Origin: Janthinobacterium sp. TB1-E2
GTDB lineage: Bacteria; Pseudomonadota; Gammaproteobacteria; Burkholderiales; Burkholderiaceae_D
Length of the DNA: 64,000 nucleotides
Direction: 5' to 3'
NCBI RefSeq assembly: GCF_036885605.1
Contig: NZ_CP142523.1
Coordinates: forward strand, 2,046,001 to 2,110,000
Position 1 is the first letter of the stretch. The number at the start of each line of letters is the position of its first letter. Position numbers and translations under genes: made by a program. This document shows, piece by piece, positions 1 to 64,000 of the stretch. The notes under the pieces are model-generated. The model saw only the letters and a program-made list of their open reading frames with translations. It had not been told where the DNA came from and did not search any database.

Positions 1-1350
1 ATTGTCGATGACCTGGGCGGCATGGCCCATCTGTCGTGGGTGGTGACGGCCTACGTGCTGGCCTCGACGGCCACCATGCCCCTGTACGGAAAGCTGGCCG
101 ACCAGTACGGCCGCCGCCCCATGATCATTACGGCCCTGCTGACCTTCTTGCTCGGATCCGTGCTGTGCGGGCTGGCGCAGAACATGACGGAGCTGATCAT
201 CTTCCGTGCCATCCAGGGTCTCGGTGCGGGCGGCTTCATGCCGCTGGCGCAAATCATCATCGGCGACATCGTGCCGCCGGCCGAGCGGGGCAAGCGGCAG
301 GGCATGGTGCCCATCGTGTATGCCGTCACCAGCGTGCTCGGTCCCGTGCTGGGCGGCGTGATCACGGATGCCTTGTCGTGGCACTGGATTTTCTATGTCA
401 ACCTGCCCATCGGCGTCGCCGCCTTTGTCATCATCGCGCGCGCCATGCGCAAACCGGCGCGCACGCATGCGCACAAGATCGACTATCTGGGCTCGGCCTT
501 GCTGACGGGCGCCATCACGGCGGCGCTGCTGGTGCTGGCGCTGGGCGGCACCGAGTGGCCGTGGGATGGGCTGGCCATCAAGGTGTGCGGCGGCATTGCC
601 GTGCTGCTGGGGATCTGGCTGGCGGTGCACGTGGGGCAGGTGGATGAGCCCGTGCTGCCGCCCGACCTGTTCGAAAACCGCACCTTCAATATCGCCAGCC
701 TGGTGATGGCCGTGACCTTCATGGGCCTGATGGGCGCCAGCGTCTTCTTTCCCCTGTTCTTCCAGCTGGTGATGGGCACGAGTCCGGCGGAGTCCGGCGT
801 GATGACGGTGCCGATGATGGTGGGGCTGGTGGCCTCGTCGATCTTCAATGGCCGGGTGCTGTCGCGCTCGGGCAAGTACAAGATGGTGCAGGTGGCGGGA
901 TTGGCCGTGGCGCTGCTGGCGTTTGCCGTGCTGGCCTGGGGCATGGAAACGTCGCGCGGCTACTGGATCATCGAGCCGGCCATCTTCTTCCTCGGCACTG
1001 GGCTGGGACTGGTGATGCCGAACATGACGATCGCCGTGCAAAATGCCTTGCCGCTGGCGCGCCGCGGCGTTGGCACGGCCATGCTGGCATTTTTCCGCTC
1101 GCTGGGCGGCTTGCTGGGCGTGACGGCGTCGGGCGCCATCCTCGCGCATCAGCTGCACAAGCACGGCGTGGAAGCCGTCTCGGCGCTGGGTGCGCAGGCG
1201 GCGGCGCAGACGGTGGACGTGTACCGCCATGCGATCGCCAGCGTGTTTGGCGCCGGCGCCGTGCTGCTGCTATTGGGACTGGTCTTCCTGCTGTTCCTGC
1301 CGGAACTGCCTCTGGAGGGGCATCCGGCAACGGTCAAGGACGATCAATAG
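1..1350 (+). CDS. MFS drug efflux transporter, DHA2 (EmrB/QacA) family, 5' end outside window
   Basis: Inner-membrane proton-coupled efflux pump of the 14-helix DHA2 type. The reading frame is open from base 1; the first ATG at 22 lies inside a conserved helix region (LSWVVTAYVL), so the true start is upstream. Seen: MFS motif A (GKLADQYGRRP) about 22 residues after that ATG, then an AIQGLGAGG segment and the antiporter motif C region (LGPVLGGVITD), followed by many hydrophobic helices and a short polar tail. The substrate cannot be predicted. The stop codon overlaps by 7 bp the end of the convergent flavin oxidoreductase gene. Confidence 0.9.
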   Translation: MVDDLGGMAHLSWVVTAYVLASTATMPLYGKLADQYGRRPMIITALLTFLLGSVLCGLAQNMTELIIFRAIQGLGAGGFMPLAQIIIGDIVPPAERGKRQGMVPIVYAVTSVLGPVLGGVITDALSWHWIFYVNLPIGVAAFVIIARAMRKPARTHAHKIDYLGSALLTGAITAALLVLALGGTEWPWDGLAIKVCGGIAVLLGIWLAVHVGQVDEPVLPPDLFENRTFNIASLVMAVTFMGLMGASVFFPLFFQLVMGTSPAESGVMTVPMMVGLVASSIFNGRVLSRSGKYKMVQVAGLAVALLAFAVLAWGMETSRGYWIIEPAIFFLGTGLGLVMPNMTIAVQNALPLARRGVGTAMLAFFRSLGGLLGVTASGAILAHQLHKHGVEAVSALGAQAAAQTVDVYRHAIASVFGAGAVLLLLGLVFLLFLPELPLEGHPATVKDDQ

Positions 1351-2432
1351 CGCTCGAGCCAGTGCGCGTACGGCGCCGGCAGGGTCCACGAGGCGCGTTC
1401 CACGCCGAGTTCCTTGGCGGCAAAGTATGCCCAGTGCGGATTGGCCAGGTGCGCCTTGCCCACCATCACCACGTCGAGCTGCTCGTCCTTGACGACGCGC
1501 TCGGCAATCGCCGGCGTGCCGAAGCCCCAGGCGGACGAGACGGGCACGCCCGCTTCGCGGCGCACGCGTTCGGCAATCGGGCCCATGAAGGCCGGGCCCC
1601 ATGGAATCGACACGTCGGGAATGGTGAAGCCCATGCTGACACTGATCATGTCCATGCCCGCGTCCTTGAACTGGCGCACGAGGCCGATCGATTCGAGCAG
1701 GGTTTGCTCGTCGCGGCCGTCAAATTCCAGCACGCCGAAGCGGATCGTCAACGGCAGGTGTTCGGGCCACACTTCGCGCACGGCTTTCAATGTTTCCAGC
1801 AGGAAGCGGCTGCGGTTTTCCAGGCTGCCGCCATAGATATCGTCGCGCTGGTTCGAGTGGGCGGAAAAGAAGCTTTGCGCCAGGTAGCCGTGGGCGAAGT
1901 GCAGTTCCAGCCATTCAAAGCCCACTTCGCGGGCGCGCACGGCCGCGTCGACGAAGTTCTGTTTCACGCGGGCGATATCGTCGAGGTCCATGGCGCGCGG
2001 CACTTTCGGCAGGCCGCCGCCAAAGGCGATGGCGGACGGGGCGATGGTTTGCCAGCCGCGCGCGTCGCCTTCAGGAATGTGGTCGTCGCCTTCCCATGGG
2101 CGGTTGGCGCTGGCCTTGCGGCCCGCGTGGGCGATCTGGATGCCGGGCACGGAGCCGGCCGCCTTGATGGCTTTCACGACAGGCACGAAGGCTTGCGCCA
2201 GGTCATCGTTCCAGATGCCGGTGCAGCCGGGCGTGATGCGGCCTTCCGGAGCCACGGCCGTCGCTTCGACGATCACCAGGCCGGCGCCGCCACGGGCCAT
2301 GCCCGCGTAGTGCGACAGATGCCAGTCGTTGGCCTGGCCATCGACGGCCATGTACTGGCACATGGGCGGCACGGCGATGCGGTTGCGCAGGGTGATGTCT
2401 TTGAGGGTGTAGGGCTGGAAGAGGGCGGACAT
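1344..2432 (-). CDS. Old Yellow Enzyme family NADH:flavin oxidoreductase (YqjM-like)
   Basis: FMN-dependent ene-reductase expected to reduce activated C=C bonds (enones, maleimides, nitro compounds) with NAD(P)H in the cytoplasm. The 362 residues are a full-length TIM barrel of the YqjM subclass. Seen: the subclass Cys25 and Tyr27 (PPMCQYM), the substrate-anion binding pair His178/His181 (ELHFAHGYL), and the YGGSLENRSRF segment after it. The gene is divergent from an ArsR regulator with about 94 bp between the starts, which suggests control by that protein. It is convergent with the upstream efflux pump. The physiological substrate is unknown. Confidence 0.93.
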   Translation of the reverse strand: MSALFQPYTLKDITLRNRIAVPPMCQYMAVDGQANDWHLSHYAGMARGGAGLVIVEATAVAPEGRITPGCTGIWNDDLAQAFVPVVKAIKAAGSVPGIQIAHAGRKASANRPWEGDDHIPEGDARGWQTIAPSAIAFGGGLPKVPRAMDLDDIARVKQNFVDAAVRAREVGFEWLELHFAHGYLAQSFFSAHSNQRDDIYGGSLENRSRFLLETLKAVREVWPEHLPLTIRFGVLEFDGRDEQTLLESIGLVRQFKDAGMDMISVSMGFTIPDVSIPWGPAFMGPIAERVRREAGVPVSSAWGFGTPAIAERVVKDEQLDVVMVGKAHLANPHWAYFAAKELGVERASWTLPAPYAHWLERY

Positions 2433-2526
2433 GGTGGCCTTTGTGTTTGTTGGTGGAAATGTGGGTGAATGCTGATTCGGTAGTTCGTAAATATTCGAAG
2501 AATGGAATTAGTATAGCGCATGCTGT

Positions 2527-2853
2527 ATGATTCTGCACATGCGTCCACACAAACATCCTCCCGCCAGCGAATTCGTCCTCGAAAGAGTGCTGTACGCCTT
2601 GAGCGATTCCATTCGCCTCGACATCGTGCGCCACCTGGCCAGAGTCGACGCGGCCGCTTGCGGCGATCTGGACGGCGGGCGGCCGAAATCGACCGTCTCC
2701 CACCATTTCAAGGTCTTGCGCGAAGCGGGCCTCGTCTACACGGAAAACGCGGGCACGACGCACATGAACACCCTGCGCCGCGCCGATATCGAGAGCCGTT
2801 TTCCCGGCTTGCTCGACGCCATCCTCGCGCAGCCGCAAGCGAATCAGCCTTGA
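2527..2853 (+). CDS. ArsR-family winged-helix transcriptional regulator
   Basis: Small DNA-binding repressor of 108 residues with an ArsR-type winged helix: LSDSIRLDIVRHLA leads into the recognition region STVSHHFKVLREAGLV and the wing near residues 75-85. The metal-binding ELCVCDL cysteine pair of SmtB/ArsR is missing; only one Cys (AACGDL) sits nearby, so metal sensing is unlikely and redox or ligand sensing is possible. An alternative start is the ATG at 2539; neither start has a good ribosome binding site. A TAGTAT-like -10 close upstream would give a very short leader. The divergent partner is the Old Yellow Enzyme gene, the probable target. An ATTC-GAA-GAAT inverted repeat at 2493-2503 lies between them and is a candidate operator. 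Confidence 0.85.
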   Translation: MILHMRPHKHPPASEFVLERVLYALSDSIRLDIVRHLARVDAAACGDLDGGRPKSTVSHHFKVLREAGLVYTENAGTTHMNTLRRADIESRFPGLLDAILAQPQANQP

Positions 2854-2930
2854 ATCTGTCGTAGAATGCCTGCAAGATTGCCGAATTTACAGCACTGGAG
2901 TGCAGTCTCAAGCTGAAAGGTTGATCACGC

Positions 2931-4319
2931 ATGAGAATTCCTGCACGGTATCGCTGGTGCTGCGCCACCGCTTTCGTACTGCTCACTGGCTGCTGGCCTT
3001 ACACGGAGCCGGCCACGGGCGAATATGCCGATGTGTTGCGGCGCGGCGAAAAGGTGACCAAGGCCGACACATACGGGCGGTTTGCCGCCTTGTCGGTCGA
3101 GTACCGCCAGGGCGGCGGTTCCCTGATGTCCACGCACAACAATTCCATGCGGCTGATATATGGCGATAAAGTTATCGTCAAGACCACCGGTGGTATCGAA
3201 CGCTGGACCGACTTCGCCCAGCCCGTCTATTTCGTCAGATTGCCTGACGATGACAGCGTGCTGGCGCTGGTCCACGAGCAAGCGGGCAAGGCCGTGGTCG
3301 AGAAGGTCGCGGCGTCGAGAGACGGCTACAGGGGCACCGAGGCGTATCCGCATGGCTTTCCCCTCTTTCCCGGCGTGCGCTATTTTCCCGGCGACCAGCG
3401 CCCCGGTTTCCTGTTGCGTGGCTTGCCCCTAAAAACCACTGTGCTGCCCAGTCCGCCAGAAAGCGATGGCAACCTGTACGCGTATGTCCTGGCGGCCATC
3501 TCGCCTGATGGAAGGTCGTTTGCATATGTCGATAGCGAATATGCGCCGTCCGTGGTGCTTGTCGTCGATGCGGACGGCAAGCGGCGAGACCCGATCCCGC
3601 TGCCGAGAATTTACCTGGCCGATACGCCTACCTACCAATTCCACCCTTACGAGCGGCTATGGGCCTGGTCGCGCACGGCGCTGGCATGGCACAAGAACGG
3701 CGCGGGCAGCTGGGAAGTGCGGCCGGACGGCACCGCGCCCGAGGCTGCCGGCGCGCGCAATCCGGTAGAGCAATTGTTTATCAGCGATCAAACCGGCTAC
3801 CGAACCTGTTTTGCCGCCGACAATGCCGTCTGCCTGTCCGGCTGGCGCGGGGCGAACGCCGCCGAGCAGCGCAAGACTTTTGTATGGGACGGCAACACGC
3901 CGCCGTTTGCCTATGTGCCGGTAGCCACCACGGCCGCATTCGGCGCCAGGGTCGGCTTGCTGTTGTTGTCCGGGAGATGCTGCCGTGTGCCGTCTTACCA
4001 TTTGTATCTCGATGGCGCGCCGGCGGCGGTGGCCGCGCAATTGTCCGCGCGCTTGCGCGACAGCAAGACGCCGTTCGTGCGCATCGATGAGTGCCCCCGC
4101 CGCGTCGGCTATGACGGCAAGTGCGAGGCGCAGCTGGCTCGGCAGATCGGGCGGGCGCAGTCGCTGGGACGCGAACTGGAGCAACTGCTCGATACCTGGG
4201 AAGAGCACGATGGCGTGCTGTTCGTCATGCCGTCCATGGTGGTCGCCGTGCGTGCGAACGAGCAGGGCGGCAGCGTGATCCAGACCCTGTTGCGTGCCGA
4301 TTTGTCGCGCAAGGATTGA
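2931..4319 (+). CDS. uncharacterised lipoprotein, 462 aa
   Basis: No family recognised. Seen: an N-terminal signal peptide of about 20 residues ending in a lipobox (LLTGC), so the protein is probably acylated and exported. The mature part has several Cys residues (for example a GRCCRVPSYHL stretch near residue 350) and Asp/Gly-rich beta-like segments reminiscent of a propeller, but no repeat is clear enough to name. It stands alone, with short gaps to the ArsR gene and to the acyltransferase, both on the same strand. An AAGG Shine-Dalgarno precedes the ATG. Confidence 0.75.
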   Translation: MRIPARYRWCCATAFVLLTGCWPYTEPATGEYADVLRRGEKVTKADTYGRFAALSVEYRQGGGSLMSTHNNSMRLIYGDKVIVKTTGGIERWTDFAQPVYFVRLPDDDSVLALVHEQAGKAVVEKVAASRDGYRGTEAYPHGFPLFPGVRYFPGDQRPGFLLRGLPLKTTVLPSPPESDGNLYAYVLAAISPDGRSFAYVDSEYAPSVVLVVDADGKRRDPIPLPRIYLADTPTYQFHPYERLWAWSRTALAWHKNGAGSWEVRPDGTAPEAAGARNPVEQLFISDQTGYRTCFAADNAVCLSGWRGANAAEQRKTFVWDGNTPPFAYVPVATTAAFGARVGLLLLSGRCCRVPSYHLYLDGAPAAVAAQLSARLRDSKTPFVRIDECPRRVGYDGKCEAQLARQIGRAQSLGRELEQLLDTWEEHDGVLFVMPSMVVAVRANEQGGSVIQTLLRADLSRKD

Positions 4320-4448
4320 TATCGGTCGTCTGCCGCGCGTCACCGAAATGCCAGGCTCGGCTATGATGTCGGCCTTTCGGTAAATCCTCGGCCGCGCGCC
4401 CGTTGCGCGCATGGCCGGCGAGACTACCTGGCACGGCAAGGATAGGGA

Positions 4449-5579
4449 ATGACGGCAGCAGCAGTGGTATCACAGGCGGACCTGGCACATCGTCCGCAGT
4501 TTGGCTGGATCAATGGTTTGAAGGCAGGCGCGGCGCAGTTGATCGTGTTGCACCATCTGGCGTTTTACGGGCCTATGTCCGACTACGTGCAGCCGCTGTG
4601 GCCCGAGCTGCTGGACTGGCTCGGCGGCAGCGCGCGCATCGCCGTGCAAGTGTTCCTCGTCATCGGCGGCTTTCTCGTCGCCAAATCGCTCTCGCCCGCA
4701 GGCCGCCCCGGCATTGCCAACCCTCTGCAAGCGGTCTGGCGCCGTTATGCCAAGCTGGCGCCACCTTTCCTGGCTGCCACCTTGCTCGCGGCCATCATCA
4801 CGCCTGTGGCCGGCATCTGGATGCAACACGATTCCATGTCGGCCGCCGTCACCCTGGGCCAGCTGAGCGCCCATGCCTTGCTGCTGCACGGCGTGCTGGG
4901 CTACGAATCGCTGTCGGCCGGCGCCTGGTACGTGGCCATCGATTTTCAGCTGTACCTGCTGACCGTATCGCTGCTGTGGCTGAGTGGCCGCGTGGCGGGA
5001 AAGCGGCGCCGGCACTGGCTGATGCCGCTGGCCGTCACCGTGGGCATCACCTTTTCCCTGCTGTATTTCAATCTCGACGCGGACTGGGATAACTGGGCGC
5101 CGTATTTCTTCGGCAGCTATGGTCTCGGCATGCTGGCCTGGTGGGCCAGCGATCCGGCCCGTAAACCCGGCGCCATGACCGTGCTCATGGCCATGGCCGC
5201 CGTGCCCGTCCTGCTGGCCCTGGCCGTCGACTACCGCAGCCGCATCGCGCTGGCCCTGATCGTCGCCTGCGCCCTGTTCCTGTTCGGCCGCGCCCGCACG
5301 CCTGCACAGGGCGGCGCCTGGAACATCATCAACGCGCTGGGCCGCATCTCGTACGCCGTGTTCCTCGTCCACTTTCCCGTCAGCCTGCTGGTGAATGCCT
5401 TGTTTGTCACCTACGTTCCACTCGATCCCGAGTGGCAGGCACTGGGCATGCTGACGGCCTGGGGCGCCAGCCTGGCGGCCGGCGCGGCGTTTTACCGCTG
5501 GGTGGAGGTGCCGCTGGGGCGGGTGATGGGGAGTGTGGTGGCGCATCTGGCCGGGCGGCAGGCGCTGGTGTCGCGTTAG
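4449..5579 (+). CDS. acyltransferase 3 family membrane protein (OafA/YrhL-like)
   Basis: Integral membrane O-acyltransferase of the acyltransferase-3 family, which adds acetyl or other acyl groups to sugars of surface glycans or to lipids. Seen: about ten hydrophobic helices over 376 residues, an N-terminal GLKAGAAQLIVLHHLAFYG segment carrying the family His pair, and the NALGRISYAVFLVHFPVSLLV segment typical of the C-terminal half. There is no extra SGNH domain. No polysaccharide cluster is next to it, so the acceptor is unknown. An AGGGA sequence sits directly before the ATG. Confidence 0.85.
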   Translation: MTAAAVVSQADLAHRPQFGWINGLKAGAAQLIVLHHLAFYGPMSDYVQPLWPELLDWLGGSARIAVQVFLVIGGFLVAKSLSPAGRPGIANPLQAVWRRYAKLAPPFLAATLLAAIITPVAGIWMQHDSMSAAVTLGQLSAHALLLHGVLGYESLSAGAWYVAIDFQLYLLTVSLLWLSGRVAGKRRRHWLMPLAVTVGITFSLLYFNLDADWDNWAPYFFGSYGLGMLAWWASDPARKPGAMTVLMAMAAVPVLLALAVDYRSRIALALIVACALFLFGRARTPAQGGAWNIINALGRISYAVFLVHFPVSLLVNALFVTYVPLDPEWQALGMLTAWGASLAAGAAFYRWVEVPLGRVMGSVVAHLAGRQALVSR

Positions 5580-5619
5580 AAACTCGGGGCGTCATGCAAA
5601 AGGGTGGAGGTATTGTTGC

Positions 5620-5895
5620 TCAAGGATATAGTTGCCGCGTATGCATGACGGCAAGAATTTCTATCGCGCTTGCTTCAACTCGATACACGACGACATAGTT
5701 TGGATGGGCAACCAGTTCGCGCGTGCCTGAAACTCTTCCGGACCGGTATAGGTGAGGGTGGCAGGGAAGCCGGGAGATGGCGTTGTCGATGTCATGGTAA
5801 AGCTGCAGCGCTGCCGGCCGGTTGTGCTGCGCGATATACGTGAGTATCGCGGTCAAATCTTCTTGAGCTTCAACCTTCCATTGAATCGGCAGCAT
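5620..5895 (-). CDS. type II toxin, RelE/ParE superfamily
   Basis: 91-residue toxin-like protein with the ParE/RelE pattern: an N-terminal WKVEAQEDLTAILTYIAQHN helix region, a central PHLYRSGRVSGTRELVAHPNYVVVYRV strand-turn-strand, and a C-terminal AIEILAVMHTRQLYP ending. ParE members poison gyrase and RelE members cut mRNA; the sequence alone does not decide, although the N-terminal pattern is closer to ParE. Its start lies 26 bp inside the antitoxin gene, the usual antitoxin-toxin order with translational coupling. Confidence 0.88.
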   Translation of the reverse strand: MLPIQWKVEAQEDLTAILTYIAQHNRPAALQLYHDIDNAISRLPCHPHLYRSGRVSGTRELVAHPNYVVVYRVEASAIEILAVMHTRQLYP

Positions 5896-6073
5896 GGCCG
5901 TCAGTCTGCGGCGTGACGATTTTCCTCAGTTGCGCCATGACTGTCTCGTGCGAGGCGGTAGCGCGGTCATCATTGAGCGACGCCAGCACCTTTGCGCGAA
6001 ACCATTGTTCATAGGTTTCGGCTGCTTCCGTTGTAGCAAATTCGGACATGGTCGAGGATGGTGTGGCGTTCAT
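5870..6073 (-). CDS. antitoxin of the adjacent RelE/ParE toxin
   Basis: 67-residue protein immediately upstream of and overlapping the toxin gene. Seen: acidic N-terminal half and a helix pattern FRAKVLASLNDDRATASHETVMAQ that resembles the Arc/ribbon-helix-helix or RelB-like small antitoxins whose C-terminus wraps the toxin. The ATG at 6071-6073 is chosen because the longer open frame runs back into the tRNA-Lys terminator; MSEF eight codons later is a second possibility. Autoregulation of the pair is expected from the family but no operator was identified. Confidence 0.8.
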   Translation of the reverse strand: MNATPSSTMSEFATTEAAETYEQWFRAKVLASLNDDRATASHETVMAQLRKIVTPQTDGHAADSMEG

Positions 6074-6174
6074 GATTGTCTGATTATACGACAGTCCGAT
6101 AAAGCTGTATCGCAGGTGGCAAGGCGTTTGATTTGTGTCAGCGATGGCATCGCGTGCAAGTGATGCTGCTGAAA

Positions 6175-6204
6175 ACAAAAAAGCCAACCGCGAACGGTTG
6201 GCTT
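6175..6204 (-). terminator. intrinsic terminator of the tRNA-Lys transcript
   Basis: On the minus strand a perfect 10-bp stem (AAGCCAACCG/CGGTTGGCTT) with a 4-nt loop is followed by a run of six U. It lies directly downstream of the two tRNA-Lys genes and upstream of the antitoxin gene. Confidence 0.9.
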
Positions 6205-6216
6205 CTCTGAAGTATT

Positions 6217-6292
6217 TGGTAGGCCGTGCGGGATTCGAACCTGCGACCAACGGATTAAAAGTCCGCTGCTCTACCAGCTGAGCTAACGACCC
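6217..6292 (-). tRNA. tRNA-Lys (UUU), second copy
   Basis: 76-nt cloverleaf on the minus strand with encoded CCA. The acceptor arm is GGGTCGT pairing with ACGGCCT, the anticodon loop is CTTTTAA with anticodon TTT, and the T arm carries GGTTCGAATCC. The tRNA body is identical to the copy 165 bp away. Both follow cpoB on the same strand, the arrangement also known downstream of tol-pal in Escherichia coli. Confidence 0.97.
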
Positions 6293-6381
6293 AAAAACTT
6301 TTTACAACAACTTCGGTAACACTGTGCCGTAAAAAAATGCTTGCTATAACAACTCGCAAGCAGATCAGTACTGCGTATTCG

Positions 6382-6457
6382 TGGTAGGCCGTGCGGGATT
6401 CGAACCTGCGACCAACGGATTAAAAGTCCGCTGCTCTACCAGCTGAGCTAACGACCC
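6382..6457 (-). tRNA. tRNA-Lys (UUU), first copy
   Basis: Identical 76-nt tRNA-Lys with anticodon TTT and encoded CCA, 67 bp beyond the cpoB stop on the same strand. It is probably co-transcribed with the second copy and ends at the terminator at 6175-6204. Confidence 0.97.
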
Positions 6458-6524
6458 GAAGAAGAAAGATTATAGGGGGTGCCCGGGATTCTGTCAAACC
6501 TAACGGGCAACTTTTTCCCCGCTT

Positions 6525-7283
6525 TTACTTTTTGCCGCCCCGTTCCTTGGCAGCCTGGGCCGCGCTGGAGTCCGGGTAGCGCGAGATCAGCGCGTTCAGG
6601 GTCTTGGTCGCGTTGGCCTTGTCTTTCAGCTCCGTGTAGCAGCTGGCGATGTTGAGCATGGCGTCGGGCGCCTTCGGGCTGTCCGGGTAGTTCTTCAGCA
6701 CTGCCTGCTGGGCCGTGATGGCGCTCTTGCAGTCGCGCTGGGCGTAATAGGCGTTGCCCAGCCAGTATTGCGCGTTGGCCGCGTAGGCCGATTCCGGATA
6801 GCGTTTCACGAAGCCGTCCAGGGCCGTGACGGCGCCCTTGTAGTCGCCCGACTTGAACAGGCCGAACGCGGATTCGTACGCGCTTTGCTCGGATACGCCC
6901 ACGGCCGCTTCCTGGCCGTCGATGGTGACCTGGCGCGGCTCGAGCTTGCGCAGGCGCGCATCGATGTCGGTGTAGAAATCCTTCTGGCGCTTTTGTACAT
7001 TCGCCAGGTCGTTGCCCAGCACTTCGATCTGGCCGCGCAGGCGGGCGATCTCTTGCATGGTCTGGTCGTGCTGGTTGATCAGGCTCAGGGTGCTGGTCTT
7101 GTCCGCCTTGGTGTCGACGCGGCTGTTCAGGTCGCGCGCCATGGCGTCGACCTTGGCGCGCAGCTCGAGGATGGCCTTGCGCGCTTCGTCGTCATCGAAC
7201 AGGGCGGCGTTGGCGTGCAGGGGCAGGTAGGCAAACGCGGCCATCAAGGCGGCGGCGAGGCCGGCTTTCGAGAATGTCATCAT
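6525..7283 (-). CDS. cpoB: Tol-Pal system periplasmic coordinator CpoB/YbgF
   Basis: Periplasmic protein that in enterobacteria links the Tol machine with PBP1B during septal peptidoglycan synthesis. Seen over 252 residues: a signal peptide ending ANA|AL near residue 26, a long trimerising coiled coil at about 33-110 (repeated Leu/Ile spacing, few Gly/Pro), and a C-terminal TPR block at about 128-250 with the motifs YWLGNAYYAQRD and FKSGDYKGAV. It is the last protein gene of the tol-pal operon, 134 bp after pal with a strong hairpin in the gap. Confidence 0.95.
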   Translation of the reverse strand: MMTFSKAGLAAALMAAFAYLPLHANAALFDDDEARKAILELRAKVDAMARDLNSRVDTKADKTSTLSLINQHDQTMQEIARLRGQIEVLGNDLANVQKRQKDFYTDIDARLRKLEPRQVTIDGQEAAVGVSEQSAYESAFGLFKSGDYKGAVTALDGFVKRYPESAYAANAQYWLGNAYYAQRDCKSAITAQQAVLKNYPDSPKAPDAMLNIASCYTELKDKANATKTLNALISRYPDSSAAQAAKERGGKK

Positions 7284-7319
7284 GGGTCGGGCTTTCTAAG
7301 GTTACGCAAACATGCAAAC

Positions 7320-7354
7320 GGGGCGCCGGGCGGTGAATCACCGCGCTGCGCCCC
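7320..7354 (-). terminator. intercistronic hairpin between pal and cpoB (possible attenuator)
   Basis: An outer 7-bp GGGGCGC/GCGCCCC stem and an inner GCGGTG/CACCGC stem form a strong hairpin between the pal stop and the cpoB start. On the minus strand it is followed only by GTTTG, so it is not a good intrinsic terminator. It may protect mRNA ends or reduce read-through into cpoB. Confidence 0.5.
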
Positions 7355-7417
7355 ATTATTATGCCTATGACTGGCCAGTTAGGTAAGCGCCAATGCTGCC
7401 GCGCTCACCTGTCAACA

Positions 7418-7939
7418 TCAATAAACGATGTCAGCGCGGCGGTTTTCTGCCCATGCTGCTTCGTTGCTGCCTTGTGCTTTAGGCTTTTCTTTGCCCAGCG
7501 ACACGGCTTCCATTTGGCCTTCTGGCACGCCCAGGGCTGCCATCGACTTGCGCACGGCTTCAGCACGTTTCTGGCCCAGGGCCAGATTGTACTCAGCGCC
7601 ACCGCGTTCATCGGTGTTACCTTGGATCAGGATCTTGCGGCTAGGCGTTTTCACCAGGTAAGCAGCGTGGTTTTGCACGACTGGGGTGTCCGCTTCGCGC
7701 ACGACGTATTTGTCGAAGTCGAAGTAGATGCTGCGGTTAGCCAGCACGCCTTTTGGATCGTCCAGTGGATCGACCGATGCGGTCGTCACTGGCTGAACTT
7801 GACGGGTGTCAACTGGAGCTGCGACTTTTTCAGGAGCGCGCTCAACCACTGGGGTTTCTGCTACTTTGACTGGGGTGCTGCAGGCGGACAGCAGAGCTGC
7901 GGTAGCGGCGATGAAAGCCAAACTTTTAAAGTTACTCAT
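7418..7939 (-). CDS. pal: peptidoglycan-associated lipoprotein Pal
   Basis: Outer-membrane lipoprotein that binds peptidoglycan and TolB, tying the outer membrane to the wall. Starting at the ATG at 7937-7939, it has 173 residues, with lipobox LSAC and the acylated Cys20, a Pro/Val-rich linker and a C-terminal OmpA-like domain. The diaminopimelate-binding pattern is visible as IQGNTDERGGAEYNLALGQ-RAEAVR and ends with ENRRADIVY. This start is chosen over the one six codons upstream because GGAG lies 7 nt before it and the signal peptide then has normal length. It sits 43 bp downstream of tolB. Confidence 0.97.
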   Translation of the reverse strand: MSNFKSLAFIAATAALLSACSTPVKVAETPVVERAPEKVAAPVDTRQVQPVTTASVDPLDDPKGVLANRSIYFDFDKYVVREADTPVVQNHAAYLVKTPSRKILIQGNTDERGGAEYNLALGQKRAEAVRKSMAALGVPEGQMEAVSLGKEKPKAQGSNEAAWAENRRADIVY

Positions 7940-7982
7940 TTTTATTCTCCGGGTCATGGTTAAAGGTGAAACTGTACAGCAT

Positions 7983-9260
7983 TTACTTCATAAAAGGACC
8001 CCAGGTGGGCTCCTTGATATTGCCAGCTTGCGTAGTCAAACGCTGTTTGACGCGGCCATCCACCGATACCACTGCCAGCGACTTGCGTCGTCCGGATTCG
8101 GTCGCGTACATGATATATTTCCCGTTGGGCGAAAAGCTCGGTGATTCGTCGTTGGCGGTGTCCGACAGGCGCAGTTCCTGGCCACTAGCCAGGTCGAGCG
8201 CGTAGAGCTGGAAATTGCCGTCGCGACGGGAAATATAAGCAAGTGTCTTCCCGTCGGACGAGATCCGCGGGCTGATGTTGTAGGAGCCGCCAAACGTCAC
8301 GCGCTTGGCTTCGCCACCGCTGGCCGACATGCGGTAGATTTGTGGTCCGCCGCTGCGATCGCTGGTGAAGTAAATGCTTTGGCCATCGGCCGAGAATTGG
8401 GGTTCCGTATCGATGCCGCTGCTGGTGCTGACGCGGCGCAAACCGCTGCCGTCGGCATTGACGGTGTAGACCTGGGTATGGCCATCGCGCGACAGGGCCA
8501 CGGCCAGGCGCGAGCCGTCCGGGCTCCAGCTCGGCGCCGAATTGCTGCCTTTTTCATTCGATACGATGGTGCGCTGGCGCGTCACCAGGTTTTGCACGTA
8601 GACAATCGGCTTTTTCTTTTCAAACGACACATACGCGACCTTGGTGCCGTCCGGCGACCACGATGGCGAAATGATCGGCTCGTTCGAGCGCAGCGCGACC
8701 TGGATGCCTTCGCCATCGGCGTCGGCCACTTCCAAGCGGTATTCGCGGCCCGATTGCGTGACGTAGGCGATGCGCGTGGCGAACGCGCCCTTGACGCCCG
8801 TCAGCTTTTCATAGATATCGTCGGCGATCTTGTGCGCCAGCAGGCGGTTGAATTGCGGTGCGGCCGCATTGTTCATGCTGGAAATCTGCGCACCCTTGAT
8901 GGTGTCGAACAGCTTGTAGCGCACGTCCAAGCGGCCATCGGCCATGCTTTGCACGGTGCCGGCCGCCAGCGCGTCGGCGCCGCGCGATTTCCATTGCTCG
9001 TAGCTGACGGGGGCCGTTTCCGATACGGGCGCATCGGCATCGATCAGCTTGAACACGCCGCTGCGCGCCAGGTCGGCCTTGATAATGCCCGACAGCGATT
9101 GCGGCGCCGCCGATTCATTGACGAAGCTGGCGACAGCCACCGGGATCTGGTTGCTGCCGATCCCCGTAATCTCCACGCGCAACTGCGCCTGGGCGCTGGA
9201 CGCTCCCAGCACCAGGCTGGCGCAGAGCACGACATAGCTCATTTTTTTCATGGTCATCAT
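7983..9260 (-). CDS. tolB: Tol-Pal translocation protein TolB
   Basis: Periplasmic six-bladed beta-propeller that interacts with Pal and TolA. The 425 residues show a signal peptide ending SAQA|QL, an N-terminal alpha/beta domain (IPVAVASF, DLARSGVFKLID) and five or more WD40-like TolB repeats such as PSWSPDGTKVAYVSF, PSWSPDGSRLAVALS and PSFSPNGKYIMYAT. The ATG overlaps the tolA stop in an ATGA, so the two are translationally coupled. Confidence 0.98.
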   Translation of the reverse strand: MMTMKKMSYVVLCASLVLGASSAQAQLRVEITGIGSNQIPVAVASFVNESAAPQSLSGIIKADLARSGVFKLIDADAPVSETAPVSYEQWKSRGADALAAGTVQSMADGRLDVRYKLFDTIKGAQISSMNNAAAPQFNRLLAHKIADDIYEKLTGVKGAFATRIAYVTQSGREYRLEVADADGEGIQVALRSNEPIISPSWSPDGTKVAYVSFEKKKPIVYVQNLVTRQRTIVSNEKGSNSAPSWSPDGSRLAVALSRDGHTQVYTVNADGSGLRRVSTSSGIDTEPQFSADGQSIYFTSDRSGGPQIYRMSASGGEAKRVTFGGSYNISPRISSDGKTLAYISRRDGNFQLYALDLASGQELRLSDTANDESPSFSPNGKYIMYATESGRRKSLAVVSVDGRVKQRLTTQAGNIKEPTWGPFMK

Positions 9261-10276
9261 TTAGGCAAATCCTTCATCTCGAATATGAGTTCAATCTCGC
9301 GTTCCACGGTGCCGTCTTTTTTCTTCGGCAGTGGCGACGATTTATTAATGGCGTTTTCCACCGAGCTGTCATACGCCGGCAGGCCGCTACTTTTAATCTT
9401 TCGGACCGAAATAATTTCCCCAGTTGGCAGTTGCTCGATCTTGAACACGGCGCGCGGGTTGCCCGGCACGTCCGTGCTACCGCTGTACGCGATATTGCTC
9501 TTGATCTTGCTCGTCAGGGCAGCGACATAGCCGCTGTCCTTGCGTGGCGCGGTCGATTTCTCGGCCGTGCCCGTCGTGCCGGCGCCCGCCGCACCCGTGA
9601 TGCGGCTCATTTCCGCAGCGCGTGCCTTGTCGGCGGCTTTTTTCTCTTCCGCCGCTTTTTTCGCCTTGGCAGCTTTTTCCGCCGCCGCTTTTTTATCGGA
9701 CAGTTCCTTCTCGGCTTTTTCTTCCGCCGCTTTTTCTTTCTCTTTGGCCTGCTTGGCTTTCTCCAGCTTGTCGGCCTTTTCTTTTTCCAGCTTTTCAGCC
9801 TTGTCTTTTTCTTTCTGCTTCTGTTTTTCCAGTTCGCGCTTTTCTTCTTCGCGTTCCTTCTGTTCCTGCTTGCGGCGCTCTTCCGCTGCCGCTTTCTCTT
9901 TTTCTTCCTTCAGCTTGGCCTTCTTGCGCTCAAGGGCGATCTCCGCCTCGCGCAGGTCGACCTTCGGCTCGGGCACGGCCACCGGCGGCGGTGGCGGCGG
10001 GGCCGGCTGTTCCACTTCCGGTTCCGGCGGCGGGGCCGGTGTCGGCTCCGGTTCCGTCGCCACTTCGGGCGGCGGCGCGGCCGTCTGCACCTTCATGTCC
10101 CACACTTCCGCTTCGACGGCGACAGGTTCCGTATTTTGCCAGTGTACGCCCACCCACAGGAAAAACAGCAGCCCAAGGTGCATCGCCAGCGCCAGGCCCA
10201 GCGAGGGCCAGCGGCTGCGTTCGCGCGGCACGCTGTAGGGCTTGCCGAGTACATGGTCGATTTGTTTGTTCTGCAA
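9257..10276 (-). CDS. tolA: Tol-Pal inner-membrane linker protein TolA
   Basis: Inner-membrane protein that spans the periplasm and transmits TolQR energy to TolB-Pal. Over 339 residues there is one transmembrane helix at about 25-44, a Pro/Glu-rich segment at 70-105, and a Lys/Glu/Ala-rich helical rod at about 105-250. The C-terminal TolA-III-like domain (YVAALTSKIKSNIAY, then AVFKIEQLPTGEIISV and YDSSVENAI) closes the protein. Its low-complexity rod causes long shadow frames on the other strand. It lies between tolR and tolB in the operon. Confidence 0.97.
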   Translation of the reverse strand: MQNKQIDHVLGKPYSVPRERSRWPSLGLALAMHLGLLFFLWVGVHWQNTEPVAVEAEVWDMKVQTAAPPPEVATEPEPTPAPPPEPEVEQPAPPPPPPVAVPEPKVDLREAEIALERKKAKLKEEKEKAAAEERRKQEQKEREEEKRELEKQKQKEKDKAEKLEKEKADKLEKAKQAKEKEKAAEEKAEKELSDKKAAAEKAAKAKKAAEEKKAADKARAAEMSRITGAAGAGTTGTAEKSTAPRKDSGYVAALTSKIKSNIAYSGSTDVPGNPRAVFKIEQLPTGEIISVRKIKSSGLPAYDSSVENAINKSSPLPKKKDGTVEREIELIFEMKDLPK

Positions 10277-10324
10277 AGTCTAGTCTATCTAAAAACGGTC
10301 AAGTCTGGAAACACGATGCTGCGC

Positions 10325-10765
10325 TTACTTGGTGGCCAGGCCAACGCGGGTAATGCCCATCTTTTTCGCTTCCGAAATGAGCTGGATCACATCGTCGTAC
10401 TTGCTTTCCTTGTCGCCCGCGATCATCACGGGATAGTCGGGATTGCTCTCGTGCAAACCGCGCAGCTTGCGCAGCAGGGCGTCGCGGTTCGGTTCCGTTT
10501 CCGGCGACAGCTGTTCCTTGCCGATGACGCCGATCGACAGTGAACCATTCGGTTTCAGCACGATCTGAATATAGTCATCGGGCGGTTTAGCCGACTTTTC
10601 CGCGTTGGGCAAGTTCACCACGCTGGGATTGTTCGACGACGGCATCACCATGAAAATGATCAGCAGCACCAGCATCACGTCGATGTACGGCACGACGTTG
10701 ATTTCGGACTTGAACTTGCGGCCACGGCCGCCGCGCATGCCGCCGCTATTGAATGAGGAACCCAT
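10325..10765 (-). CDS. tolR: Tol-Pal protein TolR (ExbD/TolR family)
   Basis: Inner-membrane component of the proton-driven TolQR motor. The 146 residues show a short cytoplasmic N-terminus, one transmembrane helix (NVVPYIDVMLVLLIIFMVM) with the conserved Asp in PYIDVMLVL that carries protons, and a periplasmic ExbD-like domain ending TRVGLATK. It lies 15 bp downstream of tolQ. Membership of TolR rather than ExbD rests on the operon. Confidence 0.97.
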   Translation of the reverse strand: MGSSFNSGGMRGGRGRKFKSEINVVPYIDVMLVLLIIFMVMPSSNNPSVVNLPNAEKSAKPPDDYIQIVLKPNGSLSIGVIGKEQLSPETEPNRDALLRKLRGLHESNPDYPVMIAGDKESKYDDVIQLISEAKKMGITRVGLATK

Positions 10766-10780
10766 GGACGCTGCCCCCTC

Positions 10781-11470
10781 TTAGCGCGACTGGCGCTGCA
10801 AGATGTTGGAGAATTCCTCGACGAAGCTCTCGAAGCGGATCGCCAGGCGGTCGATGTCATGCGAAAAACGGTTGTAGGCGACGACGGCGGGAATCGCGGC
10901 GAACAGGCCGATGGCGGTGGCGATCAGCGCTTCGGCAATGCCGGGCGCGACGGCGGCCAGGGTGGCTTGCTGCACGTTGGCCAGGCCGCGGAAGGCGTTC
11001 ATGATGCCCCAGACGGTACCGAGCAGGCCGATGTATGGCGAGACGGAACCGACGGAAGCGAGGAAGGCCAGATGCGATTCGAGCACGTCCATTTCACGCT
11101 GGAAGGCGGCGCGCATGGCGCGGCGTGCGCCGTCGAGCACGGCGCCGACGTCCAGCGCTTCACGCGAACCGTAGGAAGCCTTGCCCTTGATGAATTCGCC
11201 CATGCCTGCGTCGAAGATGCGGGCCAGCGCGCCGCTCTGGTCGCGGTTGCCGCTGGCGTTCTGGTGCAGCGCATGCAGGTTGCCGCCGGCCCAGAAGCTG
11301 CGTTCGAATTCGATGGTTTGCTTGCGCGCCTGGCGCACGGCAAACATCTTGCGGAAAATGTAGGTCCAGCTGGTCAGGGAAATCAGCAGCAGCAGGGCCA
11401 TGATCAGTTGCACGATCAAATGGGCATTGGAGATGAGCGCGAGGAAAGAAAGATCTTGTGTAACGTTCAT
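10781..11470 (-). CDS. tolQ: Tol-Pal protein TolQ (MotA/TolQ/ExbB family)
   Basis: Polytopic inner-membrane proton channel subunit of the Tol motor. The 229 residues have an N-terminal helix (LIVQLIMALLLLISLTSW) and two further helices, with the family signature GLLGTVWGIMNAFRGL and AEALIATAIGLFAAIPAVVAYN in the C-terminal half. It is the first tol gene, 47 bp after ybgC and followed closely by tolR. Confidence 0.97.
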   Translation of the reverse strand: MNVTQDLSFLALISNAHLIVQLIMALLLLISLTSWTYIFRKMFAVRQARKQTIEFERSFWAGGNLHALHQNASGNRDQSGALARIFDAGMGEFIKGKASYGSREALDVGAVLDGARRAMRAAFQREMDVLESHLAFLASVGSVSPYIGLLGTVWGIMNAFRGLANVQQATLAAVAPGIAEALIATAIGLFAAIPAVVAYNRFSHDIDRLAIRFESFVEEFSNILQRQSR

Positions 11471-11517
11471 TGGCTGGCAGTCTGTTGGGTGAATTGTCCG
11501 GAGGTGGCGGGTAGGGC

Positions 11518-11919
11518 TCAGGCGGCGCGCATGCGGGCCGCGACTGCATCAGGCACGGCGCGCGGACGCAGTGCCGAATCGACGCAGCCGATCTTGACGC
11601 GGGCCGTGTTGAGCAGGCGGTCGCCGCACCAGGCTTGTTGCAGGAAAACGATGGAGGCGCGCCCCATTTTTTCTATGTTTAAGGTTAATCTTACCGTGTC
11701 ATCGAGCCTGGCTGGCGCATGATAGTCGGCGTTGACGCTTTTGACAACGAACATTGCGTCGTGCTGTTCCAGCAATTCCTGCTGGCCCACGTCGATGGCG
11801 CGCAGCCATTCGGTGCGCGCGCGCTCGAAGAATTTCAGGTAGTTAGCGTAATAGACGATGCCGCCGGCGTCGGTGTCTTCATAGTAGACACGTACGTTCC
11901 AGGTAAAGACTGAAGGCAT
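11518..11919 (-). CDS. ybgC: tol-pal-associated acyl-CoA thioesterase YbgC
   Basis: Hot-dog fold thioesterase acting on acyl-CoA or acyl-ACP, the usual first gene of tol-pal operons. With the ATG at 11917-11919 the protein has 133 residues; the motif YYEDTDAGGIVYYANYLKFFERAR begins near residue 12 and contains catalytic Asp17. Later landmarks are RLTLNIEKMGRASIVFLQQ and DSALRPRAVP. The open frame extends 38 codons further upstream, with in-frame ATGs at 11952 and 12033, but the family domain begins just after this start and the extension has no conserved look. Confidence 0.93.
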   Translation of the reverse strand: MPSVFTWNVRVYYEDTDAGGIVYYANYLKFFERARTEWLRAIDVGQQELLEQHDAMFVVKSVNADYHAPARLDDTVRLTLNIEKMGRASIVFLQQAWCGDRLLNTARVKIGCVDSALRPRAVPDAVAARMRAA

Positions 11920-12162
11920 GTTTATTGCGCCAGTAGTGAGATTGAGCAACATTTTACGCGATTTTTCTTCTTGTGACTGTGGGCGCTTGCTGGAAAGCCA
12001 TGCAAAAGCTGCATATAAGTTGCACCGCAGCATTGTAAAACGGAGGGCTGCAATGGCAAGCCCCGTAACATACGCTTACATGCCTGAGCAAAGTTTACAT
12101 CCAGCTTAAGACGATGGGCCGGCGCTGCCCGGGCGGCGATTATAGCCGCACGCTTGCATTCC

Positions 12163-12191
12163 TTGCTCAATTTGGGCACTTAACTTACAAT
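12163..12191 (+). promoter_or_regulatory. sigma-70-type promoter of glyA
   Basis: A TTGCTC -35 (12163-12168) and TACAAT -10 (12186-12191) are separated by 17 bp. Transcription would begin near 12198, a few bases before the riboswitch P1 stem, which fits the aptamer being at the 5' end of the mRNA. Confidence 0.6.
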
Positions 12192-12204
12192 TTGCATTCC
12201 ATTA

Positions 12205-12330
12205 CGTCTCACGTGACTGGCGAAAAGTCGGGCGATCTCCATGAGTGGCGATCGGCAATCCGGCGAAAGGTGGGCACCCACCGGGAAACGTGAGATTTTT
12301 CATCAGCCGTTCGCCTGGGTAGCCACTATG
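12205..12330 (+). ncRNA. ZTP/ZMP riboswitch (pfl motif) upstream of glyA
   Basis: The conserved pfl landmarks are present in order: a P1 stem formed by TCTCACG (from 12207) and CGTGAGA, the ACTGGCG element just inside it, GTGGGCACCCACCGGGAAAC before the closing P1 strand, then CCGTTCGCCTGGGTAGCC downstream. The CGCC can pair with the GGCG in the pseudoknot known for this class. The class senses AICAR phosphates (ZMP/ZTP), which build up when 10-formyl-tetrahydrofolate is short; glyA makes one-carbon units and is a standard target. A possible alternative stem pairs GGTAGCC (12318-12324) with GGCTGCC (12345-12351), but there is no U-run, so the switch may act on translation. Confidence 0.92.
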
Positions 12331-12438
12331 GAAAAGCACGAAGAGGCTGCCTGTCCAATGTTGTTATTCACTTAACGCCGGCTCCCCTCATTCGATCCAA
12401 TCTGCCAGTACAAGCACCCTCATACTTGGAGTTTTTAC

Positions 12439-13686
12439 ATGTTTGCAAAAGATCACACCCTCGCCAACGTCGATCCTGAATTGTTCGCCGTCATTCAAAA
12501 AGAGAACACGCGCCAGCACGATCATATCGAACTGATCGCGTCGGAGAACTACACGTCGCCAGCCGTAATGGAAGCGCAAGGCTCGCAGCTGACGAATAAG
12601 TACGCCGAAGGCTATCCAGGCAAGCGCTACTACGGCGGCTGCGAATACGTCGACGTGGCCGAGCAACTGGCCATCGACCGTGTCAAGCAGCTGTTCGGCG
12701 CCGAATGCGCGAACGTGCAGCCGAACTCCGGCTCGCAAGCGAACCAGGGCGTGTTCTTTGCCATGTTGAAACCAGGCGACCTGATCATGGGTATGTCGCT
12801 GGCCGAAGGCGGCCACCTGACCCACGGCATGCCGCTGAACATGTCCGGCAAATGGTTTGACGTCGTCTCCTACGGTTTGACGGCGGAAGAAGACATCGAC
12901 TACGAGGCAATGGAGCGCCTGGCCCGCGAACGCAAGCCGAAGCTGATCATCGCCGGCGCGTCCGCGTTCTCGAAAAAGATCGACTTCGAACGCTTCAGCA
13001 AGATCGCCAAGGAAGTTGGCGCCTACTTCATGGTCGACATGGCCCACTACGCCGGCCTGATCGCCGCCGGCCTGTACCCGAACCCGGTGCCGTTCGCCGA
13101 CTTCGTCACCTCGACCACGCACAAATCGTTGCGCGGCCCGCGCGGCGGCATCATCCTGATGAAGGCCGAACACGAAAAAGCCATCAACTCGGCCATCTTC
13201 CCTGGCATCCAGGGCGGCCCGCTGATGCACGTGATCGCCGGCAAGGCCGTCGCTTTCAAGGAAGCGCTGAGCCCTGAATTCGTCGAATACCAGAAGCAAG
13301 TGATCAAGAACGCCGACGTGCTGGCGAAAACCCTGATCAAGCGCGGCCTGCGCATCGTTTCCGGTGGCACCGAATCGCACGTCATGCTGGTCGACCTGCG
13401 CGCCAAGAACCTGACGGGCAAGGAAGCCGAAGCCATCCTCGGTTCCGCGCACATCACCTGCAACAAGAACGGTATCCCGAACGACCCGCAAAAACCATTC
13501 GTCACTTCGGGCATCCGCCTGGGCAGCCCGGCGATGACGACGCGCGGTTTCAAGGAAGCGCAAGCGGAAGAAGTGGGCAACCTGATCGCCGACGTGCTGG
13601 ACAATCCGCATGACGCCGCCACCATCGAGCGCGTGAAAGCGGCTGTGAAAGTCCTGGCCGACGCGCACCCTGTGTACGCCGCATAA
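12439..13686 (+). CDS. glyA: serine hydroxymethyltransferase
   Basis: PLP enzyme converting serine and tetrahydrofolate to glycine and 5,10-methylene-tetrahydrofolate, the main source of one-carbon units. The 415 residues match the bacterial family length. Seen: the N-terminal [20 protein letters not shown], the active-site loop [13 protein letters not shown] with PLP-binding Lys229, and the C-terminal [20 protein letters not shown] lies 7 nt before the ATG. It is controlled by the upstream ZTP riboswitch and is followed by a terminator, then nrdR. Confidence 0.99.
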
Positions 13687-13698
13687 TAATTTGTCCAG

Positions 13699-13735
13699 AA
13701 TGTGTCATACGGAGTAAGATTCTGTATGACACATT
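13699..13735. repeat. perfect 12-bp inverted repeat after glyA
   Basis: AATGTGTCATAC (13699-13710) and GTATGACACATT (13724-13735) are perfect complements around a 13-nt spacer. There is no following T-run. It could be an mRNA 3' stabiliser or a protein-binding site. Confidence 0.6.
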
Positions 13736-13746
13736 CCTTCGTGCCC

Positions 13747-13777
13747 AAGGGCGCCCGGAGTGATTCGGGCGCCCTTT
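13747..13777 (+). terminator. intrinsic terminator downstream of glyA
   Basis: An 11-bp GC-rich perfect stem AAGGGCGCCCG/CGGGCGCCCTT with an 8-nt loop ends in a short TTT. The weak T-run makes termination probable rather than certain. Confidence 0.7.
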
Positions 13778-13829
13778 GCACAAGGACGGCGATTTCCCGT
13801 AATTATTACTATAAAGTTGTAACCAGCCC

Positions 13830-14291
13830 ATGAAATGTCCATTTTGCCAGCACGGCGACACCCAGGTTCTCGATACGCGCGTATCGGAGGAAGGGGATGT
13901 CATTCGGCGCCGCCGCCGCTGCGGCAAATGCGACAAGCGTTTTACCACGTACGAGCGCATTGAACTTATCATGCCGGCCGTCGTCAAAAAGAATGGCAGC
14001 CGGACGGAGTTCGCTGCGGATAAGTTGCGCGGCAGTTTGATGCTGGCCTTGCGCAAGCGTCCCGTTGCGGCCGCCTCCGTGGATACGGCCATCGCGTCCA
14101 TCCAGGAAAAACTGCTGACCAGCGGCCTGCGCGAAGTCGATTCCGGCTATATCGGCGAACTCGTCATGCAGGAACTCAAGCGCCTCGACAAGATCGCCTA
14201 CATCCGCTTCGCCTCCGTGTACAAAAATTTCGAAGACCTGGCCGAGTTCCAGGATGCGATTGCCGAAGTGGGGCAGGCGCGCAAGCCCTGA
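13830..14291 (+). CDS. nrdR: transcriptional repressor NrdR
   Basis: Zinc- and nucleotide-dependent repressor of ribonucleotide reductase genes. The 153 residues begin with the zinc ribbon (Cys3, Cys6, Cys31, Cys34; [20 protein letters not shown]), followed by an ATP-cone domain from about residue 49 ([16 protein letters not shown] ... [17 protein letters not shown]). The glyA-nrdR order is common in betaproteobacteria. Its nrd targets are not in this window. Confidence 0.98.
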
Positions 14292-14512
14292 CCTTCGGCT
14301 TCTTGTTCACCTTAGTGAAGGCGGGGCTGCTTATGCGCTCCGTTTTCACCACGCCAAGGTTTGCCTGGCAAGCGGTCTGATCAATCCCAACGCTGTTCTT
14401 CTCGACTTATCGCCGTGCTGTTTGCGCCAGCGCAGACCCGGTTTTTTGCGCACGCCTATCTTGTAGCTGGGCCGCCTGTTCCTGCGACTCTTTCTGCGAA
14501 AGGGAGTAGCGC

Positions 14513-15103
14513 ATGCGCAATAGCGGTCGCACTATGTTTCCTGTGGGGGGCAGCAGCCTCGTCGAGGTGCTGGTGTCGCTGCTGCTGTTGGCGCTGGGTC
14601 TGCTGGGCGCCAGCATCCTGCAACTGCACTCGCTGCGCGCGCGTCATGAGTCGGGGCTATTGTCGGCGGGCGTGCAACTGGCTGCCGGCATGGCCGAACG
14701 CATGCGCGCGAACAGCGTGCTCATGAATGGCCCCGATGCTGGCAATCCCTACCTGAACGTGGCCTACGCGGCGGCGGACGACGCTGAAGCGGGCGGCGGT
14801 GCGCCCGACTGCTTCGGCGCCACCGCCTGCAGCGCGGCCGAACTGGCGCAATTCGATATCGCCGAATGGAAGCAGCGGCTGCATGCGGCCTTGCCCGGCG
14901 CGCGCCTGCATATTTGCCGCGACACTTCCGCGTGGGATGCCGCCGCCCAAGGCTTGCAGTGGGCGTGCAGCGGCGGCAAGGGCGCGCCCATCGTTATCAA
15001 GCTGGGCTGGCGCGGCCGCCTGCCCGATGGCTCGCCTGCCGTGAATGCGGCAGGCGAGTCGTTGCCCAGGCTGGCATTCCAGCTGAGCGGAGGCGGCGCA
15101 TGA
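14513..15103 (+). CDS. pilV: type IV pilus minor pilin PilV
   Basis: Minor pilin needed for initiating type IV pilus assembly. The 196 residues begin with a short leader ending in Gly, then SSLVEVLVSLLLLALGLLGASIL with Glu at +5: a typical prepilin peptidase site and hydrophobic N-terminal helix. The conserved PilV-like QLHSLRARHES and AAGMAERMRAN segments follow, with a C-terminal part containing paired Cys. First gene of the minor pilin operon; its stop overlaps the pilW start in an ATGA. The 220 bp upstream to nrdR show no clear promoter. Confidence 0.88.
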   Translation: MRNSGRTMFPVGGSSLVEVLVSLLLLALGLLGASILQLHSLRARHESGLLSAGVQLAAGMAERMRANSVLMNGPDAGNPYLNVAYAAADDAEAGGGAPDCFGATACSAAELAQFDIAEWKQRLHAALPGARLHICRDTSAWDAAAQGLQWACSGGKGAPIVIKLGWRGRLPDGSPAVNAAGESLPRLAFQLSGGGA

Positions 15104-16068
15104 ACGAGGTCCTGTATCGGCATCGCGGCATGAGCCTCGTCGAATTGCTGGTGGCCCTGTCGCTGGGCGCGCTGCTGATGCTGGCGGCCAGTAGCGTGCT
15201 GCTGGCCGCCAGCGGCAGCTATGGCGACCAGTCCGCCAGCGCGCGCTTGGACGATAACGGCCGCTATGCACTCGACACCATCGCCCGCGCCGTGCGTCAG
15301 ACGGCGTACGTAAACTGGGACAGCAGCGCCGCGCCCGTCGCCCATGCCGATGACGACAGCGCCAATGTGGCCGGGCTCGACGCGCGCAGCCTGGGCAAGA
15401 ACAGCGAGGGCATCAGCGGCGCGCTGCCCGGCGCCCTGCATGGCAGCGACGTGCTGGCCTTGCGCTATTACGGCGCCGGCAAGGAAGAGGGTGGTGACGG
15501 TTCCGTGCTCAATTGCGCGGGCTTCGGCGTGGGCGTCGCGCAAACGCAGGCGCAGCGGGGCTGGAGCATTTTCTATGTGGCGCAGGGCGCCGATGGCGAG
15601 GGCGAGCTGCGTTGTAAATACCGTGGTGCGAACGGTTGGGGCGCGGACGCCATCATTCGCGGCGTCGACGGTTTCCAGGTGCTGTATGGTCTCGACACGG
15701 ATACGCCGCCCGATGGCGTGGCGAACCGCTATGTCAACGCCAGCGCGCTCGACGCCTACGATGCGGCATTGGTACTGGAGGGCGCGGATGCGGCCGCGCG
15801 CCAGCGCGATCTGCACCGCCGCACGCACTGGAAGCGCGTGGCCAGCGTGCGTGTGGCGCTGCTGCTGCATGGCGAGGCGGGCCAGGCGGACAAGATGGCG
15901 GAACTGGGGCCGGCGCAGTTCGACCTGTTCGGCAAGGCCTATGCCGAGGCGCACGGCGCCAGCGACACGGGCGTGCGCATTGTGCGCGCGTCCTTGCCCG
16001 CCGCGACGCGCTTGCGGCTGCGGCAACTGGTGCAGACGAGCATCATGCTGCGCAACGGGCCGGCCTAG
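15100..16068 (+). CDS. pilW: type IV pilus minor pilin PilW
   Basis: 322-residue prepilin with leader MNEVLYRHRG followed by MSLVELLVALSLGALLMLAASSVLL, giving Glu at +5 after the cleaved Gly. The following ASARLDDNGRYALDTIARAVRQTAYVNWD is typical of PilW. The true start is the ATG at 15100 overlapping the pilV stop; a longer open frame in the same phase reaches back through pilV and is an artefact. PilW forms the priming complex at the pilus tip with PilV, PilX and PilY1. Confidence 0.9.
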   Translation: MNEVLYRHRGMSLVELLVALSLGALLMLAASSVLLAASGSYGDQSASARLDDNGRYALDTIARAVRQTAYVNWDSSAAPVAHADDDSANVAGLDARSLGKNSEGISGALPGALHGSDVLALRYYGAGKEEGGDGSVLNCAGFGVGVAQTQAQRGWSIFYVAQGADGEGELRCKYRGANGWGADAIIRGVDGFQVLYGLDTDTPPDGVANRYVNASALDAYDAALVLEGADAAARQRDLHRRTHWKRVASVRVALLLHGEAGQADKMAELGPAQFDLFGKAYAEAHGASDTGVRIVRASLPAATRLRLRQLVQTSIMLRNGPA

Positions 16069-16080
16069 GCGGGCGGCGCG

Positions 16081-16737
16081 ATGGCAGGCAGGGGCGTCCG
16101 CCGGTGCGAACCTTGGTGTCCATCTTGCGTACGCCACAGTGGCGCGACCCTCGTGTATGTGCTGTGCCTGCTGGTGATCATCTTGTTGCTGGGCATATCG
16201 GCGGCGCAGATGGCATTACAGGGCGAGAAGGCGGCGCGCGGCGAGCGCGACCGGCAGATCGCGTTTCAGGCGGCGGAGGAGGCATTGGTGGATGCGGAGA
16301 ACGATATCGAAGGCTTGCCTGGCGCGCCGGGACGCAGCAGCCTCTTCGCGCCAGGTAGTGCGGCAGGGTTCGCGGACGGCTGCGGCGAGGGCGGCGCACT
16401 GGGCCTGTGCCTGCCCGCCGCCCCGGACGCACCGGCGCTGTGGCTGAGCACGGACCTCGATGGCGCCGAAGCTGGCAGCCGCACGGTGCCGTATGGCCAG
16501 TTTACGGGCGCCGTCATGCAGACGGGGCAGGGTTTTCTGCCGTCGCGCCGGCCCCGCTACCTGATCGAACTGCTGCCGTTTCATCCGCCCGGCGCGCAGG
16601 CTGCGGCAGCGGCCGGCGGTATGGCCACGGAAAGCTATGTGTACCGCATCACGGCTATCGGTTTTGGGGCGCAGGAAAGCACGCAAGTCGTGCTGCAAAG
16701 TTATTACCGCAAACAGGCGGTGGGAGCGGGGCCATGA
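16081..16737 (+). CDS. pilX: type IV pilus minor pilin PilX
   Basis: 218 residues with an unusually long 22-residue leader ending in Gly, then ATLVYVLCLLVIILLLGISAAQMALQGEKAARGERDRQIAFQAAEEAL. The helix and the QAAEEALVDAE segment fit the PilX N-terminal family. As in other PilX proteins the +5 residue is not Glu (here Tyr). It starts 12 bp after pilW and overlaps pilY1 in an ATGA. Together with PilY1 it is thought to cap or prime the pilus. Confidence 0.85.
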   Translation: MAGRGVRRCEPWCPSCVRHSGATLVYVLCLLVIILLLGISAAQMALQGEKAARGERDRQIAFQAAEEALVDAENDIEGLPGAPGRSSLFAPGSAAGFADGCGEGGALGLCLPAAPDAPALWLSTDLDGAEAGSRTVPYGQFTGAVMQTGQGFLPSRRPRYLIELLPFHPPGAQAAAAAGGMATESYVYRITAIGFGAQESTQVVLQSYYRKQAVGAGP

Positions 16738-19700
16738 GGGCTTTGATGTTTGCCTGGCTGCTGTTCGGCTGGATTTTCCTGGCTTGCGGCGCCGCCGTCG
16801 CGGGCGCTCCTCCCGTGGTGCTGGCGCGGGCCGACACGGGTTTGTACGGCGCCAGGGTGCTGCCGAATCTCCTGCTCAACCTGTCCCTCACGCACGCTGC
16901 CGCCGCTGCCGCGCATGGGGGCGACTATGCGCCGCAGCGCGAGTATGCAGGCTACTTCCATGCGCGCATGTGCTACAGCTATCCTTACCGCAGCAAGGAT
17001 GGCGTCATGCTGCCGGACTTGCGCGTAGCGACCGCTTACTTTTCCGTGCTGAAACCGGCCGATGCCTTGCACGGCTGCGGCGGTGACAGTTTCAGCGGCA
17101 ATTTTCTCAACTGGGCCAGTGCCAGCATGCTCGACATCGTCCGCTATGCGCTGACGGGCGGCGACCGCGTCATCGACGAAGTGCGCAAGACGGTGCTGCA
17201 GCGCGCCTACCTGCCCGACGCGGACAGCCCCATCGACTTCTTTGCCCACCCCGTCTTTTTCCCGCGCAAGCTCCTGCAGACCGGCGTGGCGGCCGCGACG
17301 CCGTTTGCGCTGGCGCAACTGGCCATCGTTTCTTGCCGCAACCGCTTGCTGTTCGGCGACGCCAGCTTGCCCCCGGGCGGCAGTTGCGACGCGCCCGGCG
17401 CTGCGGCCTCGCACGGCGTGTTCCTCGCGCGCGTGCGCGTTTGCGACACGGAAGAGGGGCCGTTGCGCGACGACTTGTGCCTCGCATATGGCAAGAACTA
17501 CAAGCCGGTGGGCGCCGTGCAGCGCCATGGCGGCAGGGTGCGCGTGGGCGTGTTCGGCCACTTGAACGGCCAGCCCGCCAGCGCCGGCCCCGTGTATGGC
17601 GGCGTGCTGCGCGCGCCGCTGGCCCACGTGGGCAGGCAGCGCTGGGCGGCGCCCGATTTTATGCCGCAAGACAATGCCGACGCCGAGTGGAATCCCGCCA
17701 ACGGCGTGTATGCGGCTCAATCTACGTCTCAGGCTGCGGGCTTTGGCGGCGGGGTGACCGCTTACATCAATGGCTTGGGCCGCGGCAATGCCGGGCATCC
17801 CGGTGCGTACGCGAAGGCGGCGCCGCTGGCTGAATTGCTGTACGAATCGCTGCGCTACCTGCAGGGACGGCAGGCAAGCCCTGTCGTGCCGCCAGCCACG
17901 GCCCCGCCTGCCATCGACGATGGCTTGCCGGTCGTGACGCCATGGAGCGACCCGCAAACAGCCAGTTGCCAGCGCCACATCGTCGTCAGCCTCGGCGATG
18001 CTGGCATGGCGGGCGACCGTTACGTGCCCGGCAATGCTCCTGTGATTCCCGCATCCAACGGCGACCGCGCACGCGCTGCCGATGGATTCGCGCCGCCGGC
18101 GTTCGACGCGATGGCCTGGACGCATGCGGTGGGCAGCCTGGAAAGCGGCGGCGCGCAGGGCAATCCCGCGCCGCGGCCCGACCTGGCGGCACTGGAATTG
18201 CTGGCCGACGGGGCTGGCGGCGCCAGCTACCATGCGGCTGGCTTGGCTTACTGGTCGCATGTGCAGGCTTTGCGTCCTGGCGGCAAGAACGACGGCGTTG
18301 CCAAGGTCGAGCACTACGCGGGCGACTTGCGCCAGGGCGACCCGGCCGCCATGCCCCTTTCTACGCCCTTGCTGTTGGCAGCCAAATATGGCGGCTTTCT
18401 CGATGCGAACGGTGACGCCAACCCGTTCACGAGCGCAACGGGCAGCGCGCTGGACGAGTGGAGCCTGGATGGCCGCTGGCCCGCCCATTACTTGCCCGGC
18501 AGCGATCCGGTCGCCCTGATCGCGGGACTGCGCGCAGCCTTTGCGGCCGCCGACAAGGCTACCTTGCCGGCGACGCTCGCCGGGCCGTCCCTGATGGCGC
18601 TGGCCAGCGGTACGGAAGAGGCATACTGGTTCCAGACGCAGCTGCGCCTGGCCGATGGCGGCATGACCGTGTCGCGCACCGCGTTTGCCGTGGGCGCCGA
18701 TGGCGCAGTGCTTCCCGGCAAGCCATGGTGGCGCGCCGGCGGCCTGGATAAGCCTGCGCCGGATGGAGCGCCGCCGGCCTTGCGCCCCGTCTACACGCTC
18801 GATGCCAAGGGTGCCCTGATGCCGCTGGCCTGGAAGGGGCTCGATACGGAACAGCGCGGTGCATTCGACGGCGGCGATGGACGGGGAGAAGCGCGCCTGG
18901 CGTATCTGCTGGGCCAGCGCACGCACGAGGTGGGCCAGCCGGGCGGCTTCCTGCGGCGCCGCTCAGGTAGCCTGGGTACCGCGCCGCATGGCAATCTGTT
19001 GTACGTGGGCGCGCCCGGGCTGGGCATGCCGGGCGCCAGCTATGGCGTGCACCGCAAGGCGCTGCTGCAGCGACGCAAAATGCTGTACCTGGGCGCCAAC
19101 GACGGCTTGCTGCATGGCTTCGATGCGCGTACGGGCAGCGAAGTGTTTGCCTATCTGCCGCAAGCGCTGCTGCGCGCTGCGTCAGCCGTTGCGAGCACTC
19201 ACTACAGCCCTGGCCCGCTGCTCGACGGTGCGGCGGCCACGGCGGAAGTAATGGCGCTCGGACATTGGAAGACGGTGCTGGTGTCGGGTATGGGCGGCGG
19301 GGCGCAAGGCGTGTTTGCACTCGACATTACCGACCCGGCCCGCTTCGCGCACGACGGGGCGCTGTGGGAATTCACGGACCGCGACGACAGGCTGATGGGC
19401 AACGTGCGTGCGCCGCCCGCCTTCGCCCGCATCAACATGGGCGGCAAGGAGGGCGCGCCTGCCTACCGCGATTTTGCTGTCGTCGCCAGCGGCTATAACA
19501 ACCATGTCAATGACGGCAAGGACACGACGGCGCCCGCATCGGCCGCCGCCATCTTCCTGCTGGCGCTGGACAAGGCGCCCGGCACGCCATGGACGTTGGG
19601 AAGTAATTACTTCCGGCTCAAGGTGCCTGTGGCCAGCGGTGGCGGTGATGGTGGCCATGACAGCGAGGCGGATACGGGCGCCAATGCCGCCCCCCACGCG

Positions 19701-20591
19701 CTGGGCCCGCCCGCCGTGGTGCCGGGTGGCGACGGCGCGCTGGCTTTCCTGTATGCGGGCGATTTGCAGGGCAATATCTGGCGTTTCGACTTGACTGGCG
19801 GGCCGCCGTGGAAGGATGGGCAGGGGCGCAAGCTCGTCTTTGTCGCGCGCGATGCGCTGGGCCGGCGCCAGCCCGTGACGCAGCAGCTGAACGTGGCCTA
19901 CGCGCCCGGTGGCGGCTATCTGCTGCTGTTCGGCACGGGCAAGCTGGTAGAAGCGGCCGATACCTGGCCCGCCGCCTTTCTGTCGCAGTCGTTTTACGCC
20001 GTGCACGACGATGTGCGCGAGTCGTCCCCAACGCGCAGCCGGTCCGACCTGGAACAGCGCAGCCTGGGCGAGACGGCGGGCGGCGTGCGCGTGGACGGCG
20101 CCGAACTGCGCTACACAGGCAGCGACGCGATGCGCGGCTGGTACCTCGATTTTCTCGATACCGCGCAAACGGGCGAACGCAGCATCAACAGTGCCGTGCT
20201 GACCGCTGGCAAGGTGCTGTTCAATACCGTCCTCCCCGGGCGCGATCCTTGCGCCACGCCAGTCACCCGCCTGTACGTGCTCGACGTGCTGAGCGGTTTT
20301 GCCGCCGATGGCGCCGGGGTCGTGCAGGCGGGCGCGCAGACGGGACGCTTGTACGATGGCCTGGCGCGTGCGCCGCCGCTGGCGCTGGAACTGAACAGCA
20401 CGGTGGGTGCCGCGACGGCGGCAGGGCGGGCCGAGGGGCGCAAGGAACTGGCCGTGCTGCAACCGGGCTTGCCCGGCGCTGCCAGCGGGGCGGTGCTCAA
20501 GGTTGTCAGCGCGCCGCTGCCGGCCCGGCGCCTGAGCTGGCGCGAAGTGGCGAACTGGCGCGAATTGCACGAGGCGGCCAAGAAAAAATAG
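16734..20591 (+). CDS. pilY1: type IV pilus tip-associated protein PilY1
   Basis: Large exported protein (1285 residues from the ATG at 16734) at the pilus tip, involved in pilus extension, adhesion and surface sensing. Seen: a signal peptide of about 25 residues, an N-terminal part with GNFLNWASASMLDIVRYALTGGDRVIDEVRKTVLQRAYLP, which is typical of the family, and a C-terminal PilY1 beta-propeller with LYLGANDGLLHGFDARTGSEVFAYLPQ near residue 790 and YAGDLQGNIWRFDLTG near 1010. The N-terminal DxSxS metal site of von Willebrand A-type PilY1 proteins is not visible. An Asp/Gly-rich loop near 965-985 may bind calcium. The gene overlaps pilX by ATGA; the open frame upstream of 16734 is not real. 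Confidence 0.92.
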   Translation: MRALMFAWLLFGWIFLACGAAVAGAPPVVLARADTGLYGARVLPNLLLNLSLTHAAAAAAHGGDYAPQREYAGYFHARMCYSYPYRSKDGVMLPDLRVATAYFSVLKPADALHGCGGDSFSGNFLNWASASMLDIVRYALTGGDRVIDEVRKTVLQRAYLPDADSPIDFFAHPVFFPRKLLQTGVAAATPFALAQLAIVSCRNRLLFGDASLPPGGSCDAPGAAASHGVFLARVRVCDTEEGPLRDDLCLAYGKNYKPVGAVQRHGGRVRVGVFGHLNGQPASAGPVYGGVLRAPLAHVGRQRWAAPDFMPQDNADAEWNPANGVYAAQSTSQAAGFGGGVTAYINGLGRGNAGHPGAYAKAAPLAELLYESLRYLQGRQASPVVPPATAPPAIDDGLPVVTPWSDPQTASCQRHIVVSLGDAGMAGDRYVPGNAPVIPASNGDRARAADGFAPPAFDAMAWTHAVGSLESGGAQGNPAPRPDLAALELLADGAGGASYHAAGLAYWSHVQALRPGGKNDGVAKVEHYAGDLRQGDPAAMPLSTPLLLAAKYGGFLDANGDANPFTSATGSALDEWSLDGRWPAHYLPGSDPVALIAGLRAAFAAADKATLPATLAGPSLMALASGTEEAYWFQTQLRLADGGMTVSRTAFAVGADGAVLPGKPWWRAGGLDKPAPDGAPPALRPVYTLDAKGALMPLAWKGLDTEQRGAFDGGDGRGEARLAYLLGQRTHEVGQPGGFLRRRSGSLGTAPHGNLLYVGAPGLGMPGASYGVHRKALLQRRKMLYLGANDGLLHGFDARTGSEVFAYLPQALLRAASAVASTHYSPGPLLDGAAATAEVMALGHWKTVLVSGMGGGAQGVFALDITDPARFAHDGALWEFTDRDDRLMGNVRAPPAFARINMGGKEGAPAYRDFAVVASGYNNHVNDGKDTTAPASAAAIFLLALDKAPGTPWTLGSNYFRLKVPVASGGGDGGHDSEADTGANAAPHALGPPAVVPGGDGALAFLYAGDLQGNIWRFDLTGGPPWKDGQGRKLVFVARDALGRRQPVTQQLNVAYAPGGGYLLLFGTGKLVEAADTWPAAFLSQSFYAVHDDVRESSPTRSRSDLEQRSLGETAGGVRVDGAELRYTGSDAMRGWYLDFLDTAQTGERSINSAVLTAGKVLFNTVLPGRDPCATPVTRLYVLDVLSGFAADGAGVVQAGAQTGRLYDGLARAPPLALELNSTVGAATAAGRAEGRKELAVLQPGLPGAASGAVLKVVSAPLPARRLSWREVANWRELHEAAKKK

Positions 20592-20650
20592 GCTCGGCAA
20601 GGCGGGTGCTGCGTATCGGCTGGCGCTTTTTTGGGAAGAAGGGAGGTCGC

Positions 20651-21151
20651 ATGGGAGCGCTGGCAAGCCGGAACCGGGCCGCAGCAAACGGTGGCGCCCC
20701 GTCTGCCGTCTTGGGCTTCAGCCTGATCGAACTGCTGTCCGCGCTGGCGATCATGAGCCTGCTGCTGGCGCTGGCCGTGCCCGCTTATCACGGTCACGTC
20801 GTGCGTGCCAAGCGGGTGCAGGGGCAGGCGGCCCTGCTGCGGCTGATGCAACAGCAGGAGCGCTATTACTCGCAAAACAATCACTATCTCGCGTTTTCCT
20901 CGTCGTCGCCGGCTTCGCAGGCGCAGCAATTCCCGTGGTGGTCGGGCGAAGAAGGTGCGGCCGGCAGCGCATATGAAATCGAGGCGCTGGCCTGTCCCGG
21001 CCTGGCGATCGGGCAATGCGTGCTGTTGCGCGCCCTGCCGGGCACGTCCAAGGTCGATGCGCAGTTCCAGGATGCCGATTGCGGCGTGATGTCCTTGAGC
21101 AGCACGGGCCAGCGCGGCAGCAGCGGCCCGGCCAGCCATTGCTGGCCCTAA
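20651..21151 (+). CDS. pilE: PilE-type type IV pilin
   Basis: 166-residue minor pilin with a 23-residue leader ending in Gly, then FSLIELLSALAIMSLLLALAVPAYHGHV with Glu at +5. It continues as AKRVQGQAALLRLMQQQERYYSQNNHYL, the usual PilE pattern, and ends with paired Cys (ADCGVMSLSSTGQRG...HCWP). A strong GGGAGG lies 4 nt before the ATG at 20651. The start is placed here because the leader and ribosome site fit; a longer frame running back into pilY1 is a shadow. Confidence 0.9.
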   Translation: MGALASRNRAAANGGAPSAVLGFSLIELLSALAIMSLLLALAVPAYHGHVVRAKRVQGQAALLRLMQQQERYYSQNNHYLAFSSSSPASQAQQFPWWSGEEGAAGSAYEIEALACPGLAIGQCVLLRALPGTSKVDAQFQDADCGVMSLSSTGQRGSSGPASHCWP

Positions 21152-21154
21152 GCC

Positions 21155-21748
21155 ATGACCACGCGCAAGCGGCCACCGCGGAGCAGGCACACATTCGGGC
21201 GTACCCTCGGGCACACCATGCTCGAATTGCTGGCCGTGCTGGCGATTGCCGCACTGCTGGCGGCCGCCGCCATGCCCAGCTTGCAGCAGGTGCTGGCGCG
21301 CCAGCAAGTGCGCGCGGCGGCCACGGACTTGTTCTCTGCCATCGAATTGACGCGGGCGCAGGCGATGGCGCGCGGGCAGCGCGTGCTGCTGATGCCGGCC
21401 GGGCCCGGTGGCACGGATTGGCGCACGGGCTGGCTGGTCTTCATCGACCGCAATGCCAGCCTGGCGTTCGATGGCGATGACGAATTGCTGTTCCGCCAGG
21501 GACCGCTGCCGGAGGGCATCACGGCACAGTTCGTGTTCTCGTCGGCCACGGCGCCGTTTTATATCGCCTACAATGGCGCAGGACGCAGTTGCAGCGCGAC
21601 CAATAGTCTGGCGGCGCGCTGGGGTACCTTGTCCCTGGCTTTGGGAAAGCAGGTGCGCCATATTAAAATCAATATGCTGGGCAGGGTGCGCGTGTGCGAC
21701 CCGCAGCAGCAGGCGGCCAATTGCAGCGGCGTGGCCGACAGTTCGTAG
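21155..21748 (+). CDS. fimT: GspH/FimT family pseudopilin
   Basis: 197-residue pseudopilin with a basic leader ending LG, then HTMLELLAVLAIAALLAAAAMPSLQQVLARQQVRAAATDLFSAIELTRAQAMARGQRV, the characteristic FimT/GspH N-terminus, with Glu at +5. The C-terminal domain shows WRTGWLVFIDRN and a Cys pair (GRSCS, NCSG). It follows pilE by 3 bp and closes the pilus operon. It could equally be called fimU; the order with pilE first favours neither. Confidence 0.88.
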   Translation: MTTRKRPPRSRHTFGRTLGHTMLELLAVLAIAALLAAAAMPSLQQVLARQQVRAAATDLFSAIELTRAQAMARGQRVLLMPAGPGGTDWRTGWLVFIDRNASLAFDGDDELLFRQGPLPEGITAQFVFSSATAPFYIAYNGAGRSCSATNSLAARWGTLSLALGKQVRHIKINMLGRVRVCDPQQQAANCSGVADSS

Positions 21749-21787
21749 CAAGACTGACCAATTACTCACCTTCAAGCAAAGTAGCCC

Positions 21788-22888
21788 GTGGAAATACTTA
21801 ACGATATCGATGGCATGCGCCTGGCGCTGGAATGGGCGGCGCGCGGTCTGTACACGACCTCGCCCAATCCCCGCATCGGCTGCGTGATCGTCAGGGATGG
21901 CCAGGTGATCGGCGCCGGCGTGACGCAGGCGGCCGGGCAGGATCATGCCGAGGTGCAAGCGCTGGCCAATGCGGCGGCGCGCGGCAACGATGTGCGCGGC
22001 GCCACCGCCTATGTCACCCTGGAACCGTGCAACCACCACGGCCGCACGCCGCCATGCTCCGATGCACTCGTGCGCGCGGGGCTGGGCCGCGTCGTGGCCG
22101 CCATGACGGACCCGAACCCGCTGGTGGCGGGGCAGGGGCTGGCCAAGCTGCAAGCGGCCGGCATCGCCGTCACCACGGATGTGCTGGCCGACGAGGCCTA
22201 TGAAATGAATATCGGCTTCTTTTCGCGCATGCAGCGCGGCAAGCCGTGGGTGCGCATGAAAACGGCGGCCAGCCTGGACGGCATGACGGCCTTGCACAAT
22301 GGGCAAAGCCAGTGGATCACGGGGCCGCAGGCGCGCGCCGACGGCCACGCGTGGCGCGCGCGCGCCTGCGCCATCCTGACGGGCATCGGCACGGTCAAGG
22401 CGGACGACCCGCAACTGAACGTGCGCGCCGTGGAGACGCCGCGCCAGCCGCGCCGCATCGTCGTCGACAGCCGGCTCGACATCAGCCTCGACGCGCGCAT
22501 CCTGCAAGGTGGCGGCACGTGGATCGTGGCGGCCGTCGCCAACCCGGAAAAGGAAGCGCAGCTGCAGGCGCTCGGTGCGGAAGTCATCGTGCTGCCGAAC
22601 GGGGACGGCAAGGTCGACCTGCCCGCGCTGATGCTGGAACTGGGACGGCGGCAAATCAATGAAGTCCACGTCGAGGCCGGCGCCAAGCTGAATGGTTCGC
22701 TGATACGCGAAGGCTGCGTCGACGAGTTGCTGGTCTACCTGGCGCCCACCTTGCTGGGCGATGCGCAAGGCATGTTTGACTTGCCCGCATTGACGGATAT
22801 CAAGCAACAGCGCACTTTGCAATTTCACCAGGTTCAGCAAGTGGGCGAAGATGTGCGTATCCTTGCAAGATTCGCCCAGCGCAATTAA
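21788..22888 (+). CDS. ribD: bifunctional riboflavin biosynthesis deaminase/reductase RibD
   Basis: Catalyses deamination of the pyrimidine intermediate and then reduction of its ribose side chain, steps 2 and 3 of riboflavin synthesis. Seen in 366 residues: the zinc deaminase domain with His53-Ala-Glu55 and PCNHHGRTPPC (Cys81, Cys90), then from about residue 150 a dihydrofolate-reductase-like domain with MKTAASLDGMTALHNGQSQWITG and EAGAKLNGSLI. The start is a GTG at 21788; the next ATG at 21812 would cut into the first helix. It follows fimT by 39 bp and precedes ribE by 27 bp. Confidence 0.97.
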   Translation: MEILNDIDGMRLALEWAARGLYTTSPNPRIGCVIVRDGQVIGAGVTQAAGQDHAEVQALANAAARGNDVRGATAYVTLEPCNHHGRTPPCSDALVRAGLGRVVAAMTDPNPLVAGQGLAKLQAAGIAVTTDVLADEAYEMNIGFFSRMQRGKPWVRMKTAASLDGMTALHNGQSQWITGPQARADGHAWRARACAILTGIGTVKADDPQLNVRAVETPRQPRRIVVDSRLDISLDARILQGGGTWIVAAVANPEKEAQLQALGAEVIVLPNGDGKVDLPALMLELGRRQINEVHVEAGAKLNGSLIREGCVDELLVYLAPTLLGDAQGMFDLPALTDIKQQRTLQFHQVQQVGEDVRILARFAQRN

Positions 22889-22915
22889 TACTTTTACACT
22901 TTATAGGGTTAGTTC

Positions 22916-23551
22916 ATGTTTACAGGAATTGTTGCCGCCATCGGCAAGATTGAAACCGTGCAGCCGCTCGACGGCGGCCTCGATGCAGGCGTGCGCCTGA
23001 ACATCCACGCGGGCGGCTTGCCGCTGGCCGATGTGGCCCTGGGCGATTCGATCGCCATCAATGGCGCCTGCATGACGGTGGTGGAAAAATCGGACACGGG
23101 TTTCGCCGTCGATGTCTCGCGTGAAAGCCTCAATTGCACCGTGGGCCTCGATACCACCACGGAAGTGAACCTGGAAAAAGCCCTGACCCTGGCCGAGCGC
23201 TTGGGGGGGCACCTGGTCTCCGGCCACGTTGACGGCCTGGGCATCGTGCGCAAGTTCGAAGCCGTGGGCGAATCGTGGGAACTGGTGATCGAAGCGCCCC
23301 ATGAGCTGGCGAAATACCTGGCCTTCAAGGGTTCCGTCGTCGTCAATGGCGTGTCCCTGACCGTCAACCGGGTGGAAGACTTGGGCGCGGGCGCCGTCAA
23401 CGGCTGCCGTTTCTCGATCAACCTGATCCCGCACACGATTGCCATGACGACCCTGAAACACTTGACGGTCGATGGCAAGGTCAACCTGGAAATCGACCTG
23501 ATCGCCCGCTATGTCGAGCGCATGTTGTCCTTGGACAAGGCTGCCGCTTAA
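22916..23551 (+). CDS. ribE: riboflavin synthase alpha subunit
   Basis: Dismutates two 6,7-dimethyl-8-ribityllumazine molecules to riboflavin. The 211 residues contain the two tandem lumazine-binding barrels: the first begins MFTGIVAAIGKIETV and the second repeats the pattern near residue 100 (GHVDGLGIVRKFE). The GVSLTVN and GACMTVV strands appear once per barrel, as expected. It lies 27 bp after ribD and 99 bp before an unrelated Gln-rich gene that interrupts the riboflavin block. Confidence 0.97.
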   Translation: MFTGIVAAIGKIETVQPLDGGLDAGVRLNIHAGGLPLADVALGDSIAINGACMTVVEKSDTGFAVDVSRESLNCTVGLDTTTEVNLEKALTLAERLGGHLVSGHVDGLGIVRKFEAVGESWELVIEAPHELAKYLAFKGSVVVNGVSLTVNRVEDLGAGAVNGCRFSINLIPHTIAMTTLKHLTVDGKVNLEIDLIARYVERMLSLDKAAA

Positions 23552-23650
23552 CACCACAGCTTGAAGCAGCACACCAGCGGCCTTGCCAAGCGTGTGTTGC
23601 TTTTCTTTCAGACGCGCATACTATGAAGCTTTCCGCAGTGGAGGCTAGCC

Positions 23651-25063
23651 ATGGACCCGATTTCGCGCGCAACCGTGCCCAACACCATCCCGGCCACGTC
23701 CCGCGTGGGCGAGACGGTACCGCTGGCGCCGCTGGCGCCTGCGCTGCCCGTGCCGCCGTCCAGCGCGGCGGCGGCCCTTGCCATCCAGTCCTCGACCCAG
23801 GTCGACATCTCCCCGCTGGGCCAGTTCCTGTCCGGCGTGGCCTTGTCGCGCCGGCAACTGCTGGCCTTGCAAGGCGCCACGGAAGAGGCCAGGGCGGCAA
23901 ATACTCCCGTGAATGTCAATGACGACTTGCTGGCGCTGGCGCGGCAGTTGACGGAATCGTTCGCCCAGCTGCAAACGAGCGGCATCGACGCCAGCCAGCT
24001 GGCGACGGCCGGCGACACGCCGGGCAGCCTGGCGCAGCGCTATGATTTATTGTCGGGCGACGGCACGACGGATGCGGCCGCCGCGCTGGCGCAGGACGGC
24101 AGCTTGCTCACGCAAGCGCAGCTGGCCCGTATCGGCATCGACTTGCGCAATGAAGATGTCGATGCGCCAACGTTGCAAGCCGCCTATGCGGCGGACAGCA
24201 ATGCCACCCTGGACGCCTTGCAACAGGGAACGGACGTGCTGGCACAGGTGGGCGCCGTGCTGGCCCGGCAGCAGGGCGCGCCGCTGGAGGCCAATGTCGA
24301 AGCGGATTTAACGGGCGAAACATTGCCGTCCGGCGCCGTGCAGGCGTCGCAAGCCACGCAGCCGCAGGCCGTCGACGTGGCGCCGCCGCAAACGGCTGCC
24401 ATCGCACAGCGGCAGCTGGAACTGCAGCAGCAACTGGAAGCGGAAGAGCTGAACCTGGACTTGCAGGAACTGCGGCCGCCACCGGCGACAGCCGGCCAGG
24501 ATCTGCAGCAGGCGCAGAAGGCCGGCCAGCAGCGTTTTGACGCCCAAGATATCGACACGCAGCGCCTGGACGCCGAACGCCAGGCCCCGCGGCAGGAAGA
24601 CGCGCGCCTGGACGCATTGCGCCAGGATCAATTGCAACAGACGCAGCGCGAAGAGCAGGCACAGGCGGCAGCCGATGCGATGGAGCGTGCACGGCTGACC
24701 TCGGCACAGCTGGCCGACAGCGATGCCCAGCTGCGTGCGCAGGCAGAGGCCGCGCGTGCGCAGACCCAGGCGCGCGATACCCAGTTACAGGCGCAAGCAG
24801 GACTGGAGGCGACGGCCCAGGCCCAGCTGGCCCAGCAAAATGCCCAGGCGCAGCAGCAAGCCGCGCAAGCAGCGGGCCAGGCCGTGCCCTTGCCCTCATC
24901 GCAAGACCCATCCGTGGCGGCGGCCATTGCCGCCTATAACCTGAACAATGCAGCCCTGAATCCCGGCCTGATGAACCGGCCAGTGCCGGCCAGCGACTCG
25001 CGCCTGCCGCTGGTGGCGCCCGTCGCTGCCGTGGAACCTGTCAAGCCCGTGCCTAAAATCTAG
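23651..25063 (+). CDS. uncharacterised Ala/Gln-rich protein, 470 aa
   Basis: No family recognised. Seen: a Pro/Ala-rich N-terminus, then TQVDISPLGQFLSGVALSRRQLLALQGA, an organised mid section to about residue 230, and from about 240 to 430 an extremely Gln/Ala/Arg/Glu-rich stretch predicted to be a long coiled coil (repeated LQQQLEAEEL, QDLQQAQK, RAQTQARDTQLQAQ). The C-terminus is Pro/Val-rich. There is no signal peptide or membrane helix. GGAGG precedes the ATG. It lies between ribE and the convergent OsmC gene and overlaps the latter by 4 bp. Coiled-coil scaffold or cell-surface/flagellar accessory roles are possible, but nothing decides. Confidence 0.75.
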   Translation: MDPISRATVPNTIPATSRVGETVPLAPLAPALPVPPSSAAAALAIQSSTQVDISPLGQFLSGVALSRRQLLALQGATEEARAANTPVNVNDDLLALARQLTESFAQLQTSGIDASQLATAGDTPGSLAQRYDLLSGDGTTDAAAALAQDGSLLTQAQLARIGIDLRNEDVDAPTLQAAYAADSNATLDALQQGTDVLAQVGAVLARQQGAPLEANVEADLTGETLPSGAVQASQATQPQAVDVAPPQTAAIAQRQLELQQQLEAEELNLDLQELRPPPATAGQDLQQAQKAGQQRFDAQDIDTQRLDAERQAPRQEDARLDALRQDQLQQTQREEQAQAAADAMERARLTSAQLADSDAQLRAQAEAARAQTQARDTQLQAQAGLEATAQAQLAQQNAQAQQQAAQAAGQAVPLPSSQDPSVAAAIAAYNLNNAALNPGLMNRPVPASDSRLPLVAPVAAVEPVKPVPKI

Positions 25064-25485
25064 GGCAGCAGGGTCGCGTCCAGGGTGATGTTGGCTTTCA
25101 GCAGCTTCGATACGGGGCAGCCAGCCTTGGCCTTGCCCGTCAATTCCTCGAACTTCGCCTGGTCGGCACCCGGGATCTTCGCTTTGAGGATCAGGTGGAC
25201 GGCCGTGATGGCGAAGCCGTCGTCGACCTTGTCGAGAGTCACTTCGGCCGTCGTCTCCATCTTTTCCGCCGTCAGGCCCGCTTCGCCGAGGATCAGCGAC
25301 AGGGCCATGGTGAAACAGCCCGCGTGGGCGGCGCCGATCAATTCCTCGGGATTCGTGCCCGGCTTGCCTTCGAAGCGGCTGGCAAAGCCATAGGGATATT
25401 CCTGCAAGGCGCCGCTGCGCGTGCTGATGGCGCCCTTGCCATCCTTGATGCCGCCTGACCAGATGGCCGATCCGTTGGTTTTCAT
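25060..25485 (-). CDS. OsmC-family peroxiredoxin
   Basis: Thiol peroxidase for organic hydroperoxides. The 141 residues have the OsmC layout: SGALQEYPYGFASRFEGKPGTNPEELIGAAHAGCFTMALS holds the first catalytic Cys near residue 57, and GKAKAGCPVSKLL holds the second Cys near 123. The spacing and the NPEEL/AGCF wording place it with OsmC rather than Ohr. It is convergent with the Gln-rich gene (4-bp overlap) and divergent from ribB across a 445-bp spacer. Confidence 0.93.
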   Translation of the reverse strand: MKTNGSAIWSGGIKDGKGAISTRSGALQEYPYGFASRFEGKPGTNPEELIGAAHAGCFTMALSLILGEAGLTAEKMETTAEVTLDKVDDGFAITAVHLILKAKIPGADQAKFEELTGKAKAGCPVSKLLKANITLDATLLP

Positions 25486-25796
25486 ATTGCCGCTCCTGTG
25501 TGGGGTGTCGCTGCGAGTGGGGTATCAGCGCCGTGGCGGTGACTGGCTGATCTTATGCTCTTTGCAAGGCCGGCGGCGCGCGCTTTGCCGCCGCCGTGTG
25601 CGCCGGATCGGGGAATCGGCGCTTTGTGGGGCAGGCAGGGAGGCGGCCTGCATATTGGTGTTGCTGGACTGTCTTATTTCAGGTCTGCAAGCGCTAAATC
25701 CTTTAAAATAGCAGGTTATAAGAAAATTCCCGGAAATTCGCGGAATATTCTCGCTTGATGTTTCAGGTTTAGGTTCAGTTTTTAGTTACATTAACA
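25486..25796. other. intergenic spacer upstream of ribB with no gene seen
   Basis: No convincing open frame. An FMN riboswitch, common ahead of rib genes, was looked for and its conserved core was not found. A cluster of AATTC/GAAT half-sites lies at 25722-25752. The right end abuts the first 118-bp repeat. Confidence 0.6.
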
Positions 25797-25914
25797 ACGC
25801 CTGGCAAAACCGTCGCGAGCGGAAGGGAGAGGTGGCCGAGAAGCGCAACCGTACGAAGGTACGGTGAGCATCGCAGGCCGCCTATACCGACGCGCAGCAG
25901 GTTTTGGCAGGCGT
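25797..25914 (+). repeat. 118-bp structured repeat, copy A
   Basis: Terminal inverted repeats ACGCCTGGCAAAAC (25797-25810) and GTTTTGGCAGGCGT (25901-25914) match at 13 of 14 positions. Inside, AGGTGGCC pairs with GGCCGCCT, and a hairpin ACCGTAC-GAAG-GTACGGT forms the centre. The same layout and exact length occur at 27041-27158 (inverted) and 42820-42937. It ends 16 bp before the ribB ATG, so it lies in the ribB leader. Confidence 0.9.
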
Positions 25915-25930
25915 CATAAGAGGATGAACA

Positions 25931-27052
25931 ATGTCTATATCCAGCACCGAAGAGATCGTCGCTGAATTGCGCGCCGGCCGCATGGTGATACTGGTCGATG
26001 AAGAAGACCGGGAAAATGAAGGCGATCTGGTGCTTGCCGCCGATTTCGTGACGCCTGAAGCCATCAATTTCATGATCACGCATGCGCGTGGCCTGGTCTG
26101 CCTGACCCTGACGGAAGAGCGTTGCGACGAGCTGAACCTGTCGATGATGACCTCGCGCAACGGCACCGCCTACGGTACCAACTTTACTGTTTCCATTGAA
26201 GCGGCCGAAGGCGTGACGACGGGCATTTCCGCCGCCGACCGCGCCAAGACCATCCAGGTGGCTGTTGCCAAGGGCACGCAGCCCAGCGATATCGTCCAGC
26301 CCGGCCATATCTTCCCGCTGAAAGCGCAAAAGGGCGGCGTGCTGATGCGCGCAGGCCATACGGAAGCCGGTTGCGACCTGACGGCCATGGCCGGCTTGAC
26401 GCCCGCATCCGTGATTTGCGAAATCATGAAGGACGACGGCACCATGGCGCGTCTGCCGGACTTGCTGGTGTTTGCCGAGCAACATGGCCTGAAAATCGGC
26501 ACGATTGCCGACCTGATCCATTACCGCAGCCAGACCGAGTCCCTGGTCGAACGCGTTGCCGAGCGCACCCTGCACACGGCGCATGGCGAATTCCGTTTGA
26601 TCGCCTTCCGCGACAAGCCCAGCGCGTCGGCCCATCTGGCCCTCGTGCATGGCGACCTGGCTCCCGGCCTGGAAGCGCTGGTGCGCGTGCACCAGCCCGT
26701 TTCCCTGCTGGACGTGCTGGAAAGCGAAGCGACCACCCACTCGTGGACGGTGGCCGCCTCGATGGCCGCCATCAAGCAGGCCGAGCGTGGTGTGATGGTC
26801 TTGCTGAACTGCGGCGAGACGTCGAGCGAGCTGTTTGCCCAGTTCGCCGCCCTGGACACGCCGCAAGCCAAGCCGAAAGGCCGCGCCGCCAGCATGGACT
26901 TGCGCAGCTATGGCATCGGCGCGCAAATCCTGCGCGACCTGGGCGTGAGCAAGATGCAATTGCTGGCCAGCCCCCGCAAGATGCCGTCGATGGTCGGTTT
27001 CGACCTGGAAGTAACCGGTTTTCAGTGCCATCCTGGCCAGACGCCTAACTAA
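25931..27052 (+). CDS. ribB: 3,4-dihydroxy-2-butanone-4-phosphate synthase with degenerate GTP cyclohydrolase II-like domain (RibBX type)
   Basis: Makes the four-carbon precursor of riboflavin from ribulose 5-phosphate. The N-terminal half (1-200) is a complete RibB domain with [17 protein letters not shown] and [16 protein letters not shown]. The C-terminal half resembles RibA in outline ([37 protein letters not shown]) but lacks the CLTGDVFGS...CDCG zinc site; the matching stretch reads [23 protein letters not shown] cyclohydrolase II activity is therefore not expected, as in the RibBX variant known from Proteobacteria. A true RibA must be encoded elsewhere. Bracketed by two inverted 118-bp repeats, the second reaching its last codons. 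Confidence 0.95.
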
Positions 27053-27158
27053 ATCTACTGCGCGTCGCGATTTGCGGCCTGCGATGCTCACTGTACCTTC
27101 GTACAGTTGCGCTTCTCGACCACAACTCGCTGCCGCTCGCTACGATTTTGTCAGGCGT
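27041..27158 (-). repeat. 118-bp structured repeat, copy B, inverted
   Basis: Same element as copies A and C but on the minus strand. The arms ACGCCTAACTAAATC (27041-27055) and GATTTTGTCAGGCGT (27144-27158) match at 13 of 15 positions. The central hairpin reads ACTGTAC-GAAG-GTACAGT on the minus strand, so a C-G pair of copy A is replaced by T-A. The left arm contains the last three codons and stop of ribB; the right end is 64 bp before ribH. Confidence 0.9.
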
Positions 27159-27222
27159 CAATGTGAGAGTAAACGATGGCGGCATGTGTGTGTCGCCCTG
27201 AACCACCAGATTAAAGAGGCTT

Positions 27223-27708
27223 ATGATGACAGTAGGAGCATATGAAACCAATTTTGCCGGCGAAGGTTTGCGCGTCGGTATCGTCCAGGCACGATTCAAT
27301 GAAATCGTCGGTGGTGGCTTGCTGTCGGCATGCCTGGAAGAGTTGAGCAAGCTGGGCGTGGCCGATGAAGATATCCTGCACGTGACCGTGCCGGGCGCCC
27401 TGGAAATCCCACTGATTCTGCAAAAAATGGCAGAAACCGAGCAATTCGACGCCCTGATCGCACTGGGCGCCGTGATTCGCGGTGAAACCTACCACTTCGA
27501 GCTGGTATCGAACGAATCGGGCGCGGGCATCACGCGCGTCGGTCTCGATTACGGCATCCCGATCGCCAACGCAGTGTTGACGACCGAAAACGACGAGCAG
27601 GCGGAAGTGCGCATGCTGGTCAAGGGAGCCGAAGCGGCACGCGTGGCAGTGGAAATGGCCAATCTGGCGCAAGCGCTGGAAGAGTTGCAAGACACAGACG
27701 AGGATTAA
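27223..27708 (+). CDS. ribH: 6,7-dimethyl-8-ribityllumazine synthase
   Basis: Joins the RibB and RibD products to form lumazine, the penultimate step of riboflavin synthesis, usually as a large oligomer. The 161 residues carry [45 protein letters not shown] with the catalytic His, and [17 protein letters not shown]. It lies between copy B of the 118-bp repeat and nusB (91-bp gap). AGAGG precedes the ATG; a second ATG follows immediately. Confidence 0.98.
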
Positions 27709-27799
27709 TCGTGCTTGCGCCGCAGTGTGCTGCCTGGCAGCGCACCGCGGTATTCGTCACTATCTGCAGTAAATACGTATTTAAGAACAGGTAACAATC

Positions 27800-28270
27800 A
27801 TGACTGAGAAAAATTTGCTCGCCAATCCCAGCAAAAACCGCACGCCGCGTCACCGCGCGCGCGAGTTTGCGCTGCAGGGCTTGTACCAGTGGCTGCTGAA
27901 CAATGAAGACGCGACCACCGTCGTGAACAATATTCGCGCGGCCCACGGTTTCGACAAGGCCGATGGCGATCATTTCACGGTGCTGCTGTACGGCGCCATC
28001 AAGGATTCGCTGGCGCTGCGCGAAAGCATGGCACCATTGATCGACCGCAATATCGCTGAACTGTCGCCGATCGAACATGGCATCCTGCTGATCGGCGCTT
28101 TCGAGCTGAAGAACAACATGGAAATCCCGTACCGCGTCGTCATCAACGAAGCGGTCGAGCTGGCCAAGTCGTTTGGCGGTATCGACGGCCACAAGTATGT
28201 GAACGGCGTGCTCGACAAGCTGGCAGTGAAATTCCGCGAGGAAGAAGTCAACGCCAATAAGCGCAAGTAA
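27800..28270 (+). CDS. nusB: transcription antitermination factor NusB
   Basis: RNA-binding factor that with NusE assembles the rRNA antitermination complex. The 156 residues begin with RTPRHRARE-ALQGLYQWLLN and contain IEHGILLIGAFELKNNMEIPYRVVINEAVELAKSFGGIDGHKYVNGVLDKLA, the conserved NusB core. It follows ribH, as in many proteobacteria, and is closed by a strong terminator. Confidence 0.98.
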   Translation: MTEKNLLANPSKNRTPRHRAREFALQGLYQWLLNNEDATTVVNNIRAAHGFDKADGDHFTVLLYGAIKDSLALRESMAPLIDRNIAELSPIEHGILLIGAFELKNNMEIPYRVVINEAVELAKSFGGIDGHKYVNGVLDKLAVKFREEEVNANKRK

Positions 28271-28307
28271 TATAGCGTAATCCCTGCGGCTGCTGCCGCA
28301 GGGCAAT

Positions 28308-28343
28308 AAAAAAGCCACCGGCACTTGCGTGCGGTGGCTTTTT
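28308..28343. terminator. bidirectional intrinsic terminator between nusB and the transglycosylase gene
   Basis: A 12-bp stem AAAAAGCCACCG/CGGTGGCTTTTT with an 11-nt loop has T-runs on both strands. A separate GC hairpin (CCCTGCGGC/GCCGCAGGG, 28282-28303) precedes it. It can stop both nusB and the convergent transglycosylase transcript. Confidence 0.92.
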
Positions 28344-28389
28344 CATTGGGTGCTGCTTTTTGGATGCCCCTGTGAGGGCTTTTAAAGGG

Positions 28390-29313
28390 TCACAGGCCGG
28401 CGATCTCGTTGTGGGGTAATACTTTGATGGTGATGCCGCTTTCCGCTACCGCTGCCGGTGCCTTGGCTGGCGCTGGCGTGTTCGATGCCATCACCGGTGT
28501 CGTGGTCGGCACGCGCTGGCCGGCGGACACTTGTTTCAGGCGGCGGTATTCGGCCAGCACGCGCGAGCCGTAGCCCGAGTCGGTGGCGAAGTTGGCGGCG
28601 CCTACGTAGGTTTTCAAGCCCGCTTCGACGGAACCGCCACGCGTGACGTAGTCTTTCAGGATCAGGGAGCCGACGCGGATGTTGGCGACGGGGTTCAGGG
28701 CTGCTTGCACGCCGCCCATTTCCTGGAAGCGCTCATGGTGCACTTTCGACATGACTTGCATCAAGCCTTGTGCGCCGACGGGGCTTTCCGCGAACGGGTT
28801 CAAGCCCGATTCGATGGCCATCACGGCCAGGATCAGCAGCGGGTCCAGCTTGATTTCACGGGCCGTCAGGTACGCCGTCGACACGAGCATATTGGTCGCG
28901 TCGTTGGCCACGCGGTAGCGCTTGGAGAGCCAGTTGGTGACCCATTGCTGCTGCTTTTGCGTGCCCAGCAAGGCTTTTTCTTCCTTGCTCAGCGGCGCGT
29001 CGCTGGCGGCGGCCGTTTGTACGGAAGCGGGCGCTTCCATCAGTGCCGACAGGGCCGGCGCTTCAACGGCTTGCGCTTCTGCCATTGGCAGCGGGAACAG
29101 GCTGTGCGTCAGTTGCTTGCCCAGGTCAGGGCGGAACATCAGCAGGGCGATCAGTGCCAGGGCGGAAATGCCGAAGACTGTCAGTGTGTGTTGCGCAGTG
29201 GTTAAAACGCCACGTGCCGAAATGGCTTGTGCGCGGGCGCGCAAACGCGCCAACGCTGGCTGACCAGCCACGGTTGAAGCAGGTAATGCTGCTTCAGTGC
29301 TACGATGAGTCAT
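28390..29313 (-). CDS. membrane-anchored lytic transglycosylase (SLT domain)
   Basis: Cell-wall enzyme that cleaves the MurNAc-GlcNAc bond with 1,6-anhydro product formation. The 307 residues have an N-terminal membrane helix at about 45-60 and an SLT domain at about 135-260. Catalytic Glu168 lies in LAVMAIESGLNPFAESPVGAQGLMQVMSKVH, and a late NPVANIRVGSLILKDY...YVGAANFATDSGY matches the family. It is monocistronic and convergent with nusB. It could serve pilus or secretion machines, but no such link is visible. Confidence 0.9.
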   Translation of the reverse strand: MTHRSTEAALPASTVAGQPALARLRARAQAISARGVLTTAQHTLTVFGISALALIALLMFRPDLGKQLTHSLFPLPMAEAQAVEAPALSALMEAPASVQTAAASDAPLSKEEKALLGTQKQQQWVTNWLSKRYRVANDATNMLVSTAYLTAREIKLDPLLILAVMAIESGLNPFAESPVGAQGLMQVMSKVHHERFQEMGGVQAALNPVANIRVGSLILKDYVTRGGSVEAGLKTYVGAANFATDSGYGSRVLAEYRRLKQVSAGQRVPTTTPVMASNTPAPAKAPAAVAESGITIKVLPHNEIAGL

Positions 29314-29791
29314 AGAGTTCCCCGAAATGTCGCGTCAACAGGCAGTCCCTCCGCGGTGTCGCGGTGTTGTGGGTACTGCCAATGCCGTGCATCAGAAATA
29401 TCATCGTTTCCGCCGCGTATGGATGCGTGCGAGAAACGCCGTCATTGCTTGCTTGAGCTGATCGGTCCCATGCTGGTATTGGATCAGTCGCAATACAACT
29501 TTTACCGGGGGTAAGGCAGACGCCTTTTGAAAACACTCCTTAAAATGTCATGTGGAGCCCCGACTCCGTGAATGAAAGAGAAACGCTAAAATCAAGCTCT
29601 GGGCCGGCGTGCTCTTTCAAGTTGGGCGAATTGTAGAAGCCGTTTTATATCAAGTCAATACTAAAGAATCGTTTCTTTATTACTTTTATGTCTTACTTTT
29701 TGACTTGCATTGTGCTAAAAGCCAATAAAATCAATTACTTGGCATAGATCCTTCAGCAACGGCGTCCGACGTCAAAAAAAATTAAAAACAC
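29314..29791. other. 478-bp intergenic region upstream of ubiD, AT-rich right half
   Basis: No gene or structured RNA recognised. The last 150 bp are clearly AT-richer than the surroundings and contain TTGACT at 29700-29705 with AATAAA 18 bp downstream, a weak candidate for the ubiD promoter. Confidence 0.4.
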
Positions 29792-31276
29792 ATGAAATAT
29801 TCAGATTTACGAGATTTTATTTCTCAACTGCAACAAATGGGTGAACTTAAGCCCATTTCGACCCCCATTTCACCGATTTTGGAGATGACGGAAGTGTGCG
29901 ACCGCACCTTGCGCGCGGGCGGACCGGCCTTGCTGTTCAATAATCCGACGGGACACACCATGCCGGTGCTGGGCAACCTGTTCGGCACCACGCGCCGCGT
30001 GGCGCTGGGCATGGGCGCGGAAGACGTCAGCGAGTTGCGCAAGATCGGCCATGTGCTGGCGCGCTTGAAGGAACCGGAACCGCCGAAGGATTTCAAGGAT
30101 CTGCTGGGCCTGGGCTCGCTGGTGAAATCCGTGTGGGACATGTCGCCGAAGGAGTTGCGCGGCGCGAAGTGTCAGGAAATCGTTTGGGAAGGCAACGACG
30201 TCGACCTCGCGCGCCTGCCGATCCAGCATTGCTGGCCCGGCGACGTCGCCCCCCTGATCACCTGGGGCTTGGTGATTACCAAGGGGCCGAACAAGAAGCG
30301 GCAAAACCTCGGCATCTACCGCCAGCAAGTGCTGGGACGCAATAAGGTCATCATGCGCTGGCTGGCGCACCGGGGCGGGGCGCTGGACTTCCGCGAGCAC
30401 GCGATTCAAAGCAAGGGCAAGCCGTATCCGATCGCCGTCGCGCTCGGTGCCGATCCCGCTACTATATTAGGGGCCGTCACGCCGGTGCCGGACAGCCTGT
30501 CCGAATACCAGTTCGCCGGCTTGCTGCGCGGCAGCCGCACGGAGCTGGTGAAAGCCATCGGCAGCGAGCTGCGCGTGCCGGCATCGGCCGAAATCGTGCT
30601 CGAAGGCCATATCTATCCGGACGAAAACCATCCGAGCGGCTACGAGCATGCGCTGGAAGGGCCGTATGGCGACCACACGGGCTACTATAATGAGCAGGAC
30701 AGTTTCCCTGTGTTTACCATCGACCGCATCACCATGCGCCGCGATCCAATCTACCACTCCACGTACACAGGCAAACCGCCGGACGAGCCGGCCGTGCTGG
30801 GGCTGGCGCTGAATGAAGTGTTCGTGCCGCTGCTGCAAAAGCAGTTCAGCGAAATCACCGACTTCTATCTGCCGCCCGAAGGCTGCAGCTACCGCATGGC
30901 CGTGGTGCAGATCAAGAAACAGTATGCGGGCCACGCCAAGCGCGTGATGTTTGGCGTGTGGAGCTTCTTGCGCCAGTTCATGTATACCAAGTTCATCGTC
31001 GTGGTCGACGAAGACGTGAATATCCGCGACTGGAAAGAAGTCATCTGGGCCATCACCACGCGTGTCGATCCGATCCGCGACACGACCCTGGTCGACAACA
31101 CGCCCATCGACTACTTGGACTTCGCCTCGCCGGTCAGCGGTCTGGGCAGCAAGATGGGTATCGACGCGACGAATAAATGGCCGGGCGAAACGACGCGCGA
31201 ATGGGGCACGACGATTGCCATGACGCCGGAAGTGAAGGCCAAGGTGGATGGGATTTGGCAGGAGCTGGGTTTATAG
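29792..31276 (+). CDS. ubiD: 4-hydroxy-3-polyprenylbenzoate decarboxylase UbiD
   Basis: Prenylated-FMN-dependent decarboxylase of ubiquinone biosynthesis. The 494 residues match UbiD length. Seen: [12 protein letters not shown] start, [30 protein letters not shown] in the cofactor-binding region, [34 protein letters not shown], and [18 protein letters not shown]. The cofactor-making partner UbiX is not in the window. Downstream lies a REP doublet, then the SRP RNA. Confidence 0.96.
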
Positions 31277-31284
31277 GTAGTGAC

Positions 31285-31393
31285 GTAGGTCGGCTTAGCG
31301 CGCAGCGCGTAAGCCGACGTTGCGGTGCTTGCTTGTTCGTGGTTTGCTTGCTCAGTAGCGTCGGCTTACGGCCTGCGGCCTAAGCCGACCTAC
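31285..31393. repeat. REP-like palindrome doublet 1
   Basis: Two hairpins share the arm GTCGGCTTA/TAAGCCGAC (31289-31318 and 31360-31389), separated by about 40 bp and bounded by GTAGGTC and GACCTAC in inverted order. Further truncated copies of CTACGCC(G/C)ACC follow to 31413. This is the layout of paired REP elements (BIME). It starts 8 bp after the ubiD stop. Confidence 0.85.
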
Positions 31394-31455
31394 GCCCACC
31401 TACGCCGACCTACTCAGCATTCACACGGCAATTTCCCAATCTTGCGCAGGTCGGT

Positions 31456-31461
31456 TATAAT
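31456..31461 (+). promoter_or_regulatory. -10 element of the SRP RNA promoter
   Basis: A perfect TATAAT lies 7 bp before the expected 5' end of the SRP RNA. The -35 at about 31432-31437 (TTTCCC) is weak. Confidence 0.6.
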
Positions 31462-31467
31462 TGTCCT

Positions 31468-31567
31468 TGGCGGGCCCCTGCGCATCGTGGCATGGCTAAC
31501 CTGGTCAGGTCGGGAACGAAGCAGCCACGGCTATTAACCATGAGTGCCGCAGATCAGGCTCGCCTCC
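31468..31567 (+). ncRNA. ffs: signal recognition particle RNA, small bacterial type (4.5S)
   Basis: About 100 nt with the conserved helix-8 core: GGTCAGGTCGGGAACGAAGCAGCC, interrupted here only for naming, contains the GGAA tetraloop-like turn and the asymmetric loop bases that bind Ffh. Flanking halves pair (GGCGGGCC... with ...GGCTCGCC). Exact ends are estimated. A terminator follows at 31598-31620, and dnaX starts about 240 bp downstream, as in other betaproteobacteria. Confidence 0.93.
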
Positions 31568-31597
31568 TTCGGGAATGTTTTATCAGGATCAACAATC

Positions 31598-31620
31598 AAG
31601 CTGCCATGGGCAGCTTTTTT
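31598..31620 (+). terminator. intrinsic terminator after the SRP RNA
   Basis: An 8-bp stem AAGCTGCC/GGCAGCTT with a 3-nt ATG loop runs into a stretch of T to 31622. Confidence 0.9.
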
Positions 31621-31806
31621 GCTTTTACGGCCCCGTTTTCTTGTCGATCCGCAGCATTGCCGGGCTTGCCGTGTTTTCACTGTTTCTAGCTGGCCATGTT
31701 ATACAATTGCTGCTTTGCCGCGTTTGCCAGATTTGTCCTGGCCCGGCCATGAGGCTTGCGCCCGCCGCGCAGGATCACCCGCAAAATCGCATGGTAAAAT
31801 CTCAGC

Positions 31807-34137
31807 ATGTCCTATCAAGTCCTCGCCCGTAAATACCGCCCCAAGAATTTCGAGACGCTCGTCGGCCAGGAGCACGTCGTGCGCGCGCTCACGCATGCCT
31901 TGCACAGCGGCCGATTGCATCACGCCTATCTGTTCACGGGCACGCGCGGCGTCGGCAAGACGACCCTGTCGCGCATCCTGGCCAAGTCGCTCAATTGCAT
32001 CGGCCCCGATGGCACGGGCGGCATCACGGCCCAGCCTTGCGGCCAGTGCGAAGCGTGCACGGCGATCGACGCGGGACGCTTTGTCGACTATATAGAGATG
32101 GATGCGGCGTCGAACCGCGGCGTCGATGAAATGGCGCAGCTGCTCGAGCAAGCCGTGTATGCACCAAGCAATGCGCGCTTCAAGGTCTATATGATCGATG
32201 AGGTGCACATGCTGACGAACCACGCGTTCAATTCCATGCTCAAAACCCTGGAAGAACCGCCCGAGCATGTCAAGTTCATCCTGGCCACGACGGACCCGCA
32301 AAAGATTCCAGTGACCGTGCTGTCGCGCTGCCTGCAGTTCAACCTCAAGCAGATGCCGCCCGGCCACATCATCAGCCACCTGGACAATATCCTGGGGCAA
32401 GAGGGCATCACCTTCGAACAGCCGGCCTTGCGCCTGCTGGCCCAGGGCGCCCACGGCTCCATGCGCGATGCGCTGTCCCTGACGGACCAGGCCATTGCCT
32501 ACGCGGCCGGCGCGGTGACCCTGGACGCCGTGCAAGGCATGCTCGGTGCGCTCGACCAATCGTACCTGGTGCGCCTGCTCGACGCGCTGGCGCAGCAGGA
32601 TGGCGCCGATCTGCTGGCCGTGGCCGACGAGATGGCGTCGCGCAGCCTGTCGTACAACGGCGCCCTGCAAGACCTGGGCACCTTGTTGCACCGCATTGCG
32701 CTGGCGCAAACCGTGCCCGCCGCCTTGCCGCAGGATTTACCCGAATACGCGGACATCGTCCGCCTCGCTGCCGCGTTTGACGCGGAAGAAGTCCAGCTGT
32801 TTTATCAGATCGCCGTGCATGGCCGCAATGAACTGGGCCTGGCGCCCGACGAATATGCGGGCTTTACCATGACCTTGCTGCGCATGCTGGCCTTTCGGCC
32901 CGGCATAGGCGGCGCCGAAGGTGTACCTGCTGCCGCGCCAGCTTCTGTATCGGGCAATCGTCCTGCTGCCGTGGCCGCCGCGCGCGCCGCGGCCGGCGCA
33001 TCCGCACCGGCCGCCCGCGCCGCCACGAACAGCGTGGCCAGCCATGCAGCCGTGACCCCGCCCGCCGTGGTCGCAGCCGCTGCCGCCAGCATGGCCCGCA
33101 GCGAAGCGCCGCCACCACGCGCGGCCGCTCCGGCACCGGCACCAGCAGCTGTAGCCGCCCCGGCGCCAGCACCAGCAGCGCCGCCACCTGCCGCTCCGGC
33201 TGCGGCCGCCCCGGCAGCTTCGGGCGCCCCCATCAGTTCCGCCCGCGCCGCCATCAATGCGGCGCTGGAAGCGGCCCGTGCCGCCTCGAAAGGCCGTCCG
33301 GGCAGCGCGCCATCGGCGCCATCGTCGGCGCCCAAGCCGGCTGCCCCCGCACCGGCAGCGGAACCTGTCTCCGCAGCGCCAGTGGCACCGGCCGCACCGG
33401 TCCAGGCAGCACCGCCACCACCCGCCGCCGCGAAAGCGCCTGCGCCGTGGGACGATGCGCCACCGGTCGCCGTGATGGAAGCGCCAGTGGCCGCTACGGC
33501 ACCCGTGCAGCAGGCGCGTCCTGCCGCGCCGCCGCCACAGCAGGCGCCCGCCGACGACGACTTGCCGCCGTGGGTCACCGAATTTTCCGACGACAGCGCC
33601 TCGGCTGCCGTGTCGGCGCCCGCCGCGCAAAGCAGCGAACAGCCGGCCGTCATCATGCCGCAGCGTGCCGCCAAGCAAGCTGCACCGAGCGGGCCATATG
33701 TGATTACACCCGTGCCGGGCCTGGACTGGGACGGCAACTGGCCAGCCGTTGCCGCCGTGCTGCCCCTGCGTGGCATCGCCCAGCAACTGGCCGTGCAGGC
33801 CGAGCTGATCGAATGCCTGCACGACGGCCACAGCACGACTTTCCGCCTGCGCGTGCCGATCGATACGTGGCGCAGTCCGGCCAACGTGGAAAAACTGGCG
33901 GCCGTGCTCAGCGAGCGCTTCGGCCGCAAGGTCAATGTCGACACGGAACTGGGCGCCGTCTGGTACACGGCCAGCGCGGAAGCGCAGGCCCACCGCGAGG
34001 CGTGCCAGCTGCAAGCGGAAGAAACCATCGCCAGCGATCCCTTCGTGCTCGACATGAAGCGTGCATTCGACGCTTTTGTTGTGCCGGGAACGATTACCCC
34101 TGCACCGGCCGGCTCCGCCGCGCCGACCCTGCATTAA
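31807..34137 (+). CDS. dnaX: DNA polymerase III subunit gamma/tau
   Basis: Clamp-loader ATPase and polymerase organiser. The 776 residues begin with an AAA+ module: Walker A GTRGVGKTT with Lys51, zinc module Cys64/Cys78/Cys81/Cys84, DEVHMLTNHAFNSMLKTLEEPP near 135, and the sensor/arginine-finger region TTDPQKIPVTVLSRC. Residues about 375-610 are an Ala/Pro-rich linker, followed by a C-terminal tau domain (LDWDGNWPAVAAVLPLRGIAQQLA onward) that should bind DnaB and the polymerase. No A-rich slippery site for a programmed shift to gamma was noticed. Confidence 0.97.
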   Translation: MSYQVLARKYRPKNFETLVGQEHVVRALTHALHSGRLHHAYLFTGTRGVGKTTLSRILAKSLNCIGPDGTGGITAQPCGQCEACTAIDAGRFVDYIEMDAASNRGVDEMAQLLEQAVYAPSNARFKVYMIDEVHMLTNHAFNSMLKTLEEPPEHVKFILATTDPQKIPVTVLSRCLQFNLKQMPPGHIISHLDNILGQEGITFEQPALRLLAQGAHGSMRDALSLTDQAIAYAAGAVTLDAVQGMLGALDQSYLVRLLDALAQQDGADLLAVADEMASRSLSYNGALQDLGTLLHRIALAQTVPAALPQDLPEYADIVRLAAAFDAEEVQLFYQIAVHGRNELGLAPDEYAGFTMTLLRMLAFRPGIGGAEGVPAAAPASVSGNRPAAVAAARAAAGASAPAARAATNSVASHAAVTPPAVVAAAAASMARSEAPPPRAAAPAPAPAAVAAPAPAPAAPPPAAPAAAAPAASGAPISSARAAINAALEAARAASKGRPGSAPSAPSSAPKPAAPAPAAEPVSAAPVAPAAPVQAAPPPPAAAKAPAPWDDAPPVAVMEAPVAATAPVQQARPAAPPPQQAPADDDLPPWVTEFSDDSASAAVSAPAAQSSEQPAVIMPQRAAKQAAPSGPYVITPVPGLDWDGNWPAVAAVLPLRGIAQQLAVQAELIECLHDGHSTTFRLRVPIDTWRSPANVEKLAAVLSERFGRKVNVDTELGAVWYTASAEAQAHREACQLQAEETIASDPFVLDMKRAFDAFVVPGTITPAPAGSAAPTLH

Positions 34138-34179
34138 TGATTAACAAAACTCATAAACTGAATTGAACGGAGCATTCTC

Positions 34180-34506
34180 ATGATGAAAAATCAACTGGCT
34201 GGCCTGATGAAGCAGGCGCAAGCAATGCAAGACAACATGAAAAAAGCCCAGGAACAACTGGCGCTGGTGGAAGTGGAAGGCCAGTCCGGCGCCGGCCTCG
34301 TGAAAATCGTCATGACGTGCAAGAACGACGTCAAGCGCGTCTCCATCGACCCGTCCTTGCTGGCCGACGACAAGGACATGCTGGAAGACCTGGTGGCTGC
34401 CGCCTTCAACGACGCCGTGCGCAAGGCGGAAGCGACCTCCGCTGAAAAAATGGCAGGCTTGACTGGCGGCATGAACTTGCCAGCCGGCTTCAAAATGCCA
34501 TTCTGA
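34180..34506 (+). CDS. ybaB: nucleoid-associated protein YbaB/EbfC
   Basis: Small DNA-binding dimer, conserved between dnaX and recR. The 108 residues show [27 protein letters not shown], the [31 protein letters not shown] core, and a Met/Gly-rich tail ([18 protein letters not shown]). GGAG lies upstream of the ATG pair at 34180. It sits 42 bp after dnaX and 47 bp before recR. Confidence 0.97.
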
Positions 34507-34553
34507 TGCACTACCGCATGCGCTCGATCTATGGCACGGGGCAAGGTTGATCC

Positions 34554-35144
34554 ATGTCCAAGTCGCTTGAATTCTTGACCGAGGCGCTGCGGCGCCTGCC
34601 CGGCGTCGGCCCCAAGTCGGCGCAGCGGATGGCGTTTCATTTGTTGCAGCACGATAGGGAAGGCGCGGCCATGCTGTCGCGCGCCCTGTTCCAGGCCGTC
34701 GATGCCGTGCATCACTGCGGCCTGTGCAACACCTTTACCGAACATGAAGTGTGCGAGACCTGTCTCGACGAAGAGCGCGACAAGCGCTTGCTGTGCGTGG
34801 TGGAAACGCCCGCCGACCAGCTGATGATCGAGCAGACGCTGACCTACAAGGGCCTGTATTTCGTCCTCATGGGACGGCTCTCTCCGCTGGACGGCATCGG
34901 CCCGAAAGACATCCACCTTGAAAAATTATTGAACCGCGCCAACGATGGCGTGGTCGGCGAAGTGGTGCTGGCCACCAACTTCACGAATGAAGGCGAAGCG
35001 ACGGCCCACTACATCAGCGAAATGCTGAAGGCGCGGGGCTTGCGCGTGAGCCGCCTGGCCCGCGGCGTGCCCGTGGGCGGCGAACTGGAATACGTCGACG
35101 CGGGCACGATTGCCCGCGCGATGCTCGACCGCAGGGCAACCTGA
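34554..35144 (+). CDS. recR: recombination mediator RecR
   Basis: Acts with RecF/RecO to load RecA on gapped DNA. The 196 residues contain the N-terminal helix-hairpin-helix ([21 protein letters not shown]), the zinc finger Cys55/Cys58/Cys67/Cys70, and a Toprim domain ([32 protein letters not shown]). It forms the expected dnaX-ybaB-recR group and is followed 7 bp later by a CoA-transferase gene, probably co-transcribed. Confidence 0.98.
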
Positions 35145-35151
35145 TTACAAC

Positions 35152-36372
35152 ATGACAGAATCCTCCGCGACCACTGGTCCATTGCAAGGCATTAAAGTGC
35201 TGGAACTGGGCACCCTGATCGCGGGGCCGTTCTGTGCCCGCATGCTGGCTGAATTCGGCGCCGACGTGATCAAGATCGAGTCGCCCGATGGCGGCGATCC
35301 CATCCGTACCTGGCGCGTACTGAAGGATGGCACCTCGCTGTGGTGGTCGGTGCAGGCGCGCAACAAGAAAAGCGTCACCCTGAACCTGAAGTCGCCGGAA
35401 GGCCGCGCCATCGCGCGCCAGCTGGCCCTGGAAGCGGACATCATCATCGAGAACTACCGCCCCGGCGTGCTGGAAAAGTGGGATCTCGGCTACGAACAGC
35501 TCAAGCAGATCAAACCATCCCTCATCATGGTGCGCCTGTCCGGCTTTGGCCAGACGGGGCCGATGAAGGATTTGCCCGGTTTCGGCGCCATCGGCGAATC
35601 GATGGGCGGCTTGCGCTATGTGTCCGGCTTTGCCGACCGTCCGCCCGTGCGCGTCGGCGTATCGATCGGCGACTCCGTGGCGGCCTTGCACGGCGTGATC
35701 GGCGCCATGATGGCCTTGCGCCACCGCGATGTGACCGGTGGTGCGGTCGCTGGCGAAGGGCAGATGGTCGACGTGGCCCTGTACGAATCCGTGTTCAACC
35801 TGATGGAATCCCTGGTGCCCGAATACGACCAGGCGGGCGTGGTGCGCGAGCGCACGGGCGGCTCGCTGCCCGGCATCGTGCCCTCGAATACCTACACGAC
35901 GGGCGATGGCGAAAATATCGTGATTGCCGGCAATGGCGACGCCATCTTCAAGCGCTTGATGCTGGCCATGGGCCGCATCGACATGGCGGGCGACCCGCAA
36001 CTGGCGCGCAACGATGGCCGGGTCGCGCGCACGCAGGAAATCGACGACGCCATCGGCGCCTGGTGCGCCAAGCACACGATAGACAGCGCGCTGGCCGTGC
36101 TGAAGGCGGCGGATGTGCCGGCCGGCAAAATCTACTCCGTGCGCGACATGATGAGCGACCCGCAATTTCTTGCCCGCGAGATGTTCGAGCAGCATCAGTT
36201 CCCTGACGGCACACCCGTCAAATTGCCCGCCATCAGCCCGAAACTGTCCGCCACGCCGGGCAAGACGCAGTGGCTGGGGCCGACTTTGGGCCAGCACAAC
36301 GACGAGGTGCTGGCGTCGCTCGGCTACGATGCGGCGGCCATCGCGCGGCTGAAGGCCGATGGGGTGGTGTAG
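35152..36372 (+). CDS. CaiB/BaiF family (class III) CoA-transferase
   Basis: Transfers CoA between organic acids through an aspartyl-CoA intermediate. From the ATG at 35152 (406 residues) the landmarks are LQGIKVLELGTLIAGPFCARMLAEFGADVIKIESPDGGDPIR, NKKSVTLNLK, ENYRPGVLEKW, RLSGFGQTGP, and GEGQMVDVALYESVFNLMES with the catalytic Asp near residue 207. The 14 extra upstream codons lie over the recR end and look unconserved. Substrates cannot be read from sequence; the wording is close to the formyl/succinyl-CoA group. A REP doublet follows. Confidence 0.92.
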   Translation: MTESSATTGPLQGIKVLELGTLIAGPFCARMLAEFGADVIKIESPDGGDPIRTWRVLKDGTSLWWSVQARNKKSVTLNLKSPEGRAIARQLALEADIIIENYRPGVLEKWDLGYEQLKQIKPSLIMVRLSGFGQTGPMKDLPGFGAIGESMGGLRYVSGFADRPPVRVGVSIGDSVAALHGVIGAMMALRHRDVTGGAVAGEGQMVDVALYESVFNLMESLVPEYDQAGVVRERTGGSLPGIVPSNTYTTGDGENIVIAGNGDAIFKRLMLAMGRIDMAGDPQLARNDGRVARTQEIDDAIGAWCAKHTIDSALAVLKAADVPAGKIYSVRDMMSDPQFLAREMFEQHQFPDGTPVKLPAISPKLSATPGKTQWLGPTLGQHNDEVLASLGYDAAAIARLKADGVV

Positions 36373-36390
36373 TGGAATGATGTCGGGAAG

Positions 36391-36489
36391 GTAGGTCGGA
36401 TTAGCGGCGGCGCGCCGCGTAATCCGACGCCACCGCTGGCCAAATTAATAATGTTGTCGGCTTACGCGCTTCGCGCTAAGCCGACCTAC
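36391..36489. repeat. REP-like palindrome doublet 2
   Basis: Left hairpin with arms GTCGGATTA/TAATCCGAC (36395-36428), right hairpin with GTCGGCTTA-type arms ending TAAGCCGACCTAC (36456-36489). The A/T versus C/G change in the left hairpin occurs on both arms. Same layout as doublet 1 after ubiD. It lies between the CoA-transferase and the phytase-like gene. Confidence 0.85.
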
Positions 36490-36510
36490 GCAACTCATCT
36501 GATATCTATC

Positions 36511-37644
36511 ATGCATCGTTTTTTTCACCGTGCGCTTGTCCTGGCATCCAGCACTATCCTCCTCTCCGCCTGCGCCAGCTTCCCGCATGACGCGCCGATT
36601 ACGGGCCTGCGCCTGATCGGCGAGCAGCGTATCGCGCTCAGGCAGGCGTTCGAGGGCACCACAGTGGGCGGCTTGTCCGGCATCGATTACGATGCGGCCA
36701 ATAAGAGCTGGGTGATGGAAAGCGATGACCGCTCGGAAATCAATCCGGCCCGCTTCTACCGCGCTGTCTTGAATTACGACAGCAAGGCGTTCGCGGGCGT
36801 GACCTTGAACAGCGTGCATTTCTTCACGCAGCCCGACGGCAGCCGCTATCCGAACCTGGCGCATGCAAAATTGGATCAGGGCGACCAGGTGGCCGATATC
36901 GAAACCATCCGCGTCGATCCGCAGGATGGCAGTCTGTGGTACGGCAGCGAAGGCAACCGCAAGGTGGGCCTGCATCCGTTCGTGCGTCATGCCGACAGCG
37001 GCGGCCGTTACCTGGCCACCTTGCCGACACCGGCGATGTTCAATGTCTCGAAGGACGAGGTTGGCTCGCGCAACAACATGACGTTTGAAGCGCTGTCGTT
37101 TGCCAGCGATGGCAAGAGCCTGTGGCTGGGCATGGAAGCGGCCCTGTACCAGGATGGCCCGCTGGCCACGCCCGACAACGGCTCCATCGTGCGCATCACG
37201 CGCCTGGACCGCGCGGGCAAGGTCCTGGGCCAGTATGCGTATCCGGTCGAGCCGGTGGCGTCGCGGCCCGGGCCCGGACGCGAGGCGGACAATGGCGTGT
37301 CGGAAATCCTCGCCGTCAACGACCATCAGTTGCTGGTGGTGGAGCGGGCCGGCGTGGCCAACGCGGACGGCGTCTATACGAACCACGTGCGCATCTACGA
37401 AATGGAAACGCAGGGCGCCACCGATGTGCAGGCGCTGCCGGCCCTGGCGGGCGCGTCCTATGTGCCGGCGCGCAAGCGTTTGCTGCTGGACCTGGAAAAG
37501 ATCGGCCTGGCACGGGTCGACAATATCGAAGGCATCAGCTGGGGGCCGCGCCTGGAAAACGGCCGCCGCAGTCTGGTTTTGATTTCCGATGACAATTTTA
37601 ATCCGCTGCAAGTCACGCAAATCCTTGCCTTCGAAGTGCTCTAG
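36511..37644 (+). CDS. esterase-like activity of phytase family lipoprotein
   Basis: Exported lipoprotein with a phytase-like beta-propeller domain. From the ATG at 36511 (377 residues) the signal peptide ends in lipobox LSAC with Cys21. The phytase-like domain runs from about residue 40: [86 protein letters not shown] and [11 protein letters not shown] are typical. Enzyme activity of this family is poorly defined. The 20 extra codons upstream are REP sequence, not gene. Its 3' end overlaps the convergent GGDEF/EAL gene by 32 bp. Confidence 0.9.
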
Positions 37645-39772
37645 TTTCCACGCTGGCCAGCTGCTTCGTCTGCCTGGCCAGCATGGCCGTGATCGTGTCG
37701 TGCGGCGACGGGTAGCCCAGGAAATAGCCTTGCACCATGTCGCAGCCGTATTCTTCCAGCATCACCAGCTGCTCATCCGTTTCCACGCCCTCGGCCACCA
37801 CCACCATCTTCAAACCATGCGCCATGGCGATGATGGCGCGCGTGATGGCCGCGTTTTCCGCATCCTGCGGCAAGCCGGCGATAAAGCTCTTGTCGATCTT
37901 CAAGGCCCGCACGTCGAAGCGTTTCAGGTAATTCATTGACGAATAGCCTGTGCCGAAGTCGTCGATCGACAGGTACACGCCGATGCCGCGCAATTGCTCC
38001 AGGGTCACCATGGTGGCGCGCGCATCGTCCATCAAGGTCCCTTCCGTCAATTCCAGTTCCAGCAGGCGCGCATCGAGGCCCGTGTCGGCCAGGGCCGAGA
38101 GCACGATCTGCATCAGGTTTTCATCTTTGAATTGCTTGGCCGACAGGTTGACGGCCATGCGGATGGCGCGCCCGCTAGCGTTTTGCCACGCCTTGGCCTG
38201 GTTGCAGGCCGTGCGCAGCACCCATTCGCCGATGGGCACGATCAACCCCGTCTCTTCGGCCAGCGGGATGAATTCCGTGGGCGAAATGATGCCCCGTTCC
38301 GGATGGCGCCACCGCACAAGCGCTTCCACGCCGACGATCTGCGTGCTGGGCACGTCGATCTGCGGCTGGTACAGCAAATACAGTTCGTTGTTCTGCAAGG
38401 CTTTCCTCAAACCCACTTCCATCTTGACGTGGCTCATGATTTCCATCGTCAGCGAAGAGCTGTACAGCTTGGCATTGTTCTTGCCGCAGTTCTTCGCGTG
38501 GTACATGGCCGTGTCCGCATATTTGAGCAGCGAGTTGCAGTCCTCGCCATCTTCCGGATACAGCGAGATGCCGATGCTGGCCGTGACGAAAATCTCGTGC
38601 GCCTCAATCATGAACGGCCGGCGCATGGCTTCCTTGACCCGGTGCGCCACGTTCAGCGCATCTTCCACCCGTTCCAGGTCGGGTATCAATATCGTGAATT
38701 CGTCGCCACCCAGGCGCGCCAGGTTGCTGCCGCCAAAGACGCCATCGAGCTCGTATTCGGCGCGCAGCACCAGGTCGCTGGGGCGGATGGTTTCGCGCAG
38801 GCGCTCGGACACCACCTTGAGCAAATGGTCGCCCACGTCGTGGCCCAGGGTGTCGTTGATGCGCTTGAAGGCATCGAGGTCCATGAACAGCACGGCGAAT
38901 TTCTTGTCGTGCTCTTTCGAGCGCACCAGTTCGCGCTCCAGGGTTTCCAGGAACGCCTGCCGGTTGGGAATGCCCGTCAGGCTGTCGCAATAGGCGAGGC
39001 GGCGGATCTGCTCCTCGGTGCGCTTGCGCTCGCTGATGTCGCGCACCAGTCCCAGCACTTCATCGGCCCCCGTCGCCACCAGGCGCGCTTCGAAGTGGCG
39101 CGTGCTGTCTTCGTGCGTGAGCGTGTAGTCGACCGAGCCGATGTGCTGCGTGGCCAGCACGGCGTGCGTCTGGTCGAGCAGGCGCGCGGCGATTTCGGGC
39201 GGCAGCACGTCGCGGATATGGCTGCCCACGCAGTCGGTGATGGAAAAGCCGGCGCTGGCATCGTGACCCTGCTCGTAGTCGAGATAAAAACCTTCGCTGT
39301 TGAGGCGAAAGAAGGTGTCGGGGATGGCGGCCAGCACGGCGCGGTTGTGCGCGTCGGCGATGCGCAGGCGAGCGATCGCGTCGCTGGCGCGCAGCACGTA
39401 CAGCACGCGGTGGCCGAGGATGGGCCAGTTGATGGGCTTGGAAATGAAATCCGTCGCGCCCACCTCGTAGGCGCGCGTAACGGCTTCCAGCTCGTCGCCG
39501 CCCGTGACCATGATGATGGGTACCGTGCCGCCCACTTCCTGGTGGCGGATTTCGCGGCACACGGCAAAGCCGTCCATGGCCGGCATGTCGACGTCGAGCA
39601 TGACGAGGTCCGGGCCGCTGTGCTTGTAGCTGGCCAGCGCCTGCACGCCATCTTCGGCCTCGATCACGTCCAGGCCCACCTGCGTGAGCATTTGCCGCAT
39701 CAGCAAGCGCATGACGGGATCGTCGTCGGCCACCAGCACCAGGCCGCGGGGAGGGGAGAGGGGCGCTGTCAT
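37613..39772 (-). CDS. response regulator with REC-PAS-GGDEF-EAL domains
   Basis: 719-residue cyclic-di-GMP signalling protein. Seen in order: receiver domain 10-130 ([14 protein letters not shown], phospho-Asp in [13 protein letters not shown], Lys in ISKPIN), PAS at about 145-275, GGDEF at about 285-450 with an intact [12 protein letters not shown] near 356, and EAL at about 465-705 with [13 protein letters not shown] and [16 protein letters not shown]. Both catalytic motifs are intact, so synthesis, hydrolysis or both are possible. An RPSD I-site-like motif is separated from GGDEF by about 15 extra residues ([12 protein letters not shown]). It starts 1 nt after the hybrid kinase stop; the two probably form a phosphorelay pair. 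Confidence 0.93.
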
Positions 39773-39773
39773 G

Positions 39774-42635
39774 TCAGTGTTCCTTCACGAGGATGGCGTT
39801 CAGCGATTCGCGTACGGTCAGGAAGGTTTGCTGCATCTGCTGCAGCAGGAGAGCCGCGCCCTCGGTGCTGCTAGCGCGGCCCAGTTTTTCCATTTCCTTG
39901 CACAGCTGCGCCAGGCTGTCGGCACCCACGTTGGCGCTGCCCGACTTGAGGCTGTGCGCCACCTTGCGCAGCGCTTCCGCATCGGCGCCGGCAATCGCCG
40001 CGCGCATGGCGCTCAGCTGGCGCGGCGTCTCGCTGGTAAAGGCGAGGATGACCCGCTCGAGCAGCGCATCGCCATCCGTGCCGGACAGGGCGCGGATGTT
40101 TTCCAGCGCCTGCCGGTTCAGCGGCTGGGCCGATGTCGGCGTTTGCTCGGGCGGCGGTGCGGGCTGCACCTCCACAGGCGCTTGCCGCTCCGGCGCTTCG
40201 CTGTGGTGCACGGTGGCCGCGCGCGGCAGGGTGATCCAGCGGGCGATGGTGTGGCCCAGGTCCTGCTGCGTGAACGGCTTGCTCAGGTAATCGTCCATGC
40301 CGGCCGCCAGGCACGCTTCGCGGTCGCCCTGCAGCGCATTGGCCGTGATGGCGACGATGGGCAGCACGCGCGCGTGGCCGCACTGCTGTTCGTGGCGGCG
40401 GATTTCCGCCGTGGCGGCAAAGCCATCCATTACGGGCATCTGGCAATCCATCAGGATCAAATCGAAATCCTCGGCCTGCGCCGCCTGCAAGGCCTGTTCG
40501 CCGTTGCGCGCGCAGACCACGTCCAGGCCCAGGCTGTCGAGCATGGCCAGCGCCACTTCCACGTTGACGGGATTGTCCTCGGCCAGCAGTACGCGGCGGC
40601 GCTGGCGCCGGCCCACTTGCCGCGCCGCATGCGGCGGATGGATGCGCATGCCCTCGCTGGCGCGCGGCGGCGTGACGATGCAGTCGAACAGGTCGCATTC
40701 GCGGGCCGGCTTGATCAGCTGGAAGGCCACGCCCGCCTCGCGCCGCTGCACCGGGTCGGCTGCCGCCTGTTCGGTACTCAGCAGCAGTAATTTGAGGTCG
40801 GCCAGCAGCGGGTCGCTCTTGATGGTGGCGGCCAGGGCCAGGCCGCTGGTGCGCGGCAATTCCATGTCGAGCAGCGCCACGCCATACGGCGTGCCCGCCT
40901 GCGCGGCCGTGTGCAGCTTGGTCAGGCAGTCGCCGGCCGTGCCGGCGCTGTCGCTGACGATGTGCCAGCTGGCCAGTTGCCGCTCCAGCACGGCGCGCGT
41001 GGCCGGTGTGTGGTCGACGATCAAGGCGCGTAACCCTCGCGTGGTTTTCAGGTTGAAGGACGGGTCGTCGCTGTCGACTCGCCGCTTATCGAAATTTACT
41101 TCGAACCAGAAGATCGATCCTTGCGTTAAAGCATTATCAACGCCGATAGTGCCGCCCATCAGTTCCACCAGCTGTTTCGAAATTGTCAATCCCAGGCCCG
41201 TGCCGCCGTGCTTGCGCGTGGTCGAGCCGTCCGCCTGCGAGAACGATTCGAAGATGCGCGTCTGCGCCTCGCTCGATACGCCGATGCCCGTGTCGTGCAC
41301 CTCGAAACGCAAGCCCACGCTGGGCGCGTCTTCGCTGCACACGGTCACTTTCACGGTGACCTTGCCCGTTTCCGTAAACTTGATGGCGTTGCCCAGCAGA
41401 TTGACGATGATCTGGCGCAAACGGTTCGGGTCGCCGCAGATGGCGATGGGAATGTCAAACGCGATGTTGAATTCCAGGCTGATGTTTTTCGCTTGCGCCT
41501 GCGGCGCGAACACGTGTTCTATGTCGTCGAGCAATTCGCGGAAATTGAAGCGGATGTATTCCACGCTCAGCTTGCCCGCCTCGATCTTGGAAAAGTCGAG
41601 GATGTCGTTGATGATCACCAGCAAATTCTGCCCCGAGCGCTGCACCATGCTCGTGTAGTGGCGCTGCTGCGGGCTCAAAGGGCTGGCCAGCAGCAGCTCC
41701 GTCATGCCCAGCACGCCATTCATTGGCGTGCGGATTTCATGGCTCATGGTGGCAAGAAACGCGCTCTTCGCCTGGCTGGCGGCCTCGGCCGCATCCTTGG
41801 CCTTTTCCAGCTGCGCCGTGCGCACTCCCACTTGGCGCTCGAGCTGGTCGCGGTAATTGGCCAGGGTGCTGTCGCGGCTGTCGATCTGCGCCAGCATGTC
41901 GTTGAAACTGTCGATCAGCACGCCCAGCTCGTCGCTGCGCTGGTGCGCGATGCGGTGGCTGTAGGTCTGGCTGCTCGACACTTTTTGCGCCGTGTCGATC
42001 AGCTTGGTGATCGGTTCGGCGATCACGCTTTTGAAACGCCGCGCGAGGAACACGGCGATCAGGAAGGACAGCACGGTGGCGCCGCCGATGGCGCCCACGT
42101 GGCGGCCGATGTCGCGCCACATGTGGTTCAGGTCCGTCTCGATCAGCACGGCGCCGATCAGCTGCTGCAGCTGCTGCTCGCCTGGCCGGTAGACGGGGCG
42201 GTACAGGCGCATGGCGGGCGCCAGGGTCGTGCCCGTGCCTTGCGTGACGGGCTGCACGGCCATGTCGGCCAGCAGGGCCGGGTCCAGGTCCTCCGGCGTG
42301 GCCAGGCCATCGGCATGCTGCGGCGCGCGGTACAGGGCGAACAGGCGCCCGTTCCGGTCGAAAAGGGCCGCCTGGGCGACCTCGTCGCGCGCGGCCAGCG
42401 CGGCCAGCACCTGTTCCGCCTGCGGCTGCGCCGATTTGCCTGCCAGCAAGGGCGCCGCGCTGGCCGCACCGATCACGCCCGCCAGCGACAGCAGCTGCTT
42501 GCCTTCATCGTCCTTGTGGCTGAGCACGGACGTCAGCGCAAACGCCACGAACACCAGCAGCAGCGCGCAGCCCGACGACAGTACCGAAATCATGGTCAGC
42601 TTCTGGCTGATGCTGGAGCGTTGGAAATTGAACAT
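39774..42635 (-). CDS. BarA-like hybrid sensor histidine kinase (HAMP-HisKA-HATPase-REC-REC-HPt)
   Basis: 953-residue membrane kinase from the ATG at 42633-42635. N-terminal helix at about 15-38, periplasmic part, second helix at about 165-185, HAMP, H-box [23 protein letters not shown] (His near 297), N-box [19 protein letters not shown], and G-boxes. Then a first receiver with a conserved LLDMELP Asp but altered N-terminal acid pocket (IVDHTPATR), a second canonical receiver ([29 protein letters not shown]), and an HPt domain ([17 protein letters not shown]). A GTG start 25 codons upstream at 42710 is possible. It sits next to a GGDEF/EAL response regulator, suggesting phosphorelay control of cyclic-di-GMP. 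Confidence 0.93.
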
Positions 42636-42775
42636 GGTTGCGGCGCTTCTCCGGTCGGACTGTTGACTGTTTTTTAATTTCCTATTGGAAAAATATAGAC
42701 GCGAAGACACACCATGATATTGATGTGGGTCTAAGGAAGGAGAGGGGAGGGAAACTTATACGAGATGAAACAAAT

Positions 42776-42799
42776 AGGGCGGTCTCGCAAGACCGCCCT
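42776..42799 (-). terminator. hairpin downstream of ybdD, probable terminator of cstA-ybdD
   Basis: A perfect 10-bp stem AGGGCGGTCT/AGACCGCCCT with a 4-nt loop. T-rich only weakly on the minus strand (ATTTGT). It lies between copy C of the 118-bp repeat and the kinase start. Confidence 0.55.
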
Positions 42800-42819
42800 C
42801 AAATTATTGCTGAGCTACA

Positions 42820-42937
42820 ACACCTGATCCAGCCGTAGCGAGCGGAAGGGAGAGGTGGCCGAGAAGCGCAACCGTACTAAAGTACGGTGAGCATCGCAGG
42901 CCACCTATACCGACGCGCAGTAGGCTGGGGCAGGTGT
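42820..42937 (+). repeat. 118-bp structured repeat, copy C
   Basis: Arms ACACCTGATCCAGCC (42820-42834) and GGCTGGGGCAGGTGT (42923-42937) match at 13 of 15 positions although their sequence differs from copies A and B. Inside, AGGTGGCC pairs perfectly with GGCCACCT and the centre is ACCGTAC-TAAA-GTACGGT. It lies 8 bp beyond the ybdD stop. Confidence 0.9.
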
Positions 42938-42945
42938 CACCACAA

Positions 42946-43149
42946 CTAACAGCAGCCACCACGCTTACCGGCGCCGCCGTAGCGGGCTTCCTGCCGTTCA
43001 CGGAAGAACTCTTCATACGTCATCATCGGCTCGCCGGGATGGGTGACTTCCCGGTGCGCCACGTAGGTGTCGTACTCGGGCAAGCCGCACATGAGCCGCA
43101 TGCTTTGCCCCAGATACCGTCCAGCCTTGATGATTTCGTCGATCATCAT
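42946..43149 (-). CDS. ybdD: YbdD/YjiX family protein
   Basis: 67-residue protein of the YbdD/YjiX (DUF466) family, which almost always follows CstA-type transporters. Seen: IKAGRYLGQSMRLMCGLPEYDTYVAH with the PxYxxYV pattern, HPGEPMMTYEEFFRERQEARYGG, and a Cys-rich end (GKRGGCC). Its ATG overlaps the cstA stop by 4 bp. The function is not known; a helper role for the transporter is likely. Confidence 0.93.
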   Translation of the reverse strand: MMIDEIIKAGRYLGQSMRLMCGLPEYDTYVAHREVTHPGEPMMTYEEFFRERQEARYGGAGKRGGCC

Positions 43150-45206
43150 TGCACCGTGGGCAAGGCCTGGAACGGCGTTTCCTTGGTGCTAGGCTTGCTG
43201 TCGGCGCGCGCCTTCATGATGGTGCGGATGCCGAAGAACAGCACGCTGACGACGACCACCACGAAGAAGGCGGCCAGGCCGGCGTCCAGGTAATCGTTGA
43301 AGATGATCTGCTGCATCTGCGCCACGGACTTGGCTGGCGCCAGCAGGGTGCCTTCATCGAGTGCCGCCGAGTATTTCTTGGCGTGCGCGAGGAAGCCGAC
43401 GCGCGGGTTGGCGTCGAAAATCTTTTGCCAGCCCGCCGTCAAGGTGCACAGCAGCAGCCAGATGGTCGGCGTGATGGTGACCCACGCATACTGGCCACGT
43501 TTCATCTTGAACAACACGCACGTGCCGAGGATCAGCGCAATCGCGGCCAGCATCTGGTTGGCGATGCCGAACAGCGGCCACAGGGTGTTGATGCCGCCCA
43601 ATGGATCGACCACGCCCTGGTACAGGAAGTAGCCCCAGGCCGCCACGCACAGGCCCGTGGCCAGCAGGTTGGCGATGACGTTTTCCGTCTGTTTCAGCGC
43701 TGGCACGAAGCTGCCCAGCAAATCTTGCAGCATGAAGCGGCCGGCACGCGTGCCCGCATCGACGGCCGTCAGGATGAACAGCGCTTCGAACAAAATCGCG
43801 AAGTGGTACCAGAAGGCCATCATGGCCTTGCCGCCGATGGCACCCGAGAGAATCTGGGCCATGCCGACGGCCAGGGTCGGTGCGCCGCCGGCGCGCGAGA
43901 TGATGCTGTGCTCGCCCACGTCCTTGGCCGTTTGCGTCAGCATTTCCGGCGTCACATAAAAGCCCCACTGCGAGATCGCCTGTGCGGCGGACTCGGCCGT
44001 TGTGCCGATCAGGGCGGCCGGGCTGTTCATGGCGAAATAGATGCCTGGTTCGATGGTCGAGGCGGCCACCAGGGCCATGATGGCGACGAACGATTCCATC
44101 AGCATGGCGCCATAGCCGATGAAGCGGGCATGGCTTTCGTTTTCAATCATCTTCGGCGTGGTGCCCGAGGAAATCAGCGCGTGGAAGCCGGAGACCGCGC
44201 CGCAGGCGATGGTGATGAACAGGAAGGGGAACAGATTGCCCGACCAGACGGGGCCGGAGCCATCGATGAACTTGGTCATGGCCGGCATTTTTAGGTAAGG
44301 CGCGACGACGATGATGCCGATGGCCAGGCCCAGGATGGTGCCGATTTTAAGAAAAGTAGACAGGTAGTCGCGCGGCGCCAGCAGCAGCCACACGGGCAGG
44401 ACCGAGGCGATGAAGCCGTAGCCGATCAGCATCCACGTCAGTTCCGTGCCGGTAAACGTGAACATCGGGCCCAATACCGCGTGTTCCTGCACGTACTGGC
44501 CGCCGATGATGGCCAGCATCAGCAAGACGAAGCCGATGATGGAAATTTCGCCGATGCGGCCCACGCGGATGAAGCGCGAGTACACGCCCATGAACAGGGC
44601 GATGGGGATCGTCGCCATCACGGTGAAGCTGCCCCATGGGGAGCCAGTCAGCGCCTTGACGACGATCAATGCCAGCACGGCCAGGATGATGACCATGATC
44701 ATGAAGCAGCCGAGCAAGGCAATCATGCCGGGAATTTCGCCCAGTTCAGCCTTGATCAGGTCGCCCAGCGAGCGGCCGTCGCGGCGCATGGAAATGAACA
44801 GCACGATGAAATCCTGCACGGCACCGGCGAACACGACGCCAGCCAAAATCCACAGCATGCCGGGCAGATAGCCCATCTGTGCGGCCAGCACGGGGCCGAC
44901 GAGGGGACCGGCGCCGGCAATCGCCGCGAAATGGTGGCCGAACAGCACATATTTGTTGGTTGGCACGTGGTCGAGGCCATCGTTGTGCTTGAAGGCCGGC
45001 GTCATGCGACGCGAGTCCAGGCCCAGCACCTTGTCGGCGATGAACAGGCTGTAGAAACGGTAGGCGATCAGATAGACGCAGACGGCGGCGATGACGATCC
45101 AGATCGCGCTGATCGATTCGCCGCGTTGCAGGGCGACGACGCCCAAGGACCCGGCGCCTGCCAGCGCAAGCGCTGCCCAGCCGAGCTGTTTGAAAATGCG
45201 GTTCAT
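43146..45206 (-). CDS. cstA: carbon starvation protein CstA family transporter
   Basis: Large inner-membrane transporter (686 residues, about 16 helices) of the CstA/BtsT family, which takes up pyruvate or peptides when carbon is scarce. Seen: YRFYSLFIADKVLGLDSRRMTPA near the N-terminus, NDGLDHVPTNKYVLFGHHFAAIAGAGPLVGPVLAAQMGYLPG, and ALFILTAVDAGTRAGRFMLQDLLG, all family signatures. It is coupled to ybdD by a 4-bp overlap and is divergent from a Cache-domain kinase/NarL regulator pair, which probably controls it. Confidence 0.95.
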   Translation of the reverse strand: MNRIFKQLGWAALALAGAGSLGVVALQRGESISAIWIVIAAVCVYLIAYRFYSLFIADKVLGLDSRRMTPAFKHNDGLDHVPTNKYVLFGHHFAAIAGAGPLVGPVLAAQMGYLPGMLWILAGVVFAGAVQDFIVLFISMRRDGRSLGDLIKAELGEIPGMIALLGCFMIMVIILAVLALIVVKALTGSPWGSFTVMATIPIALFMGVYSRFIRVGRIGEISIIGFVLLMLAIIGGQYVQEHAVLGPMFTFTGTELTWMLIGYGFIASVLPVWLLLAPRDYLSTFLKIGTILGLAIGIIVVAPYLKMPAMTKFIDGSGPVWSGNLFPFLFITIACGAVSGFHALISSGTTPKMIENESHARFIGYGAMLMESFVAIMALVAASTIEPGIYFAMNSPAALIGTTAESAAQAISQWGFYVTPEMLTQTAKDVGEHSIISRAGGAPTLAVGMAQILSGAIGGKAMMAFWYHFAILFEALFILTAVDAGTRAGRFMLQDLLGSFVPALKQTENVIANLLATGLCVAAWGYFLYQGVVDPLGGINTLWPLFGIANQMLAAIALILGTCVLFKMKRGQYAWVTITPTIWLLLCTLTAGWQKIFDANPRVGFLAHAKKYSAALDEGTLLAPAKSVAQMQQIIFNDYLDAGLAAFFVVVVVSVLFFGIRTIMKARADSKPSTKETPFQALPTVQ

Positions 45207-45349
45207 GCTTCCTCCAGAGATGTGACGGGCGCTGTGCCGTGCGATGATGTGTGCTGCCGAGCCTGGTCGTCGCCAGTTTGGGTGTGAATTCGTGGTATCT
45301 GCAGCTTATGGCGAGTATTCAGGAATCGTATAATTGCCGCAAGCGCAGC

Positions 45350-45381
45350 ACTACGCAGTAACGCTCAGTATTACTACGCAG
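45350..45381. promoter_or_regulatory. direct repeat ACTACGCAG x2, candidate response-regulator site
   Basis: ACTACGCAG occurs at 45350-45358 and 45373-45381, 23 bp apart, about two helical turns, with a CAGTA motif between. It lies between cstA and the divergent kinase gene, just downstream of a perfect TATAAT at 45329-45334. It may bind the NarL-type regulator encoded next door. Confidence 0.4.
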
Positions 45382-45452
45382 ACCGATCGCCGCGCCGCGA
45401 CGTAAAATCACGCATTCCCACCAGCATCGACGCCGCCGGAGCGCGCAAGGCC

Positions 45453-46826
45453 ATGAAACTCAGACAGAAAGTCATCTTCCTGGCCATCACGCCGCTCATC
45501 CTCGCCCTGTGCGCCATCGCGTTTGCCGTGCGGCACCAGGCGATTACCCTGGCCGAGCAGCAGCGCGCCACCATTCAGCAAGCGTATCTGGCCAGCAAGG
45601 AAGCCGAGCTCAAGCATTACGTGACCCTGGCCAGCCATTCCATTGCCTCGCTGTACCAGTCGGGGCGCAAGGATGACGCCACGCAAGAGGAGGCCAAGCG
45701 CATCCTGTCGGCCCTCAGCTATGGCGACGATGGCTATTTCTTCATCTATGATCTTCAGGGCAAGTCGCTGATGCATCCGCGCCAGCCCGAACTGGTGGGG
45801 CAGAACCTGTGGCAATTGCGCGACGCCGAAGGCAATCTGACCATCCAGCGCCTGATGCAGCGGGCCAAGAGCGGCGGCGGTTTCGAGCGCTACAACTGGA
45901 TCAAGCCGTCGACGAACAAGTCCGCGCCCAAGCTCGGCTATGTGATCCTGATGCCGGAATGGGGCTGGATGATGGGTACCGGCATTTATATGGATGACGT
46001 GGACCAGGCGCTGGCCAAGGTCGATGCCCAGCAGTCGCGCAATATCCGCTCGACCATGGAGCTGATTGCCGCCATCGCCATCCTCGGTTCCCTGCTGGTG
46101 GCCGCCTGCGGCCTCGTGCTGAACTTGCGCGAACTGCGCGTGGCCGACGCCAAGCTGAAAGTGCTGGCGCAGCGCGTGGTGGAATCGCAGGAGGAAGAGC
46201 GGGCGCGGCTGTCGCGCGACTTGCATGACGGCATCAGCCAGTGGCTGGTGTCGATCAAGCTGCAGATCGAGGCGGGCATCGCGCGCCTGGGCGGCAATGC
46301 GGAACAGAAAGACAAGGCGCCCGCCACCTTCGAGCGGGCGGCCGAGCAACTGAATAAGGTGCTGGGCGAGGTGCGGCGCATTTCGCACAATCTGCGCCCG
46401 GCCATTCTGGATGACCTGGGCCTGGCCGCCGCGCTCGATCACCTCGTGCATGAATTCAATGACAGCAGCAGCGCGCAAGCCAGTTTCACGGCCAGCCCCG
46501 CGGCGGCGGGCGAGGGCTTGCCCGATATGGTCAATACCGTGCTGTTCCGCATCGCCCAGGAAGCGCTGACCAATTGCGAGCGCCATGCCCACGCCCGCGG
46601 CGTGGAAGTGAGCCTGCACGAGTCGGGCAAGGCCGTGGAGTTGCGCATCCGGGATAATGGCGGCGGCTTCGATTTCGACGGCATCGCCTTGCACCCGCAG
46701 CGCGGCATCGGCCTGCGCAACATGACGGAACGCATGGAAGCCATCGGCGGCAGCCTGCACATCACCTCGTCCCTGGCCGGCACCGTGGTGCTGGCGCGGC
46801 TCGAGCTTTCCTCCACATTAAAATAG
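45453..46826 (+). CDS. Cache-domain sensor histidine kinase (NarX/HisKA_3 type)
   Basis: 457-residue membrane sensor. An N-terminal helix at 7-26, a single Cache domain to about 190 (YGDDGYFFIYDLQGKSLMHPRQPELVGQNLW, WGWMMGTGIYMDDVD) which in relatives senses small organic acids, a second helix at about 200-222, then HisKA_3 with ERARLSRDLHDGISQWLV (phospho-His near 258) and an ATPase domain (AQEALTNCERHA, IRDNGGGFDF, GIGLRNMTERMEAIGG). It is followed 6 bp later by its response regulator and is divergent from cstA; a carboxylate signal is inferred. Confidence 0.94.
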   Translation: MKLRQKVIFLAITPLILALCAIAFAVRHQAITLAEQQRATIQQAYLASKEAELKHYVTLASHSIASLYQSGRKDDATQEEAKRILSALSYGDDGYFFIYDLQGKSLMHPRQPELVGQNLWQLRDAEGNLTIQRLMQRAKSGGGFERYNWIKPSTNKSAPKLGYVILMPEWGWMMGTGIYMDDVDQALAKVDAQQSRNIRSTMELIAAIAILGSLLVAACGLVLNLRELRVADAKLKVLAQRVVESQEEERARLSRDLHDGISQWLVSIKLQIEAGIARLGGNAEQKDKAPATFERAAEQLNKVLGEVRRISHNLRPAILDDLGLAAALDHLVHEFNDSSSAQASFTASPAAAGEGLPDMVNTVLFRIAQEALTNCERHAHARGVEVSLHESGKAVELRIRDNGGGFDFDGIALHPQRGIGLRNMTERMEAIGGSLHITSSLAGTVVLARLELSSTLK

Positions 46827-46832
46827 AGAACC

Positions 46833-47462
46833 ATGACCGAGAAGATCAACATCCTGCTGGTGGACGACCACCCCCTCGTGCGCGACGGCCTGCGCGCGCG
46901 CCTGGAAGCGGTCGCGCATTTCGACGTCGTGGCCGAGGCGGGCGGCGCCGACGAAGCGTTGAGCCAGGCGCGCACGCACCAGGTGGACCTCGTGCTGATG
47001 GATATCAATATGCGCGGCACGAACGGCATTGAAGCGACGGCCCTGTTCAAGCAGGCGTTTCCGCAGATTGCCGTGCTGATTCTGTCCATGCACGACAAGC
47101 TCGAATACGTGTCGCAAGCCATCGCCGCCGGGGCGCGCGGCTATGTGCTCAAAGATGCTCCAGGTAAAGATATTGTGTTTGCCATCGAGACCGTGATGTC
47201 CGGCGGCATTTATTACAGCGCCGCCCTGGCGCGGCAACTGTCGCGCCCGCAAGTCCACGATTCCTTCCTCACCACGCGCGAGCAGCAGGTGCTGCAGCAC
47301 ATTGCGGGAGGCCAGTCGAACAAGCAGATCGCCCGCGCGCTCGACCTGAGCGTGCGCACGGTGGAGACGCACCGGCTGAACATCAAGCGCAAGCTCGGCA
47401 TCGAAGGGCAGGCTGAATTGATCAAATACGCGGTCGAGCACGCGCATGGCGGCAGCGCCTGA
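46833..47462 (+). CDS. NarL/FixJ-type response regulator
   Basis: 209 residues: receiver domain with VDDHPLVRDGLRARLE, phospho-Asp in LVLMDINMRGTNGIEA near residue 55, LSMHDKLEYV and RGYVLKDAPG; then a LuxR-type helix-turn-helix at about 145-205 (LTTREQQVLQHIAGGQSNKQIARALDLSVRTVETHRLNIKRKLG). It pairs with the kinase immediately upstream. The nearest likely target is the divergent cstA-ybdD operon. Confidence 0.95.
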   Translation: MTEKINILLVDDHPLVRDGLRARLEAVAHFDVVAEAGGADEALSQARTHQVDLVLMDINMRGTNGIEATALFKQAFPQIAVLILSMHDKLEYVSQAIAAGARGYVLKDAPGKDIVFAIETVMSGGIYYSAALARQLSRPQVHDSFLTTREQQVLQHIAGGQSNKQIARALDLSVRTVETHRLNIKRKLGIEGQAELIKYAVEHAHGGSA

Positions 47463-47678
47463 GCATGCGTGCGCGGTACCGGGTTTTTGGCTGACCCGCA
47501 TGGCAGGCGGGTCTCGCGGGGGAATGTTCTTTTTGAACATCTATTGCCAAAATTAAACTGTTTCGTGGGTGAGATTCAGATAGAATGATTCTCGCTGTCG
47601 AGGGCATCTCTGTCGGGCCAGGGTTGCCAATGCTGGTCAGTTTATTTACTATGGCGCCCTACCCACACTGAGATACCG

Positions 47679-48851
47679 ATGTCAGCGTCTGAATCAAACC
47701 TGTTTCCGTTGGTGGGATTACAAGCAGTGGCCAATGCTCATAACGAGTGGGTCGCTGTCACCGTGCATGTACCGCAGGCCTCGACGGCGCCGCTGCTGGC
47801 GGCGCTGGCCGCTGCCGATGCGTATGCCTTCCTGGCGCCGCTCGACTGCATCATTCCCCTGGCCGACCCGCATGGCGTGGACGAGGTTGTGCTGGCGCAA
47901 CTGGCGCCGCAACGCACCATCTTCCGTTTGCCGGCCCAGCTTGCCGGCGACAAGCAACTCCAGAAAAAATGCCGGCAATGGCGCGACGCCGGCTACCGCA
48001 TCCTTCTCGATGGCGCCGACGCCAATCCCGTGGTGGCGGCGCAAGTCGACGCGCGCGCGCTGAGCTTTGACGCGGCAGGCGCACACCCGGCCCTGCATCA
48101 GCTGCTGCCCTTGCCGGGGCCGCACCTGGCCTACAACATCGCCGATGGGGGGCAGATTGCCGCGTTGCAAGAACTTGGCGTCAGCTGGTTTGCCGGCGAT
48201 TACGCCTTGCAGCATGCGCGCCAGCAAGGCGAGCCGGAAGACGCCACGTCGCGGCGCCGGCTGATGTCGCTGCTGGGCCTGCTGGCCCGCGATGCGGACG
48301 CGCACGAGCTGGAAGTGCCGCTCAAGCAAGATCCGGCCCTCAGCTATCATTTATTGAAACTGGTCAATTCAGCCGCCTTCGGTTTCACGGCGCCGATTAC
48401 CAGCTTCAGCCAGGCCATCACCCTGCTGGGCCGGCGCCAGCTGCAGCGCTGGCTGCAACTGCTGCTGTATGCGCGGCAACAGGACGACGGCAAGATCCAC
48501 GCATTGCTGCCACTGGCGGCCGTGCGCGCGGCGCAGATGGAAGCGCTGTGCCAGTTGCGCGGCGGCGACCGCGAAGCGCAGGACCTGGCCTTCATGGCGG
48601 GCGTATTTTCGCTGCTTGACGTCCTGCTGGGCATGCCGATGCAAGAGATCATCGCCACCCTGAACCTGGCGCCGGAAGTCAGCGCCGCCTTGCTGGAACG
48701 CAATGGCGAGCTGGGCACCTTGCTGGCGCTGGTCGAAAGCGCCACGCCACCGCCCGACCGCTTGCGCCGCGCCGGCATCGATGGAGAAACCTATTGGCGC
48801 AGCCTGCTGCAGGCCTACCAATGGGCCATCCAGGTCAGCCGGAACCTCTAG
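47679..48851 (+). CDS. HDOD domain signalling protein with degenerate N-terminal domain
   Basis: 390 residues. The C-terminal half (about 185-385) is an HDOD domain: [74 protein letters not shown]. The first 180 residues have the spacing of an EAL barrel ([31 protein letters not shown]) but no EAL catalytic residues, as in YuxH-like proteins. No catalysis is expected; a scaffold or c-di-GMP-linked adaptor role is inferred. The stop is 1 nt before the next gene, a PAS-GGDEF-EAL protein. Confidence 0.9.
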
Positions 48852-48852
48852 C

Positions 48853-50898
48853 ATGGCCCTGTTTCCGGTGTCGGATTTCCTCGGTGACAGCGCCGCCCTG
48901 TGCGACGCCGTCGTGCGTTTGCGCGGCCCCGCGCTGGTCGCTGAGCTGGGCCGTATCGCCAGCACGGTGATGGCCAGCCCGCATGGCCAGTTCCTGCCCG
49001 CGGCCGGCACGGACGCCGCTGTGCCGGCCGCATCGTTTCCCCGCGATACGCCCACCTTGCTGCAAGAAGTCAGTTTCGACGGCCACTGTTTCGGCCACTA
49101 CAGCGTGGCTGGCCGCCCGCTGTATAACGACGCCGACCGCCGCCACCTGGCCAGCCTGGCATCGTTGACGGCCGGCGTCCTGCAAGTGCATTCGCTGGCG
49201 CAACGCTCGACCCATGCCTATGCGCAAGTCGAAGCCTTGCTGGCGCAACAGACGCAAATCCTCGACCAGTTGCACGAATCCGTACTGACGATGGACTTGA
49301 CCGGTTACATCACGAGCTGGAACAAGGGCGCCGAGCGCCTGTTCGGCTACACCTCGGTGGAAGCCGTGGGGCGCAACATTTTGTTCCTGTACGACGACGA
49401 AGACACGGGTTTCCACGACGCCTTCCTGGAGCAGGGAGGGCGCCTGATGGAGGTGCGCCGCCGAAAGAAGTCGGGCGAGGTCTTCTGGGCCAGCCTGTCC
49501 CTGTCTCCGCTGCAAGATCTGGACGACAAGCCGATCGGACTCATCGCCTACCTGACGGACATCACGGAACGCAAGCTGGCCGAAGAGCGGCTGCACCACC
49601 TGGCGTATTACGATCCGCTGACCAGCCTGCCCAACCGCACCTTGCTGGCCAAGCTGGTCGACCAGGCCCTCTCCGTGGCGCAGCGCAGCAAGATGCTCGG
49701 CTGCGTGCTGTTCATCGACCTGAACCGTTTTAAGCTGATCAACGACACCCTGGGCCGGCGCATCGGCGACGAACTGCTGCGCCAGGTCTCCCTGCGTTTC
49801 CGCCAGGTATTGCGCGACCAAGACCTGGTGGCGCGCCTGGGCGGCGACGAGTTCGCCGTCGGCCTGTTCGACATCGGCCAGCATTTCGAAGCGAGCATGG
49901 TGGCGCAAAAGCTGCTGGCCTCGTTGGTGGAGCCGTTCCTGATCGAAGGCCACGACTTGCGCGTGGGCGCCAGCATCGGCATCAGCGTGTATCCGCAAGA
50001 CGCGCAAGATGCGGAAACCCTGCTGCGCCTGGCCGACATCGCGATGTACCGCGCCAAGCAGGACAGCGGCGGCGAAGCGGAAAGCGTGGCGTTCTACAGC
50101 CAGGACATGAACCTGGGCATGCAGGCGCGCATGCGCCTGGAAACAGGCTTGCGCCAGGCTTTGTCGGAACAGCAACTGCTGTTGCACTACCAGCCGAAAT
50201 ACGCCCTGGGCAGCGGCCGCATCATCGGCGCCGAAGCGCTGGTGCGCTGGCACCACCCGCAGCACGGCATGATCCCGCCCGCCGAGTTTATTCCTTTGGC
50301 CGAATCGACTGGCCTGGTGGTGCAAGTGGGCGAATGGGTACTGGAAGCGGCCTGCGCCCAGGCGCAAGCGTGGAAACTGGCCGGCCTGCCGCCGATCCGC
50401 CTGGCCGTCAACGTCTCCGCCCGCGAATTCACGGCAGCGCTGCCCGCCAGAGTGGCGGCGACCCTGGCCCGCTACGGCCTGGAAGCGGCCTGGCTGGAAC
50501 TGGAAATCACGGAAAGCACCCTGATGCACAACATCGAGAGAGTCATCGGCATCATGGACCGCATCACGGCGCTGGGCGTGGCCCTGTCCCTGGACGACTT
50601 CGGTACCGGCTACTCAAGCCTGTCCTATCTGAAACGCTTCCCCATCGATACGTTAAAGATCGACCGTTCCTTCACCACCGGCATCCCCACCGACGCCAGC
50701 GACTGCGCCATCGCCAGCACCATCATCAGCATCGCCCAGCAACTGCACCATAAAGTGATCGCCGAAGGCGTGGAAACGGCCGAGCAGCTGGCCTTCCTGA
50801 AGAGCTCAGGCTGCGACGAAGTGCAGGGCTACCTGTTCTCGCGGCCATTGCCGGCCGTGGAGTTCGAGAAGGCGCTGCGGGAAAACTGGGGCGTGTAA
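48853..50898 (+). CDS. PAS-GGDEF-EAL cyclic-di-GMP protein
   Basis: 681 residues from the ATG at 48853. An N-terminal region to about 125 of GAF-like appearance, PAS at about 130-245 ([36 protein letters not shown]), GGDEF at about 250-415 with LGGDEFAVG near 331 preceded by an RDQD I-site at the canonical five-residue spacing, and EAL at about 430-675 with [13 protein letters not shown] and [27 protein letters not shown]. Both active sites look intact and the I-site suggests product inhibition of synthesis. It is in an operon with the HDOD gene. The frame continuing upstream over HDOD is a shadow. Confidence 0.93.
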
Positions 50899-50943
50899 GG
50901 AAAGCATGCCCGCTCTTTCCTGTCGGGCAAACGGTGCTAGCCA

Positions 50944-50972
50944 TTGGTAAGCCACGGACCTTTATGTATAAT
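50944..50972 (+). promoter_or_regulatory. promoter of tRNA-Ser
   Basis: TTGGTA (50944-50949) and a perfect TATAAT (50967-50972) with 17-bp spacing, 10 bp before the tRNA 5' end. Confidence 0.7.
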
Positions 50973-50982
50973 GCTGCCATCT

Positions 50983-51072
50983 GGAAGCGTGGCCGAGTGG
51001 TTGAAGGCACTAGTCTTGAAAACTAGCGACGGGTTAAACTGTTCGTGAGTTCGAATCTCACCGCTTCCGCCA
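50983..51072 (+). tRNA. tRNA-Ser (UGA)
   Basis: 90-nt tRNA with encoded CCA and the long variable arm of serine tRNAs. Acceptor GGAAGCG/CGCTTCC, D arm GGCCGAGTGGTTGAAGGC, anticodon stem CTAGT/ACTAG around TGA, T arm GTTCGAATC. Confidence 0.97.
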
Positions 51073-51082
51073 AGAAATAAAG

Positions 51083-51106
51083 AAACCGCCTTCGGGCGGT
51101 TTTTTA
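51083..51106 (+). terminator. intrinsic terminator of tRNA-Ser
   Basis: Stem AACCGCC/GGCGGTT with a TTCG tetraloop, followed by six T. Confidence 0.92.
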
Positions 51107-51205
51107 TTGCCTGGCGGAAGCGAGCAGGGCGCCTGCGCGCCCTGCGTGTGAGATTCGAAGGGCTGGGCCTACCGGCCCAGCCCGCCCCGAATCCTCCACC
51201 TGCTG

Positions 51206-51300
51206 CCGCTGCGCGGCAGCCCCGCGCGCCGCAGGCGCGCGTTCGTGGTTCCAATCAGCTTTTCGGCTGCGCCAGCTTTCACAGCGCCCAATGCATTAGT
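51206..51300 (+). repeat. approximately 95-bp dispersed repeat, copy 1
   Basis: Shares about 80 percent identity with 53847-53940, including GCGCGGCAGC, GGCGCGCGTTCG and GCCAGCTTTCACAGC. GC-rich left half with CGCG palindromes, mixed right half ending CATTAGT/CATCAGT. No coding potential. A shorter match to its left part lies near 53352-53375. Confidence 0.7.
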
Positions 51301-51360
51301 CTGTGTCTGAAAGCCGGACTAGCTCAAACTGACCGAGAACTGACACCGGCCCGCAAACAC

Positions 51361-52761
51361 TTAAACCACAGCAGCACTAAATGACTCGGGTCGCCGCGCA
51401 AGCAGATGAGACAGCCGTTGCAGACCCGCCTGCAAGCGTCCACGGTCCTTGATGCTGCCTAAAGAGATACGAATGGCATTCACGGATCCGCTGCCAGTGG
51501 CGAATGCCTCCGCCGGCGTGACTGCGATGCCGTAGCTGGCGGCTGCATGCGCAAGCTGTGAGGAATTCCAATATGCCGGCAACTCGAGCCATACATGCAG
51601 GCCGTCTCCAGCGCCGCTGTAGCGTCCCGCCAGAATATCGCGGGCCATCCGGTGGCGCAGGCGCGCCTCCTTGCGTACGCCTGCCAGCAATCCGTCAGCC
51701 GAACCGTCGAGTATCCACTGCGTGGCCAGTGCGGCCGTCAAAGGAGCGACCATCAGCGCAAATGATCTGAGGGCGACCAGGAAGCGTTCGCGTTCGTATG
51801 GGTCGCGTATCAGCACGAAGGCGACACGCAAGCCGGGCGTCAGGCATTTTGACAGGGTGGAGATGTAGACTACCTGTTCCGGTGCAAACGTGGCGACAGG
51901 TGGTGGCGGGGCATCGGCAAGCAGCCAATAGGGATCGTCCTCGACGATGCGTACATTGCAGCGCAGTGCGATGCTGGCGAGCTCCTTGCGCCGGCGTTCC
52001 GGCATGGTAATGGCGGTCGGATTCTGTAATGTCGGATTGAGGTAGACCAGCCGGGGCTTGTGCTGGCTGCATGCTTGCTCAAGCATCTCGGGCAGCATCC
52101 CGTGCTTGTCCGCTTCCACGGCAATGACGTGCCGGCCGAATTGGGTCGCTGCGGCACGCAAGCCGGGATAACTCGTCGGTTCTGCCAGGATGACATCGCC
52201 AGGTTCCGTCAGCGCAAGGATCAGTGCGGCGATCGCCGCTTGCGCACCGGGACAGACGACAACCTGTCGAGAATCCAGATGTCCAAACATCGGTGCCAGC
52301 CATTTGGCGCCAGCCTGACGGTCGGAGTCGCTTCCCCCACCCAAGTGGTAAGTCATCAGCAATTCATTGTCTGCCCGCATCAATACTTGAGACAAACCTT
52401 GTTTCAGCATGTCGTCGAAGTCCACGCCATCGGGCGGTGGCGGGGTATTCATGGAGAGGTCGAGGATAGCGGTCAATTCGACTTTTGGCGCCGCGACATA
52501 AGTGCCGCGGGCGCCGCGACCCTCCAGCAAGTTGCGGCGCCTGGCTTCGTCGTAGGCGCGCGTGATCGTCGTCAGATCGACGTCCAGCTGTGCTGCCAGG
52601 TGGCGCTGCGGAGGCAGACGGTCGCCCGGTGTCAACGATCCATCTGCCACCGCCGCCTGCAAGGCGTCGGCAATCTGCAAAAAACGTGGCCCCCCGTGCG
52701 GCAGCAATCGCGGCAACCAGATAGTCAAATGTTCATCTTGTATGGTTTTCAACTGGGACAT
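51361..52761 (-). CDS. MocR-type transcriptional regulator (GntR helix-turn-helix plus aminotransferase domain)
   Basis: 466 residues. The N-terminal GntR winged helix (about 25-90) reads IADALQAAVADGSLTPGDRLPPQRHLAAQLDVDLTTITRAYDEARRRNLLEGRGARGTYV. The rest is a fold-type I PLP aminotransferase-like domain with VVCPGAQAAIAALILAL, EDDPYWLLAD and PLP lysine in YISTLSKCLTPGLRVAFV. MocR proteins sense PLP or amino compounds and usually control a divergent gene; here the divergent side is a 270-bp spacer with no obvious metabolic target. Confidence 0.93.
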   Translation of the reverse strand: MSQLKTIQDEHLTIWLPRLLPHGGPRFLQIADALQAAVADGSLTPGDRLPPQRHLAAQLDVDLTTITRAYDEARRRNLLEGRGARGTYVAAPKVELTAILDLSMNTPPPPDGVDFDDMLKQGLSQVLMRADNELLMTYHLGGGSDSDRQAGAKWLAPMFGHLDSRQVVVCPGAQAAIAALILALTEPGDVILAEPTSYPGLRAAATQFGRHVIAVEADKHGMLPEMLEQACSQHKPRLVYLNPTLQNPTAITMPERRRKELASIALRCNVRIVEDDPYWLLADAPPPPVATFAPEQVVYISTLSKCLTPGLRVAFVLIRDPYERERFLVALRSFALMVAPLTAALATQWILDGSADGLLAGVRKEARLRHRMARDILAGRYSGAGDGLHVWLELPAYWNSSQLAHAAASYGIAVTPAEAFATGSGSVNAIRISLGSIKDRGRLQAGLQRLSHLLARRPESFSAAVV

Positions 52762-53033
52762 TTTGTCTCAATGTATGGAAATTGTTTTGAGGTAGTATGC
52801 ATCATAACGTGCAGCAACACCAATCTTGCATGGCAGTCGCTGACGTTTCTCCTCTCTCATCTGCATTCGGCACGTCGCTGCGCTTGATGCCATGGTTATT
52901 TCATAGCTGGCTATAATGAAAGAGTCAAACAGGATGCCTGGGGGATGGTTGGAGCAGAAGCTGCTGAAGCAGCGTTTTGAGGCAGTGCTCCTCACGATAG
53001 ATAGTGTCAAGTAATAGACTGGAAATACTTAAA

Positions 53034-53279
53034 ATGCTGGATTGGACCCCTATAGTTTTCGTTACCTTCAAGGCTCTCGTGCTCGGCACGGGCATGTTCT
53101 TCGCCATCAAGTGGCATTACGATCAAGGGAAGAAGGATAAGGACAAGGCGAAGCAGAATCGCGCTGTGCTGCGCGCGAGTGGGAAGGTGGTCGCAGGCTT
53201 CGTGCTATTGCTCATGGGCCTGGGACTCGTCACCTTCGTCGTTGTCAGGATGGTCGGTTTGGACATGACCCTCCCATGA
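53034..53279 (+). CDS. small two-helix membrane protein, unknown
   Basis: 81 residues from the ATG at 53034, with hydrophobic helices at about 5-25 (WTPIVFVTFKALVLGTGMFFAI) and 55-76 (VVAGFVLLLMGLGLVTFVVVRM). Between them is a highly basic loop (HYDQGKKDKDKAKQNR). A GTG ten codons upstream is less likely. No family recognised. It lies alone between the MocR gene and the DUF4242 gene. Confidence 0.65.
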   Translation: MLDWTPIVFVTFKALVLGTGMFFAIKWHYDQGKKDKDKAKQNRAVLRASGKVVAGFVLLLMGLGLVTFVVVRMVGLDMTLP

Positions 53280-53500
53280 TGGCAAAGAATAGGCGGCCGA
53301 TATCGAGTGATGCGGCAGCCATTCCCCGATGCGGCTAGTGGCTAGCCCCGCGCGCCGCATGGGCGCGTATCTGCATTTTGTGGCAATTCCAATAACACTA
53401 ACCAGCCAGCGTGGTGTATAACGAATAGACGTCACGGCATGTGTGACGCATGGCACCGGCGAGTGCTGTACTCGCCAGGAAACCTCATAAGGAGAGCGCT

Positions 53501-53773
53501 ATGCCAAAGTATGTTATTGAGCGTGATATTCCCGGGGCTGGAAAGTTATCAGAGCAAGAGCTTCAAGCCATTTCTCAGAAGTCATGCGGTGTACTAAACA
53601 AGATGGGACCACAAATTCAATGGCTCCAAAGTTATGTGACCGGCGATAAAATCTACTGTGTTTACATCGCTGCAAATGAAGAACTGGTTCGCGAACATGC
53701 CCAGCTAGGCGGCTTCCCTGCAAGCCGCGTGTCGGAGGTCATCTCGGTCATTGATCCGACTACGGCGGAGTAG
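53501..53773 (+). CDS. DUF4242 domain protein
   Basis: 90 residues from the ATG at 53501, with AAGGAG 8 nt upstream. Pattern MPKYVIERDIPGAGKLSEQELQAISQKSCGVL, IQWLQSYVTGDKIYCVYIAANEELVREHAQLGGFPASRVSEV is typical of DUF4242, a small ferredoxin-like fold; one relative binds nickel. The role is unknown. A GGCGAGT/ACTCGCC hairpin (53458-53476) precedes the ribosome site. The longer frame upstream is not used. Confidence 0.88.
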   Translation: MPKYVIERDIPGAGKLSEQELQAISQKSCGVLNKMGPQIQWLQSYVTGDKIYCVYIAANEELVREHAQLGGFPASRVSEVISVIDPTTAE

Positions 53774-53846
53774 TGCCGCCCAAGTACTGTAGCCTCGTCC
53801 TTGGCGGAGCTTCGCTCTGATAATGCTGAACGTGGTCAAGCCGTTG

Positions 53847-53940
53847 CCGCCGCGCGGCAGCTCCGCGCGCTGTGGGCGCGCGTTCGATTATCTAATCAGA
53901 TTTCGATTGAGCCAGCTTTCACAGCACCCAACACATCAGT
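53847..53940 (+). repeat. approximately 95-bp dispersed repeat, copy 2
   Basis: Second copy of the repeat at 51206-51300, direct orientation, about 2.6 kb apart. It follows the DUF4242 gene and ends 24 bp before the end of the next, minus-strand gene. Confidence 0.7.
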
Positions 53941-53963
53941 TCGTTTCTTCAATCCTCACCTGA

Positions 53964-54353
53964 TCATTTACGCGCGATCGGCCCCTTATCGACCGGCACA
54001 AACACTTCCCATTTATGTTGTATCGTGGGCTTTACGGTCTTGTCGCAATTCACAGCAACATTCGGTCCAGACAGGCCATGGCTCTTCGGAACCCATTTCA
54101 CCCGCAAAGCTACCGCACATTTTGCCACCAGAATCTTCCGGTTCGGCTCCAATACCTGCCAGCTTGTTCCATTTTTGGAATTCTCGGCAGCCATGAATTT
54201 TACTGCTGCATCCCTGATTTCAAACAAGCCATGTATGTCACCGCGTGTCCGATCCTTGTCAAGCGTAGCAGCGAATGCCGATGCGGTACCGGCGGCAAGA
54301 ACGCCGACAAGGGCGGTGCACACGCGTTTATTCAATCGTAACGGTAGCAACAT
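53964..54353 (-). CDS. small exported protein, unknown
   Basis: 129 residues from the ATG at 54351-54353, with a signal peptide ending SAFA|AT near residue 28. The mature part holds two Cys (KCAVALRVKWVPKSHG and AVNCDKT) that could form a disulphide, and resembles a short periplasmic domain. No family recognised. A much longer frame running upstream over the neighbouring gene is an artefact. It lies 40 bp downstream of the glycosyltransferase-like gene and is probably co-transcribed. Confidence 0.65.
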   Translation of the reverse strand: MLLPLRLNKRVCTALVGVLAAGTASAFAATLDKDRTRGDIHGLFEIRDAAVKFMAAENSKNGTSWQVLEPNRKILVAKCAVALRVKWVPKSHGLSGPNVAVNCDKTVKPTIQHKWEVFVPVDKGPIARK

Positions 54354-54393
54354 ATTTACTATCCAAATCGGCAACTTCGCCACCCTCACAAAA

Positions 54394-55140
54394 TCAAGCC
54401 GCTTCACCGCGTCTATAAACAAACTCCTGACGGCCAATACCCTGCGTAACAAAGTCCGCATCCGGCGGTATGGTTTCCCAGAAAAACACATGTTTAAAAA
54501 TGGGGATTTTGTTGAATTTTTTTGAGCGGAATATCCATCTGTTTTTCGTGAAATCGCTGTAGCGGTCGCCTTTGAACTGCTTGTGCACAGTGGTGAAAGG
54601 AAGCAACCTTTCCGCAATATCCGGGAATGAATAATCGGGATGGTTTTCCTTGAATTTCTCAAAAATTTCAAATTGATCTCTGCAGATAACTTGAATGGCA
54701 GTTTCCGGAAAGCGATAGCGCGGGGACCACAGGACGTTCCAGCCTGATTCGATTTCATTGATGAAATTCACCAGGCGCGGCGTCATGATATAGGCATCCG
54801 ACTCGATATGGATGATCTTATCCACGCCTAATTCATTTGCCACCTTGACCGAGTGGAGAAAGCTACGCCACCAGCCAGGGTAGTCGGCCCCGCTTTGTCG
54901 TCCCAGATTGTTATCGAAGCGAATGATGAGATTTTTATCGCCATTCGACGCCAGCGGAGCGCTATGGGAAACTGTATTGATGATTTCGGCAGGTGGAAGA
55001 AATGGCGATCCATCATCAATCATTATCTTCTTTACCGCATTGATAGGAACATCTTTGTAATAATCGAGCCACCGCTGATACCGACTTCCCCATGATGGGG
55101 CATCTTTTATAAAGCTGGTGCAGAATATAATGGCTTTCAT
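54394..55140 (-). CDS. glycosyltransferase-like protein, unknown
   Basis: 248 residues. Seen: an N-terminal beta strand MKAIIFCTSFIKD, an acidic VKKIMIDDGSPFLPP segment, and a DxD-like HIESDAYIMTPRLVNFINEIESGWNVLW region at about 117-145, as in glycosyltransferase family A folds. The rest is rich in aromatic and Lys/Asn residues. The codon use is clearly AT-richer than neighbours (Lys AAA, Ile ATA/ATT, Phe TTT), pointing to transfer. No sugar nucleotide or acceptor can be named. Confidence 0.65.
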   Translation of the reverse strand: MKAIIFCTSFIKDAPSWGSRYQRWLDYYKDVPINAVKKIMIDDGSPFLPPAEIINTVSHSAPLASNGDKNLIIRFDNNLGRQSGADYPGWWRSFLHSVKVANELGVDKIIHIESDAYIMTPRLVNFINEIESGWNVLWSPRYRFPETAIQVICRDQFEIFEKFKENHPDYSFPDIAERLLPFTTVHKQFKGDRYSDFTKNRWIFRSKKFNKIPIFKHVFFWETIPPDADFVTQGIGRQEFVYRRGEAA

Positions 55141-55427
55141 TTGCTCAGCACATTCTTTGTATTTGAAAAGTTCAGGTTATTCATGATTTGATCATTAAAA
55201 TTTTCAACTATTTTAACAGATTGGAGGCGCCCTAATAACTGAATGGACATCCCGGCGATGCGGTGCCGCCTCCGCCCGCAGTACAGGCGGCCAAGCATCG
55301 GCGCAAGGACAAGAGGCCCCCAGGCTGCTCACTGATGCCGTAGCGTCCATATGCCTCAATCATCGCTGGTGATACTATCCCCATGGCAAAGGTCTCCCAC
55401 GCGCAATCTTCTTACACCCGTGAACCA

Positions 55428-55835
55428 ATGAAAAACACCACTATCGAATATCGTCATAACTTTCCCCTTGATCCGCTGGACGTTGTTCGCGTGTTCGATC
55501 AATCCGGCATCAAGCGGCCCACCAGCAACCTCCCTCGAATCGCGCGCATGTTTGCCGCGCCTTGCCTGGTGCTGTCGGCATGGGTGGATGGCGAGCTTGT
55601 GGGGCTGGCCCGTTCGCTGACCGACCATGCGTATTGCTGCTACCTCTCGGACCTGGCCGTAGACAAGCAGTACCAGGGCCTCGGTATCGGCAAAGAACTT
55701 GTCAAACGCACCCAGGCCATCATCGGCGAGGAAGTGTCCTTGATATTGCTGTCCGCCCCCGATGCCATGTCCTACTATCCGACACTTGGTTTTGAGCCTG
55801 CCGGCAATGCTTTCGTCATTCGGCGCAAACATTGA
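55428..55835 (+). CDS. GNAT family N-acetyltransferase
   Basis: 135 residues from the ATG at 55428 (an ATG at 55383 would add 15 residues). GNAT fold: VVRVFDQSGIKRP, YLSDLAVDKQYQGLGIGKELVKRTQ with the acetyl-CoA loop Q/R-x-x-G-x-G/A, and LLSAPDAMSYYPTLGFEPAGNAFVI at the end. The substrate is unknown. It is close to the next gene on the same strand. Confidence 0.88.
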   Translation: MKNTTIEYRHNFPLDPLDVVRVFDQSGIKRPTSNLPRIARMFAAPCLVLSAWVDGELVGLARSLTDHAYCCYLSDLAVDKQYQGLGIGKELVKRTQAIIGEEVSLILLSAPDAMSYYPTLGFEPAGNAFVIRRKH

Positions 55836-55865
55836 GTGAGCGCTTCAAGCCATTCCTGCGCCCTG

Positions 55866-56330
55866 ATGAAACCCGTCTACACCCTCGCCGAAGCCCTGGC
55901 ACAAGACCCGGCCCGTATCGCCAAGACCCGATCTCTCACTCTCGACAGTTCCAGGCCCCGCATGGGCCTGAAAGGCAGCCAAGGCCTGTTCGCTTCGGAC
56001 GAGTGGTGGGAAAGCATCAAAGCCGGGCGCATCCAGACGCAAACGGTGACGGGCAGGATCGAGCGCATGTATTTCGCGGGCCAGGATAGCCGGCGTGGCG
56101 ATCAAGTCAACAGTTTTACCTTGCGCCTGGCGGATGGCTCGACATTCGACGAGAGCATCTACACGCACCGCAAGCAGGACACCAAGCTGTTCGTGCCTGG
56201 CGCCATGGTGACGATGGTGTATGCGCTGGACGAACTCAAGGAGCAGCCGGCCGCCGACGGTAGTGTCAATGTGGCGCGTATCGTGCTGGAAGGGTATTGT
56301 GTCTTTCAGCCACACGAGCCATCTGCATAG
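55866..56330 (+). CDS. conserved hypothetical protein, 154 aa
   Basis: No family recognised with confidence. From the ATG at 55866: PVYTLAEALAQDPARIAKTRSLTLDSSRPRMGLKGSQGLFASDEWWESIKAGRI, then a beta-rich part (TVTGRIERMYFAGQDSRRGDQVNSFTLRLADGSTFDESIYTH, GAMVTMVYALDELK). No signal peptide or helices. It lies 30 bp after the GNAT gene. A GTG at 55836 is a possible earlier start. Confidence 0.7.
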   Translation: MKPVYTLAEALAQDPARIAKTRSLTLDSSRPRMGLKGSQGLFASDEWWESIKAGRIQTQTVTGRIERMYFAGQDSRRGDQVNSFTLRLADGSTFDESIYTHRKQDTKLFVPGAMVTMVYALDELKEQPAADGSVNVARIVLEGYCVFQPHEPSA

Positions 56331-56428
56331 AATTGACCTCGGACAAATTCCTCACTGGAATTCGTTTGACCGCCTCACGCGCCAGGTCTAGAGTCAACAA
56401 GGAGACTTCAACCGACTGCGTCCCCCCC

Positions 56429-56632
56429 ATGGCCAAGCCCTTTCCCCTGAACCCCAAGAACCCCGAACGCATCTGCTGGGGCTGCGACAAGTATTGCCCG
56501 CCGGACGCCATGCGTTGTGGCAATGGTTCCGAGCGCACGCAGCACCCGATCGAGCTGTTTGGGGAAGGCTGGAATGACTGGGGGCTGGCGGCGGCCGACA
56601 GGGCCGACAAGGAGCCGGAGAATAAGCCTTGA
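56429..56632 (+). CDS. DUF3079 family protein
   Basis: 67 residues: MAKPFPLNPKNPERICWGCDKYCPPDAMRCGNGSERTQHPIELFGEGWNDWG. The three or four Cys (CWGC, C, C) suggest a small metal site, and ELFGEGWNDWG is the family ending. Role unknown. The start is set at the ATG after a C-run because the domain begins there. A broken copy of its 3' part occurs at 59419-59467. Confidence 0.88.
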   Translation: MAKPFPLNPKNPERICWGCDKYCPPDAMRCGNGSERTQHPIELFGEGWNDWGLAAADRADKEPENKP

Positions 56633-56696
56633 TGGCAATCCCCGCCACGCATTGACCCGCTACAATTCCTCATTGCGTCCGAGCTGAGGAATCACC

Positions 56697-57191
56697 ATGC
56701 AAGAAACCCTGTCCCGCTGGCTGGAAAGCAATGCCGGCGATTGCCCATTCGTCGAGCACCCGGCCGTGCACACCATCGATGAAGCACTGATTCATGTGCC
56801 AGCCATGCCCGGCTTGATGGTGAAGAATCTGTTCGTGCGCGACGAGAAGGGGCGGCGGCATTTTCTCGTCATCGTGCCTTTCGACAAGCGCATCGGCCTG
56901 GCGGCGCTGGGACGTTTGCTGCCGTCGAGCAAACTGAGCATGGCTTCGCCCGAACGCCTGCTGCAGCACCTGGGCATCACGCCTGGGGCCGTCAGTCTGT
57001 TTGCGCTGATCCACGACAGCGCGCAGGCGGTGGAACTGCTGCTGGACCAGGCTGTGTGGGACGCTGATTCAGTGCAAGCTCATCCGCTGCGCAACACGGC
57101 CACGGTGGCGCTGTCGCATGCCGCCTTCGTCGATTTCCTTGCGCATACAGGCCACGTGCCCCGCATTCTGAACGTACCGGCAGCTATTTAA
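56697..57191 (+). CDS. YbaK/ProX-type aminoacyl-tRNA deacylase (prolyl-tRNA editing)
   Basis: 164 residues of the PrdX/YbaK family, free-standing editing enzymes that remove Ala or Cys from tRNA-Pro. Seen: HTIDEALIHVPAMPGLMVKNLFVRDEKGRRHFLVIVPFDKRIGLAALGRLL with the conserved Lys, LSMASPERLLQHLGITPGAVSLFALIHD, and HPLRNTATVALSHAAFVDFLAHTGH. It is convergent with the MFS gene. Confidence 0.93.
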   Translation: MQETLSRWLESNAGDCPFVEHPAVHTIDEALIHVPAMPGLMVKNLFVRDEKGRRHFLVIVPFDKRIGLAALGRLLPSSKLSMASPERLLQHLGITPGAVSLFALIHDSAQAVELLLDQAVWDADSVQAHPLRNTATVALSHAAFVDFLAHTGHVPRILNVPAAI

Positions 57192-57201
57192 ATAGGGTCT
57201 T

Positions 57202-58437
57202 TCAATGCCCGGTCACGGGCGCGCCGCCGCTGCGCCGTCCCGGCCGGAAACCGTGTTCGCGGGCCGACCAGGCGACAAGGAAGGCCAGCACCAGCAAGCT
57301 CACCATCGCCCACGGGAAAGCGCCCGCGCCCCAGGTTTCCAGCAGGGCGCCACCCACCACGCCCGCGGCCGCAATCGCCCCATTCCACGCCACCACATTC
57401 ATCGACAAGGCCACGTCGGCGCCGCTGCCGGCCGTGTCCGCCAGCGCCGTTTGTAAAAGCGTTGCCGCGCCGCCAAAGCTCAGTCCCCATATGGCCATGC
57501 CCACGTAGATCAGGGTGGGGATGTACGACGCGAGGCCCAGCACGAGGGCCGTCACGGCGAACACGACCAGGCTGGCCAGCACGGTGGCGCGCAGGTGGCG
57601 CTCGACCAGCTTGCCCGTGATCCAGATGCCGGCCATGGCGGCGGCGCCGAAGACGAGCAGCACCAGGTCGATTCGCCGCGTCAATCCGGCCGGCGCGACG
57701 AACGGGGCGATGTAGGTGTAGAGAATGTTGTGGGCCAGCATCCAGGCGATGACGACGGCCAGCACGGGGCGCACGCCCGGCGTCGTGAAGACGCGGCGCA
57801 GGGGCAGGCGTTCATGGACGGACTGGCCCGGGTAGTCGGGCACCTTCGCCAGCACCCAGGCGATCAGGATCAATGTCAGTGCAGAAATGATCCAGAACGC
57901 GGCGCGCCAGCCGACGAGCGAGCCGAGCAAAGTGCCCAGCGGCACGCCCAGGGACAGGGCGACGGGGGCGCCCACCATGGCCAGCGCCAGGGCACGGCCT
58001 TGCTGATGCGGCGCCACCATGCGACGCGCGTAGCCGGCGAGCAAGCTCCACGCCAGCCCGGCCGCCATGCCGGCAAAGAAGCGGGCCGCCAGAGTCAGCC
58101 AGTAGTGCGACGACAAGGCCGTGACGGTATTGAACACGAGAAAGCCGATGATGGTCAGCAGCAGCACGTTGCGGCGGCGCCAGCCGCGCGTGGCGATGGT
58201 GAGCGGAATGGCCGCCAGCAGGGAGCCGAGCGCGTAGGCCGTGACCATTTGCCCGGCCAGCGCGGCGCTGATGTCGAGCCCCGCGCTGATCTGCGGCAGC
58301 AAGCCGGCGGGCAAGGTTTCAGTAACGATGCAGATAAAACCCGTCATGGCCAGGGCCAGCAGGCCGGCAACGGGGAGGCGGTCGGCCAGCACTGGGCTGG
58401 TTCCGGTAGTGATAGTGGCGTGATTCACGGCAAACAT
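57202..58437 (-). CDS. MFS transporter, DHA1/AraJ-type efflux
   Basis: 411 residues, 12 predicted helices, of the AraJ/sugar-efflux branch of MFS. Seen: LPVAGLLALAMTGFICIVTETLPAGLLPQISAGLDISAALAGQMVTAYALGS and, in helix 5, GAPVALSLGVPLGTLLGSLVGWRAAFW. Exported compound unknown. It is divergent from a TetR regulator with two repeated operator-like sites between, so induction by its substrate is likely. Confidence 0.92.
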   Translation of the reverse strand: MFAVNHATITTGTSPVLADRLPVAGLLALAMTGFICIVTETLPAGLLPQISAGLDISAALAGQMVTAYALGSLLAAIPLTIATRGWRRRNVLLLTIIGFLVFNTVTALSSHYWLTLAARFFAGMAAGLAWSLLAGYARRMVAPHQQGRALALAMVGAPVALSLGVPLGTLLGSLVGWRAAFWIISALTLILIAWVLAKVPDYPGQSVHERLPLRRVFTTPGVRPVLAVVIAWMLAHNILYTYIAPFVAPAGLTRRIDLVLLVFGAAAMAGIWITGKLVERHLRATVLASLVVFAVTALVLGLASYIPTLIYVGMAIWGLSFGGAATLLQTALADTAGSGADVALSMNVVAWNGAIAAAGVVGGALLETWGAGAFPWAMVSLLVLAFLVAWSAREHGFRPGRRSGGAPVTGH

Positions 58438-58489
58438 CCTTGTAAAGTAATCGGGCGCAGAAATCCCACGACCGTTATAGCGGTATATA

Positions 58490-58557
58490 TGTATCGATCA
58501 GTATAAATATAGGCGATGGCGCGCCGCGTTGTCAACGACTTCTGTATCGAGTAGTAT
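58490..58557. promoter_or_regulatory. two candidate TetR operators
   Basis: TGTATCGATCAGTAT (58490-58504) and TGTATCGAGTAGTAT (58543-58557) differ at two bases and are spaced 53 bp apart between the divergent MFS and TetR genes. Their AT-richness contrasts with the GC-rich middle. Confidence 0.65.
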
Positions 58558-58593
58558 GTAAGTAGCGTATAAGCAGATGAGAAGGAGCGATGG

Positions 58594-59211
58594 ATGGCGC
58601 AAATGGGACGGCCGCGCACGTTCGACCGGCAGGCAGCGGTGGAACAGGCCATGTTTTTATTCTGGCAACAGGGGTATGAATCGACGTCCTTGAGCCAGCT
58701 CAAGGCGAGCCTGGGCGGCGGCATTTCCGCGCCCAGCTTTTATGCGGCGTTCGGTTCGAAGGAAGCGCTGTTCCGCGAGGCGGCGCAATGCTATCTGGAC
58801 ACGTTTGCCCGCGTGACGGAATGCCTGTGGGACGATAGCCTGGCGCCGCGCGCGGCCATTGAGCAGGCCTTGCGCCAGTCGGCCAGCATGCAGTCCGAGC
58901 CGGGCCACCCGCCCGGCTGCATGGTGGCGCTCGGCTGCATGAGCGCGCCGACGGCCGAGCATGCGGCCGTGGCTGCACCGCTGACGGCTTCGCGCGCCCG
59001 CACGCGCGCCGGCTTCGTGCACTGCGTCAAGCGGGGCATGGCCAGCGGCGAATTGCCAGCAGATATGGATGCAGTGGCGCTGGCGTCCGTCTTCGACAGC
59101 TTTTTATCGGGCGTGGCGATCCAGGCCCGCGATGGCGTTGGCTACGCCGTGTTTGACTCTGCCATTACGCAGGTGATGCGCGTGTGGGATGTCAGCCGCT
59201 TGACCGCCTAG
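58594..59211 (+). CDS. TetR/AcrR family transcriptional regulator
   Basis: 205 residues. N-terminal helix-turn-helix: RPRTFDRQAAVEQAMFLFWQQGYESTSLSQLKASLGGGISAPSFYAAFGSKEALFREAA. The C-terminal ligand domain (GHPPGCMVALGCMSAP, ARTRAGFVHCVKRGMASGELPADMD) matches the AcrR-like subgroup. It is divergent from the MFS gene, the probable target, and its stop overlaps the remnant GNAT sequence by a few bases. Confidence 0.93.
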   Translation: MAQMGRPRTFDRQAAVEQAMFLFWQQGYESTSLSQLKASLGGGISAPSFYAAFGSKEALFREAAQCYLDTFARVTECLWDDSLAPRAAIEQALRQSASMQSEPGHPPGCMVALGCMSAPTAEHAAVAAPLTASRARTRAGFVHCVKRGMASGELPADMDAVALASVFDSFLSGVAIQARDGVGYAVFDSAITQVMRVWDVSRLTA

Positions 59212-59412
59212 GCTGTAAAGCGAAACTCCAGCACATCGTCGCCATACTTGTCCGTTTCGCCCGTCGCCGTCCAGCCCAGGTAGCGGTAAAAGCCGAAGGA
59301 GCGCGAGGCGGGATCGCTGGAGCAGCCGAGGAACAGCCGCTGATGGCCTTGGGCCCGCAGTTCCGCCATTACCAGTTCCAGCAAGGTCTTGCCGATGCCT
59401 AAGCCTTCGAAT
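59208..59412 (-). pseudogene. 5'-truncated GNAT acetyltransferase remnant
   Basis: The C-terminal 66 residues of the GNAT at 63150-63617 (FEGLGIGKTLLELVMAELRAQ ... GDDVLEF) are present without the N-terminal two thirds. Positions 59224-59412 match 63163-63351 at 186 of 189 bases. Upstream of the join the frame continues into unrelated sequence with no family signal. Recent duplication. Confidence 0.9.
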
Positions 59413-59418
59413 GCGGGC

Positions 59419-59467
59419 GAGCTGTTTGGCGAAGGCTGGAATGACTGGGGGGCTGGCGGCGGCTGAC
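59419..59467 (+). pseudogene. fragment of a DUF3079 gene
   Basis: 49 bp match 56552-56599 in the DUF3079 gene (GAGCTGTTTGG ... GGCGGC) with two substitutions and one extra G that shifts the frame. It is joined 6 bp from the GNAT remnant, showing that this stretch is a rearrangement scar. Confidence 0.85.
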
Positions 59468-59675
59468 AAGGAAAATGGCGCGGACAAGAGGACGCCATGA
59501 GCCGATGGTGGCCAGGCGGCAAACTGCTTGTCGGCGGCTGAAACCGTCCACTCTTCGCTTTCCTCCGCGAAGCACGATAATCGGCGCATCGCCTGTGCGC
59601 CACGCTCATTACCTATTGAACACGCCAAGACCGGGCTAAGTGCCTGGGTGAACCATCGGCATCCCCCTTCTGAAA

Positions 59676-59718
59676 CTAAAAAGGGCTGAAGCCTGTGCAA
59701 GACAGGACTCAGCCCTTG
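59676..59718 (-). terminator. intrinsic terminator of the TonB-dependent receptor gene
   Basis: Minus-strand stem AAGGGCTGA/TCAGCCCTT with an inner CCTGT/ACAGG stem, followed by a run of five U. It lies 35 bp beyond the receptor stop. Confidence 0.9.
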
Positions 59719-59752
59719 GCTATCGGCGCACCATCACGCCGGCAGCAGGCGA

Positions 59753-62608
59753 TTACATGAAGTGGTAGTTGGCGCTGATACGGAAGTAGCGGCCTTGACC
59801 ATTGTGCAACTGTGGATTGAAGCCTTCCACTGCGTAACGTGGATCGTATGGCGCCTTGATATCAAACAGGTTCTTGATATTGAACGACAAGGTTAGATCC
59901 TTGAAGCCCGTGTAGGAATACGCCATATTGGTCGTCGTCCAGCTCTTCACGTCGCAGCTGCTGATGTAGTTGCTGTACTTCGGCAAGCCACCGAGTCCAT
60001 ATGCCGACTTCGGTTGACCCACGCCGTACTGGCAATATGGTTTCTCGTAGACCACGTCGTTGTCGCTACGGCGCAGCAACGATACGGGACCGACGAAATC
60101 TACCGACGTCGTCAGCGAGTGGTCGCCACGCGTCCAGTTGACGGACAGGTTGCCGCGGTTCTTCGGATTGTCGCCGACCGAAGTCGCATAGTCGGACAGG
60201 CCGCCGTTCGCACCGGAGGTGTCGGTTGCCACTTCGCCCGGACGCTCGGCGCGCTTGAAGCTCATCAGATAGCTCCAGTTCAGGTTGGCGGTCAGACGGC
60301 CCAGATCGCCCAGCGATTTGCGGTACGCCACTTCGAAATCGATGCCCTGCACTTCGGTGCTGCCCTGGTTCACATACGAACGGTTGACCTGGGAAATCGG
60401 ACCAGAGTTAGGCACCACGTTGCCATTGCCATCGGTCACCAGGTTGACCGGATTGTTGTCGCGTATGACGCTGCCAGGGTAGCGGTCTTGACGATCAACC
60501 ATGTACTGCGCACTGAACAAGGCGGTTTCATCCACTTTCTTGATGCGGTAGTAATCGACCAGCACGTCGATTTCCTTGGTCGGCGCCAGAATCAGGCCCA
60601 GGGAGTAGCTCTTCGATGTTTCAGGACGCAGATCAGGCGTGGCTGCGGACAGGCTGGAAATGCCTTTCTTGCAATCGCTGATATCGGCGCCGGAGGCAGG
60701 GTGAACGCCGTCCGGGCAGCGCAGCGGGTCGACCACGTTGCTGAACGACTGCACGCCGCCAGGCGAAACCTGGGTCAGCGCAGGGGCGCGGAAGCCTTCG
60801 GCATAGGTGCTGCGCACGGCCACGCGGTCGCTGATGGTCCACTTGGCGCCGACTTTCGGCACGAAGTTGGCCTTCAGGTTAGGATATTTGTCGTAACGGC
60901 CGGCAAAGTCCATTTCAAAGTATTTCGCAAACGGCGTGCGTACTTCGATGAAGGTCGAGCTGACATTGCGGCGGCCGTCGGCCGACGAGTTGGCCAGGCC
61001 GATGATGTCGCCGCGCTGGGTCGCCATGTCTGGCGTCAGGCCGATTTTTTCTTGACGGAATTCTGCGCCAAAGGCCACGCCAACCTGGCCGCCGGCCAGC
61101 TGGCCAAATGCGGTACTGGCCTTGGCGTCGACTTGCGTTACCTGGGCATAGCCGCGGTTTTCCAGGTCGCGCGTGACGCTAGGATCGGCATTGACCTGCG
61201 CCAGGGTCCAGTTTTGCGTCATGACTTTTTCCAGGGTCGGGCGATACAGCATGCCGTTCCAGTTTTCGACGCGCTCGGCACGGTTCCACAGTACGGCCGT
61301 TTCCCAGTCCCATGCACCAGCCGTGCCGCGCACGCCGGCGAGCAAGCGATAGGTTTCGTTCAGATTGACAGCGCCGCCAGGGGCGCTGACGCGGTAGCCG
61401 ACCGCGGCGCGCTGCGTCGAAAACGGATTGTCAGGATGACCTACCGGCAAGATCATCTGGAACTGCTGCGGTGCGCCGTTGAGTTGATACACGGTGGTCG
61501 AAGCCGTACTGCGGAAGGCCGTTGGCACGCGCAGATAGGTGCGCTCGGAACGGCTGTAGCCGGCTTCGGCAAAGGCGGTCATGTCCTGGTTGATCTCGAA
61601 TGTGGCGCGCGACAGGATGTTGGCGTCCTTGCCGGCGCTTTGCACTTCGGCGTAATCGTCGATGTTGAAGTTGCAGAAGGTGCGGCCTACCAGCGGGTCG
61701 CTTGCCAGCATGTTGTGCGCCGCCATGTTGCCGGTAATTTGCTGCGACGTAGGGCAGTCCAGGCGATTGACGATTTGCGCGCGCTGGGCGTAAGTGGTGG
61801 CGAATTTCTTCGTGCCTGGCACTGTCTCAGCGTAGAAGAAAGGCGACGTGGTTAGACTGCTGGAGAACGGGTTCAGGCGGCCGTTGATGTCGGCATACAT
61901 GCCTCTCTCGACGTCCTTTTCGTTCTTGATGATGGTGCTGTCGCGCTTGGCTACGTCAAAGCTGACGAAGGCATTGAAGCGGTCCTTGCCAAAGCCGAAG
62001 ATGCCGCTGGCGCTCTTGCGGGCAAATTCGCCGTCGTCGTTGGCGCTGATGCTGGCGCTCATTTCGGCGCCCGTGTACTTGGTTTTGGTAATGAAATTGA
62101 CTACGCCGGCGATGGCGTCGGAACCATACACGGCCGAGGCGCCATCCTTGAATACTTCGACGCGTTCGATGGCCGACACGGGAATGCTGTTCAAGTCATA
62201 GACGGCCGATTTGCCCTGGTTCGGGTCGGCATAGGCGGATGCGGTGATGCGGCGGCCATTGAGCAAAATCAGCGTGGAAGACGAACCGAGGCCACGCATG
62301 GAGGCGGTTGCCGCACCGCGGGCGAAGCCGCCGTCGGTCACGTCCACCGACGAGCCCGAGCCGAAAGCAGGGATCGAGTGCAACAGTTCGGCCACAGTAT
62401 TGGCGCCGGTGGCGGCAATCTGCTTGGCATTCAAGGTCTGGATAGGCGAGGAGCCTTCTTTTTCCGTGCGCTTGATGTTCGAACCGGTTACCAGGACTTT
62501 TTGCAAGGCCGGCTCTGCCGGTGCTTCCTGTGCAAATGCCATATGGGATGAGGATAATGTCAATGCGACAGCGACGACGCTGCGCTTCAAAACAAACTTC
62601 TTAGTCAA
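59753..62608 (-). CDS. TonB-dependent outer-membrane receptor
   Basis: 951 residues, larger than typical siderophore receptors. Signal peptide ends AFA|QE near 26. Plug domain at about 32-155: VLVTGSNIKRTEKEGSSPIQTL resembles a TonB box region, then MRGLGSSSTLILLNGRRI, IERVEVFKDGASAVYGSDAIAGVVNFITK. A 22-strand barrel fills the rest, with RPETSKSYSLGLILAP and the closing YFRISANYHFM (Met, not Phe, as last residue). No substrate-specific neighbours; members of this plug type often take up peptides or oligosaccharides, so the iron link is not assumed. Confidence 0.93.
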   Translation of the reverse strand: MTKKFVLKRSVVAVALTLSSSHMAFAQEAPAEPALQKVLVTGSNIKRTEKEGSSPIQTLNAKQIAATGANTVAELLHSIPAFGSGSSVDVTDGGFARGAATASMRGLGSSSTLILLNGRRITASAYADPNQGKSAVYDLNSIPVSAIERVEVFKDGASAVYGSDAIAGVVNFITKTKYTGAEMSASISANDDGEFARKSASGIFGFGKDRFNAFVSFDVAKRDSTIIKNEKDVERGMYADINGRLNPFSSSLTTSPFFYAETVPGTKKFATTYAQRAQIVNRLDCPTSQQITGNMAAHNMLASDPLVGRTFCNFNIDDYAEVQSAGKDANILSRATFEINQDMTAFAEAGYSRSERTYLRVPTAFRSTASTTVYQLNGAPQQFQMILPVGHPDNPFSTQRAAVGYRVSAPGGAVNLNETYRLLAGVRGTAGAWDWETAVLWNRAERVENWNGMLYRPTLEKVMTQNWTLAQVNADPSVTRDLENRGYAQVTQVDAKASTAFGQLAGGQVGVAFGAEFRQEKIGLTPDMATQRGDIIGLANSSADGRRNVSSTFIEVRTPFAKYFEMDFAGRYDKYPNLKANFVPKVGAKWTISDRVAVRSTYAEGFRAPALTQVSPGGVQSFSNVVDPLRCPDGVHPASGADISDCKKGISSLSAATPDLRPETSKSYSLGLILAPTKEIDVLVDYYRIKKVDETALFSAQYMVDRQDRYPGSVIRDNNPVNLVTDGNGNVVPNSGPISQVNRSYVNQGSTEVQGIDFEVAYRKSLGDLGRLTANLNWSYLMSFKRAERPGEVATDTSGANGGLSDYATSVGDNPKNRGNLSVNWTRGDHSLTTSVDFVGPVSLLRRSDNDVVYEKPYCQYGVGQPKSAYGLGGLPKYSNYISSCDVKSWTTTNMAYSYTGFKDLTLSFNIKNLFDIKAPYDPRYAVEGFNPQLHNGQGRYFRISANYHFM

Positions 62609-63149
62609 TTCACTTCTCCGTACAGGTCATTCTCAGGACCCGTTTTTATGCGAAAAACTGTTGAAACAAGCGCATCGCGATAAGCGCGCGCCTGCCAACC
62701 CGATCTAGTTGACCGTTCAAGTGCAGTCATTTTTGTAAAATGTGATATTCATTTTACCTAGCAGACACATAAAAACATTTCTATGCAGGCAATGTCAATT
62801 TTATCTAGTACTGTTGCTCTTATTTACAACAGTAAAGATTTTCTTAACAAATAGATGCTACTGAAATTTCCGTTTTTTCAGCAGGTGATGAACGGAAGGA
62901 CGCGCGCGCAGCGTGAGGCGGTGGGCATGAGAGAACATGCCGCTTCGGGCGGGCCACCTGTGATTCAAGGCTGTTGCCTTGCTGTCAATTCACGTGTGGC
63001 GGGAAATTGTCAACAGGAGTTTTTTTGATAACAGTGGAATAGCTGTCGCCAATATGCCGATATCGTCATGATGTAGAGCGCAAGTGGCTGTGGGAAAAGT
63101 GACGGGCTGCGCATGACAGAGGCGATGACGGTCCTCCCCTCCCTTGTTG
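62609..63149. other. 541-bp intergenic region upstream of the TonB receptor
   Basis: AT-rich core at 62710-62880 with candidate promoter TTGACA (minus, 62793-62798) and a weak -10 near 62770. No gene or structured RNA recognised; the right part is GC-richer filler. Confidence 0.4.
62809..62834 (-). promoter_or_regulatory. perfect inverted repeat upstream of the receptor promoter
   Basis: TACTGTTG (62809-62816) and CAACAGTA (62827-62834) are perfect complements separated by 10 bp. The repeat ends 11 bp upstream of the TTGACA box on the minus strand, a position suited to an activator or repressor. Confidence 0.55.
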
Positions 63150-63617
63150 TCAGTTGAGCATGAACTCCAGCACATCGTCGCCATATTTGTCCGTCTCGCC
63201 CGTCGCCGTCCAGCCCAGGTAGCGGTAAAAGCCGTAGGAGCGCGAGGCGGGATCGCTGGAGCAGCCGAGGAACAGCCGCTGATGGCCTTGGGCCCGCAGT
63301 TCCGCCATTACCAGTTCCAGCAAGGTCTTGCCGATGCCTAAGCCTTCGAATTCCGGCAGCAGGGCCAGGACGATGATTTCGCCCGTGTCGCGCTCGCCAA
63401 AGCAGTAGCCGACCAGTTGGCCGTCGTGATGGCAGACCTGGCCAGGCAGGCTGCCCGAACGCATCATTTCCGCCCAGGAATCGGCCGTGATACCGACTTC
63501 CGCCAGACGTTCTTTTGGGATGGCATTTTGCCGCGTCTTGCCGCGCAATTCGATGAAGGCCGGCGTGTCTTCCTCTTTGGCGGCATGAAAAGTAATCGAT
63601 GCTGGATGTGTCGTCAT
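63150..63617 (-). CDS. GNAT family N-acetyltransferase, intact copy
   Basis: 155 residues with the GNAT fold: VGITADSWAEMMRSG, QVCHHDGQLVGYCFGERDTGEIIVLALLPEFEGLGIGKTLLELVMAELRAQ (acetyl-CoA loop GLGIGK), LGCSSDPASRSYGFYRYLGWTATGE. The substrate is unknown. Its 3' 189 bp are duplicated at 59224-59412. Confidence 0.9.
   Translation of the reverse strand: MTTHPASITFHAAKEEDTPAFIELRGKTRQNAIPKERLAEVGITADSWAEMMRSGSLPGQVCHHDGQLVGYCFGERDTGEIIVLALLPEFEGLGIGKTLLELVMAELRAQGHQRLFLGCSSDPASRSYGFYRYLGWTATGETDKYGDDVLEFMLN
63163..63351 (-). repeat. 189-bp direct repeat, right copy
   Basis: 186 of 189 bases match 59224-59412 in the same orientation. The two copies enclose the TonB receptor gene (about 3.9 kb). 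Confidence 0.92.
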
Positions 63618-63653
63618 ATGTGTTGTTCGATGGTGTCGGATTGGGGGTAAATA

Positions 63654-64000
63654 TCACTCCCAGGATTTGCGCATGATGTGCGCATGGCGCTGCCAGTCAA
63701 CTACATTTCTCTTTTCGATGGCTTGCTGGCCAGGATTACCGCTATCGATGATTTCATCCTTGACGATGATCAAGTCGTTTTTTTCATTCAAGCGATATTC
63801 ACGGTAGCGTTCGCAATCCTGTTCGCGCCGGGCGGTGGCGATTAATTTGTCAGCCCGCCACTTATAGCTGTCTTCATAAAAACATTGTGCCGCGCAGCCG
63901 CAATTGGGGATGCCGCCTTTGATTGCTCGATCGGCCATGCTGATATCCAAATTCGGAATGGCTGATAGTGGTTTGTTGAAACGGTATTGCTTCGCCGGCG
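63654..64000 (-). CDS. uncharacterised Cys-containing protein, 5' end outside window
   Basis: The reading frame is open to the window edge (…KPLSAIPNLDISMADRAIKGG), so the TTG at 63948-63950 is probably not the start. Visible: a CGCAAQCFYEDSYKWRADKLIATARREQDCERYREYRLNEKNDLI segment with several Cys and a C-terminal basic tail. No family recognised. Confidence 0.6.
   Translation of the reverse strand, partial: PAKQYRFNKPLSAIPNLDISMADRAIKGGIPNCGCAAQCFYEDSYKWRADKLIATARREQDCERYREYRLNEKNDLIIVKDEIIDSGNPGQQAIEKRNVVDWQRHAHIMRKSWE

Follow-up and report, generated by a model that had tools for sequence, protein, structure and literature searches.

The three 118-bp repeats found in the window (the whole 64,000-nucleotide stretch of Janthinobacterium sp. 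TB1-E2 DNA that was analysed) are copies of a tiny non-coding mobile element carried by many related bacteria. The element combines a copied folded form with IS5-family ends, and goes beyond the ordinary MITE plan in that one strand folds to a fixed shape. What evolution preserves appears to be the folded single strand during copying, not a job at one site, and the repeats are probably a non-autonomous MITE of the IS5 family, whose folded strand would take part in its propagation.

Copies A (25797-25914, plus strand), B (27041-27158, minus strand) and C (42820-42937, plus strand) are full elements that give a gap-free alignment when all are read on A's strand, identified by sequence and covariance model, and A also by blastn. 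With 2 nt on either side of the 118-nt imperfect hairpin, the full unit is 122 bp long and has a 17-bp terminal inverted repeat. In copy A (all positions on the plus strand) the outer arms P1 at 25797-25811 (ACGCCTGGCAAAACC) and 25900-25914 resemble the ends of an IS5-family IS of the same genome (G000:C1:588090-588985), GAACACCTAACAAAACC and GAACGCCTAACAAAACA. They enclose internal loop 1 (5' strand GTMGCGAGCGG, 25812-25822; 3' strand CGCGCAGYA, 25891-25899), the inner stem P2 (25830-25837 and its covarying partner, 25876-25883), internal loop 2 (5' strand GAGAAGCGCAA, 25838-25848; 3' strand TGAGCATCGCA, 25865-25875) and the apical hairpin P3 (CCGTAC GAAG GTACGG, 25849-25864), the latter supported by shuffle folding and covariation. 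The trinucleotide TAA at 25792-25794 and again at 25917-25919, in the arrangement TAA CA [..] CA TAA, is a putative target duplication. The first-pass annotation had described copies of equal length with arms that vary but stay complementary, and this holds: by reading, the 15-nt outer arms pair at 14 of 15 positions in A, at 13 plus one G-T in B and at 13 plus one T-G in C. The left arm of B is ACGCCTGACAAAATC on the family strand, the annotation having given the plus-strand version. The inner-stem strands of the three copies (AGGTGGCC/GGCCGCCT, TTGTGGTC/GGCCGCAA and AGGTGGCC/GGCCACCT), changed on both sides, and the apical C-G pair, which becomes T-A in copy B under an unchanged 4-nt loop, also read as quoted there.

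A covariance model built from 35 copies found 47 copies in the 6.3-Mb genome with scores of at least 61 bits, of which 46 span the whole model, in agreement with the earlier expectation of more copies than chance, while blastn with copy A gave 40 places, 3 of which were fragments and were dropped. All 22 exact occurrences of the loop-1 5' block in this genome are family copies; when a larger element with this block was searched for, 18 of the 22 one-mismatch blocks lay in covariance-model copies and 4 outside them. The copies had no replication-strand bias in their own genome (10 plus and 14 minus in one half, 10 plus and 13 minus in the other, with the origin assumed near coordinate 1). Among the genomes sampled, the element occurs in 59 of 116 from the host's family and in 35 of 398 from its phylum, with up to 31 and up to 9 candidates scored per genome, respectively; the loci gathered across genomes, at least 120 in one listing, are a non-random sample. 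No match to copy A was returned by blastn from 72,556 plasmids or 50,697 phages. One viral contig (L209) fits the core pattern. Assignment to a curated Rfam RNA family was rejected, the copies having no Rfam match at the gathering threshold across the window and no hit on A or B even at E values as high as 10, and no paper describing this element was found among the titles and abstract beginnings of the open-access papers searched.

In folding, copies A, B, C and L013 beat all of their 200 shuffles (z −7.9, −7.3, −8.7 and −5.5); the reverse strand of A also does so (z −5.8). Changes on both sides of a pair are seen at 27 of 40 pairs within the 35 own-genome copies and at 33 of 40 across the family, for which structure-fitted alignments (A3-A6) were used, and in helix 5, to which P2 belongs, at 10 of 10 pairs somewhere in the family. 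The covariation claimed from three copies is real and holds for a large number of copies and genera. The shared unpaired blocks to which the annotation had drawn attention, those of loop 1 and loop 2, rank among the most conserved parts of the element in the 35 copies. The fold has a polarity: read on one strand, G-T and A-C mismatches among copies stand at 263:28 (119:14 in a sequence-only alignment), G-T exceeding A-C at 26 of the 40 pairs and the reverse being true at 3, and in 80 of 84 copies the family strand has the better fold of the two strands. Two kinds of rearrangement were also observed. In L086 and L109 a sequence almost perfectly complementary to the other arm stands in place of loop 1. 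In addition, a 13-14-nt insert recurs: some copies carry it in the apical stem, on the 3' side, and others carry its reverse complement in the P2 5' strand.

That the element moves is evident from sites A, B, L003 and L024, which are filled in some Janthinobacterium genomes and element-free in others, these being the empty sites that the annotation had proposed to look for. The element is missing at 12 of 30 orthologous sites of A, and at site B filled, partly deleted and element-free states were all seen. Among 206 distinct copies, TNA is the left neighbour of 55 and the right neighbour of 58; 23 have it on both sides, which leaves 183 without a two-sided TNA, and in 16 of the 23 the middle base is equal, versus 7.3 expected (P 0.0002, 20,000 shuffles), at flank offsets picked after an earlier scan of flanks. 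Pairing beyond the hairpin is in excess at 2 nt (165 versus 108 and 102 versus 67), slightly so at the third (98 versus 85), and not farther out. Insertion at TNA with a 3-bp duplication, as read from these flanks, is supported statistically and would place the outer 2 nt within the element. The IS with similar ends is 896 bp long, with TTA on both sides and, at 588159-588976, two overlapping frames that match NCBIfam transpos_IS5_3 and Pfam DUF4096 / DDE_Tnp_1. Among 38 rows, which represent 37 own-genome copies with one entered twice, 16 have both arms identical to the IS end at no fewer than 12 of 15 positions; shuffled arms give a mean of 5.4. The search for a transposase-linked element yielded an IS with matching ends, but not the interior of the element: by reading, the loop-1 and loop-2 blocks are absent from the IS of this genome and only the ends are common. 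Many MITEs likewise lack interior homology to their IS. Of 26 genomes that carry the element, 5 gave a relative of the IS transposase at E ≤ 1e-15; for Janthinobacterium the figure is 1 of 3 genomes. Outside Janthinobacterium no partner IS with matching ends was found among the genomes examined (G079, G026 and G071): the single IS end found in G079 (GAGCGCCTAACAAAACC) equals the local element arm (GCACCTCGAAAAACC) at 11 of 15 positions by reading, and the IS5 relatives of G026 and G071 have other ends, which in G026 differ from the arms of its element.

About half of 177 copies lie directly at a stop codon, with the folded strand antisense to the adjoining gene. In 64 of the 177 the distance between right end and stop codon is 0-4 nt, in 24 more the stop lies inside the element, and in 19 there is a gene start on that side instead; by the gene-finder rule, which is crude (open frames of at least 300 nt with a third-position G+C excess), 45 of the 177 have no neighbour gene within 60 nt on either side. 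All three stop codons occur at element ends, and the genes are diverse and from several genera. In the window, copy A is one of the 19: a ribBA-like ORF (25931-27052) has its start codon 16 nt downstream of it, and the stop codon of that ORF (27050-27052) falls inside an arm of copy B. Between the right end of copy C and the next stop codon, 42946-42948, which belongs to the minus-strand ORF 42946-43149, the distance is 8 nt.

The decisive comparison is between copies inside one genome and the same insertion across genomes, made with 666 pairs of paralogues and 196 of orthologues in divergence bins; the pair counts are non-independent. Paralogues were the 37 copies from blastn with copy A (35 of which built the model; 10 model-only copies were left out), and orthologous loci were the best-matching 30 of 40 genomes, minus those with internal deletions (three at site A, three at site B and one at L024). 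At similar divergence, 46-58% of the differences among copies are double-compensated, while at four Janthinobacterium sites 50-67% are single-broken and 1-4% double-compensated. Double-paired differences amount to 62% among copies versus 0% in place for P1 alone, and to 49% versus 5% for the inner helices. The distinct states in place are 39 single-broken, 20 single-paired, 2 double-paired and 1 double-broken, and new in-place changes give G-T and A-C at 11:11. From the compensation among copies, the decay in place and the 11:11 ratio, pairing seems, as far as sequences tell, to be selected during copy propagation rather than kept at each site. The annotation had left open whether the fold is maintained or copied; the copied form is favoured, and maintenance is not supported at these four sites, where copies drift out of pairing.

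A functional RNA at each site (riboswitch-like, sRNA or terminator), spread by duplication and kept for a local role, would agree with the RNA-like fold, the conserved internal loops, the strong covariation and a strand polarity with G-U, but is unlikely when the decay at the four sites is taken into account. At site A the paired columns drift (pi 0.078), with a value below the four-fold sites of ribBA (0.132) and above the whole gene (0.046). Since roughly half of the copies lie with the folded strand antisense to the adjacent gene, that gene's own mRNA would bear the weaker complement. In favour of a local role is a distant MAG clade (f39; 8 loci picked for sharing one site), in which 13 of 37 pairs are compensated and 48% of the differences between orthologous copies are double-paired and 20% single-broken, which could reflect selection in place; however, close pairs show single changes and distant pairs blocks of double changes, so that repeated insertion is possible. 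The two copies L072/L075 (7 double-paired and 3 single-broken of 10 differences in place) could also reflect such selection. Other sites gave 2 double-paired and 16 single-broken of 32 differences (g22, 3 copies), 1 and 2 of 4 (groEL, 2 copies), 1 double-paired and 1 single-paired (L041/L045) and zero differences (pstB pair).

Paired changes might instead arise by mutation, if one arm of the element, single-stranded during copying, serves as template for mending the other, by template switching or palindrome correction. The near-complement of the opposite arm in L086 and L109 and the insert with its reverse complement elsewhere are of the kind expected; still, we consider this improbable, as hairpin repair should erase G-T like A-C and G-T is about nine times commoner, double changes are rare in place, and the loop blocks are conserved, though correction would wipe them out. 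It is also quite improbable that the structure serves the host gene, acting in antisense transcripts at the stop codon and blocking antisense transcription into the gene: the stop-codon positions, the antisense folded strand and the use of all three stop codons are as expected, but by reading the hairpin has no U-tract after it, Janthinobacterium copies decay in place, and at some copies, A among them, a gene begins there instead. Mobilisation of a REP-like element as folded ssDNA by an HUH (RAYT, Y1) transposase is very doubtful: the one-strand fold, GTAG in loop 1, the location just 3' of stop codons and a GTAG-type repeat at the same place as L024 in three genomes would suit it, but the TNA target is duplicated, which HUH transposition is not known to do, the arms match an IS5 end, none of the genome's three Y1_Tnp genes adjoins a copy, and tblastn of these against part of the collected loci found no RAYT.

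Among known systems, the element shares a GARCRCCTAACAAAACC-type terminal inverted repeat and a 3-bp TNA duplication with TNA-target IS of the IS5 family (NCBIfam NF033580 transpos_IS5_3), which we take to be the IS1031/ISL2-like subgroups, although its internal loops and fold were not seen, by reading, in the 896-bp transposase-bearing IS. Hence, the earlier statement that no named family has these features stands for Rfam, whereas the arms and TNA duplication in this genome make the element of a known kind by ends and target. Bacterial MITEs, e.g. Coxiella QMITE2, are short, non-coding and stem-loop-forming, with terminal inverted repeats and target duplication (PMC10969869). The element has these traits in common with QMITE2 and Acinetobacter MITEAba12, but differs from bacterial MITEs in its conserved interior loops, covarying stems, strand preference and a fold kept across genera. 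REP/BIME are palindromic intergenic repeats, some of them near stop codons (PMC2817692); the element resembles them to that extent, and differs from those with RAYT in its 118 nt, two internal loops and duplicated target. A REP element with RAYT was rejected, Y1 linkage being absent in its own genome and part of the collected loci. Integron attC sites are imperfect hairpins directly after a stop codon, of which the bottom strand folds, with conserved 7-nt R boxes at the ends. The element is similar in its hairpin at the stop codon and folded antisense strand, but is dispersed next to housekeeping-like genes, and was rejected as attC since by reading it has no conserved R boxes at its ends and its arms vary freely in sequence.

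Returning to a MITE of the IS5 family, the arms shared with an IS of the same genome make an IS5-type transposase acting in trans the likely mobilising enzyme. One strand adopts a constant shape, in which stems of free sequence connect two conserved internal loops, and would participate, as ssDNA or RNA, in propagation; compensated differences within a genome with uncompensated decay across genomes suggest that folding copies would be the parents of new ones. A DDE transposase working on dsDNA offers no reason for the folding of one strand, and TNA targeting alone leaves the sharp stop-codon peak and the fixed orientation unexplained. More tentatively, one may envisage a Pseudomonadota-wide mobile class in which a dsDNA-cutting IS5-type transposase requires a specific folded single strand with exchangeable internal-loop modules, directed to stop codons in fixed orientation.

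Where helices covary, a functional RNA at that site is usually regarded as proven. For this element, the data split into covariation among copies and decay inside a copy, which provides a general test to distinguish resident RNAs from hairpins that are mobile. Should copying require the fold, this would be an IS5-type element using a structured strand, which is unexpected for the IS5 family. With its fixed orientation at stop codons beside many genes in several genera, the element may shape gene ends in many bacteria.

The three repeats of the window, namely copy A (25797-25914, +), copy B (27041-27158, −) and copy C (42820-42937, +), are each 118 bp long and align without gaps, confirming the arms, inner stems and tetraloop described in the first-pass annotation. 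Copy A stops 16 nt short of the start codon of a ribBA-like ORF, the stop codon of which lies inside copy B (the gene name being assigned by reading). A small ORF on the minus strand has its stop codon 8 nt from the end of copy C. The window also contains a match to the ZMP/ZTP riboswitch of Rfam (12203-12327, +). In the host genome (6.31 Mb, single contig), 40 places match copy A by blastn, and 35 of them (alignment A2) were used to build covariance model R1. With R1, the genome yielded 60 matches at E ≤ 0.1, corresponding to 47 copies (at least 61 bits; 46 spanning the whole model), 11 reverse-strand shadows of copies and two short remnants. The proposed search for further copies was also productive among relatives, with matches in 59 of 116 genomes and 33 of 44 genera of the GTDB family of the host (E ≤ 0.001; from 1 to at least 31 copies per matching genome) and, phylum-wide, in 35 of 398 genomes (E ≤ 1e-4). 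Named hosts include Janthinobacterium, Massilia, Telluria, Herbaspirillum, Ralstonia, Zoogloea, Thauera, Variovorax and Solimonas.

Covariation, initially claimed from three copies, was borne out by 84 aligned copies (82 distinct), in which 96.2% of the cells pair, versus 28-41% with the partner offset by 1-3 columns. Both-sided changes are found in 33 of the 40 pairs, and 685 cells are changed on both sides against a shuffle mean of 184. On the family strand, that of copy A, G-T and A-C oppositions stand at 54:14 in the outer arms (P1), 77:2 in the loop-1 pairs, 103:5 in the inner stem (P2), 3:1 in the loop-2 pairs and 26:6 in the apical hairpin (P3), and the G-T excess is also seen in an alignment made without structure (119:14). 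Compared with its complement, this strand gives the better fold in 80 of the 84 copies as RNA and in 82 as DNA, and both internal loops rank among the most conserved parts of the element. Recognition of the ends could explain part of the P1 covariation; it accounts neither for the covariation of P2 and P3 nor for the G-T polarity.

The suggested check for empty sites gave element-free orthologous loci in Janthinobacterium at all four sites compared, with 30 loci read per site. For the rib region, site A was full in 15 loci, internally deleted in three and devoid of the element in 12, while site B was full in nine, partly deleted in three, differently built in 12 and element-free within the same flanks in six, where the element was lost or never gained. 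The L003 site was filled in ten loci, empty in 15, occupied by another stretch of approximately 1.4 kb in three and ambiguous in two; the L024 site was filled in six (one internally deleted), empty in 21 and occupied by another repeat in three. At the latter site, a different, GTAG-type palindromic repeat (GTAGGTCGG...) takes the position of the element behind the same gene in three Janthinobacterium genomes (L306-L308). When the 3-mers to the left and right were scanned, positions −5 to −3 and +2 to +4 stood out (21 equal versus 6.3 expected); among the 23 copies flanked by TNA on either side, 16 have an identical middle base, versus 7.3 expected (P 0.0002, uncorrected for the prior scan). 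Outside the 118-nt hairpin, pairing in 206 copies exceeds expectation at the first two nucleotides (165 versus 108 and 102 versus 67), slightly at the third (98 versus 85) and not beyond it. The unit is taken to be 122 bp long and to duplicate TNA, and the family is a mobile one with TNA-type duplication.

TNA is the target of particular IS5 subgroups. A scan for the arm showed that an insertion sequence of the same contig (588090-588985) ends in an exact match to it; this insertion sequence has TTA on both sides, ends GAACACCTAACAAAACC and GAACGCCTAACAAAACA, and IS5-family frames (NF033580, DUF4096, DDE_Tnp_1; NF033580 scores of 106 bits, just below the 110 cut-off, for the first frame and 125 bits for the second). 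Plasmid records with a relative numbered 469, and the insertion sequences of five were examined. In three of these, two from Cupriavidus and one from Roseomonas, the TNA-type flanks are equal and the ends read GA....CTAACAAAA or nearly so; that of J. lividum has matching ends, but flanks TTA and TAA, and a single end was found in that of Massilia. Counting against this partner, a transposase relative was detected at E ≤ 1e-15 in five of 26 element-bearing genomes, and in two of three Janthinobacterium genomes none was found at this threshold. Insertion sequence ends were looked for and not found at loci L347 and L350, those of the relatives in genomes G026 and G071 differ, and of the one end found in G079, 11 of 15 positions match the local arm by reading. 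Some Zoogloea and Thauera copies (L169, L179, L197) have the outer GA of the insertion sequence and identical TNA on both sides, but their arms differ. In the genome of the window, the element carries IS5-type ends. Its kind, the bacterial MITE, is already known and is covered in the review PMC10969869; a description of this hairpin family was not found in the open-access literature searched. PMC4482050 names ANT as the target of bacterial IS5, and TNA as that of a related eukaryotic group.

Neighbouring open frames were read in 177 copies flanked by 700 nt on either side. In 64 of these, a frame facing the element has its stop codon 0-4 nt from the right end (mode 2 nt, 30 copies), versus only four on the left, so that the folded strand is often antisense to the gene that ends there. 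In 24 further copies, which were grouped with those whose right side has no stop within 10 nt, the stop codon is inside the element (23 within the first 13 nt). For 87 copies, no such frame ends within 300 nt on the right side; on the left side this holds for 100. The right-hand frames that do lie within 300 nt end with TAA (32), TGA (32) or TAG (26), the distance peaking at 2 nt for TAA and TGA and at 1 nt for TAG. By a second, slightly different rule (neighbours within 60 nt), gene ends number 92 on the right (62 at 0-4 nt) and 41 on the left (most often 10-19 nt), gene starts 19 on the right, copy A among them, and 39 on the left, with 45 copies lacking a neighbour.

The phylum survey also returned, as judged by reading, forms of 137-139 nt, seemingly with an extra internal loop, and shorter forms without loop 1. 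The longer relatives, found in other genera, orders and classes (L247-L254, L257, L259, L269, L084, L087), appear to have gained a third loop and differ in their apical module, and from them the loops look like exchangeable modules. A 13-14-nt insert (GGGGCGCCGAGCC-like) recurs after the apical stem in L030, L037, L271, L272, L276, L277 and L305. L111, L127 and L181 carry the reverse complement of this insert within the 5' strand of P2. Head-to-tail tandem copies 4-8 nt apart occur in L058 (two), L095 (two) and L192 (three, after a gene reading like an ABC-transporter ATPase). In one genus, L053 and L061/L065/L066 apparently share their position behind a pstB-like gene, but their arms and inner stems are entirely different, which suggests that one element replaced another or that a second one inserted. 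A loop-2-bearing variant is present in MAGs of another class (L255, L256, L258, L261, L262, L264, L265, L267) at one site, between a CysO/MoaD-like and a NIL-domain-like gene.

The first-pass annotation proposed that the folded form is maintained or copied. Paralogues (37 own-genome copies, 666 pairs) were compared with orthologues of the same insertion in different genomes (15 copies at site A, nine at B, ten at L003 and five at L024; 196 pairs) within bins matched for the number of differing base pairs, the compared copy pairs sharing history. With at least three differing pairs, paralogues show 46-58% double compensated and 11-15% single broken changes, versus 1-4% and 50-67% in orthologues; double compensation is 62% versus 0% in P1 alone and 49% versus 5% in the inner helices alone. 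Distinct orthologue states per site comprise 39 single-broken, 20 single-paired, two double-paired and one double-broken. New in-place single changes from a Watson-Crick pair gave 11 G-T, 11 A-C and 22 other mismatches; therefore, the G-T excess among copies is no mutation bias of these sites. The fold is strand-specific and decays in place at the four Janthinobacterium sites; of the original proposal, copying appears to hold, and maintenance in place is not supported at these sites. In the distant f39 MAG clade, a single site adjoining a CysO/MoaD-like gene (named by reading) provided eight loci, whose differences are 48% double-paired and 20% single-broken, with G-T:A-C of 32:2; this may reflect local function or repeated insertion. 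The element would be mobilised in trans by an IS5-type transposase. For the family, the contrast between paralogues and orthologues suggests that the fold is filtered at the step where copies yield copies, and the folded strand, as RNA or ssDNA, would take part in the copying.
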